From: Agrobacterium vitis
Lineage (GTDB): Bacteria > Pseudomonadota > Alphaproteobacteria > Rhizobiales > Rhizobiaceae
Assembly: GCF_013426735.1 (NCBI RefSeq)
Contig: NZ_AP023272.1
Span: forward strand, 1,966,501-2,030,500
Length of the DNA stretch: 64,000 bases
Direction: 5' to 3'
Positions 1 to 64,000 of the stretch are shown piece after piece (positions within the stretch are counted from its first letter, which is position 1; every line of letters starts with the position of its first letter). The position numbers and the translations under genes are program-made. A model generated the notes under the pieces. The model saw only the letters and a list, made by a program, of their open reading frames with translations. It did not search any database and was not told the DNA's origin.

Positions 1-42
1 GTCACCGTGACGGATGTGACCGGCGACACCACGGCGGACTGA
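1..42 (+). CDS. C-terminal end of a phage gene, probably major capsid protein
   Basis: The first 14 codons of the window are open and end in TGA; the last residues read VTVTDVTGDTTAD. The product cannot be identified from so little sequence. The capsid guess rests only on position: in T7-like phages the gene upstream of tail tubular protein A (gp11) is the major capsid gene, and a factor-independent terminator follows it, as here. It is partial at the 5' side. Confidence 0.4.
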   Translation, partial: VTVTDVTGDTTAD

Positions 43-74
43 TCCGCCGAGCTGGCGGGGCAGATGCACTGAAC

Positions 75-116
75 AAGGGGCCGTGGCGGCTAATCTGCCA
101 CGGTCCCTTTCTGTTT
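75..116 (+). terminator. Rho-independent terminator after capsid position
   Basis: Arms at 75-87 and 97-109 form a 13-bp stem with one G-U pair and a 9-nt loop, followed by a T-rich run. It lies between the capsid-position gene and the gp11-like gene, where T7 has its main late terminator Tphi. It may lower tail gene expression relative to capsid. Confidence 0.8.
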
Positions 117-128
117 CAGGTGGTTGCC

Positions 129-785
129 ATGACAATCGACAAACCGACAATCATCAATATGACGTTGGCCGATATCGGTGTTGGCCCGGTGTTTTCGGTC
201 GATGATGGCTCAGAGTTGTCGGAAAATGTTGCTTTGGTCTGGCAACGGACCGTCGACCAAATTTTCGGTCTGCATGACTGGAGCTTTGCGCTCAAGACCT
301 TCAAAAACCGGTTGCGGGAGGAAGAGCCTGAAAACGGCTGGCGATATGCCTTTGACTTGCCGGGCGTTCGGATCGGTAATCCGCTGAAAAACATGGAACA
401 GGCGGGAGCCAGTCCGCGCCCGTTGCGGCAATTCACCATTGAAGAAGGCCTGCTTTATGCCAATTGCCGCGAAACGTGGTCGCTGTGCAAATTTCTGGTC
501 TCTCCCGATATCTGGCCGCCGGATTTTCGGTCTGCCTTCGTAGTGGCGTTTGGCGGCTATCTTGCCGTGCCAATCTGGCAGGATGAGAATTTGCGCGCTG
601 ATCGATTGCAGGAGGCCTTCGGCTCGCCTTCGCAACAGGGCGGTGGCGGGTTGTTTGGCCGGTTGATGGCGCAGGACAAGACCTCCCGCCCGGTGGGTGA
701 GCCGATGGAAGGTGACAGCCCTTTGATCAATGTGCGGCCACAAGGCGCGGGCGACGGTGGCGACACTTGGCATGGGAGGTGGTAA
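129..785 (+). CDS. tail tubular protein A-like (T7 gp11-like)
   Basis: A 218-residue protein, close to T7 gp11 (196 aa). The N-terminal half contains INMTLADIGVGPV and then a helical LSENVALVWQRTVDQ segment ending in DWSFAL, the same arrangement as in gp11-type adaptors that join the portal to the tail nozzle. The C-terminal 40 residues are Gly/Pro-rich. ATG 129 is preferred over GTG 120 because AGGTGG at 118-123 sits 5 nt upstream of it. The next gene starts directly after the stop codon. The assignment rests on this motif pattern and on synteny; no homology search was run. Confidence 0.7.
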   Translation: MTIDKPTIINMTLADIGVGPVFSVDDGSELSENVALVWQRTVDQIFGLHDWSFALKTFKNRLREEEPENGWRYAFDLPGVRIGNPLKNMEQAGASPRPLRQFTIEEGLLYANCRETWSLCKFLVSPDIWPPDFRSAFVVAFGGYLAVPIWQDENLRADRLQEAFGSPSQQGGGGLFGRLMAQDKTSRPVGEPMEGDSPLINVRPQGAGDGGDTWHGRW

Positions 786-2903
786 ATGGCAGCGATCAGC
801 GGTCCATTCAAAAGCTCGGCCAATGCCGGGCAGCTTTCCGAGGATCTGGCCGGTAAGGTCAATCTGAAACAATATTATTCCGGCGCGCTGGTCATGAAGG
901 GGTTCGAACCCATTCCGCAATCCGGCTTTGCCAATCTGCCCGGTAGCTTTGACATTGCCGCCCTGCGCTCGGATATCCTGAAAGCCGGGGTGCTCAAGGT
1001 GCAGGTGGGCTTGTCCTACACGCTGGTGTTTACGCCCGGCTATGTCGATATCTGGCGTTATGACCGGGTGAAGGTGGCGGAAATTGCCATTGCGGCGATT
1101 ACCAGCGCCATGGTGCCGGATCTCGAATTTTTCGGGGAGGCCAACACATTCGGGATTTTCCATCAGGACTTGAATAATGGCCGGGGCTATCGCCTGCTGC
1201 GCAACAGCGCCGACGATACCATTTGGACGCTGAGCGATTGGCCTTGGGAATATATCCCGGATGTGGATCTGGGTGGAACCTATGCAAAGACGGATGACGC
1301 GTGGCAGATCATGTTGCGTTGGGTGGACGATGTGACGGCGCTGACGTTGTCCATCAAGGTCGATGGACAGACGACCGGCTCGGTTTCGTTGACCAATAGT
1401 TCGGGTGCTGTTGCGGACCCTGATAGTGATACGGCTGACTGGGTTGGATTTGCCACCCGTATCCGTGATGCTATCGCGTCGCTGAGCGGGTTTGAAAGCG
1501 GCGTCACGGTTTCGGCGGATGCGAAGCAAGGCCGGTTTGCCGTCTACACAGTGGTATTCGGTGGCGTGCTTTCCGGTTCGGAATACGATTTCAGCGTGTC
1601 GGTGGTCAATACGTCCTCGGCCTCGGCCTTGCCTGTGCATACGCAGATTGGCGATACGGCGGGCGAACCGCTGATTTCGGCCTCGCGCGGCGGCTTTCGC
1701 GGCATGGGCATCTATCAGGATCGCGCCATCTACATCGCCGCCAAGGCCAAGCAGGCCTCGGTGGCAATGAGCGAGACCGGGGAATATTTCAATCTCAACA
1801 TTGAGAATACGGCCGATACCGGGGCGCGGCTGGAAGCACTTCGCACCTCCAGTTCCGAAACCATCCTGCATATGCTTGACAATACCTATCTGGTGATTTT
1901 CACCGATCAGGCGGAATGGTTTGCTTCCAACCGCACGGTGGAACGCAATTCAGCGATGAACTGGGTTCGCGCTTCCGAAATCGGTTCCAAGAAGAACTGT
2001 AAGCCTGTTTCGATTGACGGAATGGTGTTTTTCGTTTCCGCGGACGGCGGTGCGCTTTACTCGGTCTCCTATGACGCTGTTTCGGAAAGCTACAATCCGA
2101 CCCGGCAAAACGATCTGAGCAAGGATCTGGTCCGCAATATTGCCAACCAGACGGTGCAGCGCAAGATTGCCGGTTCGACCTCCAGCCGGATCTGGCATCG
2201 GCGCGACGATGGCCGGATGGCCTGCATCATCGTCAACAAGATGCTGGCTGACGAACAGACGATGATCGCCGCGGCGGAATGGGGCGTGCATGCCGGTGGA
2301 ACGATCCTCGGCCATTGCGTTGATGGCAGCGAACAGGTTTGGGTGATGGTGAAGCGCGGGAGCGCTACCCGCCTGGAAGTGCTGGCGGAAGCCGCCGATA
2401 CGGTGTTTCAGGCGACTTTGACCGTTTCGACGAATGCCAGTGGCGTGGCCTCCGGCCTCGGCGTGCTGGAAGGCAAGACCGTGTGGATTGAGGCCAATCG
2501 CAATTTCGACGGGCCTTTCACCGTCATCGGCGGGCAGATCACCACGGATTTTCCCAGCACCTCTTTGAAAGTTGGCCTTTGGGAGCCGCCGGTTTGCGAG
2601 AGCATGCCTTATGTGCGCGTCAATCAAGATGATACGGTTGTGCGGCGGCCCGGCCAGGTGAAGGCGGCTGATTTCTATGTGATCGACACCGATAGCATTG
2701 CCATCGGCGCGAATGGGAGGCCCGCCCGAAACATCCCGCTGAGCCGGATGACGGATGATCTGACCGCGCCCTGGAGTGGTTACACCGGCCATCTGATCAT
2801 TGCCGGACTGAACGGGGTAAAAACTGGCCCAACATTGACCATCACACAAACGCGGCCGGGGCGGCTGCGGCTCCGCGATTATGTTCCGAAGGTCAAACTC
2901 TGA
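786..2903 (+). CDS. tail tubular protein B-like (T7 gp12-like)
   Basis: A 705-residue, beta-rich protein beginning MAAISGPFKSSANAGQLS, slightly shorter than T7 gp12 (794 aa), which forms the tail nozzle. The N-terminus contains LSEDLAGKVNLKQYYSGALVMKGFEPIPQSGF, followed by a segment about a column of values and ligand-like repeats typical of phage nozzle proteins. The ATG abuts the stop of the gp11-like gene and its TGA overlaps the next ATG (TGATG), which indicates translational coupling. It is assigned by length, position between gp11-like and gp14-like genes, and overall composition. Confidence 0.65.
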   Translation: MAAISGPFKSSANAGQLSEDLAGKVNLKQYYSGALVMKGFEPIPQSGFANLPGSFDIAALRSDILKAGVLKVQVGLSYTLVFTPGYVDIWRYDRVKVAEIAIAAITSAMVPDLEFFGEANTFGIFHQDLNNGRGYRLLRNSADDTIWTLSDWPWEYIPDVDLGGTYAKTDDAWQIMLRWVDDVTALTLSIKVDGQTTGSVSLTNSSGAVADPDSDTADWVGFATRIRDAIASLSGFESGVTVSADAKQGRFAVYTVVFGGVLSGSEYDFSVSVVNTSSASALPVHTQIGDTAGEPLISASRGGFRGMGIYQDRAIYIAAKAKQASVAMSETGEYFNLNIENTADTGARLEALRTSSSETILHMLDNTYLVIFTDQAEWFASNRTVERNSAMNWVRASEIGSKKNCKPVSIDGMVFFVSADGGALYSVSYDAVSESYNPTRQNDLSKDLVRNIANQTVQRKIAGSTSSRIWHRRDDGRMACIIVNKMLADEQTMIAAAEWGVHAGGTILGHCVDGSEQVWVMVKRGSATRLEVLAEAADTVFQATLTVSTNASGVASGLGVLEGKTVWIEANRNFDGPFTVIGGQITTDFPSTSLKVGLWEPPVCESMPYVRVNQDDTVVRRPGQVKAADFYVIDTDSIAIGANGRPARNIPLSRMTDDLTAPWSGYTGHLIIAGLNGVKTGPTLTITQTRPGRLRLRDYVPKVKL

Positions 2904-3490
2904 TGGTGACAGCAGCACTTTCCGCATTGGGCGGGCTTTTTGGTAGTGGGACGGCGGCGGCTGGAACGGCTGGTGCTGTTGGCGGGGCGGTCGGCACTGC
3001 TGGCACTGTTGGCACTGTTGGCGGTGCGGCTGCCGGTGGGCTTTCCATCAGCTCCATTTTGCAGGGGACGGCGGGTGTGCTGAGTGCCGTCTCTGCCGTT
3101 TCCGCCGGGAATGCGCAGGCGGAAGGCTATGAGCAGGCGGCCACGGAAGCACAGTCAAACCAGCGGCTCACGACGCTGGAAGGGATATCGCGCCGAAGTT
3201 CGATCAAGCAGGCGATGGTTGATCAAGTGGGAAAACAGGATGTGGCCTATGCCGCATCGGGAACCGATCTTTCTTTCGGCACGCCAACGCAGGCGCGCAA
3301 GGAAGCCTTCCGGGAGGCGGACCTTGGCACGGCCACCCAAGTGGGAACCGAACAGACCACGCAAGCGCAGCTTTCCGACCGTGAGAGAAATTACCGGAAG
3401 ATGGCCGGTAAAGCCCGGCTTGGCGGCTGGGTCAGCGCCGCCACCAGCCTGTTCAGCACCGGTTCCAGCATCAAAGCCCGAGGATATTGA
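2903..3490 (+). CDS. small internal virion protein (T7 gp14-like)
   Basis: A 195-residue protein, virtually the same length as T7 gp14 (196 aa). The first 65 residues are a low-complexity Gly/Ala/Val stretch likely to be membrane-active, then comes a polar helical region (residues about 70-165), and finally GGWVSAATSLFSTGSS. In T7, gp14 is ejected into the outer membrane to start the DNA channel. The start overlaps the stop of the preceding gene, and the following gene begins 2 nt after its stop. The function is inferred from size, composition and gene order. Confidence 0.6.
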   Translation: MVTAALSALGGLFGSGTAAAGTAGAVGGAVGTAGTVGTVGGAAAGGLSISSILQGTAGVLSAVSAVSAGNAQAEGYEQAATEAQSNQRLTTLEGISRRSSIKQAMVDQVGKQDVAYAASGTDLSFGTPTQARKEAFREADLGTATQVGTEQTTQAQLSDRERNYRKMAGKARLGGWVSAATSLFSTGSSIKARGY

Positions 3491-3492
3491 CC

Positions 3493-6400
3493 ATGGCGAA
3501 CAGATTGCCCCAGCCGGTCGGATACCGGCCTTTTCGTGTGCAGCCGATTTTGCAGGAAGGGGTGCTTCCCAGTCCGCGCGATGATGGCGAGCTGGAGCGT
3601 AAAGTGGCGGCTGGCCTTGCCCGGGTCGCCGATGAATTTGGGCAACAGGCTGACCGGCAAGCTGTGGCCGCTGGGCAAAAGGCGGGTGAAGCGGATGCCA
3701 TGGCCGGAGCGCCGGGGGCATCGACGGTAACGGGTGATGCTGTTGCGCCAGCGCAATCCGGAACCCGTATTGCCGTTGCACCGGAAAATATTCGCGGAGT
3801 GATATCGGAAGCGGCCACCCGGCATGGTATCGATCCGAACGCATTGATGCAGATCGCATCTGTTGAAAGCGGCTTTGATCCGAATGCGAAAAACCCCAAC
3901 TCTTCAGCGGGCGGCCTGTTTCAATTTATCGATGGGACGGCCAAGCAATACGGCCTTGCCGATCGGTTTGATCCGGCGCAAGCCGCCGATGCGGCGGCCC
4001 GGCTGGCGAAGGACAATTCCGCCGCGCTGAAATCGGCGCTTGGCCGCGACCCAACGTCTGGAGAGCTTTACCTTGCACACCAGCAAGGTGCGCAAGGGGC
4101 GATCAAGCTACTTTCCAATCCCGGCGCCCGTGCCGCCGATGTGGTGGGTGGCGAGGCTGTTTCCCTGAATGGCGGGGCGGACGGCATGACGGCTGGTGAA
4201 TTTGCGGCCAAGTGGACTAGCAAGTTCGGATCGGGCTCCTACAAGTCCATCCCCTCCGCTTCGTCCGTTGCGCCTGTTTCCGTGACGCCTGCCGCACCGG
4301 TGAAGATTGAGCCGGGCAAAGCGGGAGCGTTTCGCCCGAAAGAGGGGGATACGCTCTATGCGCGGGCCTATAATGTTGCCGGGGAGAAGACGTATCTTCA
4401 GGAACTCAAGTTCACGATGCTGCAAGATCAGGACGCCGTGTATGACAAATACAAGGATGATCCTGCCATGCTGCAAAAGGCGATGGGGGAACTGTATCAG
4501 GCGCATGTAAACGAACATGTCTTCCCGGAAATCGAGAGCGAGTATCGCGGCTGGTTTCAGGCTGGCGCATATGAGTTGCAAAGAAAAGCGCAGGATGCGC
4601 AGCAGATCAGAGTGAAGCAACAGGACCTGGTTGATTTTCAGGGCCGCGTGCAGGATCTCGAAAACAACAAGTCCCGTGTCCTGGCGGGTATGACGTTCAA
4701 TGATGATACCGGCTCGACCCAGCTTGCCGGTTTGCAGGCGCAGATCGACGATCATTATAATGCCGCTGTTGCCAAGGGGATGATGACCCCGCAACAGGCA
4801 AAGCAGGCGCGGGAGCAAAGCCATGCGGAAATGCAGGTTGGCTATTATTCCCGTCAGGCCGATGGCAAGTCCGCCGATGAAATCGCCTCCCTTCGCCAGA
4901 CGATGCAGAAGGACTACAGCGATAACAAGCTGCAAGGCGTTTCTGCTGACGAATGGGAGCTGATCAACAAAAGCCTTTCGGCGCGGGAACGTGAGCAACG
5001 GTCTCAGGACCATCTTGCTGTCACGGCCCTATCGAAGCGAGGCAATGATATCGCTGCCCGTGTCATGCGTGGCCTGCCGGTCGATCCGGCGGAATATGCC
5101 AAATTTCAGATGGATGCGGGTTCCACGCCGGAAGGCGAGCAGATTTATCGTTCCACCGAACTGAAAATGCGAGTGGCCGATGCTCTGCGAAAACAGCCGA
5201 TTGGCGAGGTTGAAAGCAATCTCTGGCCGCTGATGACCGCAGGTGGCCGCGCGCCAACCCCTGACGATTATGATGCGGCCACGAAAATGGTCAACTCCCA
5301 GAAGGCCGAACTGAAACAGGACCCGCTTGGCGTTGCCGAGCGGTTCGGTATCGTGCCGCAAGGATCGCAATTGCCAGACCCTGCAACGGCAAGCCCGGAT
5401 GAAATGGCGGAAGCGCTGAACACCCGGATGGTCTATGCTGATGTGGCTGCCCAGCATTTTGGCGTCCAGCCTAAATATTTCCGGCCTGAGGAAGAGGCGG
5501 TGATCAAAAGCGCGATTACCTCGACGGACCCGAACCGCAACAGTTCGGCAATGAAGCAGCTCGATGTGTTTGCGGCGCGCACTGGTTTGCTGGAAACCGA
5601 AAAGACTTTCGGCAAGGATGCCACGGATCGGCTTCAGGACTGGCAGGCCCGTGTGCGGTACGCCACGCCGGAAGAGGCGCAAAAATGGCTGACAGAGCGC
5701 AATGATCCAAAATGGCAGGAACGTGTCAAGCCGCTGGTAACGAAAGGCGAGGCAGAGGCCCGCAAACTTCAGCCGGATGATGTGGTGAAGCTGTTGAATG
5801 AAAATGGGACCCTTAGCCTTTCTGTCGGCGGTCCTGTTGATCAGGCGACGCAACGGGCGATGATGAACGATTTCACCACGCTGATGGGTGAACGCTATGC
5901 GGCCTCCGGCGATGCAGACACGGCCAAAAAACAGGCCGTCGAGCGCATGCAGAAAGTGTGGGGAACGACGGCGGTGTATGGGAACACGCGTGGCCGCTTG
6001 ATGCTGTACCCGCCGGAAGAGCATTATCCCACTGTTGCCGGATCTGGAAATTGGATGCGGGACGAACTGACGCAAGTTGCGCAAGAGCGCGGGTTCAAGC
6101 CGGAAAACATGGCGTTGGTTTCCGATGGAAAAACCAAAGCGGCAATAGAGCGGAATGAGCCTCCGGGCTATCTCCTGTCGAAGGTCAACCCGGATACGGG
6201 CTTGGAAGAGCTGATAACAGATGAGAAGGGCAGGCCGCTGCGGCATTTCTTCGATGTGGACGCTGCCCGGAAAAAGGCGCTGACACAAGCGGAAGAGGCG
6301 CGGCGCACGCGAAACGATCCATGGCTTGTGTTTGGAAATGGCACGGCGATTGGTCCGCTCTATCCCGGCGGTGCTGATCCGGCCGATCTGGCGGACCGCC

Positions 6401-6516
6401 AGCGCCGTATCCAGCAAATCCCGGCAGAACAGAAACAGCGGCTCGATACTTATGAAAAGACCCGGCAGGAATTGCCGTGGGCCGGTATCGACACTGATAT
6501 CCCAGGAGGTCAATAA
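3493..6516 (+). CDS. internal virion protein with lytic transglycosylase domain
   Basis: A 1007-residue protein. A soluble lytic transglycosylase (SLT) domain lies at about residues 95-240: HGIDPNALMQIASVESGF carries the catalytic Glu, followed by SSAGGLFQFIDGTAKQYG and the GELYLAHQQGAQGA motif. The rest is long, Gln/Ala-rich and helical. In T7-like virions such proteins are ejected and cut peptidoglycan while DNA enters. T7 carries this domain on gp16, the last of the three, but here it is on the first of two large proteins. ATG 3493 is preferred (AGGA at 3481-3484); an in-frame TTG lies 6 nt upstream. Confidence 0.85.
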   Translation: MANRLPQPVGYRPFRVQPILQEGVLPSPRDDGELERKVAAGLARVADEFGQQADRQAVAAGQKAGEADAMAGAPGASTVTGDAVAPAQSGTRIAVAPENIRGVISEAATRHGIDPNALMQIASVESGFDPNAKNPNSSAGGLFQFIDGTAKQYGLADRFDPAQAADAAARLAKDNSAALKSALGRDPTSGELYLAHQQGAQGAIKLLSNPGARAADVVGGEAVSLNGGADGMTAGEFAAKWTSKFGSGSYKSIPSASSVAPVSVTPAAPVKIEPGKAGAFRPKEGDTLYARAYNVAGEKTYLQELKFTMLQDQDAVYDKYKDDPAMLQKAMGELYQAHVNEHVFPEIESEYRGWFQAGAYELQRKAQDAQQIRVKQQDLVDFQGRVQDLENNKSRVLAGMTFNDDTGSTQLAGLQAQIDDHYNAAVAKGMMTPQQAKQAREQSHAEMQVGYYSRQADGKSADEIASLRQTMQKDYSDNKLQGVSADEWELINKSLSAREREQRSQDHLAVTALSKRGNDIAARVMRGLPVDPAEYAKFQMDAGSTPEGEQIYRSTELKMRVADALRKQPIGEVESNLWPLMTAGGRAPTPDDYDAATKMVNSQKAELKQDPLGVAERFGIVPQGSQLPDPATASPDEMAEALNTRMVYADVAAQHFGVQPKYFRPEEEAVIKSAITSTDPNRNSSAMKQLDVFAARTGLLETEKTFGKDATDRLQDWQARVRYATPEEAQKWLTERNDPKWQERVKPLVTKGEAEARKLQPDDVVKLLNENGTLSLSVGGPVDQATQRAMMNDFTTLMGERYAASGDADTAKKQAVERMQKVWGTTAVYGNTRGRLMLYPPEEHYPTVAGSGNWMRDELTQVAQERGFKPENMALVSDGKTKAAIERNEPPGYLLSKVNPDTGLEELITDEKGRPLRHFFDVDAARKKALTQAEEARRTRNDPWLVFGNGTAIGPLYPGGADPADLADRQRRIQQIPAEQKQRLDTYEKTRQELPWAGIDTDIPGGQ

Positions 6517-9500
6517 TGCCGTCTATTCCTGATGAGTTCGTGCCGATCCGCGCCACCTCGCCGCAGGACGCACCGGCGCAGGACGATCCCGGGTTTCTCG
6601 ACACGCTGAAAGCGGCGGGTGTCGAAGCGAACTGGCCGTATCGCGCTTATCGTTATCTGGAGAACCGGGCCGATGTGCAGGCGGAGCCGGACTATAATCC
6701 GTTTCCTGCCATTAAGGGTACGAAATTTGAAAATGACCCGGAGCGTTTCGCCTTTGCCCGCAATGAGGCGGAAACCCGTGCAATCATGAGCGAATGGGAT
6801 GAAGATGAGAATGCTCGTGCTGTGCTGGGAAAATCCGGCTGGAGCGGCACGGTTGCCATGGTTGGCATGGGCATGCTCGATCCAACCATCATGTTGCCGA
6901 TCGCCAAGGTGTTTTCCGGTGTTGCGGAAGGGGCGAATGCCTTACGGCTTGGGGCGGATGTTGCTTTGACGGGTGCGGCGTCTTCCGCCGTAGGTGAGGG
7001 CGTCATGATGGCAACCAAGCCGGATTACACTATTGGCGATGCTGCCTTGGGTGTCGGCACGGCCACTGTGCTTTCCGGCCTGCTCGGGGCAGGTGCTGGC
7101 GCGCTGCTTTCGCGGGGTGAGCGCAAGGTGCTCGAAGACAGCCTTCATGCGGACCGGGAAGCATGGGGCGCTGATATTGCCAATCCGCCATCTGTCGTTG
7201 CCCGCTCTCCCGGTGCGCAGTCCGTTGGTGCCGCCGCCGCCGATACGCGGACGTTGGAAATGGATACGCCCGGTTTCCTGAAAAAACTGCCGGATGTGAC
7301 TGCCAAGGTCTCGCCGCCCCGGCGCGTGCTAAATTCTGATTTCGAGACCGCCCGCCGCGCTGTGGTCGATCTGGTTGAAACGCCTTACATCTTCAAGGAA
7401 AACAACCAGGGTATCGCTACCACGCAAGGCCCGGCGCTGGATCGGCTCGTCAAGCTCGAAACCGGGAAGACGAGGGTGGGCGTAGCGCAGAATTTCGACC
7501 GGCTTTATACTGATTATCGGTTTGGCGAGGAGGGAGCTGGTAAAATCCAGAAAGCGCTCACCGGCGCGCGCGATATGCTGGGCCGGTCAGAAGACGGAAA
7601 ACTGACGTTCGCCGACTGGAAGACGGAAGTGGACCGCGCCTTGCGCAATGGCGATACTCACGACATTCCGCAGGTGGCGGAAGCGGCGCAGTATATCCGT
7701 CAGAATGTTCTGGACCCATGGCGCGACCGGGCGATTGCCGCCAAGCTGTTGCCCGAAGATATCGATGTCAAAACCGCCGATAGCTACATGATGCGCATGT
7801 GGAACAAGGAAAAGCTGATCGCCCGGCGGCCCGAGGCCAAGAAAATTTTCGCTGACTGGATTGCCGAGCGGGAAGCGAAGTCTCTTTCGGACGGTGATGA
7901 TATTGTACCTCGGACGCGACAAGAGCTGGAAAGCCTTGCGGATGACATTGTAGACCGGATCGTCGGAAACCCGGATGGCCGTTTGCCTTATGATGCTGCG
8001 CGCGGTGCGCCAGCCAATGGCGTTGGTGGCACGGCGCGCGGGCCTCTGGCAGGGCGCGTGTTCATGATCCCGGATAATATGGTTGCTGATTTCATTGAAA
8101 CGGATGTGCAGCATACGGTGGAAGCCTATCTGCGCACCATGGTGCCGGACGTGTTGTTGACCGAGAAATTCGGCGACGTGGATATGACTGAGACCTTTAA
8201 GAAGATCAAGGACGAGGCGGCGGCAAAACAGTCAGCGGCGATAACGGAAGGCGCGCGCACCAAGATTAAGAAGGACTATGATGCAGTTGTCACCGATCTC
8301 GCGGCGATGCGTGACCGGGTTCGTCACACCTATGGATATTCCGCCGATCCGCGCATGCGGATGATGGGCCGGGTTGCAGCAACGGCGGCGCGGTATGACA
8401 TGATTACCAATCTGGGCGGCGCTGCTTTGTCCTCGCTTTCCGATCTGGCCGGGTTACAATGGCGACATGGTTTTGCCACCACCTTCAAGGATGCCTGGCG
8501 GCCAATGTTGAAAAGCCTAGCCGATCCAGAACTGCGGGCGCAGCTCGGAAAATATCGCCAGCAAATGCAGACGCTTGGTGTGGCGGCGGAAACCTATCTG
8601 GCAACCCGCACCAGCGGCATGCACGATATTCTCGATGTCTACAAACCGACGTCCCGTTTCGAGCGGGCCACATCGGTCATGGCCGATAAGTTCGGTCTTG
8701 CATCCATGCTGACGCCGTGGACGGATTTCGGCAAGTTCGCCGCTGGCATGGTGTCGGGGGCGGAGCTGTCAAAGGCGGCGGATGCCATTGCAGCCGGGGG
8801 AGGCACGGCGCGGCAAATTCGCAATCTGGCGGAAGCGGGCATTGATAATGTGATGGCGGATCGGATCGCCAAGCAACTGGCGCTCGATGGCGGTTCAGAC
8901 ATGGTGGACAATTTGCGGCTGCCAAATACGGCGAACTGGACGGATATCGGTGCGCGGGACGCATTCGAGGGCGCGCTTGCCCGTGATGTTGATTTGATGA
9001 TCTTGACGCCCGGCGCTGAAAAGCCGCTGGTGATGAGCAACCCGGTGGCCTCGCTGGTGCTGCAATACAAAACCTTCGTGGTGGCCGCCAATGAGCGGTT
9101 GCTGGTGCGCAGCCTTCAGGCTCGTGATGCTCAGGTTTTGCAAGGGGCGGCCTCGGCCATCGTGCTGGGTATCATTGCCGAATATGCCTATTCGATCGCG
9201 GCAAACCGCGATGCGCCGAATAGCCCTTCGGATTGGATCAAGGCCGGTATCAACCGCTCCGGCATTCTCGGCTGGTATTCAGAAGGCAATTCCATTCTGG
9301 CGAAATGGACTGGCGGGGCGGCGGATGCCTACCGGCTGATCGGTGCCAATATGCCGGACGCCCGCTATATCAGCCGTTCGCCCGGCGGGGCGCTGCTGGG
9401 GCCGGTGTTCGGCAAGGCGGAAGCAACGGTGAAATCCATGTCCACCCTGCTCAATAAGGCCTTGGGCGGCGATGCGGAATGGAAGGCGTCTGACACGACG

Positions 9501-9623
9501 AATATGCGGCGGTTGGTGGCCGGGCAGAATTTGTTTCTGATCCGGCGCTTGCTGGTGGATAATGTCGAAGACGAGGTTGACGAATGGTTGGGTATCGAGC
9601 CGCCGCAACGTGGGACACGTTAG
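6516..9623 (+). CDS. large internal virion protein (T7 gp15/gp16-like position)
   Basis: A 1035-residue protein with no catalytic motif that I recognise. It has hydrophobic Gly/Ala-rich segments at about residues 105-200 (VGMGMLDPTIMLPIAKVFSG and a following glycine-rich stretch) and a helical C-terminus. Start and preceding stop overlap (TAATG), with a strong AGGAGGT 7 nt upstream. It is the last late gene before the immunity-like module. By position it should be an ejection protein of the T7 gp15/gp16 group. The TAG stop forms part of the hairpin at 9621-9649. Confidence 0.6.
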   Translation: MPSIPDEFVPIRATSPQDAPAQDDPGFLDTLKAAGVEANWPYRAYRYLENRADVQAEPDYNPFPAIKGTKFENDPERFAFARNEAETRAIMSEWDEDENARAVLGKSGWSGTVAMVGMGMLDPTIMLPIAKVFSGVAEGANALRLGADVALTGAASSAVGEGVMMATKPDYTIGDAALGVGTATVLSGLLGAGAGALLSRGERKVLEDSLHADREAWGADIANPPSVVARSPGAQSVGAAAADTRTLEMDTPGFLKKLPDVTAKVSPPRRVLNSDFETARRAVVDLVETPYIFKENNQGIATTQGPALDRLVKLETGKTRVGVAQNFDRLYTDYRFGEEGAGKIQKALTGARDMLGRSEDGKLTFADWKTEVDRALRNGDTHDIPQVAEAAQYIRQNVLDPWRDRAIAAKLLPEDIDVKTADSYMMRMWNKEKLIARRPEAKKIFADWIAEREAKSLSDGDDIVPRTRQELESLADDIVDRIVGNPDGRLPYDAARGAPANGVGGTARGPLAGRVFMIPDNMVADFIETDVQHTVEAYLRTMVPDVLLTEKFGDVDMTETFKKIKDEAAAKQSAAITEGARTKIKKDYDAVVTDLAAMRDRVRHTYGYSADPRMRMMGRVAATAARYDMITNLGGAALSSLSDLAGLQWRHGFATTFKDAWRPMLKSLADPELRAQLGKYRQQMQTLGVAAETYLATRTSGMHDILDVYKPTSRFERATSVMADKFGLASMLTPWTDFGKFAAGMVSGAELSKAADAIAAGGGTARQIRNLAEAGIDNVMADRIAKQLALDGGSDMVDNLRLPNTANWTDIGARDAFEGALARDVDLMILTPGAEKPLVMSNPVASLVLQYKTFVVAANERLLVRSLQARDAQVLQGAASAIVLGIIAEYAYSIAANRDAPNSPSDWIKAGINRSGILGWYSEGNSILAKWTGGAADAYRLIGANMPDARYISRSPGGALLGPVFGKAEATVKSMSTLLNKALGGDAEWKASDTTNMRRLVAGQNLFLIRRLLVDNVEDEVDEWLGIEPPQRGTR

Positions 9624-9649
9624 GGGTACCTGTAAAGCAGGTACCCCTA
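9621..9649. terminator. bidirectional terminator containing both stop codons
   Basis: A perfect 12-bp inverted repeat with a 5-nt loop (TAGGGGTACCTG, taaag, and its complement) lies between two convergent genes. The TAG stop of the plus-strand virion gene is the first triplet of one arm. The TAG stop of the minus-strand BRO gene is the first triplet of the other. No long T run follows on either strand, so it could act as a mutual transcription block or as an RNA stabiliser. Confidence 0.65.
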
Positions 9650-10501
9650 CGCTTCCTCAAATAGTTCGACAGGAATGAAGATGCTGGCGCTGTTGGCGTT
9701 TTTCTGAAACTTGATGTGGCGGAAGCTGGTGACGCCGGGCAGGCTGCGCAGGGCGCTTGTGTGGCGGCCCTTGTCCCAGCGGGTATCCCGGAAGAGCCCG
9801 CCGGTCAAAGTCGGGTTTGTGGTCATGGCAATGCCCGGTTCGCCCTCGGTGATCGGGCGGATGCCCAGTTCGCGCAACCGCGTATCCAGCACCTCGCCCG
9901 TGTCCATCGCTTGTGCGATCAGCTCGGCCACGCATTCACCGGTCTCGATCCGATAGGCCAGAAGGTGGGCAAGGCATTCCGCCCCCGCGGCGTGGTTGGT
10001 ATTCTGCAAAACCGGGATTTCCGGCACTCTTGGCAGCATGGGCAGGCTTTCCCAGAGACGGGCGGCGCGCTGCTTGCCGTGGATCAACCGGGCTTCCCGC
10101 ACCATGTCGAGCGCCAGGCGCATATCCATCTGTTGGGGTGTCATGGCGGTGGTGTCGTTCGCGGGGCGGTAGCTGCCGGTTTTTCGGATCTGAGGCAGGA
10201 CTTCACCTGTGACCCATCGGCGGAACCTATGTGGGAGGCTTCCCGGTGTCGTTGCCAGCCTTGACCGAACGATAATGGTATAAAGACCTCCTTCGGAAAT
10301 GATAATCATCTCTTGTTCGCCGCCAAGGGTGTAAGTTGAACTTACCCCCTTTTCATCGCTATCGAGTGGTTTGATTGCCATTTTGTGATTGGTTAAGCCC
10401 AAACAATCGCAGACATCTTTGGCGACGAACCATGGTTCGCCATTTTTATCGACGACGCGGACGAGTTTTTCCTCAAAAGCGAAATTGATCATGGCATTCA
10501 T
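9647..10501 (-). CDS. BRO-N family phage antirepressor
   Basis: A 284-residue protein. A BRO-N domain fills residues about 5-110: VRVVDKNGEPWFVAKDVCDCLGL, a central beta hairpin, then HRFRRWVTGEVLPQIRKTGSY, the signature end of the domain. The C-terminal 150 residues are less conserved and probably bind a repressor or DNA. It is the last gene of a three-gene minus-strand operon (4-bp overlap with the upstream gene) running against the late genes. Such proteins inactivate prophage repressors, like P22 Ant. A second in-frame ATG lies three codons downstream. Confidence 0.85.
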   Translation of the reverse strand: MNAMINFAFEEKLVRVVDKNGEPWFVAKDVCDCLGLTNHKMAIKPLDSDEKGVSSTYTLGGEQEMIIISEGGLYTIIVRSRLATTPGSLPHRFRRWVTGEVLPQIRKTGSYRPANDTTAMTPQQMDMRLALDMVREARLIHGKQRAARLWESLPMLPRVPEIPVLQNTNHAAGAECLAHLLAYRIETGECVAELIAQAMDTGEVLDTRLRELGIRPITEGEPGIAMTTNPTLTGGLFRDTRWDKGRHTSALRSLPGVTSFRHIKFQKNANSASIFIPVELFEEA

Positions 10502-10749
10502 TCGGCATTTTCCTGATTAAGATTACGCGCAACTTCAACCGCCAAGTCCCGCATGATCGTGATCGCGGTGTATATGCCTACGAGGTCTTCTTTTTTAATG
10601 ATGGGCGTGCTGTTTACCTCGTCGCGGGTTAGTGGCATCGTGATAGCAACGTAACCGTTTACGAGTTTTCCGAGCCCATCAATTCTATGCAATTTAGCAA
10701 TGGACGTATTTTTGCATTTTTGTGTCGTCGCTTTCTGTTTCTTGCTCAT
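10498..10749 (-). CDS. hypothetical small protein upstream of antirepressor
   Basis: An 83-residue protein that I do not recognise. The first 20 residues are Lys/Thr/Gln-rich and basic, followed by a short beta-like segment (NGYVAITMPLTRDEV) and a helical C-terminus (YTAITIMRDLAVEVARNLNQ). It overlaps by 4 bp both the upstream 90-aa gene and the downstream BRO gene, so the three are probably co-translated. Its place in the operon suggests a regulatory or accessory role to the antirepressor, but nothing in the sequence proves that. Confidence 0.55.
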   Translation of the reverse strand: MSKKQKATTQKCKNTSIAKLHRIDGLGKLVNGYVAITMPLTRDEVNSTPIIKKEDLVGIYTAITIMRDLAVEVARNLNQENAE

Positions 10750-11018
10750 TGCATGGCCCTCGCATCGGCGGCGGCATAGTCGGCGCGGAACATGGCGGCG
10801 TTGGTGGTGGCGCAGGCATCCACCTTGTCCTGCAACAGATAAAACAGGGTGTTCAACTCACCAAGCAATTTGCCCAACGTCTGCTGGTCAACATGCTCCG
10901 TCAATGTCAGCCCCAGCCGGATCATGGCGCGTAGATCGACAAGCTTGTCTTCCATCGTGTGCAGCCCATTGGTCATTTGCGCGGCGCTGGCGGTTTGTTT
11001 ATAGGTAGCGGCAGCCAT
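10746..11018 (-). CDS. hypothetical small protein, first gene of antirepressor operon
   Basis: A 90-residue, mostly helical protein (residues 15-75 carry heptad-like leucines: DKLVDLRAMIRLGLTLTEHV, LGKLLGELNTLFYLL). No family is recognised. It leads the three-gene minus-strand operon; its ATG is preceded by AGGAGAT. The promoter should lie in 11019-11130, facing the divergent ribbon-helix-helix gene. Confidence 0.6.
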   Translation of the reverse strand: MAAATYKQTASAAQMTNGLHTMEDKLVDLRAMIRLGLTLTEHVDQQTLGKLLGELNTLFYLLQDKVDACATTNAAMFRADYAAADARAMQ

Positions 11019-11096
11019 ATCGATCTCCTGGTGATCGGTTTCGGTTAGACCGCGTTTGAGGTTCCAGCCTCTTGCGCGGTCGCTTTGTTTGTGACA

Positions 11097-11140
11097 TTAA
11101 AAACCTATAACTTTAAAAATCAGGTTGTCAATGTTAAAAA
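11097..11140. promoter_or_regulatory. AT-rich divergent control region with repeated TTAAAAA
   Basis: TTAAAAA occurs at 11097-11103, 11113-11119 and 11134-11140, the last one inside the first codons of the ribbon-helix-helix gene. The region separates two divergent phage transcripts and is much more AT-rich than its surroundings. Direct repeats of this kind are plausible operators for a ribbon-helix-helix dimer or dimer pair. No footprint is known and no clear -35/-10 pair is called. Confidence 0.4.
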
Positions 11141-11316
11141 CTCAAAAACCTAACCGAGGTGGTCGGCCTCCTTCGGATACAGAGGCGCTGACGCTGCGCT
11201 TGGCCGTCGATCTCCTGGCAAAGTTGGATGATTTCCGGCGAGAACAGCCGGATTTGCCTAATCGGCAGGATGCGATCCGCCGGATTTTGACCGAATATCT
11301 TTTATCCGAAAAATAG
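11131..11316 (+). CDS. ribbon-helix-helix (Arc/CopG-type) DNA-binding protein
   Basis: A 61-residue protein. A beta strand (EALTLRLAVDLLAKL) is followed by a helix and the turn LPNRQDAIRRILTEYLL, the common pattern of CopG/Arc/MetJ-type folds in which the strand inserts in the DNA major groove. The N-terminus NRGGRPPSDTE is basic. It is divergent from the antirepressor operon and so resembles P22 Arc or Mnt in setting. It is a candidate repressor of the antirepressor. ATG 11131 is chosen; an in-frame TTG lies 6 nt upstream. Confidence 0.7.
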   Translation: MLKTQKPNRGGRPPSDTEALTLRLAVDLLAKLDDFRREQPDLPNRQDAIRRILTEYLLSEK

Positions 11317-11379
11317 GACTCGACTCTCGGCCGTAACTTTGTGATTTTACTCGTGTTTGTCTGGGAGGGCGACGCGAGA

Positions 11380-11613
11380 ATGAAGGATCATTTTCAACAG
11401 CAAATATATCGTCCGAAAGATCGGAGTAAATTTCCGTTTATCGGTGTCTCCATGTTGGGGAAACACGTTATTGTTCGCCATGCGTGGACGGAAAAAGAAA
11501 TTGAAAGAGTGATGCGGCAATCTGAAATGGATGATCGCACCGAGATCGATATCAGAATTCAACGGGAAAGACTGCACGAGAGTGTTTCACGCCCCTTATC
11601 GGACGGCAAATGA
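11380..11613 (+). CDS. hypothetical small phage protein
   Basis: A 77-residue charged protein (MKDHFQQQIYRPKDR at the start, a beta-like VSMLGKHVIVRHAW segment, then a Glu/Arg-rich helix). No family is recognised. The ATG at 11380 is preferred over an upstream in-frame GTG at 11341 because GGGAGG lies at 11363-11368 and the extra residues look like non-coding sequence. It follows the ribbon-helix-helix gene by 63 nt and may be co-transcribed with it. Confidence 0.5.
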   Translation: MKDHFQQQIYRPKDRSKFPFIGVSMLGKHVIVRHAWTEKEIERVMRQSEMDDRTEIDIRIQRERLHESVSRPLSDGK

Positions 11614-11667
11614 GACTGAGAAGCGCCCTCCAAACCCACTGAACATGCCCTGCCATCCATTAGCCTT

Positions 11668-11688
11668 GCCTGAGATTGATTTTCAGGC
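11668..11688 (+). promoter_or_regulatory. hairpin in front of tail fibre start
   Basis: GCCTGA at 11668-11673 pairs with TCAGGC at 11683-11688. The 3' arm overlaps the AGGCGGGG ribosome-binding stretch upstream of ATG 11700. It may be a weak terminator of the upstream small-gene transcript, or a structure that tunes translation of the fibre. Confidence 0.45.
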
Positions 11689-11699
11689 GGGGCTTTTCC

Positions 11700-14072
11700 A
11701 TGGCGCAACCTTATCCGATTTCGCGTGAGACGCGGGAAGAAGCGATTTTCTTTGGGGATGGCGGTTCGAGCTATGGGCCGTTCGGGCTGAAGATCTTCGA
11801 TAGCGCCGATGTGTTGATCTACACCAAGGCCACGGGCGCAACCGTCTGGACAGAACAGGCGGTGACGATCACCAAGGCTAGCGATGAGCCTTTCGACGAA
11901 TTTTCCATCGCCTTTGCCGGAGCTATTCCCAACACCACGAAAATCAAGGTGATCTCCGCGCGCGTGCATGAGCGCACGGCGGGCCTGACGCAAGGCGTGC
12001 AACTGAACCCGGATGCCCTGGAAAAGGAACTGAGTAAAGTCGGCACGATTTTGCAGGAGCTGGCGCGTGACCGTGACAGGTCGATCAAGATGGATTTCGA
12101 TGCTGGTGCCGGTCTGACTGTATCCAGTGGCCTTGACGACGGCGACACGCTGATGAAAAGCGGCAACCAGCTGGTCAAGGGCGCAAATGCTGCGGACATT
12201 GCCAACGCACAAGAGAACGCAGCAATAGCAGCAGCAGCAGCGGTAGCCGCCGCGGCGTCTGCGTCTTCGATTACCGATGGCCTCGACAAGCGTGTGCGTT
12301 TCGATGCAGCGCAGAGCTTGACTGACGCGCAGTCAGCGCAAGCGAGAAGTAACATAGGCGCCGCGTTATGGGTTGGCGCACGAACTGTTTTTGATTACAT
12401 GACATCGTTGCAAATCTTGGACGCTGCGGCAATGACCGGGTTGCAGGACCACACCGTTGCGGTAAATGCCGCACTTGCGGCTGGGGTCACGCGCTTTCCT
12501 GCTGGACGCTATAACTTCAGCGGCGATGTAACGTTCCCGGAAACGTCCACCGGGACAATTATCGGCGCCGGCCCCGGTGCAACGCTGTTTGTCTTTTCCT
12601 CCGGTGGCCTGAAACTCCCCTGCAAGGGGCGGCCTCCCGCCGGCTACCATTCGAAAGCGCTCCAAGGTGTGACCGTAGCTACCAAAGGCGCGGCTACGGA
12701 TACAGGCGTCAAGATCTACCGGACAGACGCCGGGGTGATAGACACGTGGCTAGAGTTGACCGATGTCGTTATCATCGGCTTCGACGGTATATATGGGAGC
12801 GGATCAACTGGACCTTCGCAATTTTGGCAAACTGCTTTGGATATTCAGTCGTGCCGTTTTGTAAAGTTTAAGAACGTCATGCTTCAGGGCGGCGGCCCCG
12901 GTAAATCAACATACGGACTTCGCATTCGGGCGAATGACACGAGCGATGACGCGCAATTTGGATTTGACGCGGAAGGCTTGCGGGTAAATGGCTTCACCAA
13001 AGGCGCGTCGATCACGGGTTGGATTGAGGGAGTTTATTGGACGAACTTTGAAATCTGGGGGTGCCGTGACGCGTTTGAAGGATCGCACACGGGGACAACA
13101 GTCGGAACGTGGAAATTCCAAAACGGGCATATGAATGCGTCTCGGAATACGTTCAAGACTGATAATGTGTGCGCTATTGCGCTCGGCCTTATGTCAGTGG
13201 ATCGCGGGTTTATCGAACCCGGTTACAACACCGCGTACCAAGAGGTGGGTGTAATTGGTGATGCGACAAACGGCTACCATTACGCCGGGCAATCGATCAC
13301 CATATCTAACGCCAGTGCCGATGGCCAAATCCAGATCGACGCAATCACCACCTTCACAGCTTTTGCGGATACGACCAATCACGTCGAGCTAAACAACGTT
13401 ACGAGGTTTACGGTCGATAACCTCATTTGTAACGGACCTGCCGTAACCGCTGCCTTGCGCCTGTCCGGGACAACAAACAAGGGGGCTTGGTCGAACCTCG
13501 TTGTGGACAAGCAAGGCGGTTCGATTGGGGCAGCGGTCAATATTGATGGCACTTGCTCTGATATCGCGGAGGGATCAGTCGTCAGCAATGCGACTACGCG
13601 CATCTATGATCCAAGCGACGTGTTGGGGAAATATAGAACCGCGTTCATTGCCTATGCCAGCACTACAATCCCTAGCGTCACCGGCGACGGGACTTTCTAC
13701 ACGCTACTTTTAAACACAACACAGATTAATACCGGAAGCGGGTATAACACAGCAACAGGAAAATTTGTCGCTCAAGTAACCGGACCGCATCAATTTAACC
13801 TATGCATAAAAATGACTGGCGTAACATCAGCGCATGTAGATGGAAGCCTGCTTTTAGTCACACCGGCAGGAAACCGAACATTTGAGACCAATCCATACGC
13901 GCAAGCAGCGGGCGGGGCCATGAGCTTAAATCTGTCTTGCGGCGTATATCTTATCGCGGGGGAGGAAGTTTACCCTCGGATAACTGTGAATGGCGGCACC
14001 ACGAAGGTTATCAGCATGGTTGGCGGATTTGGTGCCACGATGTTTGACGGTCACCTTGTTCGTGCTTTTTAA
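11700..14072 (+). CDS. tail fibre / tail spike protein with beta-helix
   Basis: A 790-residue protein. Residues 1-130 (YPISRETREEAIFFGDGG onward) match the N-terminal anchoring domain that T7-like fibres use to join the tail. Residues about 130-230 are helical and Ala-rich. Then comes a right-handed beta-helix region of pectate lyase type (FPAGRYNFSGDVTFPETS, TIIGAGPGATLFVF). The last 140 residues form a beta-jelly-roll, C1q-like trimerisation or receptor-binding head (TIPSVTGDGTFYTLLLN). It probably recognises or degrades surface polysaccharide. Base use becomes AT-richer after about 13.6 kb, suggesting an exchanged tip. Confidence 0.8.
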   Translation: MAQPYPISRETREEAIFFGDGGSSYGPFGLKIFDSADVLIYTKATGATVWTEQAVTITKASDEPFDEFSIAFAGAIPNTTKIKVISARVHERTAGLTQGVQLNPDALEKELSKVGTILQELARDRDRSIKMDFDAGAGLTVSSGLDDGDTLMKSGNQLVKGANAADIANAQENAAIAAAAAVAAAASASSITDGLDKRVRFDAAQSLTDAQSAQARSNIGAALWVGARTVFDYMTSLQILDAAAMTGLQDHTVAVNAALAAGVTRFPAGRYNFSGDVTFPETSTGTIIGAGPGATLFVFSSGGLKLPCKGRPPAGYHSKALQGVTVATKGAATDTGVKIYRTDAGVIDTWLELTDVVIIGFDGIYGSGSTGPSQFWQTALDIQSCRFVKFKNVMLQGGGPGKSTYGLRIRANDTSDDAQFGFDAEGLRVNGFTKGASITGWIEGVYWTNFEIWGCRDAFEGSHTGTTVGTWKFQNGHMNASRNTFKTDNVCAIALGLMSVDRGFIEPGYNTAYQEVGVIGDATNGYHYAGQSITISNASADGQIQIDAITTFTAFADTTNHVELNNVTRFTVDNLICNGPAVTAALRLSGTTNKGAWSNLVVDKQGGSIGAAVNIDGTCSDIAEGSVVSNATTRIYDPSDVLGKYRTAFIAYASTTIPSVTGDGTFYTLLLNTTQINTGSGYNTATGKFVAQVTGPHQFNLCIKMTGVTSAHVDGSLLLVTPAGNRTFETNPYAQAAGGAMSLNLSCGVYLIAGEEVYPRITVNGGTTKVISMVGGFGATMFDGHLVRAF

Positions 14073-14177
14073 GGTCACAGTGTGTGTGGCCAAGAGGAGC
14101 CATAGACAGCCCTACTGGGGATGCTCTTTCCTAATGGTGGAATCATGTTAATTTATTCTCCCTATGGGGGTATTTTA

Positions 14178-14906
14178 ATGTGGAACGATCTGGAAAATTA
14201 TCTTCGTGAGCTAACCCGCCTTTCGGTTTCTGCGGACGGAAAACTTCAATTCTTACTGACTGTGATTTTGCCACCGTTCGGGTTTGCTACGCTAGCGGGC
14301 TTAAGCACTGATGTTCTCAATTGGTGGCAGGCTTACGCTATCTATGTGCCAGCTTTTTTCTTTGGAGGTAACATGCTCATAAGTTCACCTTTTCGACTTT
14401 ATCGTCAGCAAAAAGCTCGAATTGAACGGCTAAAATATCCGATTTCGATCAGTTTCGAGAATGATGATGAACATGTGTCAAGGAACCGGCCTGGTTACGA
14501 AAACGATCGTATAGCGCTGAAGCTGACCGTTTCGCGTCCTATGACGAACGTATCCTGCACAGTCAAATCGATCCGACGTAAAAATGATGATGGATGGGGG
14601 CGACCGCTAAACGACATTACCCAATTCACTTTGGGCTGGCCGCACGGGATAAGGTCATGGGAACGGCGAGATGTCGCCGACCAAGACTGGATTATTGTTT
14701 TCCATCACACTGCTGGAAATCTGAAAACGTTTACCAACGTTGATTTCGTCGAGTTTGAAAGCTGGAAAGATGCGTTACCAGTTGGCGAATACCAAATTGA
14801 GTTGGTGCTAGCGGCCTCAAATCTTGAGGTTGCCATTCGCAAAAATCTTTATGTGAAATGGTCGGGTAAGATAGACGACCTGGTTATCTCGATATCCGAT
14901 CCTTGA
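14178..14906 (+). CDS. membrane-anchored protein of unknown function (possible phage moron)
   Basis: A protein of 242 residues from ATG 14178 (GGGGG six nt upstream); an in-frame ATG at 14145 is also possible. Two hydrophobic helices at about residues 25-45 (LQFLLTVILPPFGFATLAGL) and 50-70 (AYAIYVPAFFFGGNMLI) are followed by a soluble domain of about 150 residues predicted to be a beta sandwich. I do not recognise the family. It lies alone between tail fibre and lysis genes, is AT-richer than either, and is followed by a terminator. That is the usual profile of a lysogenic-conversion or superinfection-exclusion gene. Confidence 0.6.
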   Translation: MWNDLENYLRELTRLSVSADGKLQFLLTVILPPFGFATLAGLSTDVLNWWQAYAIYVPAFFFGGNMLISSPFRLYRQQKARIERLKYPISISFENDDEHVSRNRPGYENDRIALKLTVSRPMTNVSCTVKSIRRKNDDGWGRPLNDITQFTLGWPHGIRSWERRDVADQDWIIVFHHTAGNLKTFTNVDFVEFESWKDALPVGEYQIELVLAASNLEVAIRKNLYVKWSGKIDDLVISISDP

Positions 14907-14972
14907 CGGGCGTTATTCAAGCCCCTGTTTAAAACGAACCGCATTTGACGCCATCCGCCCGGCCCTAAACTG

Positions 14973-15002
14973 GCTCCAGCAAATCAGGCTGGAGCTTTTT
15001 TT
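14973..15002 (+). terminator. terminator hairpin directly before endolysin, with embedded SD
   Basis: GCTCCAGC (14973-14980) pairs with GCTGGAGC (14988-14995) and is followed by seven T. The next base is the A of the endolysin ATG. The only Shine-Dalgarno-like sequence, GGAG, is inside the 3' arm. The hairpin could end the upstream transcript and also hide the endolysin ribosome-binding site in read-through RNA. Confidence 0.75.
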
Positions 15003-15830
15003 ATGGCGGACGATTTCAAACGCAGCGTTGCGCAGGTGCTTGGTTCCGAGGGCGGATATAGCAACCGCCCGAAAAAGGATGATCCGGGCGGCGCAACCAA
15101 TATGGGTGTGACGCAAGCCGTCTATGATGTTTATCGGCGGTCGATCGGTGCTGCACCGCAATCCGTCAAGTTCATTGTGCGGGCCGAAGCGGAGAGTATT
15201 TACCGTGGCCGCTACTGGGCCTTGGTGAAGGGTGATCAGTTGCCTTCTGGTGTTTCCTATGTCGTGTTAGACGGCGCGGTGAACTCCGGTGTGGCGCAAA
15301 GTGCCAAATGGTTGCAGCGGGCGCTTGGTGTGCCTGACGATGGTGTGGTTGGCCCAGCTACGATTGCCGCTGCCAAGGCGCATATCAACCATGATGCGCT
15401 GGTGGCCGAAATCATCCGCCTGCGCTTTGCCTTCATGAAAAGCTTGAAGAACTGGGAAGCCAATAAGAACGGCTGGGTGAAACGCCTCAAGCACGTGCTC
15501 GATGTCGGCCAGGCATGGGCCAGCGGCGATGTCGGCCCGGCTCCAGTCTATCATGAAAACGGTGATGCCAAAGCCCTCGTTTCCGCCGTCAAGGCCGCGC
15601 CGTCTTCTGCACCCGGTGAAGCCGCCACGGCGGTGGGCGGTGCCAGCGCCGTGCTGGCTCAGACCACCCAGCAGCTTGCGCCATTCTCCAGCATCGAACT
15701 GGTCGGCAAGATCATCGCTTTTCTGACCGTTGCCGGGGCCTTGGTGGCAATCGGCGGCATTGTCTACAGCATCTATGCCAAGCGCAAGGCCAAGGCCGTT
15801 GACGTGGCGGTGAACGGGGTGGCGGTGTGA
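15003..15830 (+). CDS. endolysin, GH108 family with peptidoglycan-binding domain and C-terminal TM helix
   Basis: A 275-residue protein. Residues 1-90 form a glycoside hydrolase 108 domain (VLGSEGGYSNRPKKDDPGG carries the catalytic Glu in the EGGYS motif, followed by TNMGVTQAVYD). Residues 90-170 match the associated peptidoglycan-binding module (GVAQSAKWLQRALG, DGVVGPATI). After a Pro/Ala linker comes a transmembrane helix at about residues 235-258 followed by KRKAK. The C-terminal anchor is unusual for a cytoplasmic endolysin and suggests inner-membrane tethering until holin or spanin action. It overlaps the spanin gene by 4 bp. Confidence 0.85.
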   Translation: MADDFKRSVAQVLGSEGGYSNRPKKDDPGGATNMGVTQAVYDVYRRSIGAAPQSVKFIVRAEAESIYRGRYWALVKGDQLPSGVSYVVLDGAVNSGVAQSAKWLQRALGVPDDGVVGPATIAAAKAHINHDALVAEIIRLRFAFMKSLKNWEANKNGWVKRLKHVLDVGQAWASGDVGPAPVYHENGDAKALVSAVKAAPSSAPGEAATAVGGASAVLAQTTQQLAPFSSIELVGKIIAFLTVAGALVAIGGIVYSIYAKRKAKAVDVAVNGVAV

Positions 15831-16102
15831 TTACCGAGGCGCTGGCCGTGCTGGCCTTCATCAAGAAGCATTGGCGGGCCGCCGCGCTCGGCGCTCTGAC
15901 GGGCCTCGTCTTACTCGCCATTCTCTTTGCCTATGTCAAAGGCCGGATGGATGGCAAGGCGCTGGCGGCCGATGCGGCGAAACAAGAGCTGATCGAGCAG
16001 CTGAACGAGCGAGGAACGATCGATGGCGTTATTGAGCAGATGGATGGTGCTGGCCTGTGCCGCGCTCTCGGCCGGATGTGGAACAACGGGAAGTGTGAAT
16101 GA
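15827..16102 (+). CDS. inner-membrane spanin (Rz-like)
   Basis: A 91-residue protein with an N-terminal transmembrane helix (residues about 20-38, ALGALTGLVLLAILFAYVKG) and a helical periplasmic part rich in Ala, Glu and Gln. The start overlaps the endolysin stop (GTGATTACC). The o-spanin gene begins inside its coding region in another frame, which is the strongest evidence for the Rz/Rz1 assignment. Spanins join inner and outer membranes in the last lysis step. The start codon is GTG. Confidence 0.75.
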   Translation: MITEALAVLAFIKKHWRAAALGALTGLVLLAILFAYVKGRMDGKALAADAAKQELIEQLNERGTIDGVIEQMDGAGLCRALGRMWNNGKCE

Positions 16103-16241
16103 TGGCGCTGGCTATGCCGCGCTGACGCCCGCGCCGGAAACGGCCGCCTGGATCGTCAACCACGATGAACGCTTTGCCCGCCAGGTGGTGGCGCACAACA
16201 TGCAGTGCGCCAAAGACGAACTTTGCAGGAAAGGGAAGTGA
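16023..16241 (+). CDS. outer-membrane spanin lipoprotein (Rz1-like)
   Basis: A 72-residue lipoprotein precursor. The signal sequence MALLSRWMVLACAALSAGC ends in a lipobox (LSAGC) with Cys19 as acylation site; the mature part is about 54 residues. The gene begins inside the Rz-like gene in the +1 frame and runs 139 nt past its end. Such overlap is characteristic of lambda-type Rz/Rz1 pairs. The product should sit in the outer membrane and contact the inner-membrane spanin. Confidence 0.8.
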   Translation: MALLSRWMVLACAALSAGCGTTGSVNDGAGYAALTPAPETAAWIVNHDERFARQVVAHNMQCAKDELCRKGK

Positions 16242-16242
16242 G

Positions 16243-16557
16243 ATGCCTATCAAAAGATTGCAAGCCAATGCGGTGTGGAACACTGGCGTCTCCGGCCGCA
16301 TTGATGCGGGATACCGGATGCTGAAATATTCGGGAAGCCTCGGCGGCGGCACACTGTCCGTGTCTTCGAAGTCTCTCGATCTTTCGCCGGTGGATAGCTT
16401 GCCGATTGAAACACCCGTGCCAAACGCCAAGCTGACCGTTTCCAAGGTGGACGGCAACAACGACGTGGTGAAGCAGCTCGTGCTTCAAACCTCGGGTGAG
16501 ATTGTCGTGACGCTGGCCGGGGCAACGAACCCCGATGTGTTTCTGATCCTGGAGTAA
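16243..16557 (+). CDS. hypothetical phage protein
   Basis: A 104-residue protein, beta-rich, beginning MPIKRLQANAVWNTG. I do not recognise the family. ATG 16243 has an AGGAAAGGGAAG purine tract directly upstream; it starts right after the spanin stop. It is followed 3 nt later by the next small gene, so it belongs to the lysis-end operon. The alternation of short hydrophobic stretches (KLTVSKVDGN, EIVVTLAGA) suggests a small beta sandwich, perhaps a virion decoration or lysis accessory protein. Confidence 0.55.
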   Translation: MPIKRLQANAVWNTGVSGRIDAGYRMLKYSGSLGGGTLSVSSKSLDLSPVDSLPIETPVPNAKLTVSKVDGNNDVVKQLVLQTSGEIVVTLAGATNPDVFLILE

Positions 16558-16560
16558 GTC

Positions 16561-16908
16561 ATGGACACTTCCGCCCTCATCCTGCGTGAGCTTGCGCAGA
16601 TCAATCGCCGCATCGACGATGTTTCGAAGGAAGGCTCCGAGCGCGGCCGCCGGACATGGGAAAAGCTGAATGAGCAGGATGTGGCTCTGGCGCTGATCAA
16701 TGTCCGTGTGGGTGCGGTGGAAGTGTCCATAACCGGCCACACCATGACCCTGCAACAATATCAGGAGCTGAAGGCCAAAGCCGCCGGAGCGGGTTGGCTC
16801 GGGCAAAAATTGCTGTGGGTTGGCGGCGGTGTTTTGGCGGCTGCCGGTTGGCTATATTCGGTCTCTGAAACGATTATTGGCGCTTTGAAATGGTTTATCG
16901 GGAAATAG
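16561..16908 (+). CDS. small phage protein with C-terminal TM helix (DUF1515-like)
   Basis: A 115-residue protein. Residues 1-75 are polar and helical (ILRELAQINRRIDDVSKE, then VRVGAVEVSITGHTMTLQQYQELKA) and resemble the DUF1515 proteins found in rhizobial phages. Residues about 80-100 form a hydrophobic helix (LLWVGGGVLAAAGWLYSV) close to the C-terminus. It is the last gene before the att site. A one-helix protein beside endolysin and spanins could be the holin or pinholin, which is otherwise missing here. That role is inferred only. Confidence 0.55.
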   Translation: MDTSALILRELAQINRRIDDVSKEGSERGRRTWEKLNEQDVALALINVRVGAVEVSITGHTMTLQQYQELKAKAAGAGWLGQKLLWVGGGVLAAAGWLYSVSETIIGALKWFIGK

Positions 16909-16975
16909 ACGGATAGGAACATTCCGTCGCATGTTGACACCCGCAAGCCATTGTATTAGGTCATTTCCGAAATAA

Positions 16976-17022
16976 CTCTTAATCAGCGGGTCGTAGGTTC
17001 GAACCCTACATCACCCACCATT
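16976..17022 (+). repeat. att direct repeat, 3' half of tRNA-Lys(CTT), left copy
   Basis: 47 bp identical to 39743-39789. It starts at the CTCTTAATCAG anticodon stem-loop, includes the T-loop GTTCGAAC and ends at CACCCACCA plus TT. The 5' half of the tRNA is absent, so this is an attachment-site remnant and not a working gene. It is 60 bp from the integrase stop. It may be both the right end of the prophage and the left end of the island. Confidence 0.9.
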
Positions 17023-17082
17023 TCAATAACTTAGCCGGGAGTTTCTTGCGTCGTTTTACAGGTCATCTAGAGTTTTACAGTT

Positions 17083-17926
17083 TCATTCACGGGACGTTCC
17101 TCGCCCAATAGCGTCGATAACCTCTTGGCCGGCGAGATAATGCTTGCGGATGATCGATTCGGCGTCTTCGCGCGAGTGGCCGGATATTTCGGAAATGAGT
17201 TTTATCTTTTCGTCATGCGGCCGGTCGAGGTGCGCATAGGCGAAGGTGATCGCGGTTCCGCGCAGATCGTGAAACGTGACGCCCCTTATACCGAGCCTCG
17301 CCATTTCCTTGCGCCAAGACGCCCGAAAGCCGCTTGAAGTCCAGTTTTGCCCGAACGAGTTGACCAAAACTCTTTGGCGCTGTGCCTCTATAGCTTTACG
17401 CAGCATAGGCATCAGATCCGGCGCTGCTATCACCCGGACGCGCGCGCCAGTCTTCCCCTGCTTGATTGATAGCCGCTCGCCGTCGAAGGCGAGCGTCGGC
17501 ATCGTGAGGATGTCTGCCTGTCTCTGCATCGTCCAAAGCGCCACCTTGGCCACGTCGCGGATGTGCGGCGATGCCTCGGCGAGAAGTTTGTCGATCTGGT
17601 TGGAACTCCAGATGATGTCTTTCCGGTTACCTTCGTGCAGTCGCTCCACGCGCTCGAGCGGGTTACGCATGATGTATTCGCTGTCCTTAGCCCAGACGAA
17701 CAGGCGGCTGAGCAGGGCGATGTGCATATCGGCAGAGCGAGGCGAATCTTTCATCTTGTCGCGCCACGACAGAAAGCCACGGCGGCTGCCACGAGCTTCG
17801 ACGGCTGCAAGCGGACAATCTCCGTACTCCAAGCGAATGACTCCGAAGATCCTCTCATAATCGCGCCTAGTTGATGGCGAGAGCGCCTTATAGCGGGCCG
17901 TTTGACGATATTCATCAATCAGCGAA
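17083..17926 (-). pseudogene. tyrosine recombinase (island integrase), N-terminus removed by IS3
   Basis: The reading frame is open from the IS3 edge (17926) down to the stop at 17083, about 280 codons. The core-binding domain is partly there (LIDEYRQTARYKALSPSTRRDYE). The catalytic domain is intact: Arg in ALWTMQRQADIL, HDLRGT (His-x-x-Arg), SGHS, and the Tyr nucleophile in RKHYLAG. The arm-type N-terminal domain and start codon are missing, cut at the IS3 end. A shorter 249-aa product from an internal start at 17832 is conceivable but would lack N-terminal DNA-binding parts. It lies 60 bp from the att repeat, so it is the island integrase. Confidence 0.85.
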
Positions 17927-17985
17927 CTGGACTTGCCCGGAAGAAGTGGAGAGCGAATCCCTAACCTTTGATAGGATTTCGCCCT

Positions 17986-18294
17986 ATGACGAACACGAAG
18001 AAGAATTCACCCGGCCGCCACGCCAAGTTCACAGATGCTTTCAAAGCTGAGGCTGTCCGACTTGCGCGCACCAGCGGCAGGCCGTTGCGTGCAATATCCG
18101 ATGATCTTGGCGTTGGGCTCTCGACGCTTGGGAAATGGGTGAGCGCCCACAAGGAAGCCGACCTGCTTTCTGGACCACACGAAGATACTGCCAAGGAACT
18201 GGCGCGTCTTCGCAAGGAAAATGAAATTCTGCGTCAGGAGCGCGATTTATTAAAAAAAGCAGCCGCCTTCTTTGCAAAGGAAACCATGAAATGA
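17986..18294 (+). CDS. IS3-family transposase OrfA
   Basis: A 102-residue protein with the HTH_Tnp_1 (transposase IS3/IS911) domain: DAFKAEAVRLARTSGRPLRA, then DDLGVGLSTLGKWV as recognition helix. A leucine-zipper coiled coil follows (LARLRKENEILRQERDLL). ATG 17986 is chosen. The run AAAAAAAG at about 18250 is a probable -1 frameshift site that would fuse OrfA to OrfB, as usual in IS3 elements. The stop overlaps the ATG of orfB. Confidence 0.9.
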   Translation: MTNTKKNSPGRHAKFTDAFKAEAVRLARTSGRPLRAISDDLGVGLSTLGKWVSAHKEADLLSGPHEDTAKELARLRKENEILRQERDLLKKAAAFFAKETMK

Positions 18295-19160
18295 AATTCA
18301 AGGTCATTGCGGCAGAGAAGGCCAATGTTCCTGTTCAGCGTGCCTGCACGCTTCTGGGTGTCAGTGAAAGCGGATATTACGCTTGGGACATACGCAAACC
18401 AAGCCTGCGGCAAAGGACGGACATGGTTCTTTTGGCTCATATCCGGGCTCAGTTCACCACCTCACATGAAACCTATGGAAGCCCACGCATGACGGTGGAA
18501 CTGAAGGAAGACGGGGTTTGCGTCGGTCGCCACAGGGTTGCTCGCATCATGCATGACAATGGTTTGAAGGCATTGCAGAAACGCCGATTCAAGAGAACAA
18601 CTGACAGCGATCACAAAGGGCCTGTTGCCCCCAATATTCTGGATCAGGACTTTGCCGCCACAGGTCCAAATCAGAAGTGGGGTGTTGACATCACCTACGT
18701 TTGGACGACGCAAGGCTGGCTCTATCTGGCCATTGTTGTCGATCTCTATTCTCGACGTATTATCGGCTGGGCCACCAGTGATCGAATGAAGCAGGACCTG
18801 GCATTGACGGCATTACGACGGGCCATAGCCATCCGCAGACCGCCGAAGGATGTCATTCACCACTCCGACCGTGGTAGTCAATATTGCGCGACCGACTACC
18901 AAAAGCTTCTGAAAGCTCACGGGTTCATCCTGTCGATGAGCGGCAAGGGCAATTGCTATGACAATTCCATGGTGGAAACCGTGTTCAAGACAATCAAGTC
19001 AGAACTGGTTTGGCGAACTGTATTCAAAACAAGGACCCAAGCTGAAATCGCCATTGGACAATACATCGACGCCTTCTATAATCCAAAAAGAAGACATTCC
19101 TCCTTGGGCTACAAAAGCCCAATTCAGTTCGAGAGCATCCCTCTCAAGCTGACACCCTGA
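18291..19160 (+). CDS. IS3-family transposase OrfB (DDE integrase)
   Basis: A 289-residue protein with an HTH_21 region (HIRAQFTTSHETYGSPRM) and a complete rve/DDE catalytic core: Asp in WGVDITYVWT, Asp in VIHHSDRGSQY, and Glu in DNSMVETVFKTIKSE. The C-terminal YNPKRRHSSLGYKSPIQFE is typical. All three catalytic acids are present, so the element may be active. It is most likely made as an OrfAB fusion by frameshifting. Confidence 0.92.
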   Translation: MKFKVIAAEKANVPVQRACTLLGVSESGYYAWDIRKPSLRQRTDMVLLAHIRAQFTTSHETYGSPRMTVELKEDGVCVGRHRVARIMHDNGLKALQKRRFKRTTDSDHKGPVAPNILDQDFAATGPNQKWGVDITYVWTTQGWLYLAIVVDLYSRRIIGWATSDRMKQDLALTALRRAIAIRRPPKDVIHHSDRGSQYCATDYQKLLKAHGFILSMSGKGNCYDNSMVETVFKTIKSELVWRTVFKTRTQAEIAIGQYIDAFYNPKRRHSSLGYKSPIQFESIPLKLTP

Positions 19161-19548
19161 AGAAGCCTTCGCTCTCCACTTTTTTCGGGCAAGTCCAGAC
19201 CGAAGAACTTGAGTTGGATGAGCCGTGGCGAGATTTCCTTGCTGGGATTGTGAAGGTTCATCGGCTGCGGGAGGTAACTTGCTTATATGGCTTTACCCGC
19301 CTTGAACCACCTCCAACAGCTGCAGAGAGCGAGCTGGATGAAATTCAGCTCGCAGTCGACGGCGCTGATCTTGCCCGCAACGTCGAGTGGCTTCCGGCGA
19401 CAGAACAGTTTGGTGAGGGCATCTTTCTCCATGTCAACCCTGAGTTTATAAGCCGCTGGCGCGGACATGCGGAAGCGGGTGATCGGGCAGTGATATTGAA
19501 GGAGGGAGAAAAGCTTGATGCGGACCGATTTATACGCCGTCTCATTGA

Positions 19549-20652
19549 TCAAAACCCATTTGCCCACTCTCTGCGTCCGATGGACATGATGCGGCACGGC
19601 TGGCTTTCGAGCTTTCGCCAGGCATCGCAGCAGTGAGCGACGATGTCGTCGTAAGATTTGAAGATCCTGTTTGAGAGCCAGTTTTCGCGCATGAAATGCC
19701 AAAGGTTTTCGACGGGATTGAGCTCCGGCGACTTCGGCGGCAACGGCAGGATGGTGATGTTGTCGGGCACGACGAGCGTGTTGGACATGTGCCAGCCAGC
19801 CTGATCCATGATCTGGATGGCGTGCGCGCCGTCATCGACATGACGGGCGATTTCAGCCAGATGCTGGGTCATTGCGTAGGTGTCACACCATGGCATGACC
19901 AGCGCGGAGGCCTTGCCGAGCTTCGGGCAGATGGCACCGAAGATATAGGCCGATCTCGTGCGTTGATCATGCGGCGCGGACGGTCGCGTTCCGCGCTTGG
20001 CCCAACGGCGCGTGATCTTCGTTCGTCGGGCAAATGATTCACTGGATCATTTGCTTTTCCGCCTCACTCTGCCCGATCCGGGCCTCGTCCTGGAACCAAA
20101 TCTCTATTCGTTTTCCTTGGGCTGCTCCGGCAACAATTTCTGCCACTGCGGCTGGGAAACTTTTTTAAAATCGTCAATGGCCTGAGGGTCCTGCGCGTGA
20201 TGTTTGGGCCGGGCAGCCAGCTTGCGATAGCCCATGGCTCGTACTTCACGGCTCAGCGTTTGCTCGCTCACAGAAACGCGAAACTCTTCCCAGAGCCATT
20301 GCGCCAAATCGCACAGACGCCAGCGAACGACGCCGTCGAGATAGGGCGTCGGACCACGCTCGATGGCCTGCGCCAGCGCCACACGCTGCTGATCGTTCAT
20401 CCGCGACTGCTGACCGGGAGCCTTGCCATTGATCAGGCCCTGGGGGCCGCGTTCGTTAAAGCGCAGGACCCAGTCCCGGATAATCTGGAGCGTGACATTG
20501 CCGAGGCGGGCGGCATCTGACCGCGTGCCGCCGTCATAGATCGACGCGAGCGCCAACAAGCGTCTTACCTGGGCCGCGTCCTTCGTCTGCCGCGCCAGCC
20601 GCCGGAGATGGTCTCCATCAAAATCTTCACGCAACGAAATCCCTGATCGCAT
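19549..20652 (-). pseudogene. IS630-family transposase, disrupted
   Basis: The N-terminal part (20104-20652) has the HTH region with RLLALASIYDGGTRSDAARL and ends PKENE. The C-terminal part (19549-19896) has IQIMDQAGWHMSN and SPELNPVENLWHFMREN, with two of the DDE catalytic positions. Between them, IEIWFQDEARIGQ continues in the -1 frame, so a frameshift at the GGAAAAC stretch may be natural. The coding sequence is then broken by an extra segment of about 45 bp with a palindrome (20030-20054) and two in-frame stops. Downstream of this the usual RRWAKRGTRP motif resumes. Confidence 0.85.
20030..20054. repeat. short palindrome inserted in IS630 transposase
   Basis: GCAAATGAT, 7-nt centre, ATCATTTGC. 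It lies within about 45 bp that interrupt the conserved transposase reading between IGQ and the RRWAKRG motif. It could be a tiny nested palindromic repeat. Its origin is unknown. Confidence 0.5.
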
Positions 20653-21327
20653 CGTAAACCTCCGGTTTGCCCCAGAGATTCAGATTCACCGCGATTTGGG
20701 AAGCCCAAAGAGTCAACATCAGCAAGGCGACGTATTAGTCGACCGCCATCTCATTTAGGAATAGCCTACTGGGCTCTCCATTCGCTTTCCCATGCGCTGA
20801 TGTCTGAACTTTCGCTAGAATGCGGCTACCCGCTTTCCTCTTTGAAAGAGCGGGTCTATTCGAGCGTTGCTGGACAAGCAGACCGATACGGACTGCTAAT
20901 TTACACATCGGCGGCCGTAGCCAAGGCACACTTGGCGGACTCAGTGGCATGGCGCATCGTGTGGGCGAGTTGCTAAGCCGTGCGATTAAGCGCTTGGAGT
21001 TATGCTCGAACGATCCAATCTGTGCCGAGCACTCTCCAGATGGCGATCATGACGATCGACATCTTCATGGTGCAGCATGCCATGCGTGCCTGCTTATCCC
21101 GGAGACATCGTGTGAGGCCCGTAATACGCGGCTAGATCGTCGGCTTTTAGTGCCAACTGTTGTCGGTTCGCGATATGCATGTTTCGAGGTTTGTACGCAT
21201 CAGACTGTTGAGGGGGGCGGATAAAAAATTGGCCCCGAAGTTTACGGAAGTGAGTAGCCCCTAAATTTGTAGAGGCCTTCTTTCCTAAAATTGAGGCAAG
21301 AAGAGTATTGAGCCGGAACCGATCCCT

Positions 21328-21876
21328 TTAAGGTCGCTGAGACCAGGGTGAAACCCGACCGACAATTACCAAGTCCTCTTTCGCTAATAGAGCGGAATTA
21401 ACGCCCCTGGAAATCTCCCCATGCGTTAGCCATCGAGTGCCGCCGATTTTAGAATCAGTGAAGCCTAAAACCGCAATGCGATAACGTACATCCGGCCGTG
21501 TTAGAGTAAATCGCTCTTGCAAGTCAGCGATGATATCAGGTGTTGAGGGATCGAAAGAAGAACTACCTAGTACATGCAGAAATTCTTGCCGCACAAATTC
21601 ACTAATTATGAATGGTGCATTGGGCGCGTTTTCCATGTGTATCCAGCAAACGCATCGGTCAAAAGGGCGGACCGCCTCCAAGGCCGTTCGTAAATCGGTT
21701 TCATTGCGATAATCAACTTGCAAATGGTAAAGGCGTTCTTTGCCTGAATTACTCGACAATTTCTCAACGGCAGCGGCATTCCGCGATAGCACCGTTATAT
21801 CGTTCCCCGATCTTGCGAGATCGCCCGAAAGCTGGGCGAGCATTCCTGAACCGCCGACGATTAAATAGCGAGACAT
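21328..21876 (-). CDS. NAD(P)-binding Rossmann protein, SDR-like, last gene of biosynthetic operon
   Basis: A 182-residue protein with an N-terminal nucleotide-binding glycine motif (YLIVGGSGMLAQLSGDLARSG) and acidic end of beta-2 region, then VDYRNETDLRTALEAV. It is shorter than classical SDRs (about 250 aa), and no Tyr-x-x-x-Lys motif is visible, so catalysis is uncertain. Several small putative Rossmann oxidoreductases of this length exist. It lies 17 nt after the epimerase-like gene and closes the minus-strand operon. It probably works on or near the same intermediate as its neighbour. Confidence 0.6.
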   Translation of the reverse strand: MSRYLIVGGSGMLAQLSGDLARSGNDITVLSRNAAAVEKLSSNSGKERLYHLQVDYRNETDLRTALEAVRPFDRCVCWIHMENAPNAPFIISEFVRQEFLHVLGSSSFDPSTPDIIADLQERFTLTRPDVRYRIAVLGFTDSKIGGTRWLTHGEISRGVNSALLAKEDLVIVGRVSPWSQRP

Positions 21877-21893
21877 AGTATCATTTCTCTCCG

Positions 21894-22862
21894 TTACAAT
21901 GCAGCCAGTTTGTCTCGCATCGCCCGGAGGCCCTCATAGAGGGATACTTTCGGCTCATATTGCAGTTCTCTTCTGGCTAGTGAAATATCGAGCGGATAGA
22001 GACGGCGCTTGAATAATGGCAGGTCAGCTGATCGGAAATCTAGGCTTGGACAATGAGGAAAAAGCTGTCTCAATGCCAAAATAACCTCCGCACTCGTGGA
22101 GATAGTCCCGGCTCCAACGTTGCAGCGGAGGTGTTGTCGCTTTTCGAGCGCGGTAATAGTTATGTTTGCGGCATCATCAACATACAAGTATTCATTGTCT
22201 CCCAATGCTGCCATTTGTCTAATGGAAACTGATTCTTCACAACCTGCCATAAGATCCTTGACTGTATCTTGAAGGATTTTCCCCATCCACGCTTCGCCGC
22301 GAAACTCTCCCCATCCATAAATCCCTGCAAACCGTAGCGAGATGCCAGTGGCGCCAATGCGGCGAGCGTATCGTTCAATCCAATCCTCAACGTATAATTT
22401 GGCAAAACCATATTCGGAGTCGACTGTCTTGGACGATGTCTCGGTCAACCTCAAATCCGAATTGGAGAAGTCGTATACAGCCAGACTAGACGCATGCACC
22501 ACATGCGGTACACCGGCATCGAATGCGGCTTTGATAAACGATGCTGAGCCAGCGATGTTAATCTCCAAAGCTGCCTGAAGTTCATTGTCGAAATAATTCT
22601 CCATGACGCCCGCACTATGAAAGACTGCGTTTGGCTTTATACGCTGAATTAGATCAAGAACTGCAGCCTGATCTCTAACGTCGGCAGCAACGAATGGAAC
22701 ATGTGTACCGGAGACCTCGCAGAGGTAGTCACGTGCGTCTGGTGCTTTGTCGAGGACGGTGACGTCATCACCTCGGTGCACCAAAATCGCAGCAACATGG
22801 CTACCAAGCATACCAGCGCCTGAAATCAAGTATCTTCGGCTTTCACGAGATGACTCAACCAT
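21894..22862 (-). CDS. NAD-dependent epimerase/dehydratase family protein
   Basis: A 322-residue extended SDR. The N-terminal Rossmann motif is GAGMLGSHVAAILVHRGDDV, followed by VFHSAGVMENYFDNE. The active-site YGFAKLYVEDWIERY contains the Tyr-x-x-x-Lys pair and is preceded by HASSLAVYDF. The C-terminal half fits the NDP-sugar epimerase fold, but extended SDRs also reduce non-sugar substrates. It is in the operon just after the MFS gene (3-nt gap). It might tailor a sugar or reduce a keto group; the sequence does not decide. Confidence 0.75.
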   Translation of the reverse strand: MVESSRESRRYLISGAGMLGSHVAAILVHRGDDVTVLDKAPDARDYLCEVSGTHVPFVAADVRDQAAVLDLIQRIKPNAVFHSAGVMENYFDNELQAALEINIAGSASFIKAAFDAGVPHVVHASSLAVYDFSNSDLRLTETSSKTVDSEYGFAKLYVEDWIERYARRIGATGISLRFAGIYGWGEFRGEAWMGKILQDTVKDLMAGCEESVSIRQMAALGDNEYLYVDDAANITITALEKRQHLRCNVGAGTISTSAEVILALRQLFPHCPSLDFRSADLPLFKRRLYPLDISLARRELQYEPKVSLYEGLRAMRDKLAAL

Positions 22863-22865
22863 CTT

Positions 22866-24092
22866 CTAACCAATCTCGTTGGCGACCTTGCGATCGATAC
22901 CAGATGAGTGAACCTTATAAATAAAGGTCGCTGTACATACAAAAATAGAGAATCCGCTGAGTGTCAAAGAAAGACTGAGCCCTAGGCATTGAAACATCGA
23001 GCCAATAGTAACAGCGCCAAGTGCAGGCGCCCCTCGAACTGCCATACCGTAAAGGCTCATGGCCCGACCTCTGAACGGGGGTTCCACATTCATTTGAAAG
23101 ATAGTTTCTGAGGCAATGCCATTAGCAGCGAGAGACGCGCCAAGCGTAAACAAGACAGGAACGGCAAGCAAAATATTTCCTCCGCCAGCAAAAACGAGAA
23201 GGGTGACCGCGCTGAGAAATCCTGCTACGGCAAGCATTTTGTAGTGCGATATCTCATTCCGTATGCGAGATATAGCTAACCCGCCGACAAAAGCACCTGA
23301 AGCAATGGAGCCAGACAATAATGAGAGGGTTGAAGGATACCCATCGAAGAGGAGTCCAACGAGGCTAGGCATCATCTCCATAAGGCATCGGGCGGAAAAC
23401 GAAACGGCAATCAGCAGAAAAAAAACAGGTCCCAGCGCGCGCGACTTTATTGTGTACATGAACCCACTTGAGATCTGCCGAAACCAATTATCTTTGATCG
23501 GGGCTTTTGGGCTCTGGGCGCTTTGAATAACGGTTAGCGTGGCAAGGAAGGTGAGGGTTGCGAACGCATTCAATGCAAATGGGACCCATGCAGGCCCTGT
23601 TCCGAGCAGAAAGCCAGCTGTGACAGGCCCGACAAAAACCGCGGTATTGAGAATTAAAGAGTTGTAAGCTGCCGCGCGCGTCATTTGATTTTTTTCAACC
23701 AAAGAAGCGATGAATGAAAAACGTGCCGGTCCCTGGAAGCCGTTGAGAATTCCAACAAGAATCGATCCCGCTACCCAAATGAACAGCGGCGGCGGTGCCA
23801 GTGAAACCACAATCGAGAGGATAGCCGAATATGCGACGGCTATGGCGGTTACGGTTTTAAGGATGGCCCTTTCGCCCAATCGGTCGGCAACTGCACCGGC
23901 AATCGGTGCGGCCAGAGTAGATGTTCCAAGCTCTGATAGACTGAGTACTCCAACCCATGTAGGAGAACCAGTCATCTGCCACACCAGCCAAGCTGCGGAC
24001 ACTCGCTGGAGCCAACTTCCGATGAGCGAGGTTCCGTAGGTGATGACGAACACCCAATAGCGAGAAGGTAGCGTTATGGTGTTTAACGACAT
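22866..24092 (-). CDS. MFS transporter (probable exporter)
   Basis: A 408-residue protein with about 12 hydrophobic segments. The first loop reads GALADRLGERAILK-like (AGAVADRLGERAILKTV), the MFS motif A. It resembles the enterobactin-exporter/MFS_3 type (PSLVGLLFDGYP, FRGRAMSLYGMAVRGAPALG). Such transporters frequently export small natural products such as siderophores. Its place between the decarboxylase and epimerase genes fits a self-resistance and export role for the cluster product. Confidence 0.85.
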   Translation of the reverse strand: MSLNTITLPSRYWVFVITYGTSLIGSWLQRVSAAWLVWQMTGSPTWVGVLSLSELGTSTLAAPIAGAVADRLGERAILKTVTAIAVAYSAILSIVVSLAPPPLFIWVAGSILVGILNGFQGPARFSFIASLVEKNQMTRAAAYNSLILNTAVFVGPVTAGFLLGTGPAWVPFALNAFATLTFLATLTVIQSAQSPKAPIKDNWFRQISSGFMYTIKSRALGPVFFLLIAVSFSARCLMEMMPSLVGLLFDGYPSTLSLLSGSIASGAFVGGLAISRIRNEISHYKMLAVAGFLSAVTLLVFAGGGNILLAVPVLFTLGASLAANGIASETIFQMNVEPPFRGRAMSLYGMAVRGAPALGAVTIGSMFQCLGLSLSLTLSGFSIFVCTATFIYKVHSSGIDRKVANEIG

Positions 24093-24102
24093 TTTGGCCT
24101 CT

Positions 24103-25431
24103 CTATAAACAGGCTTGCGACAAGTCGTTCGTAAACTCCGCCACGGATTTCTCTGTTACATCCGGCATTACATACAGCGGAAAAACCCGTAGGGAAGCAG
24201 AAGGCCTGTTTGACGTAGAAAGGATGTCCGAAAATATACCGCACCCTTCCAAGAAATCGGCTATACGGCTACCTTCTTTAGTTTGGTCGTCAATCGCAAT
24301 TGGGACAACATTAAGACCCCCATCTGGTAATAGACTGACAGCTGTGTTGCTGCAGAGTCTTGAACGGAGGTCCGCGACAAGTTCGCGCGCGCGTCCGACG
24401 TCATGCCTTAAACCATTCAAGCCCTTGGACTGCAACACGGCGAATGCCGCCGCCGCCATTGCTCCTGATCGGGAGCCCAGTATAGTCGCGTCAAGCCCTG
24501 AGGTGGTGTAACCAGCTGACCTCTCTACACTCTTCAACGTATCACCTAGGCACAGGAATGCACCGCAACCATATGGCGTGATGCCAAATTTGTGAAGATC
24601 CAGCGTCAGACTTTGAACGTGGCTCCACTCTCTCCATTTTGCAGGAAATGGAGAATCGGGAAGAAAAGGAAACAGAACTCCACCTAATGCAGCATCAACA
24701 TGTATTACTATCGAAACTCTATGCAAATTTTCGATTTCACGCGAAAGTAGAGAAATGGCAGGCAAGTCGTCAATCGCGCCTGCTACTGTAGTGCCAAGTG
24801 TTGCGACGATAATAATCGCCGAAATTCCTTCGTCTATTAGGGAGAGAACTGCGTTTCGAAGTTCGGCTATCGACAACCTGAATTCATTGTCAGCACGAAT
24901 AGTGATATGCTTGTTCCTTGGGGCACTAGTGCTCTGCTCCCCGTTCTCAAAGGCTAGGATATCGCACGCCTTCCTAATAGAAAAATGGGCATTTTCGCAG
25001 GATATAACTGCGATCCGTTTTCCCGTTCCTTGCTTGGCGATAATAGAATTTCTGGCGAGCCAAAGCCCCATTAAATTGCCTTCGCTCGCACCACTGGTAA
25101 CGTAGCCGTCTATTTGTGCGGTATCCGCCGCGTAATATTCCGCCACAAAGTTAATGAGTTCCGCTTCACACTGCCGGAAGGTCTCCCATGGGCTTTTGCG
25201 TGATCCAGCATGCCGTGCTTTCCAGTTTTTGCTATGGACCCCTCCATTGTTCGGATTCAATTTACTGACCGCGGACCAAACAGCAATAGCGATCGGGTCG
25301 GGCGGCATGTCCGGCTTACCCCGAATTTTGCCCTGGGACTTGCTGATCATGTCCCGGAGCTGGTCTTCTGAAAAGAACGTTCCTTCCTCTGACGAAGATG
25401 TCGCTGTTTCACAATCAAGACGGGTCTCCAA
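24103..25431 (-). CDS. group II PLP-dependent decarboxylase
   Basis: A 442-residue fold-type I PLP enzyme of the aromatic/histidine/glutamate decarboxylase group. Visible motifs are YVTSGASEGNLMGLWLAR (phosphate loop), HVDAALGG with the Asp that contacts the pyridine nitrogen, and LTLDLHKFG with the Schiff-base Lys. An aromatic amino acid such as Trp, or a histidine-like substrate, would be decarboxylated to an amine. Substrate cannot be read from these motifs. It is preceded by the ATP-grasp gene (10-nt gap). Confidence 0.85.
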   Translation of the reverse strand: METRLDCETATSSSEEGTFFSEDQLRDMISKSQGKIRGKPDMPPDPIAIAVWSAVSKLNPNNGGVHSKNWKARHAGSRKSPWETFRQCEAELINFVAEYYAADTAQIDGYVTSGASEGNLMGLWLARNSIIAKQGTGKRIAVISCENAHFSIRKACDILAFENGEQSTSAPRNKHITIRADNEFRLSIAELRNAVLSLIDEGISAIIIVATLGTTVAGAIDDLPAISLLSREIENLHRVSIVIHVDAALGGVLFPFLPDSPFPAKWREWSHVQSLTLDLHKFGITPYGCGAFLCLGDTLKSVERSAGYTTSGLDATILGSRSGAMAAAAFAVLQSKGLNGLRHDVGRARELVADLRSRLCSNTAVSLLPDGGLNVVPIAIDDQTKEGSRIADFLEGCGIFSDILSTSNRPSASLRVFPLYVMPDVTEKSVAEFTNDLSQACL

Positions 25432-25441
25432 AATAAACTCC

Positions 25442-26689
25442 CTAAATTGGATCGCTCGTTATAACTGGGGTTAAAATGGCGACGGCTTTTTCTATTGCCT
25501 CTTCGGCGTGGTCAGCCGTCGGGCCGACCGCAATAACATGGGCCAGCCTGCTATTGTTATCGGTACCGCCATGAACATATGCGCCAGTTTCTTTGTGCTG
25601 TAGAACCTCAACAACGCCTGGGATTGCGGTCGCCTGGTCAATGCCGCAGAGACGCTGGAAGATGCCAGAGGAGGCCGGATAAACAAATCTAATAGCGGCG
25701 GCTTGCTGGGGAGATGTGGCTGGCAGATCAATGGGATAATTCAGCATCGCCATTATATGAAGTTTGTACAGGTCGATGCCGGAAGCTAGAGGCAGCAGTC
25801 GTGTCGCAATGAAATCTCCCCCGGGTCTGGCGTTCGTTTCGATTATTCGAATTCGATCACCATCAAATTTTACCTCCACATGCATCGGACCTTGCGTCAA
25901 TCCTATAGCTTTTACCGCCTGAAAACTAACAGAAACCAATCTTGACGAAAGTTCTAAGCTAATATTGGCCGGTAAAATATGTCCAATTTCGTCGCAATAT
26001 GGAGGACTACTCGTTCGCTTGGCGGTGATGTAATTAAAAACCAGCTCTCCATTTAGAAGAAACAATTCAACGCTATATTCGGCGCCTCCGATATACTCTT
26101 CAAATATAAATTTTTTCTGATGCCGATACCCGAACTGGTTTTTTGACTGCAAGGTCTCACCGAAGTAGGAGATGAGTTCATCGACCGAACGACAAATTTT
26201 CACTCCTTGGCTCGACCAGGAATCAACCGGTTTAATGACACCTGGAAACCCAACATAAGAGGTGATACGGCCAACTTCGTCCACATCTAATAGATCTACA
26301 TAGCGCAGAGAGGGTATCCCCGCACCTAAATACAACTCCCGCGCTAGATATTTATCCAAACTTGCTTTGTAAGAATCTTCCGAGTTTGTTTTAAATCCGA
26401 AATGGGACGAAACTCGCGCACAAGTTTCTAGTAAAAATTCATTTCCAGCGATTATCGCATTAATACTATCGAAGCATGGCGCATTCCTTACTGCCTCAAT
26501 CAAATATAAAGGTTCAATTGTATCTTTCTCTTCGACAATGAAATCAACGAGGTGTCGATAGTTGAACTCATCTAGGAGGTCTATATTACTTACAATGGCG
26601 ACAACTTGCAGGCCGAGATCTTTTGCAGCCACTACATAGCCACGCCCGTAATAAGCTGGTTCGACGATAGCAACGGCGGCCCTATTCAT
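25442..26689 (-). CDS. ATP-grasp carboxylate-amine ligase (L-amino-acid ligase-like)
   Basis: A 415-residue protein. The pre-ATP-grasp Rossmann-like part (VAIVEPAYYGRGYVVAAKDLG) is followed by an ATP-grasp domain: YVGFPGVIKPVDSWSSQGV (ATP-binding Lys and loop), FIFEEYIGGAEYSVE, and IIETNARPGGD with the Mg-binding Glu/Asn. The C-terminal part (VYPASSGIFQRLCGI) fits the C-terminal domain of BacD/L-amino-acid ligases. Such enzymes join an acyl-phosphate to an amine without tRNA. In this cluster it could make a dipeptide, or extend a peptide C-terminus. Confidence 0.85.
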   Translation of the reverse strand: MNRAAVAIVEPAYYGRGYVVAAKDLGLQVVAIVSNIDLLDEFNYRHLVDFIVEEKDTIEPLYLIEAVRNAPCFDSINAIIAGNEFLLETCARVSSHFGFKTNSEDSYKASLDKYLARELYLGAGIPSLRYVDLLDVDEVGRITSYVGFPGVIKPVDSWSSQGVKICRSVDELISYFGETLQSKNQFGYRHQKKFIFEEYIGGAEYSVELFLLNGELVFNYITAKRTSSPPYCDEIGHILPANISLELSSRLVSVSFQAVKAIGLTQGPMHVEVKFDGDRIRIIETNARPGGDFIATRLLPLASGIDLYKLHIMAMLNYPIDLPATSPQQAAAIRFVYPASSGIFQRLCGIDQATAIPGVVEVLQHKETGAYVHGGTDNNSRLAHVIAVGPTADHAEEAIEKAVAILTPVITSDPI

Positions 26690-26701
26690 CTTATTTCTCC
26701 C

Positions 26702-28447
26702 TCAACGACCAACCGCATAGACCATCATTCGGCGAGGGCAAGCTGCAGCTCGAATGAGACTGCCAGTTCGTGAGATTGCGCTTACAGAACCCAGCCTCCA
26801 ATCATGATCCGCATTACGAACCATGTGGCCTTTTTCTTTTAGACCCTCAATTATCTCCGTCCCAATTCGCGGTTCAACCGTCACTAGTAGAGGGCGCAAT
26901 TCGAATGGTGGAAAAGAACTCTTCAAGTGCTCCGTTTGGACAGTCGGAGCATCAAGAGCCTCTTGCATGTCAAACCCGCGATATAGATGGCGAAGGAAAA
27001 ACAACATTTGCCATTGTTCTTGTTGGTCAGCACCAGGTGTTGCAATTGCAATCGATGGGTTGAGTTCACTAAGCAATAACGTTGGCGACAGTGTCGTTCG
27101 AGGTCTTTTCCGCGGTGCAAGCGAATTTGGATGGCCTTTAACGAGCGAAAACCCGCATCCCCGGACACTTAGTGCAATGCCCAATGAATCGATTATAGGT
27201 GACTCAAGCACCGTCCCGCCGCTCTGGGTTGCGGCCACAATATTCCCAAACTTGTCGCTCGCAATGATGCTTGTAGTGTTCGTCGCTTTGGGATCCGCTC
27301 CCAGCGGATCATGCTGCAAAGAGCGTATGTGTTCCTCAATTGGTGAAACTGGTCCGTATGATGAGTTTTGATCTTCAATGGCGTGTTTGCCAATAAGCGC
27401 GGCTCGTCTATTTGAGTTTTCGGTTGATAAAAGATCTGTGAGCCGAACGTCGCAAAAATTCGGGTCGCCATAATAGGCGTCTCGATCAGCAAAAGCCAAC
27501 TTAGTTGTTTCTAAGAAAACATGCAAAAAGGAAACCTCGTCCAATCTCCGAAGATCATTTCCGCAGGAATTTAGCAACGCGAGTTGCTGTAGAAAAACTG
27601 GGCCTTGAGTCCAGGGCCCTGGCTTAAAAGCGTTGTAGTCACCAAAGCTATAGCTGCAGGGGTCCTCGTAGGTGGCTTCCCATTCAACAAAATCATTTAT
27701 AGATAGCAATGCGCGAAATTTATCGCCGCCGAGCGTGTGGGCCACCGGCGAGGCAAGGACTTTTTCGAATTCCTCTGCGACAAATCCTTGGCGAAACGTC
27801 CACCGAGCGCGTTCAATTTGAGCTTCCCGCTTAGACCCAACGGATTCGGCCTCTTGAATAATAAGCTCTAAAGTTTGCGCCAAGCGCAGATTTCTGTTGC
27901 CGAGTCCTTGGGAGTCCGGCTGGAGTTCACTGATGAGGCCAAAATTTGCCGGCCATTCGCGCTCAAAAAAAGACGAAAGTCGTTTGATTTCCCGTTTGAT
28001 GAACACCGTCTGTGAACAGCCCGATTTTGCGTAAAATATTGCCGATTCAAGAGCTTCACGAACTGAAATGGTGCCATAGTCGCGTAGGAGAAGCATCCAA
28101 GAATCAAAACAGCCCGGCGTTACGGCTGCTAACAGGCCGCGGGCTGGCATCTCGCTTATTCCTAGTGATTTCACAGCTGTAATTGACGCAGCCGCACCTG
28201 ATACGCCTTGACCGCATAGTACGCGAACTTCGCTCTCTTTAGGCTTGAAAATTGTTACACACTCACCGGCAATTCCGTTGAATTCTGGCAAGACTGCTTG
28301 TAGCACGAACGCACCAGCCGCTGCTGCGTCAAAGGCGTTGCCGCCTTGCTCGAGAATTTTCATTCCCACGGCGGATGCCAAATAGTGCGTTGAAGACACT
28401 GCGCCAAAATGCGCCATAATCACGGGTCGGGTCGAGAACGCTGCCAT
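26702..28447 (-). CDS. gamma-glutamyltranspeptidase-like Ntn hydrolase without signal peptide
   Basis: A 581-residue protein of the GGT family. Visible features are GMKILEQGGNAFDAAAA near the N-terminus, the autoprocessing/catalytic Thr in DPKATNTTSIIASDKFGN, and the C-terminal subunit with RPRTTLSPTLLL and TPGADQQEQWQ. Usual bacterial GGTs have a Sec signal; here the protein starts MAAFSTRPVIMAHFGAVSS, so it is probably cytoplasmic. It might remove or transfer a gamma-glutamyl group, or hydrolyse an amide to release a product. Its start overlaps the aminotransferase gene by 28 bp. Confidence 0.85.
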   Translation of the reverse strand: MAAFSTRPVIMAHFGAVSSTHYLASAVGMKILEQGGNAFDAAAAGAFVLQAVLPEFNGIAGECVTIFKPKESEVRVLCGQGVSGAAASITAVKSLGISEMPARGLLAAVTPGCFDSWMLLLRDYGTISVREALESAIFYAKSGCSQTVFIKREIKRLSSFFEREWPANFGLISELQPDSQGLGNRNLRLAQTLELIIQEAESVGSKREAQIERARWTFRQGFVAEEFEKVLASPVAHTLGGDKFRALLSINDFVEWEATYEDPCSYSFGDYNAFKPGPWTQGPVFLQQLALLNSCGNDLRRLDEVSFLHVFLETTKLAFADRDAYYGDPNFCDVRLTDLLSTENSNRRAALIGKHAIEDQNSSYGPVSPIEEHIRSLQHDPLGADPKATNTTSIIASDKFGNIVAATQSGGTVLESPIIDSLGIALSVRGCGFSLVKGHPNSLAPRKRPRTTLSPTLLLSELNPSIAIATPGADQQEQWQMLFFLRHLYRGFDMQEALDAPTVQTEHLKSSFPPFELRPLLVTVEPRIGTEIIEGLKEKGHMVRNADHDWRLGSVSAISRTGSLIRAAACPRRMMVYAVGR

Positions 28448-29538
28448 TTATGTTCAGCTCCCTTCAAGCGTGCGTTTTTTTTTAAAGCCTCGAGGACTAT
28501 ATCCAGCGAGTCGCGGAGAGCGTCCGCCACTTCTGGTGCTCGGCCGGATGTCATGGCGAAATTCACCCTGAAGCGAAGTGCATCACGTTGGCTTGCGTCG
28601 AAAGGCTGTCCATCTGCGATCAACATGTTATGGCGGATGGAAACCAATTTTACGAAATCAGCGCTCTTCACCCCTACTTTTCCCATGTCGAACCAAAGGA
28701 AGTAAGCGCCAGCCGGAGGATTAATTTGTAGGTCGGCCCGTTTAAGAGCCGCTACTGTGGCGTCTCGGTCGTCTTTGCACCGTTGCACCAACTGCCGCTT
28801 CCATGAGTGCATTTCGGACCATTCGTGATACGCTAGAGCGAGAACCTGGGCCGGTGTCGAGGCGGACATAGCGAGAGCGTAATGCACACGATCTACTCGC
28901 GAGCTCATTGCGGTCGGAGAAATCAGATAACCAATCCTCCAACCAGTAATACCTAACATCTTCGAAAAACTACAGATTCTGAAGCAGTCGACATCATGGG
29001 AGGGTTCGGGGTTATGGCCCTCATAAACAAAGTCTCGATAAACCTCATCATACAATAACGTTGCGTTGTAGGAGCGGCAAAGCTCCTCGACATACAAGAG
29101 CTGATCGGGCTTGATCACATGCCCGGCAGGGTTACTGGGTGAGTTCACGAGTACGAAGCGTGGTCGCTCTCGCGAGAACAGCGCCCCCAGGTCGTCCCAT
29201 CCCGAATAAAGGACGGTCCTCATTCCTAGAAACTGCACTGTATTTCTAGTGCCTGGAAAGCAAATCTGCGGCAGGGCAATCAGATCGCCCGCGCCGCCGG
29301 CCGAGAGAAGGGCCACAGTGAGGGCCATAGATGCGCCGCCGGTAATGCTGATTTGGCTCGGCGAAATGGGCTGTCCTAGAACCGCGGTTGAAGCGATCGC
29401 CTCCCGCAATTCGGGCATGCCACCTGGTGGTAGATAATTCATAGGGCGACCTAAGAGACAACCCAGGACTTTATCCTGGATCGGCTGTGGAATCGTCGTT
29501 CGGAGTTCACCTATAGATAGATCCAGTGCCTCTTTCAT
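28420..29538 (-). CDS. class I/II PLP-dependent aminotransferase
   Basis: A 372-residue fold-type I PLP enzyme. Motifs are ITGGASMALTVALLSAG (cofactor phosphate region), LVNSPSNPAGH, LYDEVYRDFVYEG, the Schiff-base Lys in CSFSKMLGITGWRIGYL, and RFRVNFAM near the C-terminus with the substrate-carboxylate Arg. It is likely to transaminate an amino acid, possibly an aromatic one. ATG overlaps the methyltransferase stop (ATGA), so the two are translationally coupled. Confidence 0.88.
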   Translation of the reverse strand: MKEALDLSIGELRTTIPQPIQDKVLGCLLGRPMNYLPPGGMPELREAIASTAVLGQPISPSQISITGGASMALTVALLSAGGAGDLIALPQICFPGTRNTVQFLGMRTVLYSGWDDLGALFSRERPRFVLVNSPSNPAGHVIKPDQLLYVEELCRSYNATLLYDEVYRDFVYEGHNPEPSHDVDCFRICSFSKMLGITGWRIGYLISPTAMSSRVDRVHYALAMSASTPAQVLALAYHEWSEMHSWKRQLVQRCKDDRDATVAALKRADLQINPPAGAYFLWFDMGKVGVKSADFVKLVSIRHNMLIADGQPFDASQRDALRFRVNFAMTSGRAPEVADALRDSLDIVLEALKKNARLKGAEHKWQRSRPDP

Positions 29539-30218
29539 TCCGCCCTCCGAACGATATCAAGGCCAAATTGGTCAATAGCAACAGTTTTCTTTCCAGTGAA
29601 CCTTGTGATATCGTAGGTCAGTTTTTTATATTGAACCAAGTCGTTCTGGAACTTTGGCCAGCAGACATCATGCGCCAGTAACGTTCCGCCCGGCGTCAGT
29701 ACGGGCCACACCGCGTCAACGAGACTTGAATAATTTTCTTTCCCACGCTCGGGATCGTCGGCATCGAGTAGAACCAAGTCTACGGTATCGGAAATGAAAT
29801 TCTGTATGTCATGACCGTCGCCCAAGACCACGTCAATATTGTTCAACCCGAATCGGGCAAAATTCCCACGCGCGATTTCGTTAGCCTTTTGGTCTGGATC
29901 AATGCCGATCACTTTGGCATGCGGACCCGCGCCAGCGGCGAGCCAGATCGTCGAGTTACCCTGGTATGATCCGATTGTGACTATTAATTTGGGACCGATT
30001 GAGCGGCCAATAGCATACAGAAGCCGTGCCATGCGCGTCGTAATAGCAGTTACGTCGACATTAAACGTTTGGTTAACTTTTTTTGAAACGGAGCCGAATT
30101 CACTCAAAGGGCAATTATGGAAAGGCAAGAAGCCGCTAGCTTGCAAATGTCGAACTGCATGAAGCACTATCAAATCGTTGCGATGCTCTTCATCGGGGCT
30201 TTCTTTCCCCACTCTCAT
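29535..30218 (-). CDS. class I SAM-dependent methyltransferase (O-methyltransferase-like)
   Basis: A 227-residue protein from ATG 30218, which overlaps the stop of the upstream flavoprotein gene (ATGA). The SAM-binding motifs are PKLIVTIGSYQGNSTIWLA (motif I), VIGIDPDQKANEIA, and DLVLLDADDPERGKENY; TPGGTLLAHDVCWP follows. This layout is that of catechol-type O-methyltransferases (Methyltransf_24), where the DAD loop binds metal. It could methylate a phenolic hydroxyl made by the nearby flavoproteins. An upstream in-frame start at 30266 is less likely. Confidence 0.8.
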   Translation of the reverse strand: MRVGKESPDEEHRNDLIVLHAVRHLQASGFLPFHNCPLSEFGSVSKKVNQTFNVDVTAITTRMARLLYAIGRSIGPKLIVTIGSYQGNSTIWLAAGAGPHAKVIGIDPDQKANEIARGNFARFGLNNIDVVLGDGHDIQNFISDTVDLVLLDADDPERGKENYSSLVDAVWPVLTPGGTLLAHDVCWPKFQNDLVQYKKLTYDITRFTGKKTVAIDQFGLDIVRRAE

Positions 30219-30808
30219 CTGGCCCCCCCATTGAATTCGAGATGACAGAAAGCTGCATAGTCCCACGCCGTACGGATAAGTGTTTCAGGATCTTCAGTGC
30301 GTGGATTGTCGCAAAGGAAGCTTCGTGAGACTACTTCCCCGCCCATGAGCCGCACTGTGACACGCAACTGAGCATCCGCTCTTTTTGCGTCGTCTGCCGC
30401 CGCCCCGATTACGACCAAGGCGACAAGGCAGTTTTCTAGGGGCAGGGCTCGTTCGTGAGATTGATCTAGGGGATTATCGTACAGCGCGCCGCCCAGAACA
30501 TCTAGAAGGTTCTTCGCAATCCCACTTGGTCCGCCCCAGTAAGCTGGCACAGACAGCACCAGACGCTGACATCTTCGTAGTTTTTCGACCAAATCATCTA
30601 GATCTGGCCTTTGGTAGGCCGACAGAGGCAAACCTTCAAAAAGGGGAATACCAAGAGTTTTGAGATCAAAACTGTGAACAGCATTTCCGGCTCGGCGAAG
30701 TCCACCTTCGACGATCGACAAAACTTGCCGACTAGCAGATCTCTTTTCTTGGGTGAGACCGGCACCTTTGAGGCTTGAACAGATTGTAACGATAGCGGGT
30801 TCTCGCAT
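30215..30808 (-). CDS. NADPH-dependent FMN reductase/quinone oxidoreductase family protein (second copy)
   Basis: A 197-residue flavodoxin-fold protein. An N-terminal phosphate-binding loop (TICSSLKGAGLTQEKRSASRQ) is followed by LVLSVPAYWGGPSGIAKNLLDVLGG, the characteristic FMN_red (PF03358) segment that binds flavin and forms the dimer. It is paralogous in fold to the protein at 32947-33510. In natural-product pathways such flavoproteins may supply reduced flavin or oxidise aromatic or peptide-bound residues directly. It is in the operon, 12 nt after the TPR gene. Confidence 0.82.
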   Translation of the reverse strand: MREPAIVTICSSLKGAGLTQEKRSASRQVLSIVEGGLRRAGNAVHSFDLKTLGIPLFEGLPLSAYQRPDLDDLVEKLRRCQRLVLSVPAYWGGPSGIAKNLLDVLGGALYDNPLDQSHERALPLENCLVALVVIGAAADDAKRADAQLRVTVRLMGGEVVSRSFLCDNPRTEDPETLIRTAWDYAAFCHLEFNGGAR

Positions 30809-30820
30809 AGCTCTTACGCA

Positions 30821-32491
30821 CTACTGCGCTCCTACCAGAGACTTGTTCAGATCGACATCCGGCAAAGGCAGCATATCGACCAGCGGATTGTAAGACGGTA
30901 ATTTTGACGGAAGTCGAGGTGTCCTCTTCCCAACTGGAAAAAAACCCGCATCCTCAAGTGATTGAAAACGTATCCGAAAATCTCTTGAGTCTGTAAGATT
31001 TCGGTAGAATGCTGCTAGCACTCCTATTTCTTGCAATAAACTCGTATCGCGTTGGCGTTGAGACATTGTTTGACATTCAATGAACCAAGGCTCAGCATCA
31101 TTAGTGTTTCCGACACTGAACTCCAGGGTGGCAAGTGCAAGCGCTATTCGAGAACGTGAGTAGTGAAGCATCGAATTCGTTGCGGCGGCAAACGACTCCA
31201 TGAATTTTTCGCGCGCAAATGATATATCGCCAGACCGGAATGCTATGCTGCCGATTCGATAGAAATAGCTCATCAAAAATTCGTCATTGTTCGTGTTCCT
31301 GATATATTTTCCGAATACTTCGTCAAAATGACGACGAGCTTCCAAATATTTTCCTTGAATCTCTAAGAGCAACACACAGTTTGCTACTAAATTGAATTTT
31401 AGATATTCCACATCGGCACCGGATAATCGAGCGATGCGTCGTAATGCAAGCAATTCCCTCCTCATTGCAGAGTCTAGGAGACGAATTTTATTGGCAGGCG
31501 ATGCCGCCCTAGCCGCCATACTATCTAGCAGGGCCAATCCATTATCTTGCCACGAAAGCTCCAGTGCTGCTGCTGCCGGATCCAACACAGCGCCGTTTGC
31601 CTCAATTTCGTTCTTGCCACGTTCGAAGTAACTTTGAGCCGCAGACATATCATAACGCCTCTTGGCCAAAATCAGCCCATTAAGGTAGAGTACTTGTGAC
31701 CGTAAGATCCGGTCCTCCGTGAGCGTCAAGGCCTGTTCCAAAGCACTGATGGCATCATCGATGTTCCCAAGGTTGCAATCGACTGTGGCTCGAAGGCGCA
31801 AGGCTTTGGCTGCTTGGAAATCATCTAATGGGCCTAGCAAAACGCTGCGGTTGAGTTGATATGCTCGGTCATAGGTCAGAAACGACAGGCAATCTGCAAA
31901 ATCCTGCTCGTATTGGCCGAAGTCCGAACGCTGCATGTCGACGTCGCTGAAAATACCATTAGTGCTGGCCTCTGAAAAAGACGATAAGAACCGGACATTC
32001 GGGTCACGTTCTGCTATCGCTGTGTATAACAGTCGCCTGGCAAGAAGAATTTCAGACTCCATTGATCTGTCTCGCCCCCGTCGATCAAGGACATCGAGTT
32101 CAAAAACTACTGGAATATCTAAAAAACAATTGCAGCGTGCCAACACCCTTAAAGATGCGCTATCAACTCCGTCTGCCTGTTGTATGCGGATCCGCGCAAC
32201 TTTGTGTTGAGACAATGCATAAGCCAGCTGTTCCGCCTGTTGCTCGATCAAAGCTGAAATCCGAATTGTTTCACGGCTAATTCGCCGAGTGACGGCTTGC
32301 ACAGCCGATCGCCCTGTCGAACCGATTTCTCCGTTTCCGCTGTTGGGGCTTAGCAAGCGGAAAGCTTCTTCGCCAAACGACGTGCAAAGTTGAGTTTTGA
32401 GTGATTTCAAGAACGAAAAATGGTGAAAGTTTGCCTCGGCCCGGACGCAAAAAAAACCTGTTTCAGCCCCACTAAATAAAGCCTGATTCAT
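30821..32491 (-). CDS. TPR-repeat protein of unknown role, directly downstream of the small peptide gene
   Basis: A 556-residue cytoplasmic protein. Residues about 1-180 are of unrecognised family. Residues about 210-480 are helical repeats of TPR type (AAKALRLRATVDCNLGNIDDA, ISALEQALTLTEDRILR, YFYRIGSIAFRSGDISFA, LALATLEFSVGNTNDAEPW). The C-terminus is Pro-rich. It starts with a good SD (GAAGGG) 94 nt after the peptide gene, past the hairpin. TPR arrays bind peptides, so it may hold the precursor for the tailoring enzymes, or act as a regulator. No catalytic motif is seen, and no LanB/PEARL, YcaO or radical SAM signature is present. Confidence 0.65.
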   Translation of the reverse strand: MNQALFSGAETGFFCVRAEANFHHFSFLKSLKTQLCTSFGEEAFRLLSPNSGNGEIGSTGRSAVQAVTRRISRETIRISALIEQQAEQLAYALSQHKVARIRIQQADGVDSASLRVLARCNCFLDIPVVFELDVLDRRGRDRSMESEILLARRLLYTAIAERDPNVRFLSSFSEASTNGIFSDVDMQRSDFGQYEQDFADCLSFLTYDRAYQLNRSVLLGPLDDFQAAKALRLRATVDCNLGNIDDAISALEQALTLTEDRILRSQVLYLNGLILAKRRYDMSAAQSYFERGKNEIEANGAVLDPAAAALELSWQDNGLALLDSMAARAASPANKIRLLDSAMRRELLALRRIARLSGADVEYLKFNLVANCVLLLEIQGKYLEARRHFDEVFGKYIRNTNNDEFLMSYFYRIGSIAFRSGDISFAREKFMESFAAATNSMLHYSRSRIALALATLEFSVGNTNDAEPWFIECQTMSQRQRDTSLLQEIGVLAAFYRNLTDSRDFRIRFQSLEDAGFFPVGKRTPRLPSKLPSYNPLVDMLPLPDVDLNKSLVGAQ

Positions 32492-32551
32492 TACGGAAAC
32501 CCTTCATGGACTTACGTGGCGAAAGACAGGGAAAACGGATAAAGTGATAAA

Positions 32552-32579
32552 GGGAGGCTGCGCTTTACCACAGCCTCCC
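32552..32579 (-). terminator. attenuator-like hairpin after the small peptide gene
   Basis: A perfect 9-bp GC-rich stem (GGGAGGCTG / CAGCCTCCC) with a 10-nt loop begins 6 nt past the stop codon of the 47-aa gene. On the minus strand it is followed by TTTATCACTTTATC. A partial terminator between a precursor gene and its modification genes gives excess precursor mRNA in many peptide natural-product operons. On the plus strand it is followed by AGCTTTTT, so it may stop transcripts in both directions. Confidence 0.7.
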
Positions 32580-32585
32580 AGCTTT

Positions 32586-32729
32586 TTACCAAGCGATCGC
32601 TTTGACGGCGGTGGCTAGGCGCTCTTCATCACCTTCTTCAGGGAGAAGGTTGGCTTCGGCGAGAATATCCGCCAGGGTCAGTTCTTCCTGATTGATTGCT
32701 TCATGCGAGACTTCAGCTTGGGTATCCAT
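32586..32729 (-). CDS. small acidic peptide ending in Trp: candidate RiPP/scaffold precursor
   Basis: A 47-codon ORF inside the biosynthetic operon. It starts MDTQAEVSHEAINQ and ends ERLATAVKAIAW, with stop TAA. The SD GGAG lies 8 nt upstream of ATG. The N-terminal 35 residues are rich in Glu/Asp (a leader-like EELTLADILAEANLL helix); the C-terminal 10 residues are small and aliphatic with a terminal Trp. It has a 217-nt upstream region with a promoter-like TTGACA and an attenuator-like hairpin after it. Trp-terminated precursors of this kind are known from the ammosamide/lymphostin pathways, where the terminal Trp is processed on the peptide. Its role is inferred from context. Confidence 0.7.
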   Translation of the reverse strand: MDTQAEVSHEAINQEELTLADILAEANLLPEEGDEERLATAVKAIAW

Positions 32730-32777
32730 TTGATTGCTCCATTGCTTGAATTCACGATTACTGCATTTACAACGTCA

Positions 32778-32806
32778 AAATTTTCACCGAAATGTACAAC
32801 TGTCAA
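32778..32806 (-). promoter_or_regulatory. candidate promoter of the small peptide gene
   Basis: On the minus strand a consensus TTGACA -35 hexamer (32801-32806) is followed after 16-17 nt by an AAAATT/AAATTT element as weak -10. Transcription would begin about 40 nt before the ATG at 32729. This would give the peptide gene its own transcript in addition to read-through from the ligase and flavoprotein genes. Confidence 0.45.
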
Positions 32807-32852
32807 GCGAGCGGTAGCGGTATTTGCTTCCGATGCTCAGGCCGCTCACTAG

Positions 32853-32870
32853 GTAAGTTGCGACACTTAC
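32853..32870. promoter_or_regulatory. 18-bp palindrome upstream of the peptide promoter
   Basis: GTAAGT, 6-nt centre, ACTTAC: a perfect dyad about 50 bp upstream of the TTGACA element. Size and position suit an activator operator, including LuxR-type sites, which are dyads of 18-20 bp. No regulator gene is found in the island to pair with it. Confidence 0.4.
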
Positions 32871-32946
32871 GTACAAATTTGCGCATTTCACATTTTTGTG
32901 ATTACAGGCAATTTCCGCCCAATCTTTTCGCTTTTCGGTCAAATGC

Positions 32947-33510
32947 TCAAAAAACAAGCGCTTTTAGTGGCGGTACGAGAGCAATCATCTCTAATGCCAA
33001 TCGCTCAACTCTCCTCAAAATTTCAGGAGAAATGAGGTGAGGTTGCCCACCAACCAATTCATAGTCTGTTTTTGTTGTGGCGACGTGCGTTTGGAGCGGA
33101 TGGCCGTAAAGAGTTCGAATAATCGTTTGCAGATGCTCACAAGGCTGAGCGCACAATCTTATTGAACTACCGTGGCTCAATAGTCCAACCGGCTTGTTGC
33201 GAAATGCATCGTACCACAGATGATCGAGTGCGTTCTTTAGAACTCCTGAGTACGAGCCATGATACAGAGGCGAGCCTATCGCCAATCCGTCTGCTCGCCG
33301 CACACTGTCATAAAACCGCTGCACAGCACCATCTGGATTTTGTTCGGGAGCCCAATGGAATTCAGGTTGTGCAATTGGTAGTTGTGATGTTTGAAAATCC
33401 CAAATGTCAACTTCGTGCTCAAGAGAGGTCAGGTTTTGAGCGAGAGAGTTCATTAGCTCCCTCGTATGGGAGGAGCTTGATATCGATCCTGAAATCAACA
33501 TAAAACGCAT
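32947..33510 (-). CDS. NADPH-dependent FMN reductase family protein (first copy)
   Basis: A 187-residue flavodoxin-fold protein. The N-terminal phosphate loop is LISGSISSSSHTRELM, followed by DGLAIGSPLYHGSYSGVLKNALDHLW, the FMN_red (PF03358) signature; RNKPVGLLSHGSS follows. The SD AGGGGG precedes ATG 33510. It lies between the acyl-AMP ligase (26 nt upstream) and the small peptide gene (217 nt downstream). With the second copy at 30215-30808 the cluster has two such flavoproteins. The ammosamide-type pathways also use FMN-dependent oxidoreductases on peptide-bound Trp, so an oxidation role is possible. Confidence 0.82.
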   Translation of the reverse strand: MRFMLISGSISSSSHTRELMNSLAQNLTSLEHEVDIWDFQTSQLPIAQPEFHWAPEQNPDGAVQRFYDSVRRADGLAIGSPLYHGSYSGVLKNALDHLWYDAFRNKPVGLLSHGSSIRLCAQPCEHLQTIIRTLYGHPLQTHVATTKTDYELVGGQPHLISPEILRRVERLALEMIALVPPLKALVF

Positions 33511-33536
33511 GAAAGCCCCCTGATTGAGAAAAGATG

Positions 33537-35030
33537 TTAGATATCAACCAATTTAAAAAAGCCGATGCGCTGAAGCTTTCCGGTTGGGCCTTTTGGCAGC
33601 TCTTTAAGAAAAATTATCTTCTTTGGAACCTTGAAGTCGGCGAGGCGCGCAGAAGCGAAGGCACGTATTGAACTTTCTGTTTCTATCGCCCCTTCACTTA
33701 GAACTATCGCCACACCAACTTCCTCGCCAAGCGTATCGTGAGGATATGCAAACGTACAGACCTGTTCAATCGCCGGATGTTCGATCAAAATGTCATCAAC
33801 CTCCCTTGGGGAGATCTTTTCGCCGCCTCGATTTATTATTTCTTTGATGCGGCCCGTAAGGTGTAGATAGCCGTCGGCGTCTAAAAAACCTTCGTCGCCT
33901 GTTTTAAACCAGCCATCTATGAATGCGGCACTATTGATAGCTTCCGAGGCGTCGTATCTATCGAGCACCGTTGCGCCCTTGATGCAGACTTCACCGATGG
34001 TTCCTGGTTCTAACGAGACACCTGACAGTGAAAGTATACCAACATGTACAGCTGCTGAAAGGCCGACCGAGCTGGCTTTCCTAGTCGCCGGTGGTAATGG
34101 ATTTGATGAAATTTGGTGGGCCGCCTCGGTCATTCCGTATGCTTCAATTAATGGACATCCGAACTTCCTCTCAACCGCTTGCATAACTCGGGGAGGCATA
34201 GGAGAAGATGAAGAACGTATAAATCTCAATTTCTTACCGATATCTCGCGCATCGTTGTCTCCCACGCGCGCAACAATTGCTTGATGCATCGTGGGGACTG
34301 CGGTGAACCAGGTCGGGGTATTCTCCCTAGCCCATTGCGTGAACTTGAAAACGTTGAAGCCGGGCGTACACGAGATCGAACCGCCGCTTTGGAGCGATGA
34401 TAAAAGCGCACCGACAAGGCCGTGTATATGAAAAAGAGGCATGATATTGAGACAGCAGTCTTCGTCGCTTAATCTCAACGAGCTTGCAATGTTTTTCGCG
34501 GAAAGCAATAATTTTTCTTTGGAAAGAGGAACCATCTTTGGCCGAGATGTAGTTCCCGACGTGTGCAGGATTAGAGAAATGTCCGCTGGTACGGCGTCGC
34601 TTTTGGTACGTTCATTGATTTGAGGTTGGCCATGTATATCGAAGGTACCCGCAGCGTCCCGGCGGGGCTGTAAGTGAATCATTGGAATTCGCAGTTCAGC
34701 GGCGGCGGCTTCGGCAGCTGCGTTACTAAATTCGTGAACTAGAAGCGCTGTTGCACCAAGATCGCTGAGATAAAACTTGAATTCTTCCTTTCTGTAGGCC
34801 GGGTTTAAAGGTGCGGCGATGGCAAAATTGGCAACGGAGAGAAAAGCAGTAGCCATTTCAGGCCCGTTTGGTAGTACTATCGCAATGCGATCCGTACCGC
34901 TGTATCCTAGGGAGCGAAAACGATCATTTTGAGAAATGATGTGGTTTCGTAGAGCGCCATAGGTCAGGCTATTTCTGCCTGGCGCTTTAATTGCAGTCGC
35001 ATTTGGACTGCCAACCAGCACTTCTAGCAT
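33537..35030 (-). CDS. acyl-AMP ligase / acyl-CoA synthetase (ANL superfamily)
   Basis: A 497-residue protein from ATG 35030 (GAGGG SD seven nt upstream); the frame is open further up to 35123 but without SD. Core motifs are LILHTSGTTSRPKMVPLSK (P-loop), EAYGMTEAAH, WFKTGDEGFLDADGYL, GRIKEIINRGGEKISP, and the C-terminal adenylation Lys in LPKGPTGKLQRIG. Closest in general look to oxalate-CoA ligase/fatty acyl-CoA synthetases. It is the first gene of the operon and would activate a carboxylic acid, perhaps an acyl cap or the product itself. No carrier protein gene is seen nearby. Confidence 0.85.
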   Translation of the reverse strand: MLEVLVGSPNATAIKAPGRNSLTYGALRNHIISQNDRFRSLGYSGTDRIAIVLPNGPEMATAFLSVANFAIAAPLNPAYRKEEFKFYLSDLGATALLVHEFSNAAAEAAAAELRIPMIHLQPRRDAAGTFDIHGQPQINERTKSDAVPADISLILHTSGTTSRPKMVPLSKEKLLLSAKNIASSLRLSDEDCCLNIMPLFHIHGLVGALLSSLQSGGSISCTPGFNVFKFTQWARENTPTWFTAVPTMHQAIVARVGDNDARDIGKKLRFIRSSSSPMPPRVMQAVERKFGCPLIEAYGMTEAAHQISSNPLPPATRKASSVGLSAAVHVGILSLSGVSLEPGTIGEVCIKGATVLDRYDASEAINSAAFIDGWFKTGDEGFLDADGYLHLTGRIKEIINRGGEKISPREVDDILIEHPAIEQVCTFAYPHDTLGEEVGVAIVLSEGAIETESSIRAFASARLADFKVPKKIIFLKELPKGPTGKLQRIGFFKLVDI

Positions 35031-35817
35031 GCAGTGTCCCTCAATCAGGTGATACATACAACACGCAAAGTAGGTTGAATCCTTTTGCTGTGCAATAAAC
35101 TTTATTGCTTTTGCGCTTACCAACGAGATGGGGCTCGTCGTTTGGCTAATGATGATCAGGAAGTAGAACTACAGAATTGCGTGATCCGCTGCCTTTTTTC
35201 AAAGGCAATGCGGTGATGCCTGGGGCCATAAGCCCCGGTGGGGGAGTTCAATGTTCAGAATTGGGAAAACTAGTCCCGGCGCTCAAGCAGCAGCTCTCTG
35301 AACGGTTCTGATATGACTGGGGACTGTGAGGAATTTCGCGTACGGGGATGCATAATGGTATGAAGGAGACCCTTCATGGCATGACGGAAAGAAGCGATTA
35401 TCCCGGACGCGATAGTTGATTTAATTGCTCGGCGGGGCTGACGCCAAGACCGTTTTTGAGGGCGGTGCTAGCTTTTGCGCGCGGGCCGTGTTGTATCCTG
35501 TGGTACAGCCGAGTGAACTCGTGCTCACCGCTTAGGGAAACATATCAACGAGATAACTCAAGAGACACTGCAGGTCACCGGGTCGCTTCCTTTCAAGGCG
35601 GGCCACTTCTGCTGCTGTCTCTAGTCCTAGAGCTATGCGTCGCCTTCCGTGGCCAGTTTCAACGAGCGCCTCAGCTATAACGTGTATTTGGCATCGAGGC
35701 TGGTCGAGAAATGCTTCAGAAATGCGGTGGCTTAGAGAATGTGGCCGCACCTTACGTCCAAAAGTAGCGCTGCGGCCGAAGCTTTTTCTATAGAAGGAAA
35801 ATGGCTATGTCTGTCGA
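35031..35817. other. 787-bp intergenic region, operon upstream region with possible IS relic
   Basis: It holds no convincing gene. It must contain the promoter of the minus-strand operon (near 35031-35200), but no clean -35/-10 pair is called. Around 35391-35470 the plus strand reads IIPDAIVDLIARRG and, after a frameshift, ADAKTVFEGGA, which recalls the N-terminus of IS256-type transposases. This is a weak match. The remaining short ORFs on both strands are not recognised. Confidence 0.35.
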
Positions 35818-37773
35818 TTAATGCCGTCCGCGCCTGATTATGCGTCGCTGCGCTTGGGCGGCGTCAAGTTTTGCCAGAACCTCGGCCGCATAAGCTTCCG
35901 CGTCACCACGTGTCCGGATGGTGGCTGCCTTCGCCTGAATAGCTGCTATAGCAGTGGGTGACTGGTCGGAAAGTTCGGCGTCGGCTTTACGCAAAGTGGC
36001 AACTGCACCCGCGAGGTTGCCACGTTCGGGAAGGTTTTGCCCCAATGTAATCGCTCTTTCTGCGACGGTCCGCACCTGCCCGATGGAACTGGCTGAGGGG
36101 ATCGGGGCTGGAGGCGCCTGCAAAGTTCGCGCGGAAGTCAAACTGATGTTTCCGAGCGGGGAGTTTGCTGCTGCATCACGATTTGTAAGCGGCGCAAGGC
36201 CCCAAAGATCTTCCAATAGCTTAGGCACGGAAGAATGATCGTAGGTGTTATGATCGACCGTGCCCTGCGGGATGAGCGGTGAGACTAGTACCGCGGGCAC
36301 ACGTACTCCCAGTGTCGTAAAATCGAATCCATGGGTGTTGTAGCCGTAGTTTGGATTATCACCGGGCGCAGTCGCGGTTCCATTCTCAGGGCTGACGGAG
36401 TCGTAGTATCCGCCATGTTCGTCGTAGATGACGACCAACAAGCTGGTGTCCCAATAGGGCGAGTTTCGGATTGCCGAATATACGGCGGCGAGTAGATGCT
36501 CGCCGCCGTATGGATCATCCATCGGATGTTGCGAGGAGCCGCCTTGATAGGTCCCGCCTGTGATATCTCCATAGTGGGGTTCGATGAACGTATAGGGATA
36601 AGGATAAGGCCCCTGCAGATCAGCTGCAAAATTCTGCAAGGAGTTAAAATCCCCCAACGTCACGCCGGATAGCGATGATACTTGCGGGACTGAGCCTAGA
36701 ATGGAGCCGGCTGCGGGATCGTCGCTGTAGAGGCTAAGATGTGACGAATTGGCGTCTCTGTAGAAACGATAGGGGATCCCTTGCGATGCCAAGCGTTGGT
36801 AGATGGATCCGTTGGGGTACTTAAACCCGAGACCAGGGAGTTCCCAACCCGCCATTTGAGCGGAACCGGGGCTATCGTCGAAGCCGGAGGACGAAGCGCC
36901 GTGGAGAAAGAAACGGTTCGGCCACGTGGGTCCGGGTAGCGACGAATACCAGTGATCGCAAACGCCAAACTGTGACGCCAGCCACCCCAAAACTGGGAGC
37001 TGCGTCGGCGTGTCGAAAGCGTTCATGATATATTGAATCTGGTTCGCTGCCGGAGGTATATGGGGATCTTCGGTAGTTGATGTGGCATAGCTTGCGGCGA
37101 AACCGGAATTATCGATCGCAGGATAGGCCTGGCCGCTCTCGAAGGTCGCACCGGGACCCGCCAGTTGCGTGACGACATCATCGAATTCATGCCCCGGATC
37201 GGTCGGCATGCTCAGCGGTGCGCCCGACTGAACGTGATAAGTCGTCCCGTTATATTCATTGTAATTAGCCGCGGTTGCGGCGGTAATACCCGGAATGCCC
37301 GACATCGCGAGCATATTATCGAAGGAATGGTTTTCCAGCATTACTACGAACACATGGCTGATGGGCTTGGCCACAGCGGGGGTGAGGCGCGTCATGCCAT
37401 TTGTGCAGCCGCTGGACTTGAGCGCCACGTTGAACGTCGATGTGTCGACTGAAAGGGTGATCGACTGGCTCGCGTCGGCATGCTGGAGTTGGCATTCCTT
37501 CCAGTATGGATCGGTCACGGAGCCGCTGCTGACATAGAGTCCGGCTTGGGGACCTGACCGTACGAATAACATAACTGACCAGTAATCCAATATTCCTTGG
37601 GTACCGAGGCCGGTTTCGAAAAGGACCTTGAGCGGGCCGGCCGTTGCTCCAACGCCGACCGCCCAGCTCCCACGTTGGATCCCGTTGCTACTGTTCTGAT
37701 GGAATAGCACGATATCGGCGTCTTGCCCGGTATTATTCGTGATACTGATGTTCGCATATTGCTGTGTGGTCAT
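35818..37773 (-). CDS. phospholipase C / phosphoesterase family protein
   Basis: A 651-residue protein of the PF04185 phosphoesterase family (non-haemolytic PLC, AcpA). An N-terminal beta domain (residues 1-125, ANISITNNTGQDADIVLF) precedes the catalytic domain: FVVMLENHSFDNML (metal-binding Asn/nucleophile region), VPVLGWLASQFGVCDHWYSS-like segment, VIYDEHGGYYDSV, and DHNTYDHSSVPKLLE. A C-terminal helical Ala-rich tail follows. There is no Sec or Tat signal peptide, so secretion would need another route. It is followed 61 nt downstream by a PI-PLC-like gene on the same strand. The pair suggests lipid attack as island cargo. Confidence 0.82.
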   Translation of the reverse strand: MTTQQYANISITNNTGQDADIVLFHQNSSNGIQRGSWAVGVGATAGPLKVLFETGLGTQGILDYWSVMLFVRSGPQAGLYVSSGSVTDPYWKECQLQHADASQSITLSVDTSTFNVALKSSGCTNGMTRLTPAVAKPISHVFVVMLENHSFDNMLAMSGIPGITAATAANYNEYNGTTYHVQSGAPLSMPTDPGHEFDDVVTQLAGPGATFESGQAYPAIDNSGFAASYATSTTEDPHIPPAANQIQYIMNAFDTPTQLPVLGWLASQFGVCDHWYSSLPGPTWPNRFFLHGASSSGFDDSPGSAQMAGWELPGLGFKYPNGSIYQRLASQGIPYRFYRDANSSHLSLYSDDPAAGSILGSVPQVSSLSGVTLGDFNSLQNFAADLQGPYPYPYTFIEPHYGDITGGTYQGGSSQHPMDDPYGGEHLLAAVYSAIRNSPYWDTSLLVVIYDEHGGYYDSVSPENGTATAPGDNPNYGYNTHGFDFTTLGVRVPAVLVSPLIPQGTVDHNTYDHSSVPKLLEDLWGLAPLTNRDAAANSPLGNISLTSARTLQAPPAPIPSASSIGQVRTVAERAITLGQNLPERGNLAGAVATLRKADAELSDQSPTAIAAIQAKAATIRTRGDAEAYAAEVLAKLDAAQAQRRIIRRGRH

Positions 37774-37834
37774 GTCTATTACTCCCTATATGCTCGTCGG
37801 CGATGATCATCGCACCGAGCAATTGAACCGTGTT

Positions 37835-39286
37835 TCAATTCGAGGATTGACTGGCTGCACAGCGTTGAGCCGTCAGTACACTGGCGACGCAACCCGATAG
37901 TGCATTGTCGACAAAATCGTTGAGCAACACGAGGAGGTTGGCATCGGACAAGGCAGTGACATTCTCGAGTAGCCAAGGATAAGTGTTCGAATCCATCATC
38001 GGCTTGGTGGACATGAGTGGGTTGTAAGCATTGCTCATCGAATCTGCCAAAGCGATGACGTTTTTGACGACGTTTTGGCCCGTCGCGGTAGCCTGAAGTT
38101 GCAGTACGGTGTAATCACTTGTTTGCCCGGACTTTGTCATCGCCTTCAAGGCGTCCATAATTACCTGCGGATCTGTGGTCTCATACGCGTCGCTATAGGA
38201 ATCGTATTTTGTCGCCGGGTACCAATTCAATGACGGTTGATTGAGGAAGAACAATCGTTTGTTGGCCTGAATCAGATCTGCGTAACGGGTTGCGAGATCT
38301 CCAGCCGAACCGACTTGAATGGATTCTGCATTGGTGCTTTGTTGCGCAGCGGCAAATCTGGTCTGAAGCGTTGCTGCACTCGGATCCATGGTCGTGTGGT
38401 CGTTGAATCCCGCTGTTCCAAGGCTGATTACAACGATTTCCGAGGGATTTGCGACGAGCCAGGCCAGCACGTCCTTGAAGAACGAATCCAACTGTTGACC
38501 GGGTATCACGTTATGGATGTGATAGATGTCGTCCAGGATAGGTCTGATTTGCGAAGGCGCGTAACCCGGTCTGAAATCGAAATAACGGCATCCCAGGTTG
38601 AGCATGGTCTGGATGTTGTCTTTCTGGGTGACCGCTTCGCCAATAATGACTCCTTTTAATTGGACTGCTGCAAGACCTGATAGAATGGTGGCACCTGGAA
38701 TCCATCCTAGAAAGGCCGCAACCAGAGCCGCAACGCCGGTCGCCGAATTGCATAGTGTGTTCACCTGGGTCAGGTCGAACATGCCTGCATCATGTGCTCC
38801 AGGAAGAACGAAGCTTGCAAACGGAGCGTTTTTTACGGCGGGATTGGTGGAAGCTAGTGTTCCCATCCAACTTTGCTGCGATCCGGTGAGGTAGGCGTAA
38901 ATTTGGTCCTGGTTGGTCAGGCCGGTCCTACTGCCTGTTCCAGCATCGAACATGCCGTATGAGAAGGCGAAGTCCGGGCCAATAATCGACGGTGTGTTCA
39001 TCATGTTGTCGAGCGGACCACTGGTATTACCCGTCACAGCATTAATGCTTTCCTCGAATGATTGAGCCGGGTCCGTTGTCGTTGAGAATAAGAACGAACC
39101 GTAGGGGCTAAGACCAAAGTTCAAAGTGATCTGGCAATTGCCTTTGGTTATCATCGGCGAGCTGCCGACAGCGATTGGCGCAAGCGCCCAACTTCCGTTG
39201 GTGTTCTTGGCCTCCGCATGAAGGCTCGAGGTAGAGGAGTTCACGAGGTAATAGTCGACACCCTTGCTTGTCATAGGCTCTCCCAT
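37835..39286 (-). CDS. PI-PLC X-domain-like phosphodiesterase
   Basis: A 483-residue protein. Residues about 1-150 are a beta-rich N-terminal domain similar in type to that of the neighbouring phospholipase. The PI-PLC-like domain follows: FVLPGAHDAGMF with the first catalytic His, DNIQTMLNLGCRYFDFRPG, and DIYHIHNVIPGQQLDSFF with the second His, then EIVVISLGTAG. Both His are retained, so activity on a phosphoinositide-like or other glycerophospholipid is plausible. No signal peptide is visible (starts MGEPMTSKGVDYYLV). It is upstream of the PLC gene and probably in one operon with it. Confidence 0.75.
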   Translation of the reverse strand: MGEPMTSKGVDYYLVNSSTSSLHAEAKNTNGSWALAPIAVGSSPMITKGNCQITLNFGLSPYGSFLFSTTTDPAQSFEESINAVTGNTSGPLDNMMNTPSIIGPDFAFSYGMFDAGTGSRTGLTNQDQIYAYLTGSQQSWMGTLASTNPAVKNAPFASFVLPGAHDAGMFDLTQVNTLCNSATGVAALVAAFLGWIPGATILSGLAAVQLKGVIIGEAVTQKDNIQTMLNLGCRYFDFRPGYAPSQIRPILDDIYHIHNVIPGQQLDSFFKDVLAWLVANPSEIVVISLGTAGFNDHTTMDPSAATLQTRFAAAQQSTNAESIQVGSAGDLATRYADLIQANKRLFFLNQPSLNWYPATKYDSYSDAYETTDPQVIMDALKAMTKSGQTSDYTVLQLQATATGQNVVKNVIALADSMSNAYNPLMSTKPMMDSNTYPWLLENVTALSDANLLVLLNDFVDNALSGCVASVLTAQRCAASQSSN

Positions 39287-39742
39287 TTACAGCAAAATTA
39301 CCACACTACTTACCTACACGAGAATTATAATAAATAATATACCATGAATTGAAATAAATTAGTGAATTTCAGCCAAAAACACGAATCTAGAGGCCTATTG
39401 CCTTCATGACTTGAGAAGGGCCGATCGCAAATTTCCCGCTTAGCGGCGCTGTTTAGTTCCGCTTCGAAATGATCCATGGTTCCACTTGGTCTGATCCAGT
39501 CCGCTCCTAAACATGCTTGAATGAGCTTGTTGAAAGAGGTGGGACTGGCTCTTTATGTCTGGCTCTATTATTCGGGCGATGAAGTCTCGAGAGGAGATAT
39601 CAGTGTTTCCACAGCGGACCATTTCTGTGGAAATCATTTTACAATTCAGACTTGACACCCTTGGAACCATTAGGCAATTTGGCGCAGTATTTTACAGGGG
39701 ATTGTTGGCTATTTAGATGTTTTAAATAGCTATACGACCGGC
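39287..39742. other. 456-bp AT-rich region at the right end of the island
   Basis: No gene is recognised. It should carry the promoter of the phospholipase pair, near 39290-39360 where the sequence is very AT-rich. The 76-codon minus-strand ORF at 39440-39670 has no RBS or recognisable motif and is not called. Confidence 0.5.
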
Positions 39743-39789
39743 CTCTTAATCAGCGGGTCGTAGGTTCGAACCCTACATCACCCACCATT
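39743..39789 (+). repeat. att direct repeat, 3' half of tRNA-Lys(CTT), right copy
   Basis: Identical over 47 bp to 16976-17022. Identity starts at CTCTTAATCAG and stops right after CCACCATT, with different bases on both sides. The 5' half of tRNA-Lys is not present here. It marks the distal end of the island. The intact tRNA gene is expected to the left of the window. Confidence 0.9.
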
Positions 39790-40049
39790 CTCTTTTATTA
39801 AAGTTCAGTTGTGAACTCATTAGCCTCGGACGTGAGGCAATGCTCTTGGTGTTGATTTCGTCAAACGATATCTGACGGACGCAGACAAGCTCATACAAAC
39901 GATTTTTCTGAAACGAATCTGTGATCCGCTTATGTTCTCATGTAGCGATTGTTTTTCTCGTTTTGTTCACATTTATTCCTTGTATTCATCCAAAAATGGC
40001 TGTGGATTCCTGTGGATAACTTTTATCGGGAATGTCTGATTCCGGCTGG

Positions 40050-40838
40050 TTAAGCCGGGATGTTCAGCCTGGATTGCGGCAGAACGAAAGGAAGATGGGT
40101 CGGCGCGCGGCTGACCGTTCCACTCAGTCCATAGACGGAGGCGATGATGTCGTCGCGGATGACCGTTTGCGGCGGACCCTCGGCAATCAACTGACCACCA
40201 TCCAGCACGATCAGACTGTCGGCGAATTCTGCTGCGAGGTTGAGGTCGTGCAGAACCGCAAGCACCATGCCGCCCTCAGCGGCAAAGGTGCGGGCGATTT
40301 CCAGAACGGAAATTTGGTGAGTCAGGTCCAGGCTTGAGGTTGGTTCATCGAGAAACAGAGCGTGTGGGCCGGTTTCATCGACCGCTGTTGGCAGTTGCGC
40401 CAGGACGCGGGCAAATTGTACCCTTTGTTGTTCGCCGCCAGACAAGGCCTGATAGGGGCGCGCTTCAAAGGTTGAGAGGCCCACCCGTGCCAGCGCCTGT
40501 CTTGCAGCCTGCATCGGTCGGGCGGTGCCTGAAGCCATGGCACCCATCCGCACAACTTCCAGGGCTGTAAACGGAAACGAAAGGCTGGTGCTTTGCGGCA
40601 GGACGCCACGCCTGCGTGCTAGATATTGAGGTTTCAGGCTGGTGATATCCTGACCGTCATAGGCAATCTTGCCGCTGTCGGCCCTCAGGTCGCCGCAGAG
40701 CAGTTTCAGCAAGGTTGACTTGCCCGCGCCGTTTGGACCGATAATGACGGTGAAGCGACCCGGTACAAGGCGCAGGCTGATCCTGTCCAGCAACAAACGC
40801 CCGTGCCGGTGCAATGTCAGATTTTCTGCGGTTATCAT
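40050..40838 (-). CDS. hmuV: heme ABC transporter ATP-binding protein HmuV
   Basis: A 262-residue ABC ATPase: Walker A IIGPNGAGKSTLLKLL, Q-loop region PQSTSLSFPFTALEVVRMG, signature LSGGEQQRVQFARVLAQL, Walker B ALFLDEPTSSLDL and H-loop LAVLHDLNLAAEF. The FecE/HmuV-type sequence and its place after a heme-type permease and binding protein define the role: energising heme import across the inner membrane. It ends the hmuTUV operon, 29 nt after hmuU. Confidence 0.92.
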   Translation of the reverse strand: MITAENLTLHRHGRLLLDRISLRLVPGRFTVIIGPNGAGKSTLLKLLCGDLRADSGKIAYDGQDITSLKPQYLARRRGVLPQSTSLSFPFTALEVVRMGAMASGTARPMQAARQALARVGLSTFEARPYQALSGGEQQRVQFARVLAQLPTAVDETGPHALFLDEPTSSLDLTHQISVLEIARTFAAEGGMVLAVLHDLNLAAEFADSLIVLDGGQLIAEGPPQTVIRDDIIASVYGLSGTVSRAPTHLPFVLPQSRLNIPA

Positions 40839-40867
40839 GGTGTGCTCGCTTTGCCTTTTTGGATGCT

Positions 40868-41941
40868 CTAATTTTCCATCATGCCGCGTCCACTTTTACC
40901 GAGCAGCAAGAGCAGAAACACCGGCGCGCCGATCAGTGCTGTGACGATGCCGATCGGCAGTTCCGCCGGTGCAACAATGGTGCGGGCAAGGCTGTCTGCT
41001 ATCAGCAGCAGGCTTGCGCCACCCAGTGCGGAGGCTGGCAGGAGGAAGCGGTGCGATGGTCCAATGGCCATGCGCAGCAGATGCGGGACGACGATGCCGA
41101 TAAAGGCAATCGAACCAGCCACGGCCACAGCGGCTCCACAAGCTGCGGCAACGATCAGCACGCTGACGCGTTTCAAGCGCTCTACTGGAATTCCCATGTG
41201 AAAAGCAGCGGCATCACCCAGCACGAGCGCGTCCAGTCCACGCGCAATGAAGGATACGCTGGCAAGCGCACCTAGAATGAAGGGTGCGATTGACGCGGCC
41301 TTGGCATAGGTCGCCCCGCCCAGCGATCCCAGGTTCCAGAAGGTGATGTCGCGCAAGGCCCGGTCGTCGGCCATGAAGATCAGCAGGCCCGTTGCGGCCA
41401 TGCTGAGGGCGCCGATGGCAATGCCTGATAGTACCAGTGCGATGGTCGAGGTTTGGCCGCCACGGGTGGCGATGGCATAGAGCAGGGCGGTGTTGAGCAG
41501 GGCGCCGCAAAACGCCATGATCGGCAGGAATTCATCTCCAAGGGCCGTTTGCAGCGGTAAAAGCAGGCCGGGGCCAAGCACGATGGCCGCCACTGCGGCA
41601 AGGCTGGCCCCGGAGGTGATGCCGACAATGCCAGGGTCGGCCAACGGGTTGCGAAACAGTCCCTGCATCATCGCCCCGGAAAGTCCGAGACCCGCGCCCA
41701 CCAGGACACCCATCAAGGTGCGGGGCAGGCGGACCGCCTCCAGCACAATACGATCCTGCTGCGCCAGCGCGCCATGCCCGGAGAGATATGTAATCAGATC
41801 GCTCAAGCCAACCCCGGTCGGCCCGCTGATCAGCGAGACGAAGCAGGCCGTTGTAAGCAGTGCCGCCAGTAGAAGCACGGCTGTCATGCCACGGCGCGAG
41901 CGGTCACCCGTCGATGCTGGTAGGGTCACAGCAATCGTCAC
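40868..41941 (-). CDS. hmuU: heme ABC transporter permease HmuU
   Basis: A 357-residue FecCD/BtuC-family permease with about ten membrane helices. It has the family motifs LGLSGAMMQGLFRNPLADPGIVGITSGASLAA and GSIAFIGIVVPHLLRM, and ends in a typical AELPIGIVTALIGAPVFLLLL. It overlaps hmuT by 4 bp (ATGA). With HmuT and HmuV it forms the heme importer of the inner membrane. Confidence 0.92.
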   Translation of the reverse strand: MTIAVTLPASTGDRSRRGMTAVLLLAALLTTACFVSLISGPTGVGLSDLITYLSGHGALAQQDRIVLEAVRLPRTLMGVLVGAGLGLSGAMMQGLFRNPLADPGIVGITSGASLAAVAAIVLGPGLLLPLQTALGDEFLPIMAFCGALLNTALLYAIATRGGQTSTIALVLSGIAIGALSMAATGLLIFMADDRALRDITFWNLGSLGGATYAKAASIAPFILGALASVSFIARGLDALVLGDAAAFHMGIPVERLKRVSVLIVAAACGAAVAVAGSIAFIGIVVPHLLRMAIGPSHRFLLPASALGGASLLLIADSLARTIVAPAELPIGIVTALIGAPVFLLLLLGKSGRGMMEN

Positions 41942-42834
41942 TGAATGGTCGCCTCTGGGTACAGCTTGGACGCCAGTTCTCGGGCTGCGTCGGCGGTGCG
42001 CGGTCCAAAGCCGAGCAAGTAAAGCCCATCCATGCTGAGAAAGGCGCGGGCCTGGGCTGCCGGACTGGTGGCAAGGGCTGGTAAAGCGAAGATTTCCTTG
42101 GCGGATAGCGGGGCTGCACCATGATCCATGGTGAGAATAATGTCGGGGGCTGCGGCAATCACGGCTTCATCGCTGAGTGGTTTGTAGCCTGTGCTGTCGC
42201 CCACCGCATTGGCGGCGCCGGCAAGCCGGATCATCGCGTCGGCGGCCGTGTCCTTGCCGGCGGCCATGATCCGCCCATTGGCAATAGAAAGAACGAACAG
42301 AACCCGCTTCTTCTGGGCTGGAAGATGGGTGAGGTTGGCCTTTAACTTATCCAATTGTGTCTCGAACTGGCTTGCCAATGCCTCTGCCTGCGGCCCCTTG
42401 CCGATGGCCGCGCCGACGGCACGGATACGGGGAGCGACGGTCTCCGCCGAAGGCTGTTGAGGGATGTTCACCAGCGCGACACCGCTTTGCGCCAGCACAG
42501 CCAAGGCATCGGGCGGCCCGGAGCCCGCCTCGGTCAGGATGAGATCGGGCTTCTGGGCCAATATGCCTTCGGCGGAAAGGCGGCGCATATAGCCGACATT
42601 GGGCTTTGATGATGCTTCAGGAGGATAGAGGCTGGTGGAATCAACCGCAACGATGCGCTCCCCGGCACCCAGGTCATAGAGAATTTCGGTGACCGTCCCG
42701 CCAATCGAGACGATGCGGCTGGCCTGGGGAAAGCTATCCGCTGCGAAGGCTGGCGTCATGGTCCAAGGGAGGGGAGGCGGGAGGGTAACAAGACCGAAAA
42801 GTGCAAGCGAGGTCAGAAGAGAAGAAGGTCTCAT
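41938..42834 (-). CDS. hmuT: heme-binding periplasmic protein HmuT
   Basis: A 298-residue precursor from ATG 42834 (AGGACG SD). Signal peptide MRPSSLLTSLALFGL to about AFAAD. The mature protein is a class III periplasmic-binding protein: RIVSIGGTVTEILYDLGAGERIVAVDSTSLYPPEA includes the Tyr that coordinates heme in HmuT/ShuT-type proteins, and LILTEAGSGPPDAL follows. It delivers heme to HmuU. The frame is open further upstream to 42876, but that start would put a polar stretch before the signal. No TonB-dependent receptor gene is in view. Confidence 0.9.
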   Translation of the reverse strand: MRPSSLLTSLALFGLVTLPPPLPWTMTPAFAADSFPQASRIVSIGGTVTEILYDLGAGERIVAVDSTSLYPPEASSKPNVGYMRRLSAEGILAQKPDLILTEAGSGPPDALAVLAQSGVALVNIPQQPSAETVAPRIRAVGAAIGKGPQAEALASQFETQLDKLKANLTHLPAQKKRVLFVLSIANGRIMAAGKDTAADAMIRLAGAANAVGDSTGYKPLSDEAVIAAAPDIILTMDHGAAPLSAKEIFALPALATSPAAQARAFLSMDGLYLLGFGPRTADAARELASKLYPEATIQ

Positions 42835-42979
42835 CAAGGTATCGTCCTGAAGGTTGCCCAGGCAACGCCATTTCATGCGTTTTCAGAGCTGGATTGTGTA
42901 TAGTGATCGAGCCCCTTCGCGGGCGTCGGGTCCGGTCTTCACGTGACGAATGACGACGAACAACAGCGGGCTGGATTTT

Positions 42980-43002
42980 AACTTGACTATAATGCACAAG
43001 TT
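42980..43002. promoter_or_regulatory. inverted repeat in the divergent heme promoter region
   Basis: AACTTG, 11-nt spacer, CAAGTT, with TATAAT inside the spacer. It lies between the divergent hmuT and IsdG-like genes, where iron-responsive control is expected. The sequence is not a clear Irr (ICE) or RirA (IRO) box. It may be a promoter -10 region overlapped by an operator. Confidence 0.4.
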
Positions 43003-43032
43003 TTCATAATGACGCAACAGGACAGGTGCATG

Positions 43033-43132
43033 ACAGCGCCGTGTGTTTTGTCAAATACACAAAAGACGCTGTAACGCTTTATATCTGCTGCATAATTCCT
43101 CAAGCCAATTCCGGTTTGAGGAATTATGCAGC
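43033..43132. repeat. dispersed palindromic intergenic element, copy A
   Basis: It has two hairpins. The first has outer arms ACAGCG/CGCTGT (43033-43072). After AACGCTTTATAT the second has 17-bp perfect arms GCTGCATAATTCCTCAA (43087-43103) and the complement (43116-43132). Related copies are at 44393-44437, 52840-52875 and 55048-55088. This resembles short mosaic repeats common between genes of Rhizobiaceae. Confidence 0.75.
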
Positions 43133-43164
43133 ATCGCATTTCCAGCCAACGTGTGGAGCAGACT

Positions 43165-43506
43165 ATGTATATTGCAATGAACCGTTTTCGCGTCGTTCCG
43201 GGTTTCGAGGACGTGTTTGAAGCTCAGTGGCGTGATCGTCAGGGCCGGTTGGCGGAAGTGCCGGGCTATGTCGAATTTCATATGTTGAAAGGCCCCAAGG
43301 GCGAGGACTACTCGCTTTATGTGTCCCATACGGTCTGGGAAAGCCATGAAACCTTCGTTGCCTGGACGAAGTCCGAGCAGTTCCGTGCGGCCCATGCCAA
43401 TGCCGGGCAGAGCAAGGTTCAATATCTTGGCGGTCCGCATTTCGAAGGATTTGAAGTGATCCTTCATGAAGACAGCACGGGTACGCGCAGCTCCAAGGCG
43501 GCCTGA
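43165..43506 (+). CDS. IsdG/HmuQ-type heme-degrading monooxygenase (ABM fold)
   Basis: A 113-residue protein from ATG 43165 (MYIAMNRFRVVPG). An antibiotic-biosynthesis-monooxygenase/IsdG-like alpha-beta barrel is suggested by NRFRVVPGFEDVFEAQWRDR and YVSHTVWESHETFVAWTKS. In rhizobia similar proteins (HmuQ) break down heme. It is divergent from hmuTUV and followed 7 nt later by hutX, so it belongs to the same heme-use locus. A longer in-frame start at 43126 lies within the palindromic repeat and is unlikely. Confidence 0.8.
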   Translation: MYIAMNRFRVVPGFEDVFEAQWRDRQGRLAEVPGYVEFHMLKGPKGEDYSLYVSHTVWESHETFVAWTKSEQFRAAHANAGQSKVQYLGGPHFEGFEVILHEDSTGTRSSKAA

Positions 43507-43513
43507 GACGATC

Positions 43514-44047
43514 ATGGCCGCTGTTGATACTGCCCGCCTTTCACCGCTTGAGGTTGCCAAAGCGGCTCTCGCCGAAAAACCTGACGGCGTGGTGGAAACC
43601 ATTGCAACGGAGGCAGGGGTAACGCCCGCCGAGATTCTGGCCATTTTACCGCCAGATTGTGTGACCATCGCGCCGTCAGAGGCTTTCGAACCGATCTGGA
43701 CCCATTTGTCAGGTTGTGGCGATGTGCTGACCATCGTCCACACCAAAGATGTCGTTCTGGAAGTGGTCGGCGCTCTTCCGCCGGGGTCCATTGGCCATGG
43801 CTGGTTCAACATTCACGGCGACAGTCCGGTCGGCGGCCATATCCGTATCGACCATTGCCGTTCCGTCGCCTTTGTTGACCGGATGTTTCATGGCCGACGG
43901 TCCCTGTCGGTGTGGTTCATGAATGGCGAGGGCGCTGCAATGTTGAAGGTCTTTGTGCGCAGGGATGCGCAAAAGACTTTGATTGCCGAGCAAGTCGCTC
44001 TGTTCGAGCAGTTGCGCTCCCAGTATCGGGGTTCGGTGTCGGGATAG
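43514..44047 (+). CDS. hutX: heme utilization carrier protein HutX
   Basis: A 177-residue protein of the HutX/HuvX family: VVETIATEAGVTPAEILAILP at the N-terminus, VLTIVHTKDVVLEVVGALP, GHGWFNIHGDSPVGGHI, and FVDRMFHGRRSLSVWFMN. HutX binds heme in the cytoplasm and passes it on to degrading enzymes. It is co-directional with the IsdG-like gene and ends at a strong terminator (44097-44127). Confidence 0.88.
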   Translation: MAAVDTARLSPLEVAKAALAEKPDGVVETIATEAGVTPAEILAILPPDCVTIAPSEAFEPIWTHLSGCGDVLTIVHTKDVVLEVVGALPPGSIGHGWFNIHGDSPVGGHIRIDHCRSVAFVDRMFHGRRSLSVWFMNGEGAAMLKVFVRRDAQKTLIAEQVALFEQLRSQYRGSVSG

Positions 44048-44096
44048 GGCTGGTTATTGCCAATCTGGTGACCTTAAAACTCCTAGAGCTTTGCTT

Positions 44097-44127
44097 AGCC
44101 GCCGGAAACCTTCCCGGCGGCTTTTTG
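44097..44127 (+). terminator. Rho-independent terminator after hutX
   Basis: AGCCGCCGG (44097-44105) pairs with CCGGCGGCT (44114-44122), followed by a TTTTT run. It ends the heme-degradation transcript. Confidence 0.88.
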
Positions 44128-44392
44128 CTTTTGCTGTTTGTTTTGAAAGTGCGGGGAATCGAGTATTGAACGCATGCATGGCGCCAATTGAGGGCTGCCG
44201 TCCTGCTTGGATGTGGTGCTGTTTTGTACATAAGGCGGTTTGGTCATCGATTGGCCTGAAATATGCTGCAGGCCAGCATGACGTCGTCTGGAGTGTGTCA
44301 GGGAAATAAGCGGAAGCCGGTTTTCCTGAAAAGACAAACAAAAACAAAAAAACGATGGTCTGTTTAGGTCAATATAAAGCTGACAGACTGTC

Positions 44393-44437
44393 CTGCATTA
44401 TTTCTGATACCGGATGCGGTTTAAGTGATTATGCAGC
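44393..44437. repeat. dispersed palindromic element, copy B (degenerate)
   Basis: CTGCATTATTTC and AAGTGATTATGCAG form an imperfect hairpin related to copy A. It lies in the 470-bp space between hutX and the MscS-like gene, which holds no other gene. Confidence 0.55.
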
Positions 44438-44518
44438 AGTTTTAGGGTGCTACAGCAGGTTTCGTGCAGCATGTCATATGCGCGGCGCTGTAATCGATGC
44501 GGACAAAGGGACAGTGAT

Positions 44519-46948
44519 TTGCACAGCCTGAAGAAGTTTCTAGCGCTATTTCCGATCATCCTGCTGATTGCTGTTGGGGTGAGTTCTTTCGGGCTTCATG
44601 GTTTTGTCGGGACGGCACTGGCGCAGGATAGTAATTTTGCCGATGACGATCCGGTTGCCAAAGCACCTGCGACGCTTGACCAGTTACAAAAGAAAATCGA
44701 CTCGCTTGCCAGCATTCCGCAAAAGGCTGGAAACAACGACCGCGAGTTGATGGAGGCCAAATCCAGCCTGGACGACATTGTCGGACAATTGCAGGGCATG
44801 AAACTGCTGATTTCGCCGCGTCAGGATGATATTGCCGCTCGCTTGAAAGAACTCGGCGATCCGCCGAAGGACGGTCAGCCTGCTGAAGCGGCTGACGTGA
44901 CCCAGCAGCGCAACAAACTCAATGCCCAGAAAGCACAGATTGCTTCTGTCCTGAACCGGATCGACGAAGTCAGCAAGTCTGCGAGTGATTTGTCCATCAA
45001 GGTCACTGCTGTGCGGCGGGAATTGTTCACGCGGCAATTGCTGGCTCATACGGACATTTCCGTGGACAGTATGTCGGATGCCGCCTTGTCCTATGGCACG
45101 GAAGCGAGCCGATTTACCGATATGCTCGAGGGGTGGGCGGGCTTCGCCTGGCGCTTCAAGAAAATTTCGCTGGTCTCGGCCATGGTTCTGTCGCTCGCCA
45201 TGGCGTTGGGATTACGGCTCGTTCTTCAGCGGATTCTCGGGCCAATCATCGAGCGGGGCAAGCTGGAGGAAAACCCCTCCTATATGAGCCGGTTTTCAGT
45301 GGCCTTCTGGGCGACGATCATGCCGTCATTTGCCTTCAGCTTCTTCCTGATTTCCAGTTATTTCTTTCTCGACACCTTCAGCGTCATGCGGCCGGACATC
45401 GAGCCGATCATCGCGTCGTTTTTCGGCGTGTTCTGGCTGGTGTTTTTCTCGTCGCGGCTTGCAATCGCCGTGTTTAACCCATGGGCGCCGAAATGGCGGC
45501 TCGTGCATGTGTCCGACCGGGGCAGCCGACAATTGGTCACGGCCTTCGTGGCTATGACGGTGATCAACGGTCTCGATTATGGCCTGTCCAGTATTGCGCA
45601 GACATTGGGATCGCCAGTCGAACTCTCGGTGTTGAAGGGTGTGGTGTCGTCAAGCCTGGTCGGTCTCATCCTGCTTTGGGTTTCCTTCATTCGTCCGCTT
45701 CTGCCGAAATCCGAGGATGAAGCCGCCACGGGTGGCCGTCCATGGTCGAAGCGGACAGCCATCGCTCTTCGGGTCTGCGGCGTCTGGCTGATCTTCACCA
45801 GCCTGATCGGCTATATTGGCCTGGCCCGGTTCGTTGCCAGCCAGCTTATCCTGACGGGGGGCGTGGCGGCCACTATGTATATCGGCATTCGTTCAGGCCG
45901 GGCTGTGTCCGAGCGTGACCGGTTTGCCGAGACGATTGTTGGCCGCTTCCTGCAGCGTCGCTTCAATTTCGGACCAGTCGCGCTCGACCAGTTTGGTATT
46001 GCCGCCGGATTGCTGATCTACTGCTTCGTTTTCGTGATCGGCGTTCCCCTGATCATGATGTCCTGGGGATTCCAGCCGCCGGATATCCAGACCTGGTTCT
46101 ATAACCTGTTCATCCAGATCAATGTTGGTGGCATCAGCATTTCCATTGTCGGCATCTTCAGCGGGATCGCCATTTTCCTGATTGGTGTCGTGCTGACCCG
46201 CTGGTTCGAGAAATGGCTTGACGGTAATGTCATGGCGCGCTCGCAGGTCGATCCGGGCGTGCGCAACTCGGTCAAAACCTCCGTCGGCTATTTCGGCGCA
46301 ATTGTTGCCGGTTTCATGGGCCTGTCGGCGGCGGGTATCAACCTGTCCAGCCTGGCGCTGGTTGCCGGTGCCTTGTCGGTCGGTATCGGTTTTGGTTTGC
46401 AGAATATCATTTCCAACTTTGTTTCAGGCCTGATCCTGCTCTTCGAGCGGCCTTTCAAGGTCGGCGACTGGGTGGCGACGGGTACGAGTGAAGGTTTTGT
46501 GCGGCGTATTTCGGTGCGCGCCACGGAAATCGAAACCTTTCAGCGTCAGTCGATCATTGTGCCGAATTCACAGCTGATCAACGCCTCGGTCGGCAACTGG
46601 ACCCATCGCAACAAGCTCGGTCGAATCGATATGGAGATTGCCGCCAAGGCGGTCAATGATCCACGCCATGTGATGGGCATGCTGAGAGAGGTGGCAAGCG
46701 ATGTGCCCGGTGTGTTGCGCACCCCGGAACCGGTTGTCGTCTTCAAGAAATTTGATGGAGCGGATCTTGAATTTGAAGTCCGGGTGTTTGTCGGCGATGT
46801 CTTGAACGGTCTTGCGGTGCGCAACGAGTTGAGACTGGGGATTTTCGAGAGGTTCAAAGCCGAAGGCGTGATTCTGAAGGAAGAAGCCGCTGATGCGGAA
46901 GATGTCGTGGCAGCAGCGGCACCGCTGCCGCCATCGCCTGCTTCTTGA
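44519..46948 (+). CDS. MscS-family mechanosensitive channel with DUF3772 domain
   Basis: About 809 residues from TTG 44519 (AGGGAC upstream); the frame is open to 44447, but the extra residues would spoil the signal sequence. A signal peptide (LKKFLALFPIILLIAVG to ALAQD) is followed by a periplasmic coiled region and the DUF3772 domain (residues about 30-200). Several membrane helices come next, then the conserved MscS pore helix (GLSAAGINLSSLALVAGALSVGIGFGLQNI) with beta domain FERPFKVGDWVATGTSEGFV and IIVPNSQLINASVGNW. It probably releases solutes under osmotic downshock. Confidence 0.9.
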   Translation: MHSLKKFLALFPIILLIAVGVSSFGLHGFVGTALAQDSNFADDDPVAKAPATLDQLQKKIDSLASIPQKAGNNDRELMEAKSSLDDIVGQLQGMKLLISPRQDDIAARLKELGDPPKDGQPAEAADVTQQRNKLNAQKAQIASVLNRIDEVSKSASDLSIKVTAVRRELFTRQLLAHTDISVDSMSDAALSYGTEASRFTDMLEGWAGFAWRFKKISLVSAMVLSLAMALGLRLVLQRILGPIIERGKLEENPSYMSRFSVAFWATIMPSFAFSFFLISSYFFLDTFSVMRPDIEPIIASFFGVFWLVFFSSRLAIAVFNPWAPKWRLVHVSDRGSRQLVTAFVAMTVINGLDYGLSSIAQTLGSPVELSVLKGVVSSSLVGLILLWVSFIRPLLPKSEDEAATGGRPWSKRTAIALRVCGVWLIFTSLIGYIGLARFVASQLILTGGVAATMYIGIRSGRAVSERDRFAETIVGRFLQRRFNFGPVALDQFGIAAGLLIYCFVFVIGVPLIMMSWGFQPPDIQTWFYNLFIQINVGGISISIVGIFSGIAIFLIGVVLTRWFEKWLDGNVMARSQVDPGVRNSVKTSVGYFGAIVAGFMGLSAAGINLSSLALVAGALSVGIGFGLQNIISNFVSGLILLFERPFKVGDWVATGTSEGFVRRISVRATEIETFQRQSIIVPNSQLINASVGNWTHRNKLGRIDMEIAAKAVNDPRHVMGMLREVASDVPGVLRTPEPVVVFKKFDGADLEFEVRVFVGDVLNGLAVRNELRLGIFERFKAEGVILKEEAADAEDVVAAAAPLPPSPAS

Positions 46949-46996
46949 TAGGCAACTGCTCGTCGCAGGCAAATCACCTTGCGACGAGCCGGCTCC

Positions 46997-47791
46997 TCAT
47001 ATCCTGTGGGTTTCAAACAGCGCGACATCGAGCATGAAGGAGCCGTCGGGTTCGATTTCGAAATGCGCTTTTGTCTCGGCAGCGGCATCCTGTTGCAACA
47101 GGCGGATGGCGGTGCGCATTGCATCCGGTGTGTTCATGCGGTCCGTCCAAACCTTGAAATCCATCCGCAGCCGGCTGGTCTGACAGGTTTTTATCGCAAA
47201 CCCAGCCTGTCCCAGCATCTGCGTCCATTCGCTCAGCATGTAGTTCCTGACATGCGAGGTGTCGCGCAGCAGTTCGACTGCTTGCAGATGCGTGTTTAGC
47301 AATGGCGATTGCGGCGAGACCACATCGATGAAGATTGCTGGGGCGCCCGGCTTCAACACGCGCTGGGCCTGCCGCAAGCCGGCATGGACGTCGTGCCAAT
47401 GGTGGGCGGAAAAGCGGCAGGCGAGAAAATCGAACAGACCATCGTCACAGGGCAATTGCTCGGCTGACGCCCTGATTGTCGCAATATTCGTTAAACCGCG
47501 CTCAGTTGCGGTTTGAGAGACTGCGGCCAGCATATCGGCGGAAAGATCGATGGCGGTCACGGTTGTCATATGCGGTGCAATTGCATAGGCGACATGGCCG
47601 CCGCCACATCCCAGGTCAACGCCATGGTTGGCCTTGGCGGTGCGGGCGATATCGCCCAGGCGAACCAGATCGGCGCCGGAAGCGTGGACGGCACTTTCCA
47701 CATAGGCGCTCGCCCTTGGGCCGAAATTCTGCTGCACGTGGTGGTCGTGATTTTCGTTCACTGTATTTTTCTCGCTGGTTGCTGTTGGCAT
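46997..47791 (-). CDS. class I SAM-dependent methyltransferase
   Basis: A 264-residue methyltransferase (Methyltransf_11 type). The SAM-binding motif is HGVDLGCGGGHVAYAIAPH, followed by VTAIDLSADMLAAV, FLACRFSAHHWHDV and VLKPGAPAIFIDVVSP. It resembles UbiE/YcgJ-like small-molecule methyltransferases; the substrate is not evident. It is convergent with the MscS-like gene (48 nt between stops) and divergent from the XRE regulator. Confidence 0.85.
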   Translation of the reverse strand: MPTATSEKNTVNENHDHHVQQNFGPRASAYVESAVHASGADLVRLGDIARTAKANHGVDLGCGGGHVAYAIAPHMTTVTAIDLSADMLAAVSQTATERGLTNIATIRASAEQLPCDDGLFDFLACRFSAHHWHDVHAGLRQAQRVLKPGAPAIFIDVVSPQSPLLNTHLQAVELLRDTSHVRNYMLSEWTQMLGQAGFAIKTCQTSRLRMDFKVWTDRMNTPDAMRTAIRLLQQDAAAETKAHFEIEPDGSFMLDVALFETHRI

Positions 47792-48125
47792 GTAACTGTT
47801 CCTGTTAAGCTGGTTTATCCCGGTTCAGATCATGAAACGCTTGAAATTCAGCGTTGCAACTCCATGTCTGGAGTGTAGCGCATCCTTCTTTTGTTCGTGG
47901 CAATCCGCTCAGGTCCCGCTGCATGAACTGTCCGTATCGTATCAAGGCATCGAAGATGGGAGGCATCCTCGGTGGGTGGAATTGTGACTCTCTCGAAGAG
48001 GCCAAAGGCTTGAGATCGTCGCCATAAGAAGGCCAAGGGGCATGGTGATGTCGCCTGGTGTAAACAGCATGACGCCAACAATATGCTGTTACAAGAGGAG
48101 CAGTTATCCTGTTATAAATGCTGCC
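47792..48125. other. 334-bp divergent spacer between methyltransferase and XRE regulator
   Basis: No gene with recognisable motifs. A minus-strand frame (47848-48081) can be translated but has no RBS and no recognised family. The region should contain the promoters of both flanking genes; TTATAA at 48111-48116 is a possible -10 for the regulator. Confidence 0.45.
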
Positions 48126-48896
48126 ATGCTGGATGTAGAACAGAGACGTTTGCTGGGTGAGTTCGTGCGCACTCATCGTGAAAAATTGGTGCCGGACCGG
48201 ATCGGACGGCGGCGCACGCCGGGCCTGAGGCGCGAGGAACTGGCCGAACGAGCGGGCATCAGCGCCACATGGTGTGCCTGGATAGAGCAGGGGCGCCAGG
48301 TGCAGGCCTCGCCGCAGGCCTTGGCGAGGCTGGCGCGGGCCCTGGAATTGACCCGGGCCGAACGCGCTTATCTCTTTGAACTGGCATCCCGGCGCGACCC
48401 CGACGAGGAAGACGGAGACGCCATTGACGACGTGCCGGCGTCCCTGGTGACGGCTGTCAGCATGGTCCAGCATCCAGCCTATGCGCTAGACCGCAACTGG
48501 AATGCCTGCTGTTTCAATTCCGCAGCCGCATCCCTGTTTCCTGATTGGCTTGGCGAGCACAGCAAGGATAGAAACCTGCTGCGCTATGTATTTCTCAATC
48601 CCGGCGCCCGCGAGATCATTGTCGATTGGGAAATGCGCGCGCTACGGCTGCTGGCCGAATTTCGCGCCGATTACAGTCATGCATTGCGCGATGCGACGGT
48701 CCGTGCGCTGATTGAACAGCTACAGCGCGACAGTCCGCTGTTTGCGCAGGGTTGGCGGGAGCAGACGGTGCTGGACCGCGAAGGCGGAGAGCGTGAACTG
48801 GTTTCACCTGATCGAGGCAGGTTGCGATTTCGCCAGTTCAACTACCGGCCCTGCGACCGTCCGGATTGCAAGCTGGTCTTCCTGATCCCGCAATAA
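48126..48896 (+). CDS. XRE-family transcriptional regulator with MmyB-like ligand domain
   Basis: A 256-residue protein from ATG 48126 (MLDVEQRRLLGEFVRTHRE). The N-terminal helix-turn-helix is RRTPGLRREELAERAGISATWCAWIEQGR. Residues about 100-250 match the MmyB-like PAS-type domain (YALDRNWNACCFNSAAASLF, RNLLRYVFLNPGAREII, RFRQFNYRP). Such regulators may sense small ligands such as fatty acids, and frequently control a divergent gene, here the methyltransferase. Confidence 0.88.
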   Translation: MLDVEQRRLLGEFVRTHREKLVPDRIGRRRTPGLRREELAERAGISATWCAWIEQGRQVQASPQALARLARALELTRAERAYLFELASRRDPDEEDGDAIDDVPASLVTAVSMVQHPAYALDRNWNACCFNSAAASLFPDWLGEHSKDRNLLRYVFLNPGAREIIVDWEMRALRLLAEFRADYSHALRDATVRALIEQLQRDSPLFAQGWREQTVLDREGGERELVSPDRGRLRFRQFNYRPCDRPDCKLVFLIPQ

Positions 48897-49125
48897 AGCA
48901 TGTCTATGATAGGGCTTATGACGAGGGCTTGCTCTGCGTTTGGCGATTTGCGATTGATCAAGGATCGTTACATCAGCAGTTTTTATCCGCAGGTCGCGCC
49001 AGCCCATGCCCATGTCGCAAACGGGCGGCACAGGGAAGCGGGTCTTTATCATAGTCGCGGGATCAATCTTGCGGCGTCATCCGGTCGTTTGCGCCTTGCG
49101 CTCGCAGCAGAACAGGGGAAATTCC

Positions 49126-51645
49126 ATGTCGATCAAATCTCATGCACGGGCCGTGGTGATCGGTGGCGGCGTCGTCGGCGTTTCCACGCTCTATCACTTG
49201 GCCAGGAAGGGCTGGAGCGATAGCGTGCTGATCGAGCGCAAGGAACTGACCTCAGGCTCGACATGGCATGCCGCCGGTCTGCTGCCGCTGTTCAACATGA
49301 GCTATTCGGTCGGCCAGATCCATAAATACTCGGTGAAGTTCTATCAGGAACTCCAGGAAGAGACCGGCATGAATGTCGGTTTCAGCAAGGTTTCCAATAT
49401 TCGTCTCGCCCGCAGCAAGGATCGTTGGGACGAGTTCATGTATTATGCCGGGATTGCCGAAACCATTGGCGTCAAGGTCAACATCCTGACACCTGAACAG
49501 GTCAAGGAAATCTGGCCGCTGTGTGAAACGGAAGGCCTGCTCGGCGCGATACAACATCCCGACGACGGCTACATCCAGCCCGCCGACCTGACCCAGGCGC
49601 TGGCCAAGGGTGCCCGCGACCGTGGGGCCACAATCTACCGCAACACGACCGTAACGGCCATCGAGTGTCAGCCGGATGGCTTGTGGAAGATCACCACCGA
49701 CAAGGGTGAGATCACCGCCGAACACGTAATCTCCTGTACCGGCAATTTTGCCCGCAAGACCGGCGAAATGGTGGGCATCAACATTCCGGTCATTCCGGTC
49801 GAGCACCAGTATATCGTCACCGAGCCGCATCCGGCCATTGTTGAACGCAAGGCCAAGGGCCTGCCGGAAATGGGCGTCCTGCGCGAGGCCGATAGCGCCT
49901 GGTACATGCGCGAGGAAAATGGTGGCCTGTTGCTTGGGCCTTACGAAGTGGGCGCGCCGGTCTGTTATGTCGATGGTCCGTCCGATGAGAGTGAATACGA
50001 GCTTTTCCAGGAAGAACTCGACCGGCTGATGCCGCATATCGAGACGGCCATGGTACGTGTGCCGGCCTTTGGCGAAGTCGGCATCAAGAAAGTCTATAAC
50101 GGCGCCATCGCCTATACGCCGGACGGTAATCCGATTGTCGGTCCGGCACCGGGTTTGAAGAATTTCTGGCTGAACGAGGGCCATTCCTTTGGCATCACCG
50201 CCGCTGGCGGTGCCGGCTGGCAATTGGCGGAATGGATCGTCGATGGCGAATCCACCCTCGACATGATGGGTGCCGATCCGCGCCGTTTCGGCCCTTATGC
50301 GACGGAAGGCTATCTGATCGCCAAGAACGAAGAAGCCTATGCCAATGTCTTCACCATGCATTACCCGGACGAGGAGCGCGCTGCCGCCCGTCCGCTGAAA
50401 ACCACGCCAGTCTATGACCGGCTAAAGAAAATGGGCGCTGTCTTCGGCTCTGTCTATGGCTGGGAGCGCGCCAACTGGTTTGCGCCCGAAGGCTATGAAG
50501 TGCCCCAGAACGAGCTTGGCGTTGGTGTCGATGTCATCACCAACCACAATTATGCGGCCCCGACCGAGGATGGCCGGGTGGTGGAGAAATGGTCGTTCCG
50601 CCGCTCGAACTATTTCGAGCATGTTGGCAATGAGGTGAAGCATGTCAACGAGCATGTCGGCGTGCTCGACATGTCGGCCTTCGCCAAGATGGAAGTGTCC
50701 GGTCCCGGCGCACGGGCCTGGCTGGACAGCCTGTTTGCCAATGCCATCCCGAAGAAGCGTGGCCGCATCGCGCTGTGCCACATGCTGACCCAGCATGGCG
50801 GGGTTCGCGCCGAATTCACGGTCTATGAATGGGCTCCGAACCGCTTCTATCTGGTGTCGGCTGGCGCTTACGAGGCCCATGACCATGATTATCTGCGCAA
50901 GCTGGCTCCGACCGATGGGTCGGTCAAGCTTCAGCAGATTACCCAGAAGCTCGGCGTGCTGGTTCTGGCCGGGCCAAAGTCGCGGCAGGTGCTGCAAAAG
51001 CTGACGCGCACCAGCCTGGAGAACAAGGATTTCCCCTGGCTGACCGGCAAGGAAATCTCGGTTGGCGTGGCGAGTGCCCATGCGCTGCGCGTCAATTTTG
51101 TCGGGGAACTGGGCTGGGAATTGCATCACCCCATCGAGATGCAGGCCTATATTTTCGACAGGCTTATGGAGGCCGGTGCCGAATTCGACATCAAGCCTTT
51201 CGGCATCCGCGCCATGCTGTCGATGTCCGTCGAGAAATCCTACCGCCTGATCCCGAGGGAAATGTCGATCGAATACAATGCCTACGAATCGGCGCTCGAC
51301 CGTTTCATCAAGCTCGATAAGGACTTTATCGGCAAGGAGGCTCTGGTTGCCTATAAGGAAAAGGGTCTGAAATGGAATTTCGCCACCCTGGTTGTCGAAG
51401 GCGTGGCGGATGTCGATGCTCGCGGCTCGGAAGCGATCTACAATGAAACGGGCGATCTGGTCGGGCGTGCAACCAATGGCACCTATGGATGGCGCATCGG
51501 CAAATCCATCGCGCTTGCCATGCTGCAACCCGGCTATGCAACTGAAGGCACCAAGCTGAAGATCAAGATCCTGGGCGATCTCTATGACGCGGTGGTTGTG
51601 GGCGAAAGCCCGTTCGATCCTGATAATGCCGCTCTCAGGGCTTGA
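49126..51645 (+). CDS. FAD-dependent dimethylglycine/sarcosine dehydrogenase-like protein (DAO-GcvT)
   Basis: 839 residues from ATG 49126 (AGGGGAA SD). It has an N-terminal FAD Rossmann motif AVVIGGGVVGVSTLYHLARKG and GSTWHAAGLLPLF, a region associated with covalent FAD in this family. A DAO domain (to about residue 385), an FAO_M linker (about 390-445) and a folate-binding GcvT domain (about 450-740) with C-terminal barrel follow. It should oxidise an N-methylated glycine and pass the one-carbon unit to tetrahydrofolate. It is a single-gene unit ending at the terminator 51770-51800. Confidence 0.9.
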   Translation: MSIKSHARAVVIGGGVVGVSTLYHLARKGWSDSVLIERKELTSGSTWHAAGLLPLFNMSYSVGQIHKYSVKFYQELQEETGMNVGFSKVSNIRLARSKDRWDEFMYYAGIAETIGVKVNILTPEQVKEIWPLCETEGLLGAIQHPDDGYIQPADLTQALAKGARDRGATIYRNTTVTAIECQPDGLWKITTDKGEITAEHVISCTGNFARKTGEMVGINIPVIPVEHQYIVTEPHPAIVERKAKGLPEMGVLREADSAWYMREENGGLLLGPYEVGAPVCYVDGPSDESEYELFQEELDRLMPHIETAMVRVPAFGEVGIKKVYNGAIAYTPDGNPIVGPAPGLKNFWLNEGHSFGITAAGGAGWQLAEWIVDGESTLDMMGADPRRFGPYATEGYLIAKNEEAYANVFTMHYPDEERAAARPLKTTPVYDRLKKMGAVFGSVYGWERANWFAPEGYEVPQNELGVGVDVITNHNYAAPTEDGRVVEKWSFRRSNYFEHVGNEVKHVNEHVGVLDMSAFAKMEVSGPGARAWLDSLFANAIPKKRGRIALCHMLTQHGGVRAEFTVYEWAPNRFYLVSAGAYEAHDHDYLRKLAPTDGSVKLQQITQKLGVLVLAGPKSRQVLQKLTRTSLENKDFPWLTGKEISVGVASAHALRVNFVGELGWELHHPIEMQAYIFDRLMEAGAEFDIKPFGIRAMLSMSVEKSYRLIPREMSIEYNAYESALDRFIKLDKDFIGKEALVAYKEKGLKWNFATLVVEGVADVDARGSEAIYNETGDLVGRATNGTYGWRIGKSIALAMLQPGYATEGTKLKIKILGDLYDAVVVGESPFDPDNAALRA

Positions 51646-51769
51646 GAGTGGTAAAATGGAACCAGATATTGCTTGAAGTGGCGTTTGGAAATAGTTGCTG
51701 TTTTCTGAACACAGGACGGATGGCAATGTTTGAAACCTGCCGTCGATAGACGACGCGCTGAATCTATCC

Positions 51770-51800
51770 AAAAAGGCGGCCACCTCTGGGCCGCCTTTTT
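51770..51800. terminator. bidirectional Rho-independent terminator
   Basis: AAAAAGGCGGCC (51770-51781) pairs with GGCCGCCTTTTT (51789-51800) around a 7-nt loop. T-rich on one strand and A-rich on the other, it can work in both directions. It ends the dehydrogenase transcript. Confidence 0.88.
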
Positions 51801-51901
51801 GTTCTTATTAAGCATAGAAGGTATAACGCCCCGTTTCGATTAATATTTCAGCAATCGGTCATGTCTATATTGCGGCAAGATCTCTTGTTCAAAGGCGTGT
51901 C

Positions 51902-52735
51902 ATGACCTATCTTGGCGTTTCAGGAATGCAATATTCCGGCGAAAAATTTCCGGACGCACGTATTATCGTCGCAGAAGACTCCAATGTCTTTACATCCATG
52001 ATCACGCAACGTTTGAAAGAGATTTTCAATATTGATGCGGAAATCTGCCGTACCTATGAAGATTTGATGGCCGCAAACGAGCTTTCCGACGAGCCTGTTA
52101 CATTGGCAATCTCCAATATCAATCTGCCGGGCGCCGAAAATGGCGAGGCTTTGGAATATCTGACCGATCTGAACATTCCAACTGTTGTCTTTACCAGCAC
52201 GTTTCACGAGAAAACCCGTGAAAAGCTATTGGCCAAGGATATTGTCGACTATATCCTCAAGGACAATATCTTCGCGGTTGAAATGTTGATCGAGTCCGTT
52301 TGCCGCTTTCTTACCAATCACCATCACCATGTGCTGATCGTCGATGATAGCCCGACGGCGCGCGCTTTGCTGTCGAGCCGCTTGAAGCGCTACAATTTCC
52401 GGGTCAGCACGGCGGATAACGGTGCCACGGCCCTGCAACTGCTGAAGAGCAATGCCGATATCGGTCTGGTCGTGACCGACTATAACATGCCTGACATCGA
52501 TGGATTTGAACTGACGCGGCGCATCCGGGCTGTGCGCGGCTCGCATGAACTGCGGATCATCGGCGTGTCGTCCTCGTCGGACCGTTTGCTGTCGGCGCGT
52601 TTCCTGAAGGTTGGCGGCAATGATTTCATGCTGCGCCCGTTCATCGACGAAGAATTCTACTGCCGGGTCAATCAGAACCTCGATACGCTGGTGCAGATCC
52701 GCGCCGGGCGCAAGAGAAACCAAGCCGCAGCCTGA
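51902..52735 (+). CDS. response regulator with two receiver domains (first degenerate)
   Basis: A 277-residue protein with two REC domains. REC1 (residues about 17-135: IIVAEDSNVFTSMITQRL) has Asn where the phospho-accepting Asp is expected (ISNINLPGAENG). REC2 (about 148-265: VLIVDDSPTARALLSSRL) has the Asp in VVTDYNMPDIDGF and a Lys in FLKVGGNDFMLRPF region. The REC-REC order is that of PleD-like diguanylate cyclases. The output domain is absent; a GGDEF relic lies 150 nt downstream, so the gene may be a truncated cyclase that works as a stand-alone receiver. Confidence 0.85.
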   Translation: MTYLGVSGMQYSGEKFPDARIIVAEDSNVFTSMITQRLKEIFNIDAEICRTYEDLMAANELSDEPVTLAISNINLPGAENGEALEYLTDLNIPTVVFTSTFHEKTREKLLAKDIVDYILKDNIFAVEMLIESVCRFLTNHHHHVLIVDDSPTARALLSSRLKRYNFRVSTADNGATALQLLKSNADIGLVVTDYNMPDIDGFELTRRIRAVRGSHELRIIGVSSSSDRLLSARFLKVGGNDFMLRPFIDEEFYCRVNQNLDTLVQIRAGRKRNQAAA

Positions 52736-52839
52736 TCTTCCTGCCTAATATCAAGGTGAACGGACATCATAAACTTCATCTTGATATTACAGACCAGCGT
52801 TTTCTTATAGGCGGCGCTACAACGCTTTCTATATTCTGT

Positions 52840-52875
52840 GTCATTCCTTAAATCTATTCGGATTTAAGGAATGAC
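52840..52875. repeat. dispersed palindromic element, copy C
   Basis: 15-bp perfect arms GTCATTCCTTAAATC and complement with a 6-nt loop. It is preceded by ACAACGCTTTCTATAT, similar to the sequence before the hairpin in copy A. It lies between the response regulator and the GGDEF relic. Confidence 0.7.
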
Positions 52876-52887
52876 GGATATAATCGC

Positions 52888-53130
52888 TTGATAGCCTGTG
52901 ACAGATTTCATCTCGATCTCTCACATAGACAGGTGTTGCTGAACAGTGGTCATGTGACGGTCACGGTTTCCATCGGGGTGACGGAAGTGGGTGGGCGTGT
53001 GGTCTTCGACAATGACCTGCATGCGGTCGATCAATATCTCTACCTGGCCAAGCAGGCCGACGAAACCGTGTCTATTGCGACCATTTGCATATGTGTGGAT
53101 GTGTTCTTTTACAAAAGATTTTTCCTATAG
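52888..53130 (+). pseudogene. C-terminal fragment of a GGDEF (diguanylate cyclase) domain
   Basis: The translation VTVTVSIGVTEVGG followed by LHAVDQYLYLAKQADE is the conserved end of GGDEF domains, where IGV and the AD-LYxAK helix are hallmark elements. The GG(D/E)EF signature and the first 100 residues of the domain are missing, and there is no start context. It is likely the remains of the output domain of the double-REC protein upstream. Confidence 0.7.
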
Positions 53131-53282
53131 CGGTGGCCGGTTCAAGGAGCCGTGCTATATAGGCGCCTCTGTTGCACATAGTCCGTTTCCGGGAGTGGAG
53201 ACCGGTGGGGCGCATGGCAAGGTCCGTGTTGTCGCATTGTCTCGACAGTCAAGGAGGCGGACGTTCAGGATTGTCTGCACGA

Positions 53283-54209
53283 ATGGCGTCTATCGTATCG
53301 ATCAAGTCCCTCACCAAGACCTATTCCACCGGTTTTTCGGCATTGAAGGATGTGTCGCTGGAGATCGAGGAGGGCGAGATCCTCGCTCTGCTCGGCCCCA
53401 ATGGCGCGGGCAAGACCACGCTGATTTCTATCATATGCGGCATCGTCAATCCCACATCCGGAACGGTTGTTGTCGATGGTTACGATGTCGTTCAGGATTT
53501 TCGCCAGACCCGGGCGCTGATTGGCCTTGTACCGCAGGAATTGACTACGGATCAGTTCGAGACCGTGTGGAATACCGTGGCGTTTTCGCGCGGGTTGCAT
53601 GGGCGCAAGGCCGATCCAGCCTATCTTGAGGGAATATTGAAATCCCTGTCGCTCTGGGAAAAGCGCGATGCGGTGCTGCGGGAGCTTTCCGGCGGCATGA
53701 AGCGCAGGGTGCTGATCGCCAAGGCGCTGTCCCATGAACCGCGCGTGCTGTTTCTGGATGAACCGACGGCGGGGGTCGATGTGGCGCTCCGCCGCGATAT
53801 GTGGAACCTGGTGCGCGATCTGCGCAGCCGGGGCGTCACCATCATTCTCACCACCCATTATATCGAGGAGGCAGAGGAGATTGCCGACCGGATCGGCATC
53901 ATCAACCAGGGCGAGGTGCTGCTGGTGGAGGACAAGGTGGCGCTGATGCGCAAGCTTGGCCGCAAGCAGATGATCCTGGACCTGGCCGAGCCGCTGAAAA
54001 GCCTGCCGGGGCGGCTGGACGAATGGCGCCTCAGCCTCGCTGGCGAAGGTCGCCAGATCGTTTACGATTATGAGCCGCAGGCAACGCCCGGCGCCTTGAT
54101 GGCGCTTTTGACGGCGTTGGAAACCTCCAGCATCGCTGTGGTTGACATCTCCACCAGGCAAACCTCGCTCGAGGATATTTTTGTTTCGCTGACCGGGGGG
54201 AAATCATGA
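53283..54209 (+). CDS. ABC-2 type transporter ATP-binding protein
   Basis: A 308-residue protein from ATG 53283 ([17 protein letters not shown]); the frame is open upstream but without family sequence. Walker A is [18 protein letters not shown], signature [15 protein letters not shown], Walker [19 protein letters not shown]-loop [19 protein letters not shown]-terminal DUF4162-like extension follows (residues about 225-305). It pairs with the downstream permease (ATGA overlap) as an exporter of the NodI/CcmA/YadG type; the substrate is unknown. Confidence 0.9.
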
Positions 54210-54967
54210 ATTATACCGCAGTCTGGGCCATCTACCGGGCCGAAATGCAACGGATGCGCCGCACCCTGATGCAGAGCCTGATTTCTCCTGTCGTGTCTAC
54301 CGCACTTTATTTCATCGTGTTCGGTGCGGCGATTGGCACGAAAATGCAAACCGGGACTGCGGTGGGATATGGCGGGTTCATTACGCCGGGACTGATCATG
54401 CTGACGCTGATTTCGCAATGCATATCCAATGGCGCCACTGGCATCTATTTTCCCAAATTCACCGGTACAATCTATGAAATTCTCTCGGCGCCGATTGCGC
54501 TGGGTGAGGTTCTGCTGGGCTATGTCGGGGCGGCGACCACCAAGGGGATGATCGTCGGCCTGATCATTCTGGCCACATCGACGCTGTTCGTTGATATCCG
54601 GGTGGATCATCCGGTGTTGATGCTGGTCTTTATGGCTTTAACGGCGATGTCCTTCAGTATGGCGGGTTTCATCATCGGCATATGGGCGAAGAATTTCGAA
54701 CAATTGAGCATGGTGCCGATGCTGGTCATCCCGCCGTTGACCTTTCTGGGTGGGACATTTTACTCGATCAACGCTCTGCCGCCCGTCTGGCAGATGATCA
54801 GCCACTTAAACCCGGTCTTCTACCTGGTGAGCGGTTTCCGTTGGAGCTTCTTCGGGGAGGCGGATATCAATCCATTGATCAGTCTGGCGATGATCGGCCT
54901 GTTCCTGACCGTCTGCCTCGCGGTGCTGACCTGGATGTTCCGTACCGGCTACAAGCTTAAGGCCTAG
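54206..54967 (+). CDS. ABC-2 type transporter permease
   Basis: A 253-residue membrane protein with six hydrophobic helices. Motifs of the ABC2_membrane family are [38 protein letters not shown] and [17 protein letters not shown], then [18 protein letters not shown]. This is the YadH/NodJ arrangement. The start overlaps the ATPase stop by 4 bp. It likely exports a lipid, glycan or drug. Confidence 0.9.
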
Positions 54968-55047
54968 AATTTGTTTTGGGAAAAGCGGAGTTTCTGCTTC
55001 CCCGAAAGGACAAACACACAGACGATGCTGTAACGCTCTATATTGGT

Positions 55048-55088
55048 TGCGTAATTTCTTAACCGTCACCGGCTTGAGGAATTATGCA
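55048..55088. repeat. dispersed palindromic element, copy D
   Basis: TGCGTAATTTCTTAA and TTGAGGAATTATGCA form a hairpin with three mismatches; it is preceded by GATGCTGTAACGCTCTATAT, as in copy A. It overlaps the last codons of the minus-strand gene 55082-55342, whose TAA stop lies within the repeat. Confidence 0.7.
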
Positions 55089-55342
55089 GTCGCTTCATGA
55101 TCTGTCATGGCGCTGGGTGGTATGGTGCCGCCGATGATATCCTTCATGCAGTTCACCTCATCGACGGGTACCCATCCTCTGGTATAGCCGAGACTGATTG
55201 CATTTGACGCAATTGCCAATTGCTGACGCAAATGATGCACATCATCCAAGAGCGTGGCGATGGCGGCTCTTGCATCGCCGTCGTGCCATTCAATAAGATG
55301 AGCAATCCGGTCGGCTTCTGGGGAACCAGACTTTGAGCACAT
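55082..55342 (-). CDS. hypothetical small protein
   Basis: An 86-residue, mostly helical protein (AHLIEWHDGDARAAIATLLDDVHHLRQQLAIA) with a less ordered end. I do not recognise the family. The SD AGGAG nine nt before ATG supports translation. The stop codon is supplied by the palindromic element D, so the C-terminus may have been reshaped by repeat insertion. The promoter would lie in 55343-55629, where no other gene is seen. Confidence 0.6.
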   Translation of the reverse strand: MCSKSGSPEADRIAHLIEWHDGDARAAIATLLDDVHHLRQQLAIASNAISLGYTRGWVPVDEVNCMKDIIGGTIPPSAMTDHEATA

Positions 55343-55629
55343 ATCGAAGATCTCCTGTGAAAGCAGGCTGTCAGCGTATCGATACGCTATATTGTTCTTG
55401 TTATGTTCCTACCAATGAAGAGTCAAGGATGATGTGTGGCTCCATCGTTTCTGCACAGGGCATGCCGAACTGGAGGCGATTTTTTTGACTTTCCGTCTCG
55501 TCATGCCTGCGGAACCCGGCTCGGATATAGTTTCAAAAATTTTAGAACGGGGTTTTTCGGAAATTCCTCTTGCGCTTCTTTTCGATCCGTTCTAAATGCC
55601 CGTCACCACACGCTTTTAAGTTATGGAAT

Positions 55630-55703
55630 GGCCTCGTGGCGGAGTGGTTACGCAGAGGACTGCAAATCCTTGCACCCCGGTTCGATTCCGGGCGAGGCCT
55701 CCA
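55630..55703 (+). tRNA. tRNA-Cys (anticodon GCA)
   Basis: 74 nt folding as a full cloverleaf: acceptor GGCCTCG/CGAGGCC, D-arm with GGAGTGGTTACGC, anticodon stem-loop AGAGGACTGCAAATCCTTG-like with GCA anticodon, T-arm CCCCGGTTCGATTCCGGG, discriminator T and encoded CCA. Confidence 0.95.
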
Positions 55704-56202
55704 TTCCCTTCTTCCCAAATATATAAATCTCTGATTTTTCGCCGCTATTTTTAGCGTGTGGCAGCTTTTTCGCTTGCTGCTCTGTCCAGCGATTTTGAGC
55801 GTGTGGCACATTTAGTTCCCAAGTGAATAGTCGATTGTTTCTCAGTAGTTTCAATCAATCGCTCAAAAGGCTTGGTGTCGATTACGATTCCGACTGCTGC
55901 GCGTTGGAGTGCCTGAAAAGGCTCGTTGGTAGTACGAGCGCCTCTTTGGGATTCAAAGAAATGACGCCGCCTCCAGGATAGATTAGGCGCATTTGCAGGA
56001 CGAGAACACAGACTTCACCAGTTCGCTCTCCGCAGATCAAGTATATTTTTCGTTTAAAGATATGATTTATCAGCCCAATTGAGGCGTCTTGTCAGGATTG
56101 ATTTGTTAAGTTTTGTAAAAGCTATGTAATTAAAAATTGAATTAAAATAGTAATTCAATTTTTAATTGAATTACTCGAGCATATCTCGTCAAGAGGGTCA
56201 AA
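55704..56202. other. 499-bp gene-free AT-rich region with a long perfect palindrome
   Basis: No gene is recognised downstream of tRNA-Cys. The main structure is a perfect 17-bp inverted repeat (56128-56144 and 56151-56167, centre AAATAG) made almost wholly of A and T, located 35 bp before the ExoX-like ATG. A twice-occurring GCGTGTGGCA (near 55754 and 55799) is the only other repeat noticed. Confidence 0.55.
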
Positions 56203-56520
56203 ATGAAAAATGCAGTAAATTCATTATTTAAATTTGAGAAGAGATATTTTGACTTTCAAAAAATGATCTATGCACCTCGTGCCTTTTTTATAATGTTTTT
56301 ATTAATAATTTCGTTCGCCGTCTACACATTTTTGTTGTCGCAATTCACTTTCGAAAATTTTTTAAAAGTCATATTCTTTTCGCTATTTGTTCAATTTTTT
56401 TATTTTACGCTAATTGTCTGTGCTGTGATGCAGAAAATGAAAGACTCGCGTCCAAAGGATGGCGTGAAGTTTAAAGCGCGAAGGATTCTTGATCAGAAAA
56501 CCGATAACGGTTTGTCATAG
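56203..56520 (+). CDS. ExoX-like exopolysaccharide production repressor protein
   Basis: A 105-residue protein with two hydrophobic helices (about residues 25-46, APRAFFIMFLLIISFAVYTFLL, and 53-73). The start of the hydrophobic part, MIYAPRAFFIMF, and the overall size and two-helix layout match the small ExoX/PsiA-type membrane proteins of rhizobia that lower exopolysaccharide synthesis after translation. It is much AT-richer than its surroundings, so it may be acquired. A good SD (AGAGGGT) lies before ATG 56203. Confidence 0.6.
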   Translation: MKNAVNSLFKFEKRYFDFQKMIYAPRAFFIMFLLIISFAVYTFLLSQFTFENFLKVIFFSLFVQFFYFTLIVCAVMQKMKDSRPKDGVKFKARRILDQKTDNGLS

Positions 56521-56639
56521 GCAATGAAGTTGATTGAATGGAAGATGCTTCTGGGTGAGGCGGCTGCAGAAGAGAGAACCTCTAAGTCCCGCCCGTCGTT
56601 CCTCGCAGCGTAAAATTGAAAAGCCCACCACACGATGAA

Positions 56640-56760
56640 ACGGCTTTGACCGCTGACGTCACTGCATTCGCCCTCCAGCATGGCCAGTATGGCTATCGTC
56701 ACATTCCGGCGATGCTGCATAGGGCGATTTGGATCGTGAACATCAAACGGCTGTCAACGC
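56640..56760 (+). pseudogene. N-terminal fragment of IS3/IS407-type OrfB
   Basis: The frame reads ALTADVTAFALQHGQYGYRHI and then AMLHRAIWIVNIKR. It corresponds to the HTH_21 part of IS3-family OrfB, where the RYGYRR and GW-VN-KR motifs are conserved. The downstream catalytic core does not follow in any frame. A C-terminal fragment of the same type of protein is found at 59826-59970. Confidence 0.65.
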
Positions 56761-56941
56761 GCAATCGAATTTCGCAAGACCTGTGGATTGGTGGTGTTCC
56801 TGTGCTGTAACAAACCATCAATCCGCGTCAGAGAAAGCCGAATCCGCAATATCGGGAAGTCTGACAAGTGGGCGCACAGGTTGGCGGTGGTAATATCGCT
56901 TTGTCCCATGTCATGATGTGTTCACATAGAGATATATGAAT

Positions 56942-57594
56942 TTAATATCGATCATTGCCCGATGTCATCAAAGGAGCCAGACCGGCTTTCAGCGTGTAGC
57001 GCTGCAGATATGTGATTGTCGATTCGATGGCCCGAATGCTGTTTTTGTTGCTGTTGTCATCCAGCCCGGCCATGAGGGTGTTTTCCTCACTATGGCCCAT
57101 GCGGTGCGAAATGATGCAGGTGACGGAAATCGGCTGGTTCGGCTCCGCCTCGGGGCGGTAGCGGACGGAAAGCCCATTGGCGGATAAAACCGGCCCGATC
57201 ATGGTTCATGATCGACGCCAAATCCTTATACCGGTAATTCGTGCGGCCCTTCTGCGTGGTGAAGTCCACCTTCCTCGTCTTGACGATTGCCGGCAAATTG
57301 GCCTTGGTCATCGCCATGGTTTCATTGAGGGCGCTTGCGCGCCTGGTTGGCTTCGCAGTGCCATGGGTTGGATGAGGATTTCGACCCCGGCGCCAGAGTA
57401 GACCGCTCGGTCGAGCATTTCCATGGAGTGATGGTACGCGCCACCTGTGCGGCTGCGATCTGTTGCGGCGTATGAACCTGAATTGCGTTTTCCATTTTTT
57501 TCGACTCCATGGCATGTTTCGTCTGTTCCAGAACCCGGGCGGCGGTCTGGCTGATATGTTCCGCGGTTCCAACAGGATCGATCACCTTGCCCAT
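56942..57594 (-). pseudogene. phage ERF-family recombinase remnant, multiple frameshifts
   Basis: Successive frames give MLDRAVYSGAGVEIL, then EANQARK, ALNETMAMTKANLPAIVKTR, VDFTTQKGRTNYRYKDLASI, IGPVLSANGLSVRYR, and SIRAIESTITYLQRYTLKAGL. In this order they rebuild the typical ERF (essential recombination function, single-strand annealing) protein. At least three or four indels break the frame, so the gene is dead. It shows a second phage-derived segment here, distinct from the prophage at the left of the window. Confidence 0.8.
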
Positions 57595-58070
57595 GACGCC
57601 ACCTGTTCGTGGTGGATGAGATCGAGCCGCTTGTGTTGCTGATCGGCATGATGAAGGATTGTCAGAAGCCCGCAGAATGCGATCCGCAGCTTGTAAGAGA
57701 GGATGCCCAGAAACTGCCGGTGCCTGGCCTTTTGAGCAACGGATACCTTGGCGTCGATATCAGGCATCGGAAACTTCCTCGTCTCTGATGCTGCCCGTAT
57801 GGAGACCTCTCGGTTTCATCGGAAAAACCTTGTGGTTGTGGATTCCGCTCAGCCTGACGCTGTACGTGCGGTAATTTTTATTTGTGATTCCTGGCCTAAT
57901 CAGCGCGATTAAGGGCTGTGAGGCAAACCTTGGATATCCGAGCGCCCAACGACAACTGCAATTCAGGCGATTGAATCGTTCGCTCTGCAGCGTCTTGGTC
58001 GGGGAGGGGCCAAAGAAATTCCCATGCGTGTTTGTCTCGGGCGCCATGGCGAAGGAAAAGTTTGTCCTAG
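57595..58070. other. 476-bp region without a supported gene
   Basis: A 61-codon minus-strand ORF (57582-57767) overlaps the start of the ERF relic and may be a degraded phage gene. It has no recognised motif. The rest shows nothing convincing on either strand. Confidence 0.4.
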
Positions 58071-58754
58071 CTACTTTTGGTTTGCCTTGAAGCAAGGCGA
58101 AATCAGCGCCTCTCGCTCTTGCCTGGACCGAACCATGCGTTGGCGGGCCGCCGCAAGAATTTCCGGGCGCGCCCGCGTCGGCAATCCGGCATCAAAGGGC
58201 GGAGCCGGGGCGTATTCTAGCGAGAGCTGGATCGTCTCCGCCTCATCCTGTCCCATGAATTCCGCGATGACCGACAGGCCGAAATCGATCCCGGATGTGA
58301 CGCCGCCGGCGGTGATCAGATTGCCGTCGCGAACAACGCGCGCCTCGACTGCTGTCGCCCCAAACCGTGGGAGAAAATCCATCGCGTTCCAATGCGTCGC
58401 CGCGCGCTTTCCAGCGAGCAGTCCGGCTTGGCCCAGGACCAGCGCTCCGGTGCAGACGGAGGTGACGAAGCGCGCGGTCTTCGCTTGCGCCCGCACGAAG
58501 TCGAGCGTTTCTTCGTCTTTCAGAAGCGGGTTCACGCCGCCACCGCCCGGCACGCAGATGACATCGAACGCAGGTGCCTCTTCAAAGGTCAGGTCGGGCG
58601 TGAGCCACAGGCCCGTCGAAGCCCGAACAGGCGCCGTGTTTTTCCAGACCAGATCGACCCGCACATCGCGTGCAGAGCCGAAAACCTCGTAGGGGCCAGT
58701 CAGATCGAGTTGCTGAACATTGGGAAAGCAAAGAATACCGAAGCGGATGGACAC
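58071..58754 (-). CDS. DJ-1/PfpI family protein, isonitrile hydratase-like
   Basis: A 227-residue protein from GTG 58754 (AGGAG ten nt upstream). A DJ-1/PfpI domain spans nearly the whole length: FGILCFPNVQQLDLTGPYEVFG, VICVPGGGGVNPLL, and the nucleophile-elbow SVCTGALVLGQAGLL with the reactive Cys, then GKRAATHWNAMDFL. These details match isonitrile hydratase (InhA) and relatives. It is divergent from a GlxA-type regulator 54 bp away. The open frame continues past the GTG to 59558, but that part is antisense to the regulator. Confidence 0.85.
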   Translation of the reverse strand: MSIRFGILCFPNVQQLDLTGPYEVFGSARDVRVDLVWKNTAPVRASTGLWLTPDLTFEEAPAFDVICVPGGGGVNPLLKDEETLDFVRAQAKTARFVTSVCTGALVLGQAGLLAGKRAATHWNAMDFLPRFGATAVEARVVRDGNLITAGGVTSGIDFGLSVIAEFMGQDEAETIQLSLEYAPAPPFDAGLPTRARPEILAAARQRMVRSRQEREALISPCFKANQK

Positions 58755-58808
58755 TATTTTTTCTCCTGTCTTGACCCCGAGACCATGACAGGAAATGATT
58801 TGGCGTGA

Positions 58809-59825
58809 TTGCCAATTATCCCTCGTTTCATGCCAAACGCCATGCTGATGCCAACCACGATTTTGCGTCGGATTGAAATCCTTGTCTTCCCGGATGCCCA
58901 GGTGCTCGACGTGACGGGTCCTGCACAGGTCTTCGCGTCGGCCAATGAGATTGCGCGCAGAAGCGCCCACTCCGAAAAGGGACCCCTCTACGATATCGCC
59001 TTGGTCGCGGAAATGGTGGAGGTGACCTGCAATTCCGGGATTGCGCTGCGGTGTGCTCTCCTTTCGGAAGACCGGCCGGCGCCCGACACCGCCATCGCTG
59101 TTGGCGGCAGCGGGGTCAATGTCGCATGCAGCCGTCCGGTCTTGATCGACTGGGTTCGTAACCGGGCGATCCATGCACGGCGTATGGCGTCGGTTTGCAG
59201 CGGTGCGTTTCTGCTGGCGGAGGCAGGCTTGCTGGATGGCCGCCGCGCCGTAACGCATTGGCATCGCTATGACGAATTCGCTGGGCGGTTTCCGCAGGTT
59301 CGCCTCGAACGCGACCCAATCTTTTTGCGAGATGGTAAGATCTGGACCTCGGCGGGCGTGACGGCCGGGATAGACCTCGCTTTGGCGATGGTTGAAGAGG
59401 ATCACGGTCGCGCACTTGCGCTCGCCGTCGCCCGCGAATTGGTGGTTTTTCTTAAGCGGCCCGGCGGCCAGTCGCAATTCAGCGCGCCGCTGAGACTCCA
59501 GACCGCGGACGATAGGTTCGCCGATCTTCACGCTTGGATCTCGGCCAATCTGACCCATTCGCTGACGCTACATACGTTGGCGGATCGGGCGGGAATGAGC
59601 CTTCGATCTTTCGCCCGCCATTACCGGCAACGGACGGGCCGCACACCCGCCGACGCGGTTGAGATCATCCGGCTTGAACGGGCGCAAGGGCTACTGGAGA
59701 CCGGATTTTCGGTTGAAGCCGCCGCTCGCAAATGCGGTTTCGGCTCCCCGGAGACCATGCGGCGGGTGTTTCTGCGCAGGTTAGGCGTCGGGCCCAAGGA
59801 CTGGCAGGAGCGGTTTCACGAGTGA
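58809..59825 (+). CDS. GlxA-type AraC regulator with DJ-1/PfpI domain
   Basis: Up to 338 residues; starts at 58809, 58830 or 58842 are all possible. The N-terminal DJ-1/PfpI-like domain (RRIEILVFPDAQVLDVTGPAQVF, SVCSGAFLLAEAGLL) is followed by an AraC DNA-binding domain with two HTH motifs (LHTLADRAGMSLRSFARHYR and VEAAARKCGFGSPETMRRVFLR). It is divergent from the isonitrile hydratase-like gene and presumably its activator. Both share the same ligand-binding fold. Confidence 0.9.
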   Translation: MPIIPRFMPNAMLMPTTILRRIEILVFPDAQVLDVTGPAQVFASANEIARRSAHSEKGPLYDIALVAEMVEVTCNSGIALRCALLSEDRPAPDTAIAVGGSGVNVACSRPVLIDWVRNRAIHARRMASVCSGAFLLAEAGLLDGRRAVTHWHRYDEFAGRFPQVRLERDPIFLRDGKIWTSAGVTAGIDLALAMVEEDHGRALALAVARELVVFLKRPGGQSQFSAPLRLQTADDRFADLHAWISANLTHSLTLHTLADRAGMSLRSFARHYRQRTGRTPADAVEIIRLERAQGLLETGFSVEAAARKCGFGSPETMRRVFLRRLGVGPKDWQERFHE

Positions 59826-59970
59826 GGATACTCACGGCGATATCGGACGCCGACACCGCGCTCCGGCATATCGATGGATGGATCGAAGACCACAACGAAA
59901 GCCCTCCCCATTCCTCGCTTAAGATGGCTTCCCCACGGCAGTTCATCAGGGCTAAATCGAGCTGGCCGAC
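59826..59970 (+). pseudogene. C-terminal fragment of IS3/IS407-type OrfB
   Basis: The frame reads TALRHIDGWIEDHNESPPHSSL and KMASPRQFIR, the typical C-terminal end of IS3-family OrfB (W-x-x-YN-x-x-HPHS-L-x-SP-x-x-F). It starts directly after the regulator stop. It has the same orientation as the N-terminal OrfB fragment at 56640-56760, so the two may once have been one element. Confidence 0.7.
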
Positions 59971-60111
59971 TGTCCGGCGAAACGGGGCGCATTCCAGGGT
60001 TACTGTTATTGAAGGCTGTTCCCTTGCTGAATAATTCGGACCTTGCTGCGGGCAGCTGTTTATCTTCATGGTTTTGAGCGACCGGCTTTCCTCGAAAGGC
60101 CTTTATGAACG

Positions 60112-60131
60112 AATGATCGTTTTCGATCATT
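60112..60131. promoter_or_regulatory. perfect dyad resembling a GlpR-type operator
   Basis: AATGATCG, TTTT, CGATCATT. The length, four-base spacer and the AATG-TCG / CGA-CATT pattern are close to the known E. coli GlpR operator form (AATGTTCG-N4-CGAACATT). It lies 95 bp upstream of a DeoR/GlpR-family gene and suggests autoregulation and control of the transport operon that follows. Confidence 0.55.
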
Positions 60132-60225
60132 TTCTCCCTAGTATTAAATGTTTCTGCCGAAACACGGTTAGTTACCCAGATTTGTCATAGGAACGTCACC
60201 CATTGACGATAGATATCGCTCATCA

Positions 60226-61038
60226 ATGATCGATATGCATCAAATTGATGACAAGGGGCGGCCGGTGTTGACACAAGCGGAAGATCGTCAAGCGAAGATT
60301 GTCGAGTTGCTGCGCGAACAGAATTTCGTCGACATCCGTACGCTGACAGAGCGCTTTGATATTTCGGTGGCGACCGTTCGCCGCGACCTTGGTGAGCTTG
60401 AGGAAGCGGGGCTCATTCGGCGCACCCATGGCGGTGCCGTCAATGTCAATCAGGTCGCGCAGGATGCAACGAACGCTGCGCGGCTTGTCTTGAAGCAGGC
60501 GGAAAAGGCCGTCATCGCTGATGTCGCCGCGCGCATGGTGACCGATGGCGACACCGTGTTGCTAGATGCCGGCACCACCGCGCTGGAAGTGGCCAAGAAG
60601 CTGACCGGGCGAAGCAGCCTTACTTTCATCTCGAACGGGCTCGACATTATTGCTGAACTGACCCGTTTCGATGGGCAGAACATTTATTCCGTCGGCGGTG
60701 AGTATACGGAGACAAATCGGTCCTTCCGTGGCCCCTTGGCGGAGCAATTCATTCGCCAGTTCAATGCCGATAAACTCATTCTCAATGCGGCCTCGATCGA
60801 TATTGATCGTGGTCTGATCTGCACGGGGTCGCCACTGAACGCAAGCGTGGCCCGCGCCATGATCGAGGTGTCGAGGCGGGTGATCGTTGTGGCGGATCAT
60901 TCAAAGTTCACAAAATTCAGCCTTTCGGTCGTCGCGAAGATCGAGGACGTCGGCGTCATAGTGACCGACTCCGGCACGAAATCCATCATCGATGCCGCGC
61001 CTGAGAGGCTGCGGAAGAAGTTCGTCATCGCGAACTAG
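60226..61038 (+). CDS. DeoR/GlpR-family transcriptional regulator
   Basis: A 270-residue protein. The N-terminal winged helix-turn-helix is AEDRQAKIVELLREQNFVDIRTLTERFDISVATVRRDL, followed by the DeoR signature GLIRRTHGGAV. The C-terminal DeoRC sugar-phosphate sensor domain has DAGTTALEVAKKL, FISNGLDI, GGEYTETNRSF and VVADHSKF. It likely represses the following ABC transport genes until a phosphorylated ligand appears. The start may be ATG 60226 or 60235. Confidence 0.92.
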   Translation: MIDMHQIDDKGRPVLTQAEDRQAKIVELLREQNFVDIRTLTERFDISVATVRRDLGELEEAGLIRRTHGGAVNVNQVAQDATNAARLVLKQAEKAVIADVAARMVTDGDTVLLDAGTTALEVAKKLTGRSSLTFISNGLDIIAELTRFDGQNIYSVGGEYTETNRSFRGPLAEQFIRQFNADKLILNAASIDIDRGLICTGSPLNASVARAMIEVSRRVIVVADHSKFTKFSLSVVAKIEDVGVIVTDSGTKSIIDAAPERLRKKFVIAN

Positions 61039-61086
61039 GCAAATCGACATTTCCATCAACAGCATCTTCCAACCAGGAGACAACAG

Positions 61087-62652
61087 ATGCTTAAGGCCAA
61101 CCGTAGAAAATTCATGATCGGCGCAAGCGTCGCGGCGCTTGCCTCGACCGCAAGTGCCAGATTCGCCTTCTCTGCCGAGCGCCGCGCGTTGAAGATCGGC
61201 GTCAACGGCATTCCGGTTACGTTGGAGCCGATCAACGCCATCAGCAATGTCGGTCCCCGCATCGTCAACCAGATTTTCGATACGCTTGTCGTGCGCGATT
61301 TCTTCAGCAATGGCGCGCCGGGCAACGGCATCAATCTGATGCCCTCGCTGGCCGAGAGCTGGGAACGGATCGACGACAAATCGGTGCGCTTCAAGCTGCG
61401 CCAGAAGGTGATGTTTCACGATGGTGTCGAAATGACCGCAGACGACGTCGCCTACACCTTCTCTTCGGAACGTCTCTGGGGGCCAGACGCGATCAAGGTG
61501 ATCCCGCTCGGCGGTTCTTACGCGCTTGATTTCGACGAACCGGTTGTCGAGGACAAGTACACTGTGGTCATCCGCACAAAGACCCCGACGCCCCTGACCG
61601 AGTCCTACATGGCATCCTGGATGGGTCGCATCGTTCCCAAGGCATATTACAAGACGCTTGGAACGGCCGCTTTTGGTAGCAAACCGGTTGGAACGGGTCC
61701 TTACAAGTTTGTCGAGTTCGTTGCCAATGACCGCGTTGTCATCGAAGCCAACGACGCCTATTGGGGTCTGAAGCCGACAGCATCTAAAATCACGTACCAA
61801 CTTGTTGCCGAACCCGCAACGCGCGTCGCCGGCCTGATCAGCGGCGAATACGATATCGTCACGACGTTGACGCCGGACGATATGGCGTTGATCAACAGCT
61901 ATCCCGACCTGGAGACGCGTGGGAATATCGTCGAAAACTTCCACATGTTCACCTTCAACATGAACCAGCCCGTCTTCCAGTCGAAACCGCTTCGCCGCGC
62001 CCTGGCGCTTGCGGTCAATCGTCCGCTGATCGTTCAATCACTCTGGACGAACAAGGCGACGATTCCGAATGGCTTCAACTTCCCGAACTACGGCAAGACC
62101 TTCGATCCGAACCGTCACGCCATGGAATACAATATCGAGGAGGCCAAGCGCCTAGTGAAGGAAAGCGGTTACGACGGTACGCCGATCACCTACCATACGA
62201 TGGGCAACTATTATGCAAACGCCGTTCCCGCCTTGATGATGATGATCGAGATGTGGAAGCAGATCGGCGTGACCGTGGTGCCGAAGGTGTATGCACCGGG
62301 CGGCGCACCGAAGGATCAGGACAGCTATATGCGCAACTGGTCCAACGGCCAGTGGATGACGGATGCCTGGGCGACGATGATCTGCGAATTCGGACCCAAG
62401 GGCCAGGTTCAGAAGCGTTGGGGCTGGAAGGCGCCCGCGGAGTTCAACGATTTGTGCACGAAGGTATCGCAAATACCGGATGGTAAGGAGCGTTTCGACG
62501 CCTTCAACCGCCTCCGTGACATCTTCGAAGAGGAAGCGCCGGCCGTGATCCTCTACCAGCCCTTCGATGTCTATGCCGCACGCAAGGACGTTCACTGGAG
62601 GCCAATCAGCTTTGAGATGATGGAATTCCGCAACAACCTTGCTTTCGGCTGA
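61087..62652 (+). CDS. ABC transporter substrate-binding protein, family 5 (peptide/opine type), Tat-exported
   Basis: A 521-residue precursor with a Tat signal (NRRKFMIGASVAALASTAS, twin Arg plus hydrophobic stretch) and SBP_bac_5 domain: LMPSLAESWERIDDKSVRFKLRQ, VMFHDGVEMTADDVAYTF, GTGPYKFVEF and ALALAVNRPLIVQSLW. This family binds oligopeptides, nickel, opines or glycosides. AGGAGA precedes ATG. It is 48 nt after the DeoR gene and is followed directly by an ATPase gene rather than permeases. Confidence 0.9.
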   Translation: MLKANRRKFMIGASVAALASTASARFAFSAERRALKIGVNGIPVTLEPINAISNVGPRIVNQIFDTLVVRDFFSNGAPGNGINLMPSLAESWERIDDKSVRFKLRQKVMFHDGVEMTADDVAYTFSSERLWGPDAIKVIPLGGSYALDFDEPVVEDKYTVVIRTKTPTPLTESYMASWMGRIVPKAYYKTLGTAAFGSKPVGTGPYKFVEFVANDRVVIEANDAYWGLKPTASKITYQLVAEPATRVAGLISGEYDIVTTLTPDDMALINSYPDLETRGNIVENFHMFTFNMNQPVFQSKPLRRALALAVNRPLIVQSLWTNKATIPNGFNFPNYGKTFDPNRHAMEYNIEEAKRLVKESGYDGTPITYHTMGNYYANAVPALMMMIEMWKQIGVTVVPKVYAPGGAPKDQDSYMRNWSNGQWMTDAWATMICEFGPKGQVQKRWGWKAPAEFNDLCTKVSQIPDGKERFDAFNRLRDIFEEEAPAVILYQPFDVYAARKDVHWRPISFEMMEFRNNLAFG

Positions 62653-62707
62653 GCAACCTGTCGAACCGGCGGTGCGCATGCATGCGCGCCGCACACGGAG
62701 ATCCGCC

Positions 62708-63655
62708 ATGTCCGACCTATTGACCGTTCGCGACCTCGTCGTCCGGATTCCCGCGCGCAACATAACGATCCTGGACGGCGTCAGTTTCTCTCTGGAGGCA
62801 GGTCAGACGCTCGGCCTTGTTGGCGAATCCGGCTGCGGCAAGAGCATCACCTGTTATGCGATCGCCAATGCGCTGCCGCGCGGCATTGTGCTCAGCGGCG
62901 GCAGCGTGGCCTTCGAGCCCGGCGGATCCGGTATCTCCAGGCCGGCTATCCCGAAGATCGCGATGATCTTTCAAGACCCGACCAGCAGCCTGAATCCTGT
63001 TCATACGATCGGGTATTATCTGGAGACGGCGCTTCACCGCCATCAGGGTCTCAAGGGCAAGGATGCTCGGATGGAGGCCATGCGACTTCTGGAACGCGTC
63101 GGCATCGACCGCGCCGCGAGCCGGCTGCGGGCCTATCCGCACCAGTTTTCCGGCGGCATGAACCAGCGCGTGATGATCGCGCATGCGCTTGCGGCCAAGC
63201 CCAAGTTGCTGATTGCCGACGAGCCGACGACGGCGCTCGACGTGACCATGCAGGCCCAGATCCTGCATCTGCTGGAAGAGCTGAAGGCGGAAACCGGCAT
63301 GGCACTGATGATCGTATCGCACGATCTCGGCATCATTGCCCGGCTCGCGGACAGGGCGGCCGTGATGTATTGCGGCAAGATCGTCGAGACGGCACCCGTC
63401 GCTGAACTGCTCGAACGACCGGCGCATCCTTACGCACGCGCGCTGATCGACTGCATGCCCAGCATCGATCCTGATGATCTTGCACCGCCGGTCCCAATCC
63501 CTGGATCCGTCCCGCTGCTCGATAGCCTTCCGGTGGGATGCCATTTCCACCCACGCTGCTTGCGTGCGAGCGGCGAATGTTCCACCCGCTTTCCGGCGCC
63601 CATCACTATCGGTCTCGCCCACGAGGCCTCCTGTTACCATCCGGTGGCAGCATGA
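62708..63655 (+). CDS. oligopeptide-type ABC transporter ATP-binding protein (DppD-like)
   Basis: A 315-residue protein from ATG 62708 ([16 protein letters not shown]). Walker [34 protein letters not shown]-loop, signature [19 protein letters not shown], Walker [21 protein letters not shown]-loop [11 protein letters not shown]. The C-terminal oligo_HPY region ([25 protein letters not shown]) is typical of Dpp/Opp ATPases. Its stop overlaps the next ATG. Confidence 0.92.
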
Positions 63656-64000
63656 GCGCTCCTCTTCTTCAAGCCAGCGGTCTGACCAAGGCATTCCGCC
63701 ACAAGACCGGCCTCTTCGCCCGGCCGACCACCCAGCTTGCGGTGGACTCGATTGGCTTTGAACTTGCGATCCGCGAGCGCCTCGGTGTCGTTGGCGAATC
63801 CGGAAGCGGCAAATCGACACTCGGACGGCTTCTGCTCGGATTGACGGAGCCCACACGGGGCGATGTTTGGTTCGAAGGCATCAACCACAAGCAGCGTCAC
63901 ACACGGGACTGGAAGGAGTTTCGGACTCGCACCTCTTTGGTGCAACAGAACCCGCTCTCGGCTCTCAACCCGCAGATGACCATTGGACAGCAGGTAGCCG
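63652..64000 (+). CDS. second oligopeptide-type ABC ATPase (DppF-like), cut by window end
   Basis: The first 116 codons are visible: [17 protein letters not shown], Walker A GVVGESGSGKSTLGRLLLGL, Q-loop LVQQNPLSALNPQMTIG. The DppD/DppF pair with ATGA overlap is standard in this transporter family. The remainder, including signature and Walker B, is beyond the window, as are any permease genes. Confidence 0.9.
   Translation, partial: MSAPLLQASGLTKAFRHKTGLFARPTTQLAVDSIGFELAIRERLGVVGESGSGKSTLGRLLLGLTEPTRGDVWFEGINHKQRHTRDWKEFRTRTSLVQQNPLSALNPQMTIGQQVA

Follow-up and report, generated by a model that had tools for sequence, protein, structure and literature searches.

Whether a tryptophan-derived alkaloid can be built on a ribosomal peptide with no PEARL in the pathway is the question raised by an operon of Agrobacterium vitis, in which the gene of a 47-aa peptide ending in Trp lies among genes for flavoproteins, PLP enzymes and ligases. 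The window analyzed here is a stretch of 64,000 nt (NZ_AP023272.1, 1,966,501 to 2,030,500; GCF_013426735.1), and all positions are given in window numbering. We conclude that the operon follows ammosamide-type logic in a PEARL-free variant, and a probability of about 0.68 is given to the reading that its product is a small quinone alkaloid, derived from Trp and assembled on the ribosomal peptide by ammosamide-type chemistry.

Operon layout and genomic setting

The operon features 13 ORFs, including that of the peptide, all on the (-) strand and spanning 21328 to about 35030-35123 (Table 1), in agreement with the 13 same-strand genes of the first-pass annotation. Pfam gives two FMN_red proteins, a SAM methyltransferase, an aminotransferase, a PLP decarboxylase, an ATP-grasp protein with LAL_C2, GGT, an AMP-binding ligase, TPR, an NAD epimerase and MFS. 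Several 4-bp overlaps had been described, however, only the one between the methyltransferase and aminotransferase ORFs (29535-29538) has that length. The GGT and aminotransferase ORFs share 28 bp, and the methyltransferase and FMN1 ORFs overlap by 52 bp as listed, a size that is decided by the choice of start. The peptide gene is separated from its neighbors by gaps of 217 bp upstream and 94 bp downstream.

The operon had been placed on a tRNA island, a placement that is not supported: the only tRNA found in the window (Cys, 55630-55703) is ~20 kb away. In a search among relatives the TPR gene was present in 1 of 100 genomes, namely its own, and a foreign origin of the operon is therefore plausible. 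The GC content is 47-52% in the operon and 45-62% in the remaining window (2-kb steps), a contrast that is only suggestive of such an origin. By eye, the left flank of the operon is phage-like, and it carries an IS (17928-19197) that shares 99.9% identity with copies on Agrobacterium vitis plasmids.

Table 1. Features of the operon, from its upstream to its downstream end, in window numbering.
Feature	Position	Strand	Evidence and remarks
Acyl-AMP/acyl-CoA ligase (AMP)	33537..35123	-	PF00501 207.7 bits, PF13193; start uncertain, TTG 35123 or ATG near 35030
NAD(P)H:FMN quinone-reductase-like flavoprotein 2 (FMN2)	32947..33510	-	PF03358 96 bits
47-aa acidic precursor/scaffold peptide	32586..32729	-	sequence; C-terminal end Ala-Ile-Ala-Trp (KAIAW)
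Terminator/attenuator-like hairpin between peptide and TPR genes	32530..32590	-	-25.9 kcal/mol, z -4.3
TPR protein, BhaC1/AmmC1-class candidate Trp-hydroxylating flavoenzyme	30821..32491	-	distant homology; Lys277 and Asn371 kept
NAD(P)H:FMN flavoprotein 1 (FMN1), divergent	30215..30808	-	PF03358 56.6 bits
SAM-dependent (O-)methyltransferase (MT)	29535..30266	-	PF13578, PF01596; real start may be internal
PLP-dependent class I/II aminotransferase-fold enzyme (AT)	28420..29538	-	PF00155
Gamma-glutamyltranspeptidase-like Ntn hydrolase (GGT)	26702..28447	-	PF01019 260 bits; closest solved chain 6j3a
ATP-grasp ligase, L-amino-acid-ligase type (GRASP)	25442..26689	-	PF13535, PF18603
PLP-dependent decarboxylase, MfnA/histidine-decarboxylase-like (DEC)	24103..25431	-	PF00282; TTG start
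MFS exporter	22866..24092	-	PF05977, PF07690
NAD(P)-dependent epimerase/dehydratase-family reductase (EPI)	21894..22862	-	PF01370 101 bits
Small SDR-like NAD(P)-binding protein (SDRs)	21328..21876	-	182 aa; 27-30% identity to Rhizobium cluster-end protein

The peptide and the TPR protein

The Trp-terminated peptide of the first-pass annotation was confirmed: its C-terminal Trp is encoded, and a GGAG lies 7 nt upstream of its ATG. A Pfam search at an E limit of 0.1 returned no match for it. The motif A[ILVM]AW occurs within the last ten residues of 1 of the 1012 small ORFs of the window, which is this peptide. BhaC1 requires a C-terminal Trp with Ala before it (PMC9850906) as well as Leu two residues ahead of the Trp. 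The window peptide ends in the required Ala-Trp; the residue two ahead is Ile in the window and Val in the Rhizobium peptides described below, as opposed to the Leu of BhaC1 substrates. Beyond the AxAW tail its similarity to AmmA and BhaA is not significant (803 and 2300 of 5000 shuffles, respectively, score as high), and its match to the Rhizobium peptide is marginal (145 of 5000 shuffles as high, 51 of 2000 in a second run).

In pyrroloiminoquinone biosynthesis, a scaffold peptide has its C-terminal Trp trihydroxylated by FMN enzymes of the TPR type, BhaC1 and AmmC1. Among the matches listed in a search of 5.8 billion proteins, a listing in which the window's own protein did not appear, the sole match of the window TPR protein at E ≤ 0.001 is the actinobacterial-looking P0001 (E 1.4e-10). 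The profiles of the rhizobial and the actinobacterial, PEARL-associated TPR proteins align by hhalign at 98.1% (E 8e-14), with homology over the TPR half. The actinobacterial profile scores 62.8 bits against the window protein (hmmsearch) and just 20 bits against the Rhizobium protein. The class homology runs via these PEARL-associated relatives rather than the BhaC1/AmmC1 sequences, and the residues were mapped through a Kitasatospora protein, in which the published AmmC1 residues K350/N432/K602 (PMC9850906) correspond to K331/N413/K583 with one offset for all three. Window K277 and N371 align with the active-site Lys (BhaC1 391/AmmC1 350) and the indole-contacting Asn (472/432), and both are invariant across six aligned proteins, two of which are close Rhizobium relatives. 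The Lys-Asn spacing is 92-94 in the rhizobial proteins as against 81-82. Tandem MS of BhaC1 placed the cross-link to the modified indole at Lys391 (PMC11117183). The rhizobial TPR proteins lack an equivalent of the second carboxylate-binding Lys (BhaC1 654/AmmC1 602), in a weakly aligned region where KLNRPF of the actinobacterial members is matched with DLNK in the window and DLED in Rhizobium. Its homology to the BhaC1/AmmC1 class and its conserved Lys and Asn make the TPR protein, and not either of the small flavoproteins, the probable Trp oxidase.

The amm cluster also includes a TPR protein thought not to do chemistry, AmmC2, and the window protein could likewise be a non-catalytic docking protein that holds the peptide for another enzyme, e.g. 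an FMN protein, to modify the Trp; the pathway would still be peptide-scaffolded. The loss of the third AmmC1 residue in the rhizobial proteins is consistent with this role. However, the profile built from the window and Rhizobium proteins matches the Kitasatospora protein with all three AmmC1 residues (21.4 bits) and not kP3, the one other unassigned Kitasatospora ORF compared (-3.1 bits), and the window protein retains the Lys equivalent to the one that BhaC1 cross-links to its substrate. A purely docking role is therefore considered unlikely.

Related clusters

Outside Rhizobium, the TPR relatives whose context was readable, in two actinomycetes, both lie in PEARL clusters. Downstream of the TPR relative in Actinoplanes flavus NEAU-H7 (L009) come two TldD/PmbA ORFs and three ORFs with a PEARL domain (PF04738), and no scaffold peptide was recognized in the Actinoplanes stretches. 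In Kitasatospora sp. NBC_00039 (L024/L028) it is followed by PEARLs, FMN_red, TldD, TldE (as annotated) and a DAO oxidase. Both clusters differ from the window operon in their several PEARL-domain ORFs and TldD/E pair. FMN_red is shared with Kitasatospora, the window operon having two PF03358 proteins (predicted quinone reductases), of which FMN2 is weakly similar to the Kitasatospora protein (E 1e-9). The Kitasatospora scaffold peptide, unlike that of the window, stops at IAPLALA with no Trp; once Trp is added it matches both AmmA*-Trp and BhaA-Ala-Trp, with scores that none of 5000 shuffles attains. The surroundings of a third, weak TPR match (G1140, 33 bits) gave no match to window or Kitasatospora proteins.

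A diverged cassette is present on plasmids of Rhizobium leguminosarum Vaf strains and R. lusitanum 629, in loci of roughly 30 kb. It consists of the peptide and seven enzymes (TPR, EPI, FMN1, MT, AT, FMN2 and SDRs) with enzyme identities of 25-38% (FMN2 35-38%, FMN1 27-28%, MT 25-28%, AT 27%, EPI 26%). Homologous clusters without the peptide had been named as evidence against a peptide-based pathway; in all three Rhizobium loci read for it (L004, L005, L006) the peptide gene lies directly upstream of the TPR gene and encodes a matching A-x-A-W, an outcome that favors the peptide-based reading. The ATP-grasp gene is missing from the cassette. The Rhizobium loci also differ in lacking GGT, AMP ligase, PLP decarboxylase and MFS genes and in having a pyruvoyl-type (HDC) decarboxylase upstream. 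The Rhizobium peptide differs too: it has 75 aa, is not acidic (8 acidic vs 9 basic residues) and ends AVAW-AGA[SA]V, so that five residues follow the Trp, which is six from the end. On a non-terminal Trp, BhaC1 has little to no activity (PMC9850906).

No PEARL (PF04738) match was obtained in the A. vitis genome or in that of R. leguminosarum Vaf-46, the one cassette genome searched; the positive control, the Actinoplanes genome, gave 10, and 0 of 14 control genomes matched. The operon had been likened to ammosamide/lymphostin logic lacking LanB/PEARL proteins, and this comparison gains strong indirect support because the TPR protein is homologous to the hallmark Trp hydroxylase and no PEARL was detected. 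The TPR protein had not been foreseen there as the probable Trp oxidase. Pfam found no TldD/E protease or FAD glycine oxidase domains in the operon ORFs. Compared with pearlins, products of scaffold peptides to which PEARLs add the amino acid, the operon likewise has FMN_red proteins but lacks PEARL, TldD/E and FAD glycine oxidase; its peptide is a candidate scaffold.

With amm (Streptomyces sp. CNR-698) and its ammosester/lymphostin relatives, the operon shares a short acidic peptide ending in A-[LI]-A-W, an AmmC1-class TPR flavoenzyme (here by sequence), a predicted Amm17-type FMN quinone reductase, a methyltransferase and an exporter. It differs in its encoded Trp, which tRNA-dependent enzymes add in the known pathway, in the absence of a halogenase, and in having an aminotransferase-fold enzyme, PLP decarboxylase, GGT, ATP-grasp and AMP ligase instead. 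With bha of Alkalihalobacillus halodurans C-125 (BhaA, BhaB1/B7/B5/B4, BhaC1, BhaG, BhaH) it shares the Ala-Trp substrate end, a TPR flavoenzyme (again by sequence) with the Lys/Asn pair and a predicted FMN quinone reductase; BhaA lacks the Ala and Trp, both of which are added by PEARLs, and the window peptide has just the tail in common with it. Mycofactocin and PQQ are also small redox compounds whose building blocks are encoded residues of a ribosomal peptide, located at its end or close to it, but they are made by radical-SAM chemistry and with other residues and enzymes.

Proposed pathway

The ribosome supplies the acidic peptide with its Ala-Trp end already in place. The TPR protein would then bind it and turn the terminal Trp into a hydroxyquinone by hydroxylating its indole, as the homology to BhaC1/AmmC1 and the conserved Lys and Asn suggest. 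The two FMN_red proteins more likely act as quinone reductases, by analogy with BhaH/Amm17, and would cycle quinone and hydroquinone. The methyltransferase, whose seven matched solved chains are all O-methyltransferases, may cap a ring hydroxyl. Nitrogen and redox tailoring, the task of PEARLs and glycine oxidase in amm/bha, may fall to the aminotransferase-fold enzyme (top NCBIfam model GntC, 149.7 bits, under its cut-off of 415) and the epimerase-like reductases. SDRs, the last ORF, had no Pfam match at an E limit of 0.001, and annotation shows no such cluster around its relatives on other plasmids.

The modified Trp might be cut off by the GGT-like hydrolase, whose family is frequent on rhizobial plasmids (43-44% identity in the best matches), or by the cell's unlinked TldD/PmbA, for which two matches lie in the genome, both far from the operon. 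The freed amino acid could be decarboxylated by the PLP enzyme (MfnA model 143 bits, histidine decarboxylase 121 bits, both under cut-off; closest solved chain 3f9t, MfnA), and in Rhizobium possibly by the pyruvoyl enzyme. In the window cluster alone, the ATP-grasp and AMP ligases may extend or acylate the product and the MFS protein may export it. The AMP ligase has FadD7 as its top NCBIfam model (391 bits, under its cut-off of 650). In graspetides and pheganomycin-type RiPPs an ATP-grasp enzyme of RimK-like or PGM1 type acts on the peptide. The RimK-family model scores only 23.5 bits against the window ATP-grasp protein; the top Pfam matches of this protein are of the amino-acid-ligase type, its closest solved chain is 3vot, the BL00235 L-amino acid ligase, and its database relatives besides itself are at 25-31% identity. 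The product is probably a methylated, possibly decarboxylated Trp-quinone alkaloid.

A true RiPP, in which the Trp is modified and not released and the MFS protein exports the mature product, either the whole modified peptide or a fragment from its C-terminal end, would account for the lack of a dedicated releasing peptidase in the operon and for the five residues that follow Trp in Rhizobium. The characterized amm pathway releases the modified Trp, however, and decarboxylase, amino-acid ligase and aminotransferase families such as those of the operon act mostly on small amino acids, which makes a retained Trp improbable.

The hairpin directly 3' of the peptide gene is matched in stability by 1 of 200 shuffles; a pattern scan does not list it, and the Rhizobium peptide-TPR gaps have no comparable signal (z -0.9 and -0.4). 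The TPR family may also carry a degenerate STAND-like N-terminal half (a Foldseek search with the P0001 model gives 6mfv at rank 48, E 1.7e-4), a feature common among regulators. An ordinary pathway that decarboxylates, ligates and methylates free amino acids, with the 47-aa ORF as attenuator leader and the TPR protein as regulator, would draw on both observations, but it is very unlikely given that the ORF has a single Trp codon, that the Rhizobium peptides retain A-V-A-W beside gaps with no significant hairpin, that both actinomycete TPR relatives with readable surroundings belong to PEARL clusters, and that Pfam finds no DNA-binding domain.

Significance

Beyond the PEARL-free, peptide-scaffolded pathway itself, we lean slightly toward the operon representing a second branch of alkaloid biosynthesis on scaffold peptides, one that is independent of tRNA. 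In this branch a BhaC1-class enzyme would receive its Ala-Trp substrate straight from the ribosome, and the introduction of nitrogen and the last steps toward the product would fall to PLP, SDR and ligase enzymes in place of PEARLs and glycine oxidase. A bolder version has the amino-acid-ligase-type ATP-grasp enzyme reloading Trp on the spent peptide, which would be the job of a PEARL done with no tRNA.

BhaC1-class enzymes have been reported as unique catalysts that perform three hydroxylations of one indole with no canonical flavin site (PMC11117183) and as possible tools to label proteins at a C-terminal Trp (PMC9850906). The conserved cassette, a TPR enzyme with an A-x-A-W peptide and no PEARL, offers a search handle for further clusters. 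If the reading is true, a branch with encoded Trp as its substrate would demonstrate that BhaC1-type chemistry can do without PEARLs, would provide a simpler two-gene study system of peptide and TPR enzyme, and would open a direct way to study why Trp is added after translation in the known pathways. It would also extend ammosamide-type logic to plant-associated Alphaproteobacteria.

Organization of the cluster

The cluster follows the logic of the ammosamide (amm) and Alkalihalobacillus halodurans (bha) clusters, yet lacks a detected PEARL (PF04738), the tRNA-dependent amino-acid-adding enzyme on which pearlins such as the amm and bha products depend and by which they are defined. Judged from sequence, the TPR protein probably modifies an encoded Trp within an alkaloid-type pathway (roughly two chances in three). 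The thirteen same-strand genes described in the first-pass annotation were recovered as 13 minus-strand ORFs in an ORF listing of the window. In transcription order their domain families are an AMP ligase, an FMN_red flavoprotein (FMN2), the 47-aa peptide, the TPR protein, a second FMN_red flavoprotein (FMN1), a methyltransferase, an aminotransferase-fold enzyme, a gamma-glutamyltranspeptidase-like (GGT) protein, an ATP-grasp protein, a PLP decarboxylase, an MFS exporter, an epimerase-like reductase, and a small SDR-like protein.

In amm and bha, PEARLs add Trp, and in bha they also add the preceding Ala (excerpts of PMC9850906 and PMC12424672). The earlier observation that LanB/PEARL proteins are missing is upheld by 0 PF04738 matches in the cluster's own genome versus 10 in the Actinoplanes genome; the R. 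leguminosarum Vaf-46 genome also gave 0. None of 14 control genomes gave a match, so the Actinoplanes genome serves as the positive control. No protease is visible in the operon, which counts against the reading. In the literature covered, which included excerpts of PMC8210675 and PMC12945691 but not two founding papers (Ting 2019 and a 2022 Nature Chemistry paper), no description of such a PEARL-free cluster was found, so that an earlier mention is possible.

The placement of the operon on a tRNA island did not hold, as the nearest and only tRNA found in the window lies ~20 kb from the operon. The GC content of the operon is 47–52% and that of other parts of the window is 45–62%. The insertion sequence (IS) of the left flank is 99.9% identical to A. 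vitis plasmid copies, and the phage-like ORFs and IS stop just next to the operon 3' end. A search for 16S in the cluster's own genome gave no match, and the host is placed only loosely by near matches of window positions 1–21000 on plasmids. Of the 53 records with such matches, 22 are from Agrobacterium, 15 from Rhizobium, 6 from Ensifer, and the remainder from other groups; among the matches listed, all are IS-sized stretches.

Coordinates of the operon, its flanks, and features of related loci
Feature	Sequence	Coordinates	Strand	Remark
Operon	window	35123 (or ~35030) to 21328	minus	13 ORFs
47-aa peptide	window	32586–32729	minus	putative scaffold
TPR protein	window	30821–32491	minus	candidate Trp hydroxylase
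Phage-like ORFs	window	120–20652		by eye
Integrase-like ORF	window	17083–17832		by eye
IS	window	17928–19197		left flank
Transposase-like ORF	window	20104–20652		by eye
PF04185 phosphoesterase (phospholipase-C-like) gene and second gene	window	35818–39286	minus	directly upstream of operon; second gene without Pfam match, PI-PLC-like by eye
TPR gene	L009 (Actinoplanes flavus)	8936–10846		
N-terminal half of TPR relative	P0001 (protein database)	1–240		
TPR gene broken by ISNCY-family element	L005 (R. leguminosarum Vaf-108)	13208–14731		
Small-SDR relative adjoining NADPH-dependent FMN reductase gene	L032 (Peribacillus sp. R9-11)	5419–6553		

The TPR protein

BhaC1 and AmmC1 are described as FMN enzymes with TPR repeats that introduce three hydroxyl groups into a C-terminal Trp (excerpts of PMC9850906). 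By sequence, the TPR protein belongs to this family, the assignment being made through relatives and not through the BhaC1/AmmC1 sequences themselves. In Actinoplanes flavus, three PEARL-domain (PF04738) ORFs and two TldD/PmbA-domain ORFs lie downstream of the TPR gene. A search with the Actinoplanes TPR protein found a relative on a Kitasatospora sp. NBC_00039 plasmid (H51). Downstream of its gene lie PEARLs, PF04738 being present in 3 of 8 large ORFs scanned, together with an FMN_red protein, annotated TldD and TldE proteins, and a DAO oxidase. The 40-aa ORF upstream of the Kitasatospora TPR gene ends IAPLALA, and with Trp appended it scores 120 against AmmA*-Trp and 109 against BhaA-Ala-Trp (0 of 5000 shuffles each). 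Because of this PEARL/TldD/E context and the peptide match, the TPR family is identified with the BhaC1/AmmC1 family.

The reported AmmC1 residues K350, N432, and K602 (excerpts of PMC9850906) correspond to Kitasatospora 331, 413, and 583 with a constant offset of 19. In an alignment of six proteins the Lys and Asn are invariant (K277 and N371 in the window's protein) and the third residue, K602, is not kept in the rhizobial proteins. BhaC1 Lys391, which matches AmmC1 K350 and K277 here, was cross-linked to the modified indole (excerpts of PMC11117183). The loss of this third residue and the Lys-Asn spacing of 92–94 versus 81–82 count against the reading, as does AmmC2, a TPR protein of amm that is thought to be non-enzymatic. 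A comparison of the rhizobial and actinobacterial TPR profiles gave 98.1% and 8e-14, and the actinobacterial profile scored the window's protein at 62.8 bits and the Rhizobium protein at 20.1 bits. Searching PDB sequences with the TPR proteins turned up no relative, just two chance-level TPR chains, and a fold search with the model of the window's protein, which is of low quality beyond the repeats (mean pLDDT 60.5), returned TPR superhelices generally, which says nothing on chemistry.

The putative scaffold peptide

The 47-aa peptide is acidic, with 12 D/E versus 2 K/R, and features an Ala-Ile-Ala-Trp C-terminus, a tail motif found in 1 of the 1012 small ORFs of the window. A stable hairpin lies directly 3' of its gene, and a hairpin downstream of the precursor gene is a common layout for RiPP precursors. 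The BhaC1 substrate must have a C-terminal Trp preceded by Ala, where only Ser and Gly are partly tolerated, and Leu is essential at the next position (excerpts of PMC9850906). The 47-aa peptide has both the C-terminal Trp and the preceding Ala, whereas Ile occupies the Leu position. Additionally, Trp is added after translation in bha and amm, whereas Ala-Trp is encoded in the peptide gene here. Also counting against the reading, the whole-peptide similarity to AmmA/BhaA is not significant in a shuffle test and that to the Rhizobium peptide is marginal (145 of 5000 shuffles score as high). A comparison with plasmid records gave no match even at E 10.

Rhizobium cassettes

A tblastn search of 72,556 plasmid records with the TPR protein gave five at E 0.01, every one from Rhizobium. 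The loci read are from R. leguminosarum Vaf strains (L004 and L005) and R. lusitanum 629 (L006). Homologous clusters without a conserved peptide gene would have spoken against the first-pass interpretation; a 75-aa ORF is present upstream of the TPR gene in 3 of 3 loci, ending ALGAVAWAGASV in L004 and L005 and AFGAVAWAGAAV in L006. The TPR gene is followed by a reductase, FMN1, the methyltransferase, the aminotransferase-fold enzyme, and FMN2, with the small SDR-like gene on the opposite strand; the R. leguminosarum Vaf-46 locus (L008) matches the same seven enzymes, the peptide comparison covering L004, L005, and L006 only. The shared proteins are 25–38% identical to those of the window. Nothing in the three loci matches the AMP ligase, GGT, ATP-grasp protein, PLP decarboxylase, or MFS exporter at better than E 0.5. 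The shared cassette comprises the peptide and seven enzymes, the TPR protein being one of them. A pyruvoyl-type decarboxylase precedes the peptide, identified by PF02329 in L004, by annotation in L005, and as a near-identical ORF in L006.

The excerpted account of BhaC1 demands a C-terminal Trp, whereas the Trp of the Rhizobium peptides is internal, a poor fit; trimming of five residues, or a relaxed enzyme that has lost the carboxylate-binding Lys, would be needed. The genome with L004 holds a second TPR copy in two pieces; intact copies exist. Vavilovia formosa (Caucasus) and an Oxytropis pumilio root nodule (Kamchatka) are the sources of the carrier strains. Of the three plasmids read, two are typed as conjugative, and the cassette may be passed between symbionts of wild legumes.

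Other enzymes and the proposed pathway

The nearest GGT structure is PDB 6J3A. Lincomycin-type pathways use a GGT-like C-C hydrolase; such a cluster-specific role was dropped here, the GGT family being common on rhizobial plasmids. A GntC-like cyclase role for the aminotransferase-fold enzyme was also dropped, its score lying far below the model cut-off. The ATP-grasp relatives (P0003 to P0028) stand at ~25–31%. The small SDR was dropped as a cluster marker, since relatives occur on plasmids without the cluster: nine plasmid records hold them, four being the Rhizobium ones, and of the 5 others the 4 whose annotation was read (Rahnella, two Streptomyces, and Peribacillus) show no such cluster in it. 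The Peribacillus gene pair represents the same families as in the cluster, the remaining cluster genes being absent from the annotation.

In the proposed pathway, the TPR enzyme would hydroxylate the peptide-borne Trp to a hydroxyquinone, FMN1 and FMN2 would set the redox state as quinone reductases on the model of BhaH, which acts in this way (excerpts of PMC11117183), and the methyltransferase and aminotransferase-fold enzyme would tailor the hydroxyquinone. Release, decarboxylation, ligation, and export would follow. Each later step is held with lower confidence than the Trp modification.

Among the shared functions, decarboxylation was the one least to be expected: the window has a PLP-type enzyme, and the Rhizobium cassette has a pyruvoyl-type one next to it. 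Should both act in the pathway, the final product may be without the Trp carboxylate, as makaluvamines are. A review reports the proposal that makaluvamine biosynthesis starts with Trp decarboxylation (excerpts of PMC9787360). Alternatively, the two enzymes could supply an amine partner, for instance histamine or tyramine, because the models closest to them are those of histidine and tyrosine decarboxylases.

Distribution and possible origin of the TPR protein

A search of 100 genomes of relatives picked up the TPR protein in one, and across the phylum its profile matched 1 of 398 genomes; in both cases this was the cluster's own genome. Among 394 family genomes the profile matched the own genome and, weakly (29–31 bits), two relatives; in the Actinoplanes class it matched 2 of 296 genomes, Actinoplanes and a weak 33-bit match (G1140), and in the genus of the Vaf-46 genome 3 of 148. 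The weak matches were set aside, and tblastn of the G1140 surroundings with the window's proteins and nine Kitasatospora proteins gave nothing at E 0.01. A pattern scan of genome contigs with two patterns from A2, a TPR profile that includes P0001, an actinobacterial-looking relative, matched 45 stretches and gave two loci, L008 and L009. The protein-database searches score the 7998 candidates sharing most words out of 5.8 billion proteins, and P0001 was the only match to the TPR protein at E <= 0.001 among them; the window's own TPR protein was missing from the single-sequence search, so the search is not exhaustive. The A2 profile gave nothing at E <= 0.001 among the candidates scored, not even its own row P0001, and absence says little because only 7998 word-sharing candidates are scored.

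The N-terminal half of the BhaC1-class proteins (P0001, Actinoplanes, and the window) seems to resemble a degenerate STAND/AAA domain with a broken P-loop, and we take the P0001 motif DLHLADPATL to resemble a Walker-B motif. Pfam gave no AAA match in the BhaC1-class TPR proteins up to E 10. In the Foldseek list for the P0001 model, 6mfv, which combines STAND and TPR parts, stands at rank 48 (E 1.7e-4), and VIA-align with this model again listed TPR proteins. If the STAND-like half is real, a regulator-type ATPase fold would have become an FMN oxygenase.
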